This document shows, piece after piece, positions 1 to 23,162 of a DNA stretch of 23,162 nucleotides; position 1 is the first letter of the stretch, and every line of letters starts with the position of its first letter. The position numbers and the translations under genes were made by a program. Source of the DNA: a virus. Location: positions 1-23,162 of IMG/VR virus record IMGVR_UViG_3300037042_002341. One strand, given 5' to 3'. Under the pieces are notes generated by a model. That model was not told the DNA's origin, ran no database searches, and was given only the letters and a program-made list of their open reading frames with translations.

Positions 1-519
1 GGACTTACTGAACGTATGCGTATAACTAAAACTGGTAATACCTATACATCTAACTCCAAGTACTTTGGCATCAATACAGCACGTACTGATGATGTTGACT
101 CTACTAATCAGGCTGTATTATCACTTGGTGCAAAGAGTGCAATTGTTACTACTGATGATGGTGTTAACATAAAGTTCAACACAGCTTTCACCGGTCAGAA
201 CGTATCACTATCAAATGCAACTGCTGGTAAATTATCATTCGATGGTACTCAGATGCAGATGCAATTTGCTCCTGCAGTCACTGCTGGTAATCCACAAACT
301 TTCGTAACATCATTTGCGGTAACTGAAACTGTTGTAACCACAAGTAAACCACTAAATGCTGCTGAAGGTATAGGATCAACTAAACTTATACAATTTGCTG
401 ATAGTTTAGGTTTATATAGTGAAACTGTTAATGCTGGATATACTTCAATTGTATATGACAGTTATAAGATATTCTCGACGGAAAGTCTTTCCGTCGATGG
501 AACATTAGTGATATTGTAA
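1..519 (+). CDS. Tail fibre/tailspike protein, C-terminal part (5' end cut by window edge)
   Basis: The reading frame is open from base 1, so the gene starts upstream of the window. The 172 visible residues begin with G-L-T-E-R-M-R-I-T-K-T-G-N, close to the 'ERMRIT..GN' segment common near the C-terminus of phage tail fibres. The rest is rich in T, S, V, A and G with short beta-strand-like stretches and no cysteine, as expected of a trimeric fibre or spike end domain. It probably contacts the host receptor. The internal ATG at base 16 has no ribosome binding site, so it is not the start. A 10-bp perfect hairpin lies in the last codons. The next gene follows after 24 bases with its own AGGAG site. 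The family call rests on composition and context; the exact fold is not identified. Confidence 0.7.
   Translation, partial: GLTERMRITKTGNTYTSNSKYFGINTARTDDVDSTNQAVLSLGAKSAIVTTDDGVNIKFNTAFTGQNVSLSNATAGKLSFDGTQMQMQFAPAVTAGNPQTFVTSFAVTETVVTTSKPLNAAEGIGSTKLIQFADSLGLYSETVNAGYTSIVYDSYKIFSTESLSVDGTLVIL
475..497 (+). other. Perfect 10-bp hairpin at the end of the tail fibre gene
   Basis: TCGACGGAAA (475-484) and TTTCCGTCGA (488-497) pair perfectly around the three-base loop GTC. It lies inside the coding frame, 22 bases before the end of the gene. It is GC-richer than the surroundings and not followed by a T-run, so it is not a classical terminator. It could protect the 3' end of a processed mRNA or slow ribosomes before the stop. 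Confidence 0.6.
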
Positions 520-543
520 ATAGATTATAAAATAGGAGAATAT

Positions 544-1131
544 ATGGCTCAAATAGTATTAGCAGAAACAGCTTCGGCAGGTATTGCAACACCAAGTGCA
601 GCAAAAGTAGCATTATATGTTGATAATACTGCAGCACCTCAAGTAAAATTTAAAGACGATTCAGCAGCTGATATTCAGTTGGTTGATACTCGTAACACAG
701 CAACATTGTCAGCAAAGACATTCGTGGCTCCGGTACTTGGTGCAGCAACTGGTACATCATTACAGGTTACATCAACAATCTTATCTACTGGTGGTGGTAT
801 TGGTTATACAACTGGTGCAGGTGGTGCAGTAACTCAAGCTACATCAAAGGCAACAGCATTTACATTAAGTAAATTGACTGGTACAATTCAGTTCGCTGCT
901 GATGCATTAGCTTCACAGACTAGTGTTAACAGTACTTGGACAAATACATTCATTGGTGCTACTGATCTTATAGTATTCACACAGATTAGTGGTGGTACAC
1001 TTGGCGGATATAATATGGCTTGTTTACCTGCAGCAGGTAGTGCAACTGTTACTCTTCGCAATATAACTAGTGGATCTTTATCTGAGGCTCCAGTATTCAG
1101 ATATGCCATCATTAAATCAGTAATTGCATAA
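544..1131 (+). CDS. Tail-tip/fibre-like structural protein
   Basis: A 195-aa protein with strong site AGGAG five bases before ATG. The N-terminal third (residues about 1-60) carries a '..AKVALYVDNTAAPQVKFKDD' segment, which resembles short beta modules of phage tail or receptor-associated proteins. The rest (about 75-195) begins with G-I-G-Y-T-T-G-A-G-G-A-V-T-Q and ends with S-L-S-E-A-P-V-F-R-Y-A-I-I-K. This matches a pattern I associate with a widespread phage/prophage structural domain. It lies directly after a fibre C-terminus and overlaps the next gene by one base (TAATG). Role in receptor binding or as a fibre cap is inference. No catalytic motif is seen. Confidence 0.6.
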   Translation: MAQIVLAETASAGIATPSAAKVALYVDNTAAPQVKFKDDSAADIQLVDTRNTATLSAKTFVAPVLGAATGTSLQVTSTILSTGGGIGYTTGAGGAVTQATSKATAFTLSKLTGTIQFAADALASQTSVNSTWTNTFIGATDLIVFTQISGGTLGGYNMACLPAAGSATVTLRNITSGSLSEAPVFRYAIIKSVIA

Positions 1132-1580
1132 TGAAAGTACTTAAGATTGAGACACCTAATAAACTACGGACTAAACATCTGTATGGTAGATTCTATACCC
1201 TGACTGAGACTTACATCATAAGGGTTATTACTACTGAGGGTACTATAGTTGCTACACTACGTAAAGGCTGGGTGACTGACTTTCGTAGTGGGTCTTCAAT
1301 CATTGATGCTTTTATACCATGGAAAGGCTCTGATGAATATAATGCTGGTGTCTTATTTCATGATATGTGCTATAGTGGCTGGTTGAGTAGAGGGCTTGCA
1401 GATGAGATATTATATCAAGTATGTGTACCAGAGATAGGTAAGTTTAGATCTAAGTGCATGTATCAAGCTGTGCACTCTTTTGGTTCATCTCACTACTTCA
1501 ATCTAACTGATGCAATGCCTAACCCTTATTCACTTAATCGACAAAAAGAGTCATTAAGATGGGATTGTGAACAAGTATAA
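1131..1580 (+). CDS. DUF1353 family protein
   Basis: A 149-aa protein. Residues about 46-85 contain the DUF1353 pattern: 'GWVTDFRSGSS', then 'VLFHDMCYSG' with the conserved His-Asp pair, then an R-x-L-A-D-E-I segment. DUF1353 proteins occur in many tailed phages among tail-end and lysis genes; their biochemical function is unknown. The start overlaps the preceding stop (TAATG), so the two genes are translationally coupled. The next gene, a membrane protein, is 31 bases downstream. I see no signal peptide or membrane segment. Family membership is reasonably sure; a role near lysis or the virion is only inferred from position. Confidence 0.75.
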   Translation: MKVLKIETPNKLRTKHLYGRFYTLTETYIIRVITTEGTIVATLRKGWVTDFRSGSSIIDAFIPWKGSDEYNAGVLFHDMCYSGWLSRGLADEILYQVCVPEIGKFRSKCMYQAVHSFGSSHYFNLTDAMPNPYSLNRQKESLRWDCEQV

Positions 1581-1583
1581 ATA
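1576..1583 (+). promoter_or_regulatory. TATAAATA late-promoter-like octamer
   Basis: Exact TATAAATA, 28 bases before the ATG at 1612. It overlaps the stop codon of the DUF1353 gene. It belongs to the set at 8124, 12557, 14743, 18028 and 22009, all just upstream of a + strand gene. It is identical to the T4 late promoter core. No matching -35 element is seen. Confidence 0.5.
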
Positions 1584-1611
1584 AGTTTATAACATCAACC
1601 ATGGAGTGAAT

Positions 1612-1914
1612 ATGACCGCAAGAAAAGATGAACGTATAGAATTATCAGCAAGTAAAGGTGCACTCGCATGGGTCAAATGGGCTGTGGGAATATTAATATC
1701 ATGTGGATTAGTAGGTGGTGGTATTGCACAGGATAATAAACTTGATGATCGAGTAATCAAACTTGAAGAAACTGTCAATAATAACACCATTGAAATATCC
1801 GGTGCAAAGATTGATTTAAAAAACTATTCTGCTCAACTTGTTTCTATGAATGCAGACATTAAAGAGACTCGGGCCACAACACAACAAATTTTGCTTATAT
1901 TAACTAAACGATGA
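1612..1914 (+). CDS. Small one-helix membrane protein with coiled coil, holin candidate
   Basis: A 100-aa protein. ATG at 1612 is preferred over the in-frame GTG at 1606 because GGAG at 1603-1606 sits five bases before it. Residues 1-17 are charged and presumably cytoplasmic, about 18-38 form one hydrophobic helix with GG and GGG, and about 43-95 are polar with heptad-like spacing (coiled coil). A single-span N-in protein of this size next to tail genes could be a class III-like holin, a spanin component or a virion-associated membrane protein. No endolysin is visible nearby to confirm lysis. It is the last gene before a strong terminator. Confidence 0.6.
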   Translation: MTARKDERIELSASKGALAWVKWAVGILISCGLVGGGIAQDNKLDDRVIKLEETVNNNTIEISGAKIDLKNYSAQLVSMNADIKETRATTQQILLILTKR

Positions 1915-1945
1915 AAAAAAAGACCCAGTAATTTGGGTCCTTTCT
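1914..1945 (+). terminator. Bidirectional rho-independent terminator
   Basis: GACCCA (1922-1927), loop GTAATT, TGGGTC (1934-1939), preceded by AAAAAAA and followed by CTTTCTT. It lies between the end of a + strand gene (1914) and the end of a - strand gene (1946), so it serves convergent operons. Confidence 0.85.
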
Positions 1946-2086
1946 TCATTTTAACTTATCTAATTGTATTCGTAGTTTATTCAATGCTCGTTTGTCCTCC
2001 TCACTAATCTCACGACTTGGTGCATGTTGTGTTGTATACTTATTTAAAATCTTAAACATTTCTGTCTTTATCTCTGGTCTGTTCAT
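1946..2086 (-). CDS. Small charged protein, unknown (46 aa)
   Basis: This 46-residue frame starts with AAAGGAG six bases upstream and overlaps the stop of the preceding gene as ATGA. The protein is charged and predicted helical throughout (starts M-N-R-P-E-I-K-T-E-M-F, ends R-I-Q-L-D-K-L-K) with no cysteine and no membrane segment. It is the last gene of a minus-strand operon and ends at the terminator at 1922-1939. I do not recognise the family. The overlap plus ribosome site make it a credible gene despite its size. Confidence 0.65.
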   Translation of the reverse strand: MNRPEIKTEMFKILNKYTTQHAPSREISEEDKRALNKLRIQLDKLK

Positions 2087-2190
2087 TTTGTCTCCTTTGT
2101 GTAATCCTTTAATATACAGGCTATATGTTCTGGTGTTAATCTTCCATCTGCTGCAAATGGTATCGATAGTATCTCTTCAATAAAACTCAT
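2083..2190 (-). CDS. Small protein, unknown (35 aa)
   Basis: A 35-residue frame chained at both ends by 4-base ATGA overlaps. Its ATG overlaps the stop of the HNH gene upstream and its stop overlaps the start of the 46-aa gene downstream. It begins M-S-F-I-E-E-I-L-S-I-P and contains a helix-like T-P-E-H-I-A-C-I-L-K-D segment. No recognisable ribosome site precedes it, so it probably depends on coupled translation. Its last codons hold the AAAGGAG site of the next gene. Function unknown. Confidence 0.55.
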   Translation of the reverse strand: MSFIEEILSIPFAADGRLTPEHIACILKDYTKETK

Positions 2191-2753
2191 ACTATTATAA
2201 ACTCTATATTTTTATGTTTTGTTAGTTTTCTTTGTACAGCGCACCTTAAACTTAATAGATTTAACTCAAATTTCATAGCAGCTTCTTTAATAGTATATTT
2301 AGTGTTATCTACTATAATGTAACGTTTTGTTAATGCATTTCCCCTAGCAATACAAGTTTCAATTGGTTGTGGTTTACCTTTTAAAGATTTACTAATATTA
2401 GTTCGGTGCTCTTGTGTATGTTTCACACCAGTTAAAGTTTCTTTAATTTTTGTTTTAGTTTCTTCTGAAAGTGGTCCTCTTTTAATACCTTTCATTCTAT
2501 CACTACAAGCCTTTCTAAATTCATCAGACTTTTTAACACCCGCGGAATGTAGTCTTGAATGTTCAGATGCTGTCATACAACCTAAATTCAATGGGTGATT
2601 ATTACAAGGGTTTTCGTCCCAATGATGTACTACACAACCTGGAAACCACATTGTCCATGATTTAAATCTTTCTGCAACAAATTTATGAAAATGTGTATTT
2701 CTTTTTGGTGTAATAAACTGTTTATTTTCTATCATCTTTTCATATTTATTCAT
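2187..2753 (-). CDS. HNH homing endonuclease with NUMOD3 repeats
   Basis: A 188-aa free-standing HNH nuclease. The core is at residues 41-70: V-V-H-H-W-D-E-N-P with the tandem His, then N51/N52, then E-H-S-R-L-H as the last motif. Residues about 76-130 carry NUMOD3-type repeats (K-G-I-K-R-G-P-L-S-E-E-T-K-x-K-I, then T-G-V-K-H-T-Q-E-H, then L-K-G-K-P), which read the DNA site in this family. The C-terminus (145-185) has a NUMOD1-like helix-turn-helix (Y-T-I-K-E-A-A-M-K-F). Start and stop overlap the neighbouring genes by four bases (ATGA), so it was inserted cleanly into an existing operon. Its target is probably a nearby locus in related phages lacking it (inference). Confidence 0.85.
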   Translation of the reverse strand: MNKYEKMIENKQFITPKRNTHFHKFVAERFKSWTMWFPGCVVHHWDENPCNNHPLNLGCMTASEHSRLHSAGVKKSDEFRKACSDRMKGIKRGPLSEETKTKIKETLTGVKHTQEHRTNISKSLKGKPQPIETCIARGNALTKRYIIVDNTKYTIKEAAMKFELNLLSLRCAVQRKLTKHKNIEFIIV

Positions 2754-2956
2754 TTAATCCTCAGATATAATAAGTAGTCATTATAGGAGTCTACTGCAAC
2801 CCACGCATAATCAGCAAAACTCTTAACTTCGGTCTCATATAAAAAATCATTAACTTTAGCAGTCGCAAATATACGTCGTTGGTCAATTCTTGGGGTCACT
2901 TCAATTCTTATACCTGAAATTATCATGACATATTGGTTGTACTGTTCATTTTTCAT
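2750..2956 (-). CDS. Small protein, unknown (68 aa)
   Basis: The frame has two successive ATGs (2959 and 2956). The second gives the better distance (seven bases) to GGAG, which lies in the last codons of the upstream HNH gene. The protein has alternating hydrophobic residues (V-M-I-I-S-G-I-R-I-E-V-T-P) followed by a Y/D-rich C-terminus (D-Y-A-W-V-A-V-D-S-Y-N-D-Y), suggesting a small alpha/beta domain. No membrane segment, signal or metal motif is seen. It is flanked on both sides by HNH genes with overlapping ends and may be one of the original operon members the endonucleases surround. Family not recognised. Confidence 0.6.
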   Translation of the reverse strand: MKNEQYNQYVMIISGIRIEVTPRIDQRRIFATAKVNDFLYETEVKSFADYAWVAVDSYNDYLLYLRIK

Positions 2957-3389
2957 CATGCATCTCCTTTAGTTTCTTCAGTGATATACCAGTTGCTTTA
3001 TGTGCAGCTATTCTACTCTCATATGTGATACCATTAACAGTGTGTGGTATACATCTTACCTCATGAACTCGCTTGTAAAATGTAGACTTATTGATATTAT
3101 CACTATGGGAACACCACTCAAGGTTCCCTAATATATTGTTCAATGGGTTACTGTCGATATGATTCACCTCATTATAATTGTTTGGATTAGGAATATATGT
3201 TAGTGCCATCCAATAATGAACACCACGTACTTCAACCTTCTTCTTTACCTTACTATAAAGTGAAACCTGTGTATAGCCACAGTTATTTATTGATATCTTA
3301 CGTTTATATATCACCCCTTGTTTATTAGTACTAAATATCTCGCCAGACTCATTAATACTATATCGCGTAAATCCTGGTATAATCTTCAT
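2946..3389 (-). CDS. HNH homing endonuclease, NUMOD4 type
   Basis: A 147-aa protein from ATG 3389. A TTG at 3404 extends the frame, but the ATG overlaps the stop of a 23-aa leader (ATGA) and is preferred. Residues 1-50 form a NUMOD4-like region (I-P-G-F-T-R-Y-S-I-N-E-S-G-E-I-F-S). The HNH core follows: H58, N-H-I-D at 76-79, N84/N85, N-L-E-W at 89-92 and N98. Residues 115-140 hold a NUMOD1-like HTH (G-I-T-Y-E-S-R-I-A-A-H-K-A-T-G-I-S). Length is normal for the family. It nicks or cuts DNA and spreads its own gene. The GGAG of the next gene lies within its 3' end. Confidence 0.85.
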   Translation of the reverse strand: MKIIPGFTRYSINESGEIFSTNKQGVIYKRKISINNCGYTQVSLYSKVKKKVEVRGVHYWMALTYIPNPNNYNEVNHIDSNPLNNILGNLEWCSHSDNINKSTFYKRVHEVRCIPHTVNGITYESRIAAHKATGISLKKLKEMHDEK

Positions 3390-3457
3390 ACAGTGTGCTT
3401 CCAAAAACTTAAAGTTAACATATATAAATTCCGACGTGTCTTAAAATAAAATGTCAT
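3386..3457 (-). CDS. 23-aa leader peptide or gene remnant ahead of the HNH gene
   Basis: A 23-codon frame has an excellent ribosome site (CGGAGG, four bases before ATG) and its TGA overlaps the ATG of the HNH gene. The peptide starts M-T-F-Y-F-K-T-R-R-N and is hydrophobic and basic. Either it is a leader whose translation drives the HNH gene, which has a poor site of its own, or it is the N-terminal stub of a host gene replaced by the endonuclease. It is the first frame of the operon after the putative promoter at 3490-3497. Confidence 0.5.
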   Translation of the reverse strand: MTFYFKTRRNLYMLTLSFWKHTV

Positions 3458-3489
3458 AAATCCTCCGTTATTCTTTGTTTCTATACATT

Positions 3490-3497
3490 TATTTATA
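3490..3497 (-). promoter_or_regulatory. TATAAATA octamer upstream of the minus-strand HNH operon
   Basis: Read on the - strand this is exact TATAAATA, 32 bases before the ATG of the 23-aa leader. It matches the octamer placed before + strand late genes. On the same strand GTGACA lies further upstream, about 17 bases from a TTATAA, so an ordinary sigma70-type promoter is an alternative reading. Confidence 0.4.
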
Positions 3498-3553
3498 ATA
3501 GTTATAGTATTCTTATGTCACAGAATCGCCACAGAATTGTAAAGATTATGTAA

Positions 3554-3590
3554 AGAAAAAGAACACCATTGCTGATGTTCTTATTTTTAT
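3554..3590 (-). terminator. Rho-independent terminator of the replication operon
   Basis: AAGAACACC (3559-3567), loop ATTGCT, GATGTTCTT (3574-3582): a 9-bp stem with one G-T pair. Read on the - strand it is followed by TTTCTTT; read on the + strand by ATTTTTATTTT, so it may work both ways. It lies just past the stop of the small membrane protein gene (3587). Confidence 0.8.
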
Positions 3591-3724
3591 TTTATTAAGA
3601 TATAACTTAGTACTTTGCTTTTTATAGTACCTTTTTCTAATTCTTCTCTAAGCGTAACAATTGTACAAAGAAAAAGAAAAGGTAAACCAAAAAATACAAA
3701 TAAAATCCATAGTAAACTTGCCAT
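3587..3724 (-). CDS. Small membrane protein, unknown (45 aa)
   Basis: ATG at 3724 is preceded by AAGGAG with a six-base gap. Residues 3-23 are almost wholly hydrophobic (I-L-F-V-F-F-G-L-P-F-L-F-L), giving one transmembrane helix, followed by a charged tail with R-E-E-L-E-K. The gene ends just before the terminator at 3559-3582. A 189-base gap with an 18-base palindrome separates it from the preceding gene, so it may have its own promoter. Such one-helix phage proteins can be holin-like, superinfection-exclusion or host-takeover factors; the sequence does not decide. Family not recognised. Confidence 0.65.
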   Translation of the reverse strand: MASLLWILFVFFGLPFLFLCTIVTLREELEKGTIKSKVLSYILIK

Positions 3725-3751
3725 TATTAACTCCTTATTGTTATATATAAA

Positions 3752-3769
3752 ATATAGAAAATTCTATAT
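3752..3769 (-). promoter_or_regulatory. Palindrome and possible minus-strand promoter element
   Basis: ATATAGAA-AA-TTCTATAT is a perfect inverted repeat with a two-base centre. On the - strand the element reads TTTCTATATT, 27-36 bases before the ATG of the membrane protein. The same ten bases occur at 6808-6817, 23-32 bases before the HTH gene. It could be a -10-like promoter element or an operator. The remainder of 3770-3913 is AT-rich with no gene I can support. Confidence 0.35.
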
Positions 3770-3913
3770 AATTTAGTAACTTTTTGTTAAAAAATAAGTG
3801 AAATATTTTGTAAATCTATCAACATTTTATAAACTTTTAACCAAAACATACTCATTTATTGACTCTAACCCACAAAGTTTGTACTGATGAACTGAATTGA
3901 CTGACTTTGTGAA

Positions 3914-4075
3914 CTAATGAACTCGATCACCATCATAAACTTTAGCTATTGCAGTGAGTTCTAATATATTTAAATCAATCTTAAGCTTGACCTCTGAGAT
4001 AAAACCTTTATATTTCTCTTTATATGGTGCAACATCAAGAAAATATGGTTGATATTGTGGATATATTAATTTCAT
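3914..4075 (-). CDS. Small protein, unknown (53 aa), end of the primase operon
   Basis: A 53-residue frame whose ATG overlaps the primase stop (ATGA). GGAG lies in the primase C-terminal codons, five bases upstream. The protein begins M-K-L-I-Y-P-Q-Y-Q-P-Y-F and continues with alternating charged and hydrophobic residues (L-K-I-D-L-N-I-L-E-L-T-A-I-A-K-V-Y), compatible with a small alpha/beta or helical domain. No cysteines and no membrane span. Its tight coupling to the primase suggests a replication accessory role, but this is inference from position only. Confidence 0.65.
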   Translation of the reverse strand: MKLIYPQYQPYFLDVAPYKEKYKGFISEVKLKIDLNILELTAIAKVYDGDRVH

Positions 4076-4920
4076 TTCTTCTCCGCTATACTATCCCATT
4101 TTCTTGTTAATTCTTGTTCAGACCAGTGTTCGCTTCTAGCTTTTGACCATATTAAGTTCTTTGTCTCTTCATCTTTATAAACTTTACATAATCTAAAGCA
4201 CTGAAATAATCCTATCTCACTCCATTTGTTTCCACCTGAAGATTTAAAAGGTGTGTTAAGCCACTCATTAACTGTCTTCTCACCAAGTGGTGTACGGAAT
4301 TTATAATTTCTTACACACACAGATCCACCAGTCATTGCTCTTTGTGGTTTATTATCTGCTATTAACTTATCCATTATTAATTTCTTAAATAATTTAACAA
4401 ACGGATCTAATGAAAACTTTTTACCTTTATTATAATGACTAAAATATTTACCATTAGGATTAATAGCTGGTGCATAATAACCTTGTACTTTCATAGTATT
4501 AGAATCAATACCATTAAATATCTTCTGTGTTAATACTAATTTCTTCATCATTGAATTACACCACATAGATGCAGGATATTCTTTATCTAATGGCAAAACT
4601 ATTCTAAACTTCTGTGCACAATTTACGGCATTATTGTATGAAGTATAGAAGAAAAATTCATAATCTTTAAAGTTCTGAATAGCTTCTTTATAACCAACTG
4701 AATCATCATAGTCTAGAAATAAAACATCAAACACTTGTACATTGGTTTCGTGACGACGACCCGGGATATCTTTAACTTTAAAAGGGAATAGGTAAGGTAA
4801 TTTTAATTTTTCTAAACCAACAACTGGACTCTCAATCATACATAGTAAATCTTCTGTAGTATATGATTGGTTTTCAACAATTGTATTAACTTCATGACTT
4901 TCTAATATTTGAATATGCAT
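4072..4920 (-). CDS. DNA primase, archaeo-eukaryotic (AEP/PrimPol-like) catalytic domain
   Basis: A 282-aa protein. Residues 64-73 (F-D-V-L-F-L-D-Y-D-D) fit the metal-binding D-x-D motif I of AEP primases. Then Y-T-S-Y-N-N (92-97) and K-F-R-I-V-L-P-L-D (104-112) match the segment typical of phage PrimPol proteins, and N-G-I-D (136-139) with G-Y-Y-A-P (147-151) follow. The C-terminal 80 residues hold W-S-E repeats of helical type (P-F-K-S-S-G-G-N-K-W-S-E) and may be a helicase-binding or PriCT-like region. It would make primers at the fork. The helicase gene ends seven bases upstream, so both are made from one mRNA; in many related phages these two domains are fused in one protein. Confidence 0.7.
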   Translation of the reverse strand: MHIQILESHEVNTIVENQSYTTEDLLCMIESPVVGLEKLKLPYLFPFKVKDIPGRRHETNVQVFDVLFLDYDDSVGYKEAIQNFKDYEFFFYTSYNNAVNCAQKFRIVLPLDKEYPASMWCNSMMKKLVLTQKIFNGIDSNTMKVQGYYAPAINPNGKYFSHYNKGKKFSLDPFVKLFKKLIMDKLIADNKPQRAMTGGSVCVRNYKFRTPLGEKTVNEWLNTPFKSSGGNKWSEIGLFQCFRLCKVYKDEETKNLIWSKARSEHWSEQELTRKWDSIAEKK

Positions 4921-4927
4921 ATAATCC

Positions 4928-6520
4928 TCAGGTGAAATCTACTTGTTTGATGTTTCTTTTAAATGGTTTGATCTCTTCTTCAACATCAAGATTAATCTTA
5001 GTATCTGAAAGCTTAATATCTTTAAGAGTGGTTTGACCTAAACATAAATCTTCATACCAATAATCATACATTGTTGGTAATCTATACCACTGTGTATTAT
5101 TACTATTGGTTTTCTTTATATCATAATTATTTGAATCTATAATAGTATGTAAACCAACTTTAAAATTCTCTAATTGAACTGGCATCTGTTTATTCTCTGA
5201 ACAATATTTCTTATAAAGATTATATAATTGCTGTGATCTAATCTTTTGAATAGAAGGTGCTTTCCAATTAAATAAATCTTCAAACATTTTATTAAGAATA
5301 TCACCAGAGCTTAAACAACTTTGAACAAATAACTTTTGCTTTTCATTAACCTCTGGATTATAATATCCATCTGCTTTAGTCTCATCAATATTTTTCCACA
5401 TTGATAACCAGGCTTCTCCATCTTTTTGAAATTCTGGTGTCTTTGTAATTTCTGGTCTAACTTTGGTTTTAAGAATAAGTTCAACAAAACGACGATTACC
5501 AGTGTTATCTTTAATAAATTGTGCAATTGGACGATTAGATGTACCAATACCTGTAGCAAGTTTTCTTACATTTGTTGATGCATTTGTTCCCATTGGACGA
5601 TATGTCATATTAGGAGATGTAACCCACTTCTTCAATTCTTCAATTTGTGAACGTTCAGCTCCAGCTAACTCATCAAAATCAAGAACTAAATTATTTGCAC
5701 TATCTAATGCAATGCTTCTTTCCTCAGTTATTGAACCCAAACCTGGATGAATAACAAACTTTGATAATGGTCCAGTTAAATAATTAATACTCCATGATTT
5801 ACCAATACCATGTGATAATGATCTTAGTACCATCAATATCTCAAAACGAACCTCGTAACCAAACATGTTACGCTTTACTAACCAAAGCCAATGTCTAAAC
5901 ATATCAAGCGATACATCAATATTCTCACATTCCATTGCAATAAGCCATTCTTTAAGATAATCACGGTCTTGTGGTTTATATTCCATTACTGATGATAAAG
6001 TCTTAAGCTCTGACATTCTTCTAGTAATCATGCGTTCATCAAACTTCTGACACATAAGTTCACGGTCAATAATTGGATTAAACATCTTTTTCTTCTGAAA
6101 ATAATTATAAAATGTTTTAATACTAAGAATTAATCCATTTGTGGATACTTCTTTAAGACCATAATCAAAACGTTCTTTTAACATGTCATCCCACTCTGGA
6201 GCATTTGTCATAACAAAATTACCATTCTTACCAATATCAAAACATGGATTAATCTTATCCCATGTTTCCTGTTCACTTAACATTGGAATAGATGATTCTT
6301 CACTAGCTGTGGTTTTTTGCTGTAATTCTAATTCTTTCATAAAATCAAATAATTCAACTGGTACATTTAATCCAGTTATTACTTTAACCATTGAATCTGA
6401 AATCTTCTTACCATCAAATTTAAATATTACTTCTGATTTGGTAAGAATTGTAGTTAATCCTTTTTCTTTTGTTGTTCTAATAAAATCGTTTAATTCTAAG
6501 ATATTATCAAAATTTTCCAT
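4928..6520 (-). CDS. Replicative helicase, SF3/VirE-like AAA+ ATPase
   Basis: A 530-aa protein from ATG 6520, which has GAGG five bases upstream. The frame extends to an ATG at 6580, but that one lies within a hairpin and lacks a site. Residues 1-200 have no recognised motif. The AAA+ core runs from about 225 to 350: Walker A H-G-I-G-K-S (237-242), Walker B N-L-V-L-D-F-D-E (277-284), sensor G-T-S-N-R-P (326-331) and D-N-T-G-N-R-R-F (338-345), the last typical of VirE/DUF5906-type phage helicases. The C-terminal region (about 410-500) looks like a winged-helix origin or DNA-binding part (inference). It unwinds DNA together with the primase encoded next. The candidate origin lies 430 bases upstream. 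Confidence 0.8.
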   Translation of the reverse strand: MENFDNILELNDFIRTTKEKGLTTILTKSEVIFKFDGKKISDSMVKVITGLNVPVELFDFMKELELQQKTTASEESSIPMLSEQETWDKINPCFDIGKNGNFVMTNAPEWDDMLKERFDYGLKEVSTNGLILSIKTFYNYFQKKKMFNPIIDRELMCQKFDERMITRRMSELKTLSSVMEYKPQDRDYLKEWLIAMECENIDVSLDMFRHWLWLVKRNMFGYEVRFEILMVLRSLSHGIGKSWSINYLTGPLSKFVIHPGLGSITEERSIALDSANNLVLDFDELAGAERSQIEELKKWVTSPNMTYRPMGTNASTNVRKLATGIGTSNRPIAQFIKDNTGNRRFVELILKTKVRPEITKTPEFQKDGEAWLSMWKNIDETKADGYYNPEVNEKQKLFVQSCLSSGDILNKMFEDLFNWKAPSIQKIRSQQLYNLYKKYCSENKQMPVQLENFKVGLHTIIDSNNYDIKKTNSNNTQWYRLPTMYDYWYEDLCLGQTTLKDIKLSDTKINLDVEEEIKPFKRNIKQVDFT

Positions 6521-6572
6521 TGTAGCCTCTATAAATATAATTGTTAAATTAGTAAGAATCCTCCGTTTAATT

Positions 6573-6606
6573 AGAATCATCCTAATCCGATGATTCTTTT
6601 TATTTT
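6573..6606 (+). terminator. Hairpin with T-run on the + strand, between the helicase and HTH genes
   Basis: AGAATCATC (6573-6581), loop CTAATCC, GATGATTCT (6589-6597), then TTTTATTTT: a strong rho-independent terminator for + strand transcripts. On the - strand, the direction of the genes here, it lies just after the stop of the HTH gene and is followed by AATTAAAC rather than T, so it would be a weak terminator or a processing site between the HTH and helicase messages. Confidence 0.6.
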
Positions 6607-6785
6607 CCTAAGAACTCAAAGTGTCTACCATTATACTTACCATCGCGTGCTAACATGCATTGATAAATAGACTTAGCTGATACATCTAATAACCTAGCTA
6701 ATTCACTTATATTCTCGTAAGTCTCGTCAAGTTCAATACAACGAATCTTCTGCTTCGTCTTTGATGGAATTCTAAAAATTTTCAT
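6600..6785 (-). CDS. Small helix-turn-helix protein, NUMOD1-like
   Basis: A 61-aa basic protein with GGAG five bases before ATG. Residues about 22-58 (Y-E-N-I-S-E-L-A-R-L-L-D-V-S-A-K-S-I-Y-Q then G-R-H-F-E-F-L-G) match the NUMOD1-like HTH found at the C-termini of the HNH endonucleases in this window, but no nuclease domain is attached. It is the first gene of the replication operon and sits beside the repeat-rich divergent region. It could be an autoregulator, an origin-binding protein or the leftover tail of a lost homing endonuclease. DNA binding is likely from the fold; the role is inference. Confidence 0.6.
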   Translation of the reverse strand: MKIFRIPSKTKQKIRCIELDETYENISELARLLDVSAKSIYQCMLARDGKYNGRHFEFLGK

Positions 6786-6947
6786 ATGTTCTCCTTTTGT
6801 TTATAACAATATAGAAATAATTTTCTAATGTTGTTTCGTTTTTCTATAATTATTTATTGTTTCTAATGTTTCTTTTTGCATAAAAAAGCTAAAGTTTAAG
6901 AAAATAATTAAAAAAGCGTATACAATATTATGATTTGCGCGCGTACA
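6786..6947 (-). promoter_or_regulatory. Leader and promoter region of the replication operon
   Basis: No gene is seen here. The sequence is very AT-rich. On the - strand TTTCTATATT (6808-6817) is shared with the leader of the 45-aa membrane gene. ACATTAGAAA occurs twice on the - strand. GCGCGCG at 6937-6943 is a sharp GC island. A promoter reading leftward into the HTH and helicase genes is expected here, but I cannot fix its -10 and -35. Confidence 0.4.
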
Positions 6948-7217
6948 GGTTAATGTAGTTAACTGGGTTAAGTTGTAGTTATGAACCTTAACCTAGTCTC
7001 TCCTTACTCTAAGTAAGATCAGATCAGTTTAGGTTAAAAAGTTAAGTGAAAGTTACCATTGACTGACTGGAAATAATTTAAAAATATTTTTTCAAATTTT
7101 AAAAACCTCAAAAATGAAAAAGCCTTAACTTTTTAACCCAGTTGACTACGGGACTTACTGCCGCAAGGAAAGGATTGGGTTAAGGCCCTTAACTTTTACT
7201 TAACCCTTAACCCAGTT
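6948..7217 (+). repeat. Iteron-like repeat region, candidate replication origin
   Basis: Eight copies of GGTTAA/TTAACC occur: 6948, 6966, 6988, 7032, 7133, 7178, 7200 and 7207 (first base). Outer inverted repeat: AACTGGGTTAAG at 6961-6972 and its exact complement at 7206-7217, with an 11/12 copy at 7132-7143. Inner inverted repeat: 7030-7046 against 7124-7140, 16 of 17 paired. Between the inner arms lies an A/T tract (about 7070-7105). GTTAAGG-C-CCTTAAC (7179-7193) and AGTTAACT (6957-6964) are palindromes. The region separates the leftward replication genes from the rightward late genes. Iterons plus an AT-rich core suggest an origin; a cluster of repressor or activator sites is the alternative. 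The stretch 7218-7258 holds only AT-rich sequence. Confidence 0.6.
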
Positions 7218-7261
7218 TTCCTCATTTTTTAACTTTAAAATAATATATTGATAAATATGTG

Positions 7262-7708
7262 ATGAGTACAAGAGAAGAGAAACGAGAGAAGAGTGCACGG
7301 TTATCGAGGACAAGATACCATAAATCCTGTCGTAAGATGATTGGTTATCAGATAGATGAATACAAAGCTAATAACCCCTGGAGACATGGTGCACATCTCG
7401 ACCACGATCCATATAGCTTTGGTATGATAGTTGATATATTCAGGTCTTGTTTACAGAGGTGGCAGTGTAGTACAGTAGAACCTAAATTAATAATTGACTA
7501 TACTAGACCTGGTGCAATGTTTAGAGAATATCATCTAACTGTTGCTGAATACAAGATTGTTGATGCACATGATAATCTTAGTAAGGCTAGTAAACAAACA
7601 AGAAAGAATATGTATGGTTTAAGTATTGATGATTATAACAGTGCTGTCATCTATCTAACTAATAAATTTAATGAATTATTTGGAGTTATATGCGAGGATA
7701 TGAAGTAA
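7262..7708 (+). CDS. Unknown protein, possible HNH-like nuclease fold (148 aa)
   Basis: First rightward gene after the repeat region. ATG 7262 is chosen; GTG 7259 is also in frame. No Shine-Dalgarno is visible and GATAAATA (7250-7257) lies only four bases upstream, so a leaderless message is possible. The N-terminus is very basic (R-E-E-K-R-E-K-S-A-R-L-S-R-T-R-Y-H-K). Residues about 48-55 read G-A-H-L-D-H-D-P and about 90-105 read F-R-E-Y-H-L-T-V-A-E-Y-K, which recalls the first and last motifs of divergent HNH nucleases. This is a loose resemblance, not a family call. It overlaps the next gene by 19 bases. Confidence 0.55.
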   Translation: MSTREEKREKSARLSRTRYHKSCRKMIGYQIDEYKANNPWRHGAHLDHDPYSFGMIVDIFRSCLQRWQCSTVEPKLIIDYTRPGAMFREYHLTVAEYKIVDAHDNLSKASKQTRKNMYGLSIDDYNSAVIYLTNKFNELFGVICEDMK

Positions 7709-7911
7709 AACTAAATTCTTATAATACAATTGTGAAGGAAATTATATTTGAATTGAAGAAGAGTAGATCTAATCGTGTGGTTATAATCTATAGGGCTAGT
7801 AAATCAGTACCACTTGTTATGACTTCACCTGGTTTTATTGATAAAAAATATATTAATCTTTTTGTTTCTGAGGCTAATGAAATCATTCGTAAATCTACAC
7901 ATACGTCATGA
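7690..7911 (+). CDS. Small protein, unknown (73 aa)
   Basis: ATG 7690 has GGAG four bases upstream, lying within the end of the previous gene, which it overlaps by 19 bases. It contains alternating strands and helices (I-V-K-E-I-I-F-E-L-K-K-S-R-S-N-R-V-V-I-I-Y-R) and ends with an S-E-A-N-E-I-I-R-K-S helix, suggesting a compact alpha/beta fold. Basic overall. No metal motif or membrane span. Its TGA overlaps the ATG of a short frame at 7908. Family not recognised. Confidence 0.5.
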   Translation: MRGYEVKLNSYNTIVKEIIFELKKSRSNRVVIIYRASKSVPLVMTSPGFIDKKYINLFVSEANEIIRKSTHTS

Positions 7912-8107
7912 TATTTTCTAAAACTATTAACATACATGATGCATATATCGAAGTGGTTTGTGGTTCTTGTAGAAAATAATTATAAGCATCATATCAGTTT
8001 ATCAGAGATGTCGTTATTTTGATCCCTGGACTAGTTTTATGCAAAATCTATATGGTAATCAGTGTTTTAAAACTAATCAGTCTGGGGCTATCCAAAACGC
8101 CTTGTGA
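7908..8107 (+). pseudogene. Short cysteine-containing gene, apparently broken or frameshifted
   Basis: An ATG at 7908 overlaps the preceding stop (ATGA) and reads 23 codons ending ...E-V-V-C-G-S-C-R-K, then TAA at 7977-7979. From 7973 the frame one base back stays open for 44 codons to TGA at 8105-8107 and is protein-like (Q-R-C-R-Y-F-D-P-W-T-S-F-M-Q-N-L-Y-G-N-Q-C-F), with two more cysteines. AAAA at 7973-7976, just before the TAA, could allow a -1 slip, giving a 66-aa protein with a C-x2-C pair. Alternatively it is a decayed gene or the match is chance. The remaining 8108-8185 holds only a promoter-like octamer and a ribosome site. Confidence 0.3.
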
Positions 8108-8123
8108 TTTAAATAAACATGGA

Positions 8124-8131
8124 TATAAATA
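8124..8131 (+). promoter_or_regulatory. TATAAATA late-promoter-like octamer before the packaging genes
   Basis: Exact TATAAATA, 54 bases before the TTG start of the small terminase candidate. TTGTGA lies 16 bases upstream of TATAAA, so a sigma70 reading is possible here. Confidence 0.5.
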
Positions 8132-8185
8132 TAAGCGTTTATAGGTGATTAAACAACAAGTAACCGACGAATGGGAGTGTAAATC

Positions 8186-8680
8186 TTGATACCTTTAGAC
8201 AACGTACTTGATGGCGATTCATCATGGAGGAATATGAAGAATACAGATGATTTAAGAATAGTTCAGTGGTTTAAGAATGCGAAAGAGATTGTTAAAAGTA
8301 ACCCTGATTGGTTAGTTGTATGTAGTGTTGATGAATTTGTTAAATATGTTAATAGTAAACAGGATATATCATTGCGTATATCAACAACTTATCTCAACCA
8401 AATGCTTTCTTATAACCAAGAAACATCATCTATGCCAGTTGAAACCTATGAGAAGTTCGGCACAGATCTAAAAGAGTGGTGGGAAAATTGCAAGCGAGAA
8501 CAGGAGATGGCACTTTATCAGAAGATGATGAGCAACCCTACTTGTTGGAACCGAGAAGACACAGTACTAAGTAAGCGGTTCGGAAAGAAGTGGTGGAAGA
8601 CTGAGGTTCAAAAACTTGATGCAGATGTAAATGCAAAAGTAGACCAAACCATTAAAATTACATTTACAGAAAAAACTTAG
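8186..8680 (+). CDS. Small terminase subunit candidate
   Basis: A 164-aa protein directly upstream of the large terminase, close in length to P22 gp3. The frame begins with TTG at 8186, eight bases after GGGAG; a stop codon lies immediately upstream, so no longer start exists. ATG 8234 (148 aa) behind ATGGAGG, with only three bases of spacing, is the alternative. The N-terminal half is mixed alpha (W-F-K-N-A-K-E-I-V-K-S-N-P-D-W), the middle has W-W-E-N-C-K-R-E-Q-E and the C-terminus V-D-A-N/K-x-D-Q-T-I-K-I-T-F-T. It would recognise the packaging site and feed DNA to TerL. The call rests on position and size; no family motif is certain. Confidence 0.55.
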   Translation: MIPLDNVLDGDSSWRNMKNTDDLRIVQWFKNAKEIVKSNPDWLVVCSVDEFVKYVNSKQDISLRISTTYLNQMLSYNQETSSMPVETYEKFGTDLKEWWENCKREQEMALYQKMMSNPTCWNREDTVLSKRFGKKWWKTEVQKLDADVNAKVDQTIKITFTEKT

Positions 8681-8708
8681 TATTTCCAATTTGATTCATG
8701 GAGGTTTT

Positions 8709-9146
8709 ATGAAACAAATTGGAAATACTGAATATTATATTAATGAAAATGGTGATTGCTTTGATAAAAATTTAAAAAAAATATCATCAGATTTTGATAA
8801 ATATGGTTATAAAAATGTAAGATTAACTATTAATGGAAAAAGAAAACGATTCACAGTGCATAGACTTGTAGCGAAAACTTTTATACCAAACCCAGATAAT
8901 AAACCTTGTGTTGACCATATTGATAGGATAAGGTCTAATTCACATGTTTCTAATCTTAGATGGGTAACTGTACGAGAAAACTGTAATAACACTAAAGAAA
9001 TTAAATCAATTTACTGTTATAATAATAAAACATATTTGTCATCTAGATATGCCGCTGAAGATTTAGGATTAAATCCCAACAGTGTAAAGACAATAATGAA
9101 TAACCATAATTGTGAAATAAAAGGTTATAGGTTTAAATATGTCTAA
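8709..9146 (+). CDS. HNH homing endonuclease between terS and terL
   Basis: A 145-aa protein. ATG 8709 follows GGAGG with four bases; an in-frame TTG at 8691 is not needed. Residues 1-45 are NUMOD4-like (Y-Y-I-N-E-N-G-D-C-F-D). The HNH core: H-R-L-V-A (51-55), V-D-H-I-D (68-72), N-L-R-W (82-85) and N91. The C-terminal NUMOD1-like HTH (102-145) has Y-L-S-S-R-Y-A-A-E-D-L-G. Its last eight bases overlap the start of the large terminase gene. Free-standing endonucleases often target the gene beside them, here a terminase gene (inference). Confidence 0.85.
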   Translation: MKQIGNTEYYINENGDCFDKNLKKISSDFDKYGYKNVRLTINGKRKRFTVHRLVAKTFIPNPDNKPCVDHIDRIRSNSHVSNLRWVTVRENCNNTKEIKSIYCYNNKTYLSSRYAAEDLGLNPNSVKTIMNNHNCEIKGYRFKYV

Positions 9147-10443
9147 AGATATAACAATTGATTTAATGCCACATCAAAAACAATTAATGATGTCTGAATC
9201 ACCAGTAACATTATTTGTTGGTGGAAGATCATGTGGTAAATCTTGGATTCTTGGAATGCGGATAGCTACAACTTTACTTGAAGGTTATAATGTTCTTGGT
9301 GTATCGCAATCATATAAAACTGCAAAGTTAGTTCTTCTTAAAGCTGTAACAGATGCACTTGATATAATTGGTGTTAAATATGAAACAAATATAGGAGATC
9401 TAACCCTCAAAGTTGGAAAAGCAACTCTATACTTATTCAGTGCACAATCATTAGAAGCTGTTCGGGGACTTACAAATATTCGTTTACTTGCTGTAGATGA
9501 GATTGCTTTGTGTCCAGAAGAAGGTTTTAATATATGTCTAGCAACTTTACGTGGTCAAGGTGCACCAAGAGTGGTAGCATGCACAACTCCAAGGGGACGT
9601 CATTGGATTAATAAGTATATGAACGATGATTCTAATACTATTATTAGAGCTACAACAATGAGTAATACATTTCTTGATGATGGTTTTGTTAAATTACTTG
9701 AAAAACAATATTCTGATGAATTTTATAAGCAAGAAATATTAGGTGAGGTTTTAAATAACGATGCTCCAAATCAAATGATTCCTAATTCATTACTTACAAA
9801 TATTCAAAATGTTTTACCAGATCAACCAGATTGGAAATATGTGATTGGTATTGATCCATCAAGATTTGGTGTTGATAAAACAATTATTTGTGTACGTAAG
9901 GGTAAGAACATTATTGCACACGAAGCCCTTGATAAAACAAATACAGATCAAATTGTTGAATTGGTTAGAAAGTATGAACGAAAATATATTAAATCTAATA
10001 TATCACAAATAAACTTTGACGCCACAGGTGGTTTCCATGCGGGTGCGGTAGATGAATTAAAAAAGACTAATAATAATATTCGTGAAATTAACTTTAGTGG
10101 TAAATCACCATCAAATAATATAAAAAATATGCGAACTTATATGTATCAGTTGGCAATTGAATATTTTGAAGCTGGTGGTTGTGTAGGTTATTATCCAGAA
10201 TTAGTTGAACAATTAGAAGCACAGGAATATTTGATTGGCTCGGATGGTAAGAAAGGATTAGTACCAAAGATTAATATTAAGCAAAAACTCGGAATTTCCC
10301 CCGATGATAGCGATGCATTTTGTTTAAGTTTAATTACAGATTCAGATATGTTTACTAATGGTCTACTTATTAAGTCACTACAAGAAGGCCAACGCAGATT
10401 ACTATTCAAAGCAATATCGGATTCAGCTGGTTGGGGATCATAA
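9139..10443 (+). CDS. Terminase large subunit
   Basis: A 434-aa packaging motor. ATPase domain: Walker A G-G-R-S-C-G-K-S (28-35), Walker B L-L-A-V-D-E (116-121, D120/E121), coupling motif A-C-T-T-P-R-G at about 148-153. RNase H-like nuclease: G-I-D-P-S-R with D239, F-D-A-T-G-G with D294, and S-P-D-D-S-D-A-F with D389, D390 and D392. Length and motif order are those of headful-type TerL proteins. It pumps DNA through the portal encoded next and cuts it. Its ATG lies inside the end of the HNH gene with only a weak AGGT site, so translation may be coupled. Confidence 0.95.
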   Translation: MSKDITIDLMPHQKQLMMSESPVTLFVGGRSCGKSWILGMRIATTLLEGYNVLGVSQSYKTAKLVLLKAVTDALDIIGVKYETNIGDLTLKVGKATLYLFSAQSLEAVRGLTNIRLLAVDEIALCPEEGFNICLATLRGQGAPRVVACTTPRGRHWINKYMNDDSNTIIRATTMSNTFLDDGFVKLLEKQYSDEFYKQEILGEVLNNDAPNQMIPNSLLTNIQNVLPDQPDWKYVIGIDPSRFGVDKTIICVRKGKNIIAHEALDKTNTDQIVELVRKYERKYIKSNISQINFDATGGFHAGAVDELKKTNNNIREINFSGKSPSNNIKNMRTYMYQLAIEYFEAGGCVGYYPELVEQLEAQEYLIGSDGKKGLVPKINIKQKLGISPDDSDAFCLSLITDSDMFTNGLLIKSLQEGQRRLLFKAISDSAGWGS

Positions 10444-10446
10444 ATA
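10439..10446 (+). promoter_or_regulatory. CATAAATA, one-base variant of the late octamer, before the portal gene
   Basis: It overlaps the TerL stop and lies 31 bases upstream of the portal ATG. It differs from TATAAATA at the first base. Weak evidence alone; included because position fits the other copies. Confidence 0.3.
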
Positions 10447-10477
10447 GATAAAACCCAATCAATTATGGAGCAAATCT

Positions 10478-12547
10478 ATGGCTTTTAAAACAGATGATAG
10501 AGAGATTATCAAAGAATTACGCACTTTCCTAACAGAAACTAGTAATTATATGTCAAAAATATATCAACGGTGTAAAATTGAAGAGGAATTTGCTTCTGGT
10601 AATCAGTTTAATTCTAATGATGATCGCATACTTGGTGATAAAGGTGCACGTGTTACTTTGAATCTTATTGGTAAACACGAGAATTCTATTGTTAACCCAT
10701 TCTTGAATCATCCTTATGGTATTAGTGTTAGTGCAAAGACCAAAGAATCAATGGATAAGGCATTACAGTTAACTAGTTTATTAAAAGGTATTGAATATAA
10801 ATGTAATGCTATAGATTCATATGGTTCAGCATTGAGATCAGCTGTACGAACTGGTTATGGTTATGTTTATGTTACCACTGAATATGCTAATAGTAAATCA
10901 TTTGATCAGGATATTATAATTGAATCTGTTCTTAACTCTAGATGTGTTGCATTTGATATTACATCCAAGAAATTAGATGGCTCTGATGCTGAGAAGGCTG
11001 CATTTGTTGATTATGAAGATGAAGTTAAAGCTAAGTCACAATATGGTGATAGTATTACAAATGAATCAAAATATTCACTTAATGGTTTATCTACAAGTTA
11101 TGACATCCCAGTTGATGCAATACCAAAAGTTACATTCTTTAAGAAACATTATACCGCAAAGAAATTCTATAAACTATCCGATGGCCGTGTTGGTTATGAA
11201 TCAGAATTTACCAAAGCTGAACTAAGAGATGCATTATCCCGTGAAATTAAAGCTGTCACTATTAAAGTCTATACTATCATTGGTAATAAAGTTGTTAATG
11301 AAACAGAATTACCAATAAGTTATATTCCAATAGTTCCTTTTTATGGTAAGAAAGTTACATTAGATAATAAGAATCAATATGTTGGTATTGTATATGACTC
11401 TAAATCTGCACAACAATTGGTGAATTATAATGCTTCTAAGATGGCAGAGAGAATTGCACGTACACCAAAGAATCAGTGGACTGCACCAGAAGGTTCAATT
11501 GTTGGAGATCCTCATTGGGCTAATGCAGATACTGGTTTATATTCAATCCTTACTTTCCGTGAGAAGGATGAAGAAGGTAATCCAATTGCTGGTAGACCAA
11601 TGCTTCAACAATCTAATGTTGATATTTCTGATGTTCTTGCTGCAAAGGCTAACTTCGAACAAACATTAGCTGATATTATTGGTACACCACGTGATGGTAT
11701 TCAAGGTGCAGGATTTACAACTCAATCTGCAACTGAGGCCCTAATCGAACAAAACTCTGTTGAAAATAATAATTCACATTACTATTATAATGCGAAGAGT
11801 TCAATTAAACATATTGGTCGTATCTGTACTGAACTTGTTACAAAATATTATGACACCAAACGTGAACAGATTATCATTGATGCACAAGGTAAACCACAAA
11901 GAATAGTTGTTGATATTTCAGAGATATCAATTGAGCCTGCAGATTATGATATTGAATTAACAGCTGGGCCAAGTGAAGCAACTACTAAACAACAGAATAT
12001 TAAGATGCTTGTTGGTTTAGGTTCAATGTTACCAGAAAATCAAAAAATCTTTATTGGCCCGATGGTTGCTAAGAATCTTCAGATGGAAGGTAGTGATGAA
12101 TTGGCACAAAGATTAGAAATGGCTATTCCACCAGAATTTAAACAATCTGGACCAACTGGCGATCCTAAGGCACTTGAACAATTACAAATGGCTGATGCTG
12201 CAATTGCTAAACAACAAGAAGTACAGGGTGCAATGGCTGAACAACTTACTGCAAAGGATATGGAATTACAGAAATCATACCAATATATCACTGAATTACA
12301 AACCTATATTGCAAGTAATGAAAAGAAGATTCAGGCTGATATACTCATGAATACTCAGGATAACCAAACTGATGTAGAGATTGAACAGATGAAACTTCAG
12401 AATAGTAATGCACAATTGGCTGCTGAGATTGCTGCAGATGCTGAGAAGGAAAGAATGAAACAGCAAGCGAAGTTAGATGAATTAATGGTTAAGGCTCCAG
12501 TTGTACAATCTTCTGTTCCAAAACCATCGTTCACTAGATATGTTTGA
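10478..12547 (+). CDS. Portal protein, P22 gp1-like
   Basis: A 689-aa protein, close to the 725 residues of P22 gp1. ATGGAG precedes the start with seven bases after GGAG. N-terminal region: K-I-Y-Q-R-C-K-I-E-E-E-F-A-S-G-N-Q-F as in P22-type portals. A central region with K-P/S-A-Q-Q-L-V-N-Y-N-A-S-K-M-A-E and G-T-P-R-D-G-I-Q-G-A-G follows. The last 130 residues are a long glutamine- and glutamate-rich coiled coil, which fits the P22 barrel helix. Twelve copies form the ring at one capsid vertex through which DNA passes. It lies in the standard order TerL, portal, scaffold, coat. Confidence 0.9.
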   Translation: MAFKTDDREIIKELRTFLTETSNYMSKIYQRCKIEEEFASGNQFNSNDDRILGDKGARVTLNLIGKHENSIVNPFLNHPYGISVSAKTKESMDKALQLTSLLKGIEYKCNAIDSYGSALRSAVRTGYGYVYVTTEYANSKSFDQDIIIESVLNSRCVAFDITSKKLDGSDAEKAAFVDYEDEVKAKSQYGDSITNESKYSLNGLSTSYDIPVDAIPKVTFFKKHYTAKKFYKLSDGRVGYESEFTKAELRDALSREIKAVTIKVYTIIGNKVVNETELPISYIPIVPFYGKKVTLDNKNQYVGIVYDSKSAQQLVNYNASKMAERIARTPKNQWTAPEGSIVGDPHWANADTGLYSILTFREKDEEGNPIAGRPMLQQSNVDISDVLAAKANFEQTLADIIGTPRDGIQGAGFTTQSATEALIEQNSVENNNSHYYYNAKSSIKHIGRICTELVTKYYDTKREQIIIDAQGKPQRIVVDISEISIEPADYDIELTAGPSEATTKQQNIKMLVGLGSMLPENQKIFIGPMVAKNLQMEGSDELAQRLEMAIPPEFKQSGPTGDPKALEQLQMADAAIAKQQEVQGAMAEQLTAKDMELQKSYQYITELQTYIASNEKKIQADILMNTQDNQTDVEIEQMKLQNSNAQLAAEIAADAEKERMKQQAKLDELMVKAPVVQSSVPKPSFTRYV

Positions 12548-12556
12548 TGTTACGAA

Positions 12557-12564
12557 TATAAATA
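12557..12564 (+). promoter_or_regulatory. TATAAATA late-promoter-like octamer before the scaffold/coat genes
   Basis: Exact octamer in the 78-base gap between portal and scaffold, 61 bases before the scaffold ATG at 12626. It would allow extra transcription of scaffold and coat, the proteins needed in most copies. Confidence 0.5.
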
Positions 12565-12625
12565 AAATTATGAACGGTACTTGACGCCTAATTCATATTT
12601 AAACTAAATGTCATGGAGATACAAT

Positions 12626-13489
12626 ATGGATGATTTATCAATAGGTACAGACGAACAAACACCTACGCCAAAAGATTGGTTCGCAGATATTGAAGTTACT
12701 GAAGCAAGTGAATCGGGTGGCACTGAAACACGAGAAGAAGTAAAAGAGATAGACGATAAAAAACCTGCTGTCGTCAAACAGGATGAAGTCAAACCAGTTG
12801 AAGTACCTGCTAAAGATCATCAAGATCGTGGTGCAGAGAAAAGAATTAGAGAATTGGTTCATGCACGTCGTGAAGCTGATGAACGTTATGAGGCTTTACA
12901 AAAAGAAGTTGCAGAATTAAAGAAGTCTAAAGATTCTGGTAAGACAGTCACAAAAGATAATTTTAATTCTGAGGAAGAATATCTTGATTGGAAATTAGAC
13001 CAACGTGAAGCAGCAAGATTAGAAAAACAAAGTGAATCTGCTAAACAATTGGAAGAATCTAATAAAGCTAGTGAAGAGTTTAGAAATAGTTGGAATGATA
13101 GAGTGAATGATAATTTTCAAACACCTGAAGAAGTTGAAAGATTTTCAGAGATTACAAAAGAATATTCATATGAGATTTCCAAAGCTAGACCAGAAATTCA
13201 TACATATGTTCAGCATAGTAAGAATGGCCCACTTGTTTTACAGACAATCCTTGAAAATGAAGAGATTTATAAAGAACTGCAGAAACGTCCAAAAGAAATG
13301 GTCTTCCAAGCAATGAATAATCTTGAAGCTAGATTACTTGCATCAAGAGTTCCAAAGAAAGTAAGTTCAGCTCCAGCACCTGTTGGAAAAATTGATAATA
13401 AAATCGATATTGTCACATCTCCAGATGACCTTGATGAGGCTTCTTGGTATGACAATTTTCACAAAACCAAAACCCGTTCAAGAAAATAA
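12626..13489 (+). CDS. Scaffolding protein
   Basis: A 287-aa protein; P22 gp8 has 303. ATG 12626 is chosen because ATGGAG sits seven bases before it; the in-frame ATG at 12608 has no site. It is highly charged: residues 1-60 acidic, about 65-100 a charged helix (R-I-R-E-L-V-H-A-R-R-E-A-D-E-R-Y), then N-F-N-S-E-E-E-Y-L-D-W, common in podovirus scaffolds, and a basic end (K-T-K-T-R-S-R-K) that fits the coat-binding tail of P22 gp8. It directs procapsid assembly and then leaves. The coat gene starts 12 bases downstream. Confidence 0.85.
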   Translation: MDDLSIGTDEQTPTPKDWFADIEVTEASESGGTETREEVKEIDDKKPAVVKQDEVKPVEVPAKDHQDRGAEKRIRELVHARREADERYEALQKEVAELKKSKDSGKTVTKDNFNSEEEYLDWKLDQREAARLEKQSESAKQLEESNKASEEFRNSWNDRVNDNFQTPEEVERFSEITKEYSYEISKARPEIHTYVQHSKNGPLVLQTILENEEIYKELQKRPKEMVFQAMNNLEARLLASRVPKKVSSAPAPVGKIDNKIDIVTSPDDLDEASWYDNFHKTKTRSRK

Positions 13490-13501
13490 AGGAGTCCTAT
13501 T

Positions 13502-14689
13502 ATGGCAATTAAATATGGTAAATTAGTTCGTTTGCTTACTGGTGAATCTGAATCCCAGATGCCTATCGTTATGAATGCTAACTCGAAGTACGATTTTAGC
13601 GAAACCCAGAAAACTGGTAGTGTTGTTTATGTTTCACTTGCTGATACTGGAACTGTTGTAGTTGATACAGATGATGTAACTTCTGCTGACATGACCATCA
13701 ATGAAGTTGACATTCCAATCACTCTCAAGCGTTATACTATCCCTACTGCATTGACTTCGAAAGAACTTGCATTGGAAGTGGATTCTAAAGAGGAACAGAT
13801 TGCTAAACCACGTGCACAACATATTGCTGATTCTATTCAGGAAGCTGCTTGTGATGCATTGTTACTTGGTGCAGGTTCTAACATCACTGTTACTGCTGCA
13901 ACCCTTGTTAACTTGTCTGATGCTGTTGCTAGTATCCGTAATGCAAAATGTAACGGTGAAATCATCGGTGGTATCAATCCTTCGTTGGCTTCCAAGTATG
14001 TTGCAGTTGCTGCTGGTTCGTTCTTGAAGTCTAATGATTCAATGTTTGGTAATTTGGAACTTGGTCATTTTGCTGATGCTCAATGGTATAATGTTCCACA
14101 ATTCACAGTACTTTCTACTGGTAACTATGATCTTTCCACTTCTGCTAATGTCGCTGCTGTTACTGCTGAAGGTGCAACTTCCTTGGTTATCACTGATGCA
14201 TTACTTACAAGTGGTGTTTCTAAAATCAAGAAAGGTCAAACATTCACATTGGCTGGAACCTACACTGTTGATCGCTTTGGTAATTCGATTGGTATCCTCA
14301 AGACTTTTGTGGCCCAAGCTGATGCTACTGCGGTAACTGGTGCTATCACTGTCACTGTCGCTCCAATCTACTTCACTGGTGCAGGAAAGAATATCTCCAC
14401 TGCTTCTATCGCTGGTGGAACTGTTATCACTCGTGGTCAGGACAAGAATAGTTCTTACCTCCGTGGTATGGTGTATGATAAGAATGCATTCTGTCGTGGT
14501 ACTGCTAAACTTCCTGTAATGGATGGTACTAATGCGGCTTCTTCTTCTGATACAAAGAATGGTTTCTCTCTTCGTGCTGCAGCTCAAGGTAATGTCTTGA
14601 CTGATAAGTATGTGATGAGACTTGATGCATTGGTTGGGTTTACCCAGGCTCGTGGTATCTTCTCTTCATCTATCTACGTGAAGATTTAA
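13502..14689 (+). CDS. Major capsid (coat) protein, P22 gp5-like
   Basis: A 395-aa protein following AAAGGAG. The coat fold is suggested by V-D-I-P-I-T-L-K-R-Y-T-I-P-T-A-L-T and a long helix (E-E-Q-I-A-K-P-R-A-Q-H-I-A-D-S-I-Q-E-A), as in P22-type HK97-fold coats. Residues about 235-290 (I-K-K-G-Q-T-F-T-L-A-G then T-V-D-R-F-G-N and L-K-T-F-V-A) match the P22 inserted domain. Codons use more C and G at the third position than its neighbours, as expected of the most abundant protein. A strong terminator follows the gene. Confidence 0.9.
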   Translation: MAIKYGKLVRLLTGESESQMPIVMNANSKYDFSETQKTGSVVYVSLADTGTVVVDTDDVTSADMTINEVDIPITLKRYTIPTALTSKELALEVDSKEEQIAKPRAQHIADSIQEAACDALLLGAGSNITVTAATLVNLSDAVASIRNAKCNGEIIGGINPSLASKYVAVAAGSFLKSNDSMFGNLELGHFADAQWYNVPQFTVLSTGNYDLSTSANVAAVTAEGATSLVITDALLTSGVSKIKKGQTFTLAGTYTVDRFGNSIGILKTFVAQADATAVTGAITVTVAPIYFTGAGKNISTASIAGGTVITRGQDKNSSYLRGMVYDKNAFCRGTAKLPVMDGTNAASSSDTKNGFSLRAAAQGNVLTDKYVMRLDALVGFTQARGIFSSSIYVKI

Positions 14690-14705
14690 TAGAAGTTAAG
14701 TTAAT

Positions 14706-14742
14706 AAAAAGAACCTAAGAGAAATCTTAGGTTCTTTTCTTT
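14706..14742 (+). terminator. Strong rho-independent terminator after the coat gene
   Basis: GAACCTAAGA (14711-14720), GAAA tetraloop, TCTTAGGTTC (14725-14734), then TTTTCTTTT; flanking A and T bases extend the stem by four pairs. It ends the scaffold-coat message and is followed at once by a promoter-like octamer. Confidence 0.92.
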
Positions 14743-14750
14743 TATAAATA
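14743..14750 (+). promoter_or_regulatory. TATAAATA late-promoter-like octamer before the tail genes
   Basis: Exact octamer within the trailing T-run of the coat terminator, 21 bases before ATG 14772. It extends to TATAAATACAC, shared with 22009-22019, and both are followed by a TATATA-type stretch and a GRGG ribosome site. Transcription must restart here for the tail genes unless the terminator leaks. Confidence 0.6.
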
Positions 14751-14771
14751 CACTATATAAGTGGGGTTATT

Positions 14772-15476
14772 ATGAGTATTACAGTTAGAAATTTAATAAG
14801 TGATGGTTTAGTGGCCATAAGAGTTGGTTCAATTGGTGATCCGATTGATGGTGATATATCTAATATTGCAGTAAACGAACTTAATTCAGCCATATCAATG
14901 TTAAATATGGATGATTATTTTCTTTTTCAAAACACTACATTAGAATTTAATCCTAGTGCATCAAATTATTCTTATTCAATTGGTTTAAGCGGTGATATTG
15001 TTTCAGAAAGACCACTACGAATTATGAAGGCCTACTATGCACAAAGTAATACATCAGTCTACAATGACAATATGTTTCAGATTGCAGTGCAAGACATCTA
15101 TGGTAAACGTAATCAATTAACCTCAGTATCTTCACCTGTTTATTATGCGTATGATGCTGGATTACCAAATGGAAATATCATGTTTGATAGTAAACCATTC
15201 CCTAATTCTAAAATCACATTGGTTATTAAGAAATCTATACCTCAAGTAACAATCAACTCTGTACTTGATATACCAGATGAATATGAAGATGCTTTGAAGT
15301 GGACAATGTGTGAGACTCTAGCGGGTAGATTCGGTAAACCAGTTGAATTATTATCATTCTGTTCTAAACAAGCAAGTGCATCATTAAGAAGAATTAAATC
15401 AATTGGTAGATATAATGATCCAAGTACACGTATGAGTTCAGATAATGGTTTATTTAAATCAATTTTAACTTTCTAA
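14772..15476 (+). CDS. Tail accessory factor, P22 gp4-like
   Basis: A 234-aa protein. The N-terminus V-R-N-L-I-S-D-G-L-V-A-I-R followed by A-V-N-E-L-N-S-A-I-S-M-L-N is the typical start of P22 gp4-type head-completion proteins. A C-terminal helical part (I-P-D-E-Y-E-D-A-L-K-W-T-M-C-E-T-L-A-G-R) follows. P22 gp4 has 166 residues, so this version carries extra sequence. It binds under the portal and holds the tail hub. GGGG precedes the start. It is separated from gp10 only by an inserted HNH gene, restoring the P22 order. Confidence 0.85.
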   Translation: MSITVRNLISDGLVAIRVGSIGDPIDGDISNIAVNELNSAISMLNMDDYFLFQNTTLEFNPSASNYSYSIGLSGDIVSERPLRIMKAYYAQSNTSVYNDNMFQIAVQDIYGKRNQLTSVSSPVYYAYDAGLPNGNIMFDSKPFPNSKITLVIKKSIPQVTINSVLDIPDEYEDALKWTMCETLAGRFGKPVELLSFCSKQASASLRRIKSIGRYNDPSTRMSSDNGLFKSILTF

Positions 15477-15504
15477 TTTTTCTAAATTTAAACAAGGAGA
15501 AATT

Positions 15505-16176
15505 ATGAACTTATATAAAATTTACCATGATATATGCAATAGAGGTAATGAACGAGGTATAAAGCGAATGAAAGGTTTTGAATTACATCATATATTACCT
15601 AGATCATTAGGTGGATTAGATGTTGAGTCAAATTTGACACTATTAACACCAAAGGAACATTTTGTTGTACATCACTGTTTAGATAAAACAGGAAATAATA
15701 AAATGCATAGAGCCTTTTGGTTAATGTCTAATACTAGAGGTTTTAAATTATCTTCTAAAGAATATGAAATTTTAAAGTTAAATTTTAAAACCTCAGATGA
15801 AGCTAGAAAAAACATGTCTATTGCACAGAAAGGAAAAAAGAAATCTGTTGAACATATTGAAAAAATAAGATTATCTAATATTGGACTAAAGCGTTCGGAT
15901 GAAACAAAATTAAAAATATCTAAACTTAAGATTGGTAATACTAATAGTTTAGGAAGAATAGTTTCAGATGAAACAAAATTAAAACAATCTATTGCAAAAC
16001 TTGGTAAGTCAAATTCCGAAAGCCATATTAAAAATAGAGTTGATAAGATTAATAAACAATATTCATATAATGGTATAATTTATCCTAGTCATATTTTAGC
16101 AGCAAAAGCTATGGGAATTAGTATTGGTTCATTAAATTATATAATTAAAAAGAATAAAATTAAGGGGGAAGTATGA
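15505..16176 (+). CDS. HNH homing endonuclease with NUMOD3 repeats, between tail genes
   Basis: A 223-aa protein with AAGGAG seven bases before ATG. The HNH core: E-L-H-H-I-L-P-R-S-L-G-G (26-37), N43, then E-H-F-V-V-H-H (51-57). Several NUMOD3 repeats fill about 95-180 (K-S-V-E-H-I-E-K-I-R, G-L-K-R-S-D-E-T-K, I-V-S-D-E-T-K). A NUMOD1-like HTH (about 190-220; Y-P-S-H-I-L-A-A-K-A-M-G-I-S) ends it. Its TGA overlaps the ATG of the gp10-like gene (ATGA). It is one of four such genes in the window. Confidence 0.88.
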   Translation: MNLYKIYHDICNRGNERGIKRMKGFELHHILPRSLGGLDVESNLTLLTPKEHFVVHHCLDKTGNNKMHRAFWLMSNTRGFKLSSKEYEILKLNFKTSDEARKNMSIAQKGKKKSVEHIEKIRLSNIGLKRSDETKLKISKLKIGNTNSLGRIVSDETKLKQSIAKLGKSNSESHIKNRVDKINKQYSYNGIIYPSHILAAKAMGISIGSLNYIIKKNKIKGEV

Positions 16177-17681
16177 TTATTGACTTCTTGTGCGCAAGTT
16201 CGTATAAGTATCGTTCGTTAAGTTTTAGTAATCAAAAACTTACAAATCTTTATTCTGAAAATATAGAAACTGATGCATCCTACACAAAAACTGTTAAGAT
16301 TAGTACACCAGGTTCAACAAGTGCAGTCTCTCTTCCACCTAATGGAAAGGTTGGCATCAGAGGTATGTATCTTAGTTCAAAAGGACCAGCACCAGATTTT
16401 AATTCAAGATTATATTGTGCAGTAGGTAAAACAATCTATAGAGTTAATGAAGATTTTACATATTATGCATTAGGCACTGTTGGAGATAACTATACTCAAA
16501 TAAAATTCACAGATAATGGGTTTGATCTTTGTGTCACTGATGGTTATTCATTCTTCACTTGTCCACTTGATGCTGCTGATGGATCGCAAGAATTAACATT
16601 AACAGCACAAACAATGCCATATATTGCAGGTACATTTAATTTAGTCGAACCAGATAATATTATATATCTTAATGGTTATATTGTTATTAATTCTAAAAAC
16701 ACCAATGAATTCTTTTATTCAAATATTGGTGCAACAGGTGCAGAAGATTGGGACTCCACTAGATTTCAACAAGCTGAAGGAAGTGCTGATAAAATTAATG
16801 CATTGGCAACAAGAGGTGGAGAACTTTGGGTATTTGGTCAGCGTTCATTTGAAATATATGATGTTACTAGTGATGAATTTACACCATTTGCAAGAGTTGG
16901 TGGTTCATTTACAGAGATTGGTTGTGGACAGCAGAAGAGTGTTGCACAAATATCAGACCTTATCTTTTGGTTAGGTTCATCTAATGTTGGCAATAATGTT
17001 GTATACATGGCTAATGGACTTACACCAGTTAGAATATCTGATAATGGTTTAGAACATATTATTGGCAAGATGAGAGCACCAACAGATTGCACTGGATTTT
17101 GTTATAGTGAAGAAGGTCATGTATTCTATGTACTAACATTTCATACTGACGATCAAACTTGGGTATATGATGCTACAACAAGACAGTGGCATAATAGAGC
17201 TACAAGAAATAGACTGTTAAATATTAATCATAAGTGGAACCCATTGTATTCACAGTTTGCTTATGGTAAGACTTATTTTGGTTCTGATGATAGTGCAGTA
17301 TTACTTTATCTTGATACAAATAAGTATGATGAATGGGATGGAACACCAATTGTTAGAGAACTTATATCACCAACATATATTAGCTCACATGAACAATTTG
17401 CAATAAAATCATTACAATTAGATATTGAAGTTGGTGGTACAAAAGTATTAGTTGGTCAGGGTTCTAATCCACAGATAATGTTACAAGTATCAAAAGATGG
17501 TGGATATACTTGGAGTAATGAGAAGTGGAGATCATTGGGTGCACTTGGTAAATATACAACCAGAGTTAAATGGCATGTATTAGGTTATGGTACAAAGGTT
17601 GCATTTAGATTTGTTATTAGTGATCCAATATCAGTTATAATTAATTCAATTGTTTTAGAAACTGAAAATAGTGGGTGGTAA
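16173..17681 (+). CDS. Packaged DNA stabilisation protein, P22 gp10-like
   Basis: A 502-aa protein; P22 gp10 has 472. It starts with a gp10-type N-terminus (F-S-N-Q-K-L-T-N-L-Y-S-E-N) and proceeds through beta-propeller-like repeats (G-N-Y/D-T-Q-I-K-F-T-D-N-G-F-D, Y-L-N-G-Y-I-V-I-N-S-K-N-T-N, A-L-A-T-R-G-G-E-L-W-V-F-G). In P22 it forms the hexameric hub that plugs the portal exit and carries the tailspikes. GGGGGA precedes the start. The next gene starts immediately after its stop. Confidence 0.9.
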   Translation: MIIDFLCASSYKYRSLSFSNQKLTNLYSENIETDASYTKTVKISTPGSTSAVSLPPNGKVGIRGMYLSSKGPAPDFNSRLYCAVGKTIYRVNEDFTYYALGTVGDNYTQIKFTDNGFDLCVTDGYSFFTCPLDAADGSQELTLTAQTMPYIAGTFNLVEPDNIIYLNGYIVINSKNTNEFFYSNIGATGAEDWDSTRFQQAEGSADKINALATRGGELWVFGQRSFEIYDVTSDEFTPFARVGGSFTEIGCGQQKSVAQISDLIFWLGSSNVGNNVVYMANGLTPVRISDNGLEHIIGKMRAPTDCTGFCYSEEGHVFYVLTFHTDDQTWVYDATTRQWHNRATRNRLLNINHKWNPLYSQFAYGKTYFGSDDSAVLLYLDTNKYDEWDGTPIVRELISPTYISSHEQFAIKSLQLDIEVGGTKVLVGQGSNPQIMLQVSKDGGYTWSNEKWRSLGALGKYTTRVKWHVLGYGTKVAFRFVISDPISVIINSIVLETENSGW

Positions 17682-18032
17682 ATGACAACATTAAATACAG
17701 TATCAAAAGCATGGTCACAAGTATATGAACCTTCTAACCCTATGTTTAAACTTGCATGGACTCAAATAGTTAATGCAATTCAAGGAACATGGGGCACTGG
17801 TTCAATTGATAATGTTACTAATGGTTCAGGCCATTGGATTCGTTCAAGTAATATATTTTCATTTAGAGTTAATGCTACAGATTCGACAGTGATTACATTG
17901 CCATTTGTACCAAAAGAAAACTATTTGATATTTGCTGGTTCATCTATAATTCAAGGTGTTGCTGGTGTCAATATATTAAATATCAATCTAACAACTCCAA
18001 CCACAATTGAAGCGCATAATATCGTAGTATAA
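17682..18032 (+). CDS. Small virion or tail-tip protein, unknown (116 aa)
   Basis: A 116-aa protein whose ATG directly follows the stop of the gp10-like gene. It is beta-rich with few charges (T-V-I-T-L-P-F-V-P, I-L-N-I-N-L-T-T-P-T-T-I-E), suggesting a jelly-roll-like or trimeric beta domain. It occupies the place of the P22 tail needle (gp26, 233 aa), but no long coiled coil is present, so a needle is unlikely unless much reduced. A knob, head-decoration or tail-plug protein is possible. Its stop overlaps a TATAAATA octamer. Confidence 0.5.
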   Translation: MTTLNTVSKAWSQVYEPSNPMFKLAWTQIVNAIQGTWGTGSIDNVTNGSGHWIRSSNIFSFRVNATDSTVITLPFVPKENYLIFAGSSIIQGVAGVNILNINLTTPTTIEAHNIVV

Positions 18033-18035
18033 ATA
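18028..18035 (+). promoter_or_regulatory. TATAAATA late-promoter-like octamer before the ejection genes
   Basis: Exact octamer overlapping the preceding stop codon, 19 bases before ATG 18055. No terminator lies upstream here, so it would add transcription to a read-through message. Confidence 0.45.
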
Positions 18036-18054
18036 TATCTTATAGGAGAATCAC

Positions 18055-19110
18055 ATGGATCCAATTACCGGAGTTATTTTAGCAGGCGCTATCCTTAAAT
18101 TAGGATCAGGTGTTGCCAATGCTGTGTTTGGTGATGCTGCACAAGGTCGTTCAATGAAAGAAATGGCTGAATATCTTGATGCACAACCAGAAGTTTATAG
18201 ACAACAGATGGCAGAAAAACTTAAGAATTTAGAAGCCAATTCAGGTAATGTTCAGAAAGCTAACATAGCTCTTCAGGATATTGCTGATTATAATAAATCT
18301 TTTCAAGCAGGTCAATATGCTGTTGGACCAAAGAAAGAGTGGAAAGATACATTCACCACTGAACAATTTCTTAATCCATATCTTGTTCAAAAGAAAAAAG
18401 AAAATGAAGAAGCACTAGCCAGAGCAAATGTTAGGTCTGGTGGACTTTATTCTGGTGGTACTGGTCTTGCTATGCTTGAGAAATCAAATGAAGTAACTGC
18501 TGATGATTGGTTACAGGCAGTTCAACAAAAGACTACTGAACGTCAATTTGATTACACCAAAGACCGCCAAGACTACGCAGATATAATTGCACAAGCTGAT
18601 AGAAACCTTGAGCTCTGGAAGACTGGTGGACTGGTTAAACAAAGTACAGCTAATGCATATGGTGGTATTGTTACAAACACAGGCAAAGAAATCCAAGCCA
18701 AGAATAATGCATTACAAACTTATTTTGATAGTCTCAATGCTAATTCAAATGATAAAGCTAAACTTGCGGCACTAAAAGCCGGTAATCTTCCAATGTGGCA
18801 AAAGATATTAACAGGTACAATGAATGCTGGTGGTGATGTTGCTGATGTTATGTCACAAGTTATGGCTTCTAACCCTTCAAAAACATATGATGTTGGTGAT
18901 AGTGGTGTAGCTACAACAACTGGTTCATCTTATGCAGCAATGGGAATGAAACCTTATACTGGTGCATCTGGTGTTGATAATCCAAGCATGGACCCTGAAG
19001 CTTATAACTTTAATTATCCTGCTGCAACAAGAACTGATTTAGGTGGATCACAAACATATACACCAACGAATAGACAAACAACAAATTTAGGTACACAGTA
19101 TACACCTTAA
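18055..19110 (+). CDS. Internal virion/DNA ejection protein candidate (P22 gp7-like position)
   Basis: A 351-aa protein with AGGAG seven bases before ATG. Residues 4-26 are hydrophobic and glycine-rich (I-T-G-V-I-L-A-G-A-I-L), as in many phage DNA-transfer proteins. The middle is helical and Q/E/K-rich (about 40-240). The last 70 residues are low-complexity, rich in T, Y, G, N and P. With the next two genes it forms a trio after gp10, matching the P22 order of ejection genes gp7, gp20 and gp16. Such proteins leave the capsid first and form a channel through the cell envelope. Identity within the trio is inferred. Confidence 0.65.
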   Translation: MDPITGVILAGAILKLGSGVANAVFGDAAQGRSMKEMAEYLDAQPEVYRQQMAEKLKNLEANSGNVQKANIALQDIADYNKSFQAGQYAVGPKKEWKDTFTTEQFLNPYLVQKKKENEEALARANVRSGGLYSGGTGLAMLEKSNEVTADDWLQAVQQKTTERQFDYTKDRQDYADIIAQADRNLELWKTGGLVKQSTANAYGGIVTNTGKEIQAKNNALQTYFDSLNANSNDKAKLAALKAGNLPMWQKILTGTMNAGGDVADVMSQVMASNPSKTYDVGDSGVATTTGSSYAAMGMKPYTGASGVDNPSMDPEAYNFNYPAATRTDLGGSQTYTPTNRQTTNLGTQYTP

Positions 19111-19119
19111 GGAGATAAC

Positions 19120-20649
19120 ATGGCAGATTCAACAATGATAGGGCTTGGTGGTTACGATCCATACCGTGCAAAGACTGAAGCAACTAAATCTTTTGATGAA
19201 TATTCAAAGGCTTTCTCCACACCTGTTCAAGGATATGCTTCTTCAATTGGTAAAGTTGATGAAATTACTAGGGCTGGTAAAATTAAAGAAATTCTTTCAA
19301 ACCCTAATTTACTAGAGAATGGTGAAATTGATTATCAACAGTTAGGTACTGCTCTTATGCCTTATGATGAAGTAATGGCTAAGAAATATCTTGACCTAGC
19401 TAGTGAACAAAAGTTAAAACGTGAAACACTAGAAACTCAAAAATCGGTATATGCTCAGAAGAGAGAAGATCAAGTAGATATTGAGGCTAAGAAGAGAGAC
19501 GATAAAGCAAAAGCTGAAGCACTAAAGAATAAGGAAGAGTTGGATAAATGGGATTTGACAACATTGCCCGGTCAAGAACAGTGGTATAAAGATTATAAAG
19601 ATGCAGAACGTAATTTAACTTCTGCTTCACTTGGTAGTCCAGAAAAGATTGATATTCAAAATCGTATGCAAAATATGATAAAGAAAGCTGTAGTGGCTAA
19701 TGCTTTAGATATGTTAGATAAATACAGTTTTGTTAAGCCAGATAAAGGTTGGGAATCACTTTTAACAAAAACTGATGATAAAACCCCTCCACCGGGTCAA
19801 ACTCCGCCACCAGTTAAAATAAATGTAGAAAGTGCAACAACTCAAACTGCAGTTAATGATGCTATTGGTACTCCACCTTCTAAATTTAAAGATGATGCTT
19901 CTAAACAGTGGGTTGTTGCTAATAAGGCATCTGTTGATCGTAACCCTAATATTGATCAAGTTGCAGCAAAGAAAGTAATTGATGAAAGATTTAATGCATT
20001 ATCTAACCCACCAGCAAGTTCTAATAAAGTTGCTGAGAATAAAGCTAAAGCATATGCAAATGAATTTATTGGTGCATCTGATCTTAAACCTTTAATTAAG
20101 AAAATAACAACAGCTAGACAAGAACTTATTGGAATGATTAATCAGGTTAAGAATGGTAAATATGCAGCAGTTAATCTTGCACCTTTTAAAGAAGTGATGG
20201 GTTCATTAAGTGAAGGTGAATATGGTATTGCTACTAACTCACCTATTGCAGGTCTGGCTTCATCTATTCCATGGGTTGGTCAATCTATATCTAGTCTTAT
20301 TGGTGTTGATAAATTTAACAATCAAGCCGACGCCCTTAAAACTGTTAATGATTTTATTAGAGAATTCAATAGTGCAAATGCTAAATGGAGAACACCTTCG
20401 ACTGCTGCTAACTTAGAAGGCACTGGAATTGATAAAACATTATTTGATAAAGAAATGAAAACTAATGGATCATATGGTGCATTGTTATCTGCTATTGGTA
20501 ATGAAATTCCAGCATTAACTGTTGGTGCATCTGGGAAACCAGAAGAAGAAAAAACATCAACTTTAAAGAAACCATTGTCAAGTGATTATAAAGATTTTGG
20601 TTCATTTCAAAAAGCGATGAATGATTATAGAGCAAAAGGAGGGAAATAA
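19120..20649 (+). CDS. Ejection (injection) protein candidate, helical (509 aa)
   Basis: A 509-aa protein with AGGAG seven bases after the previous stop region. N-terminal half: charged coiled coil (about 95-160; K-L-K-R-E-T-L-E-T-Q then R-D-D-K-A-K-A-E). A proline-rich hinge (P-P-P-G-Q-T-P-P-P at about 223-231) is followed by a second helical region (about 295-470). No enzyme motif such as a lytic transglycosylase is seen. It overlaps the next gene by one base (TAATG). Most likely a large pore-forming ejection protein like P22 gp20 or gp16; the match is by position, size and composition only. Confidence 0.6.
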   Translation: MADSTMIGLGGYDPYRAKTEATKSFDEYSKAFSTPVQGYASSIGKVDEITRAGKIKEILSNPNLLENGEIDYQQLGTALMPYDEVMAKKYLDLASEQKLKRETLETQKSVYAQKREDQVDIEAKKRDDKAKAEALKNKEELDKWDLTTLPGQEQWYKDYKDAERNLTSASLGSPEKIDIQNRMQNMIKKAVVANALDMLDKYSFVKPDKGWESLLTKTDDKTPPPGQTPPPVKINVESATTQTAVNDAIGTPPSKFKDDASKQWVVANKASVDRNPNIDQVAAKKVIDERFNALSNPPASSNKVAENKAKAYANEFIGASDLKPLIKKITTARQELIGMINQVKNGKYAAVNLAPFKEVMGSLSEGEYGIATNSPIAGLASSIPWVGQSISSLIGVDKFNNQADALKTVNDFIREFNSANAKWRTPSTAANLEGTGIDKTLFDKEMKTNGSYGALLSAIGNEIPALTVGASGKPEEEKTSTLKKPLSSDYKDFGSFQKAMNDYRAKGGK

Positions 20650-21809
20650 TGTTGACTCAAGATGAACTAGATCTACAAGAATGGTTGCAATCAAAAGCTG
20701 AATCTGGTGAAATGACTGAAGAAGAATTTAAACAACTTCAAGCATTAGATTTAAAATCTAGTGGAATTGAACAAAAAGCTAATATTGCAAAGGTTCGTGC
20801 TGAGAATACACCAGAGGCAATGAATAAACAGATTGAAGAAGAACGCACTAAGATTTATAAAGAAGAAAATCCAATTCTTTCTAAAATGTATGAAATTGCT
20901 GCACCTCATGGTTTTAAAAAGTCTATGCAAACTGGTTCAATGGCCCCAAATCTTTATGATGTTGGTGATGCTGCATTAGGTGCTGGTTCAGTTCTCGGTG
21001 CTGCAGCGATTGTCCCAGCTGCTGGAGTTGGGTTTCCACTTGCTATTGGAATGAATGCTTTAGGTGGAGCAACAGGTACTGCAATATCTAAATTAGGTGG
21101 AGCTGGATTAGATATTGCCCAAGGTACACAGCCAGAATCAATTAAAGATATTGGTAAGGATGTTGCATTAGGTGGAGCAATTGGTGGTACACTCGGTGGT
21201 TTAGGTGAAGTTCTTGAAGTTGGGTTTAGTAAAGTTTTTAATGCTAATCCAAAGTTTATGAGTGAAGTTGGACCAACAACAGTTACCTCAATAAAAAATA
21301 AGATTCAAAAGTCAATAGAATCAGCTCTTGAGAAAGCTCCTGAAAAAACAATAACACCAGAAATGATTCAGCAAAGTTCTAATGATGTTATTGATGAACT
21401 CGGTAAAGCCATTCCAGAAGCATCAAAACAAAAGTTAAAAAGAATAATTGCTGAAGAATTTGCTCCATCTGCTGTACCTCAACAAAACATGCTGTCACCA
21501 ATACCTGATGAAAATCTTTATAATTCAAGTGATTATTTAGCTAGATTAAAGGGTTTAGGTGGCGGAAGTAAATATGAAGACCCTCTCTCTTATGTTATGG
21601 GTGAGAAAGGTCAAGCAAGAGTATTAGCAAAACAAGGATTAGAACGTGCAATTGGTTCAAAAGATGTATTAAGTCTTATGAGTCAAGCTAAAAATGTAAA
21701 AGAACCTGGTTTATTAAATCAATTTATTCCAGGTATATCACAAGTTAGTAAAATATCAAAAAACATCAGTCCATCTATAGATTGGCTGTCACCATCAGGA
21801 GAACAATAA
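20649..21809 (+). CDS. Ejection protein candidate with glycine-zipper membrane region (386 aa)
   Basis: A 386-aa protein; GGAGGG precedes the ATG. An acidic helical N-terminus (1-90) is followed by about 100-190, a long G/A-rich hydrophobic region with GxxxG-type spacing (A-A-L-G-A-G-S-V-L-G-A-A-A and G-G-A-I-G-G-T-L-G-G-L-G), typical of membrane-inserting or pore-forming segments. The C-terminal half is charged and helical. It is the third gene of the ejection trio and probably inserts into the host envelope during DNA entry. The next small gene overlaps its stop (TAATG). Confidence 0.62.
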   Translation: MLTQDELDLQEWLQSKAESGEMTEEEFKQLQALDLKSSGIEQKANIAKVRAENTPEAMNKQIEEERTKIYKEENPILSKMYEIAAPHGFKKSMQTGSMAPNLYDVGDAALGAGSVLGAAAIVPAAGVGFPLAIGMNALGGATGTAISKLGGAGLDIAQGTQPESIKDIGKDVALGGAIGGTLGGLGEVLEVGFSKVFNANPKFMSEVGPTTVTSIKNKIQKSIESALEKAPEKTITPEMIQQSSNDVIDELGKAIPEASKQKLKRIIAEEFAPSAVPQQNMLSPIPDENLYNSSDYLARLKGLGGGSKYEDPLSYVMGEKGQARVLAKQGLERAIGSKDVLSLMSQAKNVKEPGLLNQFIPGISQVSKISKNISPSIDWLSPSGEQ

Positions 21810-21973
21810 TGAAAGATGTAATCGAAGAATCATGCCGTTGCCCTCAGTGCCAATTTGAAGCCCCAATGTCTGAATTTAAACCTAAGCAATATGCTGATAA
21901 AGGCGCAAAGATTGAGATTGAAATTGGAGAAGATGAAACACCAAGTAAAGAATGGCTTGATCCAAAAGGATAA
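21809..21973 (+). CDS. Small zinc-ribbon-like protein (54 aa)
   Basis: ATG 21809 has AGGAGA six bases upstream and overlaps the stop of the ejection gene; an in-frame start further upstream at 21782 is inside that gene and less likely. Residues 9-14 read C-R-C-P-Q-C, a CPxC knuckle as in half of a zinc ribbon, but no second cysteine pair follows. The rest is acidic (E-I-E-I-G-E-D-E-T-P-S-K-E-W). Function unknown. It ends just before a strong terminator. Confidence 0.65.
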   Translation: MKDVIEESCRCPQCQFEAPMSEFKPKQYADKGAKIEIEIGEDETPSKEWLDPKG

Positions 21974-21976
21974 TAA

Positions 21977-22010
21977 AGAAGGTAGAGTAAAATCTACCTT
22001 TTTATTTTTA
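21977..22010 (+). terminator. Rho-independent terminator of the ejection operon
   Basis: AAGGTAGA (21979-21986), loop GTAAAA, TCTACCTT (21993-22000), then TTTATTTTTA. The following octamer at 22009 overlaps its T-run, the same layout as after the coat gene. Confidence 0.9.
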
Positions 22011-22016
22011 TAAATA
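22009..22016 (+). promoter_or_regulatory. TATAAATA late-promoter-like octamer before the tailspike
   Basis: Exact octamer, extended to TATAAATACAC as at 14743. It lies 22 bases before the tailspike ATG and directly after a terminator, so it is the natural place for a new transcript start. Confidence 0.6.
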
Positions 22017-22038
22017 CACATTATATAGCGAGGTATTA

Positions 22039-23162
22039 ATGTCATTCGTAAGATTCATAGAACCAAATGCAGTATCATTTGATAACGAAGGTAATCCAAA
22101 CAGTTTTGGACGTGTAACCTTTTGTGAAATTGGAACAACAACAAAAAAAGATATTTGGAATGATTCAGCATTAACAATTAGTGTTGAAAATCCACTGTTC
22201 TTTGATGCTAGTGGTCGTCTGGAGAAAGATGTTTACCTAGAAGTGGGTGATTACACTGTTTATTATGAAAAATATCAAGGTTCTGGTGATTCTAAGATTG
22301 CACCTGATACTGATTTTACTTCACTTTATGATGCTGACGTTGCTGGTAAACCTGAACCTACTCAATCTAATGGTTCAAAACTACAGGTTAATACAATTGC
22401 AGAACTTAGACTAATTGATGTACCAAGCGAACCAGTTGATGTTCTATATTACAACACAATTGGTGACTGCTATTCTCGTACATATTACTGGGACCCAACA
22501 TCTACTGAATCTGATAACTATGGTTCAATTATCAAAGCAACTAATCAATTCACTGGAAGATATAAAACTAAATTCAGTGATGTAATTGATGTAAGAGCAT
22601 TTGGTATATTCACAGGAACAGATACAACTAAAAACTCCCAACTAAATGCATTAATATCTTTTGTTAATTCATCAACAGAAGTACACACAATTTATTTTCC
22701 ATCTGGTACTTATCATTTTGCTGGTGCCACATTTACATTTGCTAATAAAGTAATAATGGATAAAGATGTTAAGTTCTCTACTACTGGTACTTTAAACCTA
22801 AACATCAATTCTGACTTTGATATTCAAGGCGATAATACACTAATTAGTGGTTCAGGTGTCACTATATTATTCAATAGAACCGCATCAAGTAATAACACAA
22901 CTATTAAATCAATTTGGTATGGTGTTGGTGGTGATACTATCAATGGCGATAGTGCAATCATTACTGCGCTTTGTGCTAATGATGGTTTTGATGTTGAAGT
23001 TGGTAATACACTTTATCATAAGACTGGAACATGTGTATTCAATGATGATGTAAAGTTTATATCAGGCGGTGGATTCATATTACAAGGTGGAACATTAACA
23101 TTCTCTGGTTCAAAGTTAACAAATGTATCTTCTTCACAACCTTTTAACATAACATTAGCTGG
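22039..23162 (+). CDS. Tailspike protein, N-terminal part (3' end beyond window)
   Basis: The frame is open from ATG 22039 (GAGG six bases upstream) to the window end, 374 complete codons. Residues 1-80 resemble the head-binding domain of podovirus tailspikes: short beta strands with L-F-F-D-A-S-G-R followed by V-Y-L-E-V-G-D-Y-T-V. After a linker (85-180), D-V-R-A-F-G-I-F-T-G-T-D-T-T-K-N-S-Q at about 184-201 is the typical entry to a right-handed beta helix, and strands with hydrophobic ladder spacing run to the edge. It would bind and perhaps cleave surface polysaccharide; the active site is not visible here. Confidence 0.8.
   Translation, partial: MSFVRFIEPNAVSFDNEGNPNSFGRVTFCEIGTTTKKDIWNDSALTISVENPLFFDASGRLEKDVYLEVGDYTVYYEKYQGSGDSKIAPDTDFTSLYDADVAGKPEPTQSNGSKLQVNTIAELRLIDVPSEPVDVLYYNTIGDCYSRTYYWDPTSTESDNYGSIIKATNQFTGRYKTKFSDVIDVRAFGIFTGTDTTKNSQLNALISFVNSSTEVHTIYFPSGTYHFAGATFTFANKVIMDKDVKFSTTGTLNLNINSDFDIQGDNTLISGSGVTILFNRTASSNNTTIKSIWYGVGGDTINGDSAIITALCANDGFDVEVGNTLYHKTGTCVFNDDVKFISGGGFILQGGTLTFSGSKLTNVSSSQPFNITLA

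Follow-up and report, generated by a model that had tools for sequence, protein, structure and literature searches.

Candidate T4-type late promoters in the gaps between late genes of a virus with P22-type virion genes

The window analysed here, which is the whole of virus record IMGVR_UViG_3300037042_002341, is a linear stretch of 23,162 bases with 33% GC and no end repeats. Its plus strand carries a head module with PHROG matches at E values of 4e-20 to 4e-81, in which P22-type portal, coat and head closure genes follow one another in the P22 order (Table 1). The record is an incomplete genome, and the missing stretch may hold a sigma factor. Positions 1-519 are the open 3′ portion of another, tail-type gene, and the right end falls inside a tailspike-like gene (22039-23162). 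The two may belong to a single tailspike gene as its opposite ends, in which case the record would be nearly whole; a genome of about 24 kb would be unusually small for a phage with a P22-type virion. A homologue covering both segments was sought and none was found.

Homing-type endonuclease genes of the HNH/NUMOD kind are numerous, with four in 23 kb (2187-2753 and 2946-3389 on the minus strand, 8691-9146 and 15505-16176 on the plus strand), and a NUMOD1 fragment is present at 6600-6785. The divergent replication and late regions are separated by a 470-base spacer that contains many copies, in both orientations, of a TTAACCCAGTT / CCTTAAC-type repeat (listed at 6944-7217). By analogy, these repeats may be likened to a replication origin or an operator array.

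Table 1. Genes, octamers and terminators in the window.
Feature	Position	Strand	Context
Terminase large subunit (terL)		+	PHROG terminase match
Portal, P22-type		+	phrog_156, 5e-70
Scaffold		+	head module
Coat		+	phrog_283
Head adaptor		+	head module
Head closure Hc3		+	phrog_578, 4e-81
Late genes without assignment and tailspike-like gene		+	tailspike-like gene cut by right end
Primase-like gene, helicase gene, HNH operon		-	
TGTAAATA, 1 mismatch	514..521 (accurate to ~2 nt)	+	overlaps stop codon ending at 519; before gene at 544
TATAAATA	1576..1583	+	overlaps stop codon of DUF1353 gene; 31 nt before small membrane (holin-like) gene
TATAAATA	3490..3497	-	~60 nt downstream of terminator 3582-3559; 32 nt before 23-codon leader ORF of HNH operon
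Terminator	3582-3559	-	upstream of octamer 3490
TATAAATA	6530..6537	+	antisense, between two minus-strand genes; no plus-strand gene within 700 nt
TATAAATA	8124..8131	+	54 nt before ORF upstream of terminase gene (terminase small subunit position)
CATAAATA, near copy	10439..10446	+	overlaps terL stop codon; 31 nt before portal gene
TATAAATA	12557..12564	+	43 nt before annotated scaffold start
Intrinsic terminator, -18.2 kcal/mol, z -5.8	14707..14738	+	ends coat gene unit; abuts octamer 14743
TATAAATA then CACTATATA	14743..14750	+	directly 3′ of terminator; 21 nt before head adaptor gene
TATAAATA	18028..18035	+	overlaps stop codon; 19 nt before 351-aa late-cluster gene (no family match)
Intrinsic terminator, -13.4 kcal/mol, z -4.2	21976..22003	+	abuts octamer 22009
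TATAAATA then CACATTATATA	22009..22016	+	directly 3′ of terminator; 22 nt before tailspike-like gene

The octamer TATAAATA occurs eight times in the window, and all eight copies are located in non-coding sequence, which makes up about 9% of the DNA. The original prediction held that such octamers mark the starts of late genes, and it listed six on the plus strand and one on the minus strand, along with the near copies CATAAATA and GATAAATA. Every entry in this list is present, although one plus-strand copy, at 6530, had been overlooked. That copy is probably not a promoter, given its antisense position ahead of no plus-strand gene. The near copy GATAAATA at 7250 was also rejected, as it is only 4 nt from a start codon and thus too close for a leadered promoter of the T4 type. 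Plausible sites with the exact core therefore number seven, and CATAAATA and TGTAAATA provide two more.

Ten genes on the plus strand follow a gap of 20 nt or more. Six are preceded by an exact octamer and two by a well-placed copy with one mismatch (CATAAATA before the portal gene and TGTAAATA before the gene at 544). The remaining two are the inserted HNH gene at 15505, which has no copy, and the gene at 7262, with its too-close GATAAATA. At the six plus-strand sites the octamer is separated from the start codon by 19-54 nt, consistent with short leaders; in T4, 12 of 13 intergenic octamers fall at 14-28 nt by the same measure. The scaffold gene has a likelier internal ATG about 61 nt downstream of the octamer at 12557. 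The first HNH gene on the minus strand is separated from the octamer at 3490 by a leader ORF of 23 codons (~3385-3457), which has a strong ribosome site.

The placement of the octamers is beyond chance. The comparison with shuffled sequence that the original prediction proposed is negative when the whole window is counted alone (8 copies versus a mean of 5.1 expected, with 8 or more in 18 of 100 shuffles), whereas the predicted intergenic excess is strongly evident. The gaps of the plus-strand late genes, 769 bases altogether, hold six sense-strand copies versus 0.31 expected, and none of 2000 dinucleotide shuffles reaches six; TATAAATA is absent from the antisense strand of these gaps. Even without being named beforehand, TATAAATA emerges as the commonest 8-mer of the late gaps, being found in 6 of 12 where the next best is found in 2, and among its 56 anagrams no other exceeds 2. 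Moreover, neither strand of the coding DNA contains a copy, whereas 3.8 would be expected from shuffled codons (P=0.012).

Sequences adjoining the octamer were also compared with those of T4. A TTATA- or TATAR-like element occurs no more than 14 nt after the octamer at seven of seven sites versus 16% of spacer DNA, a pattern that was picked after seeing the sites and whose p value is accordingly not trustworthy. When a matrix of T4 downstream sequence was applied in a fixed register, the window sites did not score above background (p 0.37), and the TTATA/TATAR-like pattern was not recovered. The sites at 14743 and 22009 served to define an extended form, TATAAATACAC-N0-3-TATATA. A search of IMG/VR found it in 97 stretches, and 26 of these include T4 structural genes in their flanks. 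In 22 of these 26 contigs, the extended form is followed at 10-26 nt by the start codon of an ORF with 50 or more codons, and T4 itself carries TATAAATACACTATAT before gene 19. Three further contigs with the extended pattern encode gp55-type sigma proteins. The extended promoter is accompanied by a 270-aa gp55-like protein in the large contigs L288 and L289 (71 and 109 kb), which have no T4 structural matches in the flank. Three pattern contigs with a P22-type portal match (L238, G041 and G074) were rejected, because the octamers they carry fall within coding sequence or do not precede late genes.

In our judgement the octamers are very likely to be promoters of some kind. The sequence comparisons further suggest, with somewhat less certainty, that they are probably single-element late promoters of the T4 type operating in a P22-type podovirus, together with a reader supplied by the phage. 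According to this model, TATAAATA would serve as the only -10-like element of each late transcription unit and would be followed by an AT-rich start region, usually with TTATA or TATAG/TATAA 3-7 nt on. A sigma-like specificity factor from the phage would redirect the core RNA polymerase of the host, which would then start late mRNAs with short leaders. The gene for this reader would lie in the portion of the genome absent from the record, or the reader might be one of the unassigned small ORFs. The steps visible in the DNA itself are the position, strand and exactness of the octamers, their tandem arrangement with terminators, and an extended form common with late promoters of the T4 superfamily; that transcription starts at the octamers, and that a phage factor and not host sigma-70 reads them, are steps we infer.

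A more far-reaching proposal concerns origins. A small P22-type podovirus could have come to the T4 late promoter with a factor unrelated in sequence to gp55, or with one borrowed from a co-infecting T4-type phage, such that the octamer is read without the replication-coupled clamp of T4. We regard this as possible, if rather doubtful. More generally, T4-type promoter punctuation in a P22-type podovirus would mean that the logic of late promoters can move, or evolve anew, without regard to virion type, and the virus would offer a small system for finding the minimal reader of TATAAATA.

Alternatively, host sigma-70 might recognize these sites as a variant -10 element (TATAAA) with a weak -35, perhaps aided by a phage activator. 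There is no consensus -35 upstream of the octamers, only a bias in the best -35-like match at a spacing of 16-18, which averages 3.6 of 6 against a control mean of 2.65 (p about 0.005); this bias is weak and comes from one of several tests made. T4 late sites average 2.3 in the same test, unlike the window sites, and the minus-strand site at 3490 has GTGACA at 18 nt. The bias keeps host sigma-70 among the rivals and is the main reason that our confidence is not higher. Nevertheless, every copy has A instead of T at position 6 of the putative -10, and the conserved unit extends two bases past the hexamer. The host-type element is TATAAT, and the late gaps contain none of these and seven TATAAA, six of them inside TATAAATA. 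At two sites, a terminator hairpin occupies the location where a -35 would be, and sigma-70 consensus sites in the window are fewer than in shuffles. On balance, we consider recognition by host sigma-70 unlikely.

The terminators also bear on whether the octamer functions at the RNA level, as a signal for processing, stability or translation in the leaders of late mRNAs. Such a role would fit the frequent overlap of copies with an upstream stop codon shortly before a start codon. However, two copies are located directly 3′ of terminators, where run-on RNA would end, and the octamer exactly reproduces a promoter core known from DNA, in the extended form as well. The succession of a terminator, an octamer and then a gene needing expression favours a promoter and disfavours an RNA signal, which we thus hold to be very unlikely. 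Still less credible is a chance occurrence in AT-rich spacers, which would agree with the non-significant whole-window count but is strongly disfavoured by the gap-matched shuffles, the anagram control, the strand asymmetry and the depletion in coding DNA.

The original prediction called for a search of the rest of the genome for gp55-like or ECF-like sigma factors. Within the 23-kb fragment, no match was obtained with the gp55-family models phrog_234 and phrog_12791 (T4 served as positive control with both), with T4 gp55 itself or with sigma-70 region 2. The same gp55 models found nothing in 45 records of P22-type relatives. Annotation of the window's genes turned up no gp33 or gp45 either. 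AlphaFold models of the unassigned ORFs at 7262-7708 and 8231-8680 had pLDDT values of 48 and 39 and were unusable. The earlier picture of a P22-type phage with T4-type promoters therefore holds for the virion genes, which PHROG matches assign to the P22 type, and for the T4-like position and build of the octamers, but its gp55-like or other phage sigma as their reader is hypothetical. One could imagine that the virus encodes no reader and relies on a T4-type phage infecting the same cell to supply the late sigma that turns on its late genes. The search result and an extended promoter form that is that of T4-type phages would both accord with this scenario, but no positive evidence points to it, the genome is incomplete and the fragment carries terminase, portal, coat and replication genes of its own, making dependence on a co-infecting phage very unlikely.

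Comparison with P22-type podoviruses places the fragment at a distance from its relatives. P22 and the small podoviruses VvAW1, X14, P26218 and Vibrio 1.211.A have the same gene order in the head module, with identities across this group of 22-26% for the portal and 30-33% for the head closure protein. In the full relatives examined, by contrast with the fragment, the late gaps are free of octamers. Scans of IMG/VR with single proteins (portal, terL, Hc3 and helicase) returned nothing closer than 31% identity, and none for terL and helicase, and GTDB genomes scanned with Hc3 gave no match. Profile scans added 160 further P22-type loci (portal 25-30%, Hc3 30-35%), most of them more GC-rich, without the octamer pattern. 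Altogether, about 170 loci with a P22-type portal or Hc3 are without an octamer pattern between their genes, as judged in two of the three comparisons from the most AT-rich and octamer-richest loci among those listed. All relatives are distant (portal 22-30%, Hc3 23-35% identity) and most are more GC-rich. As far as these sequences go, they show that the octamer trait is not general in the group with P22-type virions, from which its uniqueness does not follow. Because no relative preserves the pattern, the group provides no conservation test.

The closest parallels to the octamers come from other phages. Classically, T4 late promoters have been linked with gp55, gp33 and a replication clamp that belong to large phages. 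The sites described here share with those promoters an identical octamer, short leaders and an AT-rich start region, and probably also the lack of a consistent -35, despite the weak bias noted above; the extended TATAAATACAC..TATATA form recurs before T4-type late genes. In contrast to T4, the virion and packaging genes of the fragment are of the P22 type, and no gp55-family or sigma region 2 match is present within it. The late promoters of T4 and KVP40 have TATAAATA, and those of cyanophages have NATAAATA (PMC2984593). Phages related to phiEco32 provide a precedent for a phage sigma in a podovirus, since phi32_gp36 reads the single element tAATGTAtA and transcription starts 6-8 nt downstream (PMC8948821). 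Their single-element late promoters resemble the arrangement in the fragment, which differs in the promoter core and in having no match to sigma region 2. ViI-type phages such as SboM-AG3 are large and encode homologues of gp55, gp33 and gp45, and they share with the fragment late promoters similar to TATAAATA outside the T4 group proper (PMC3121705).
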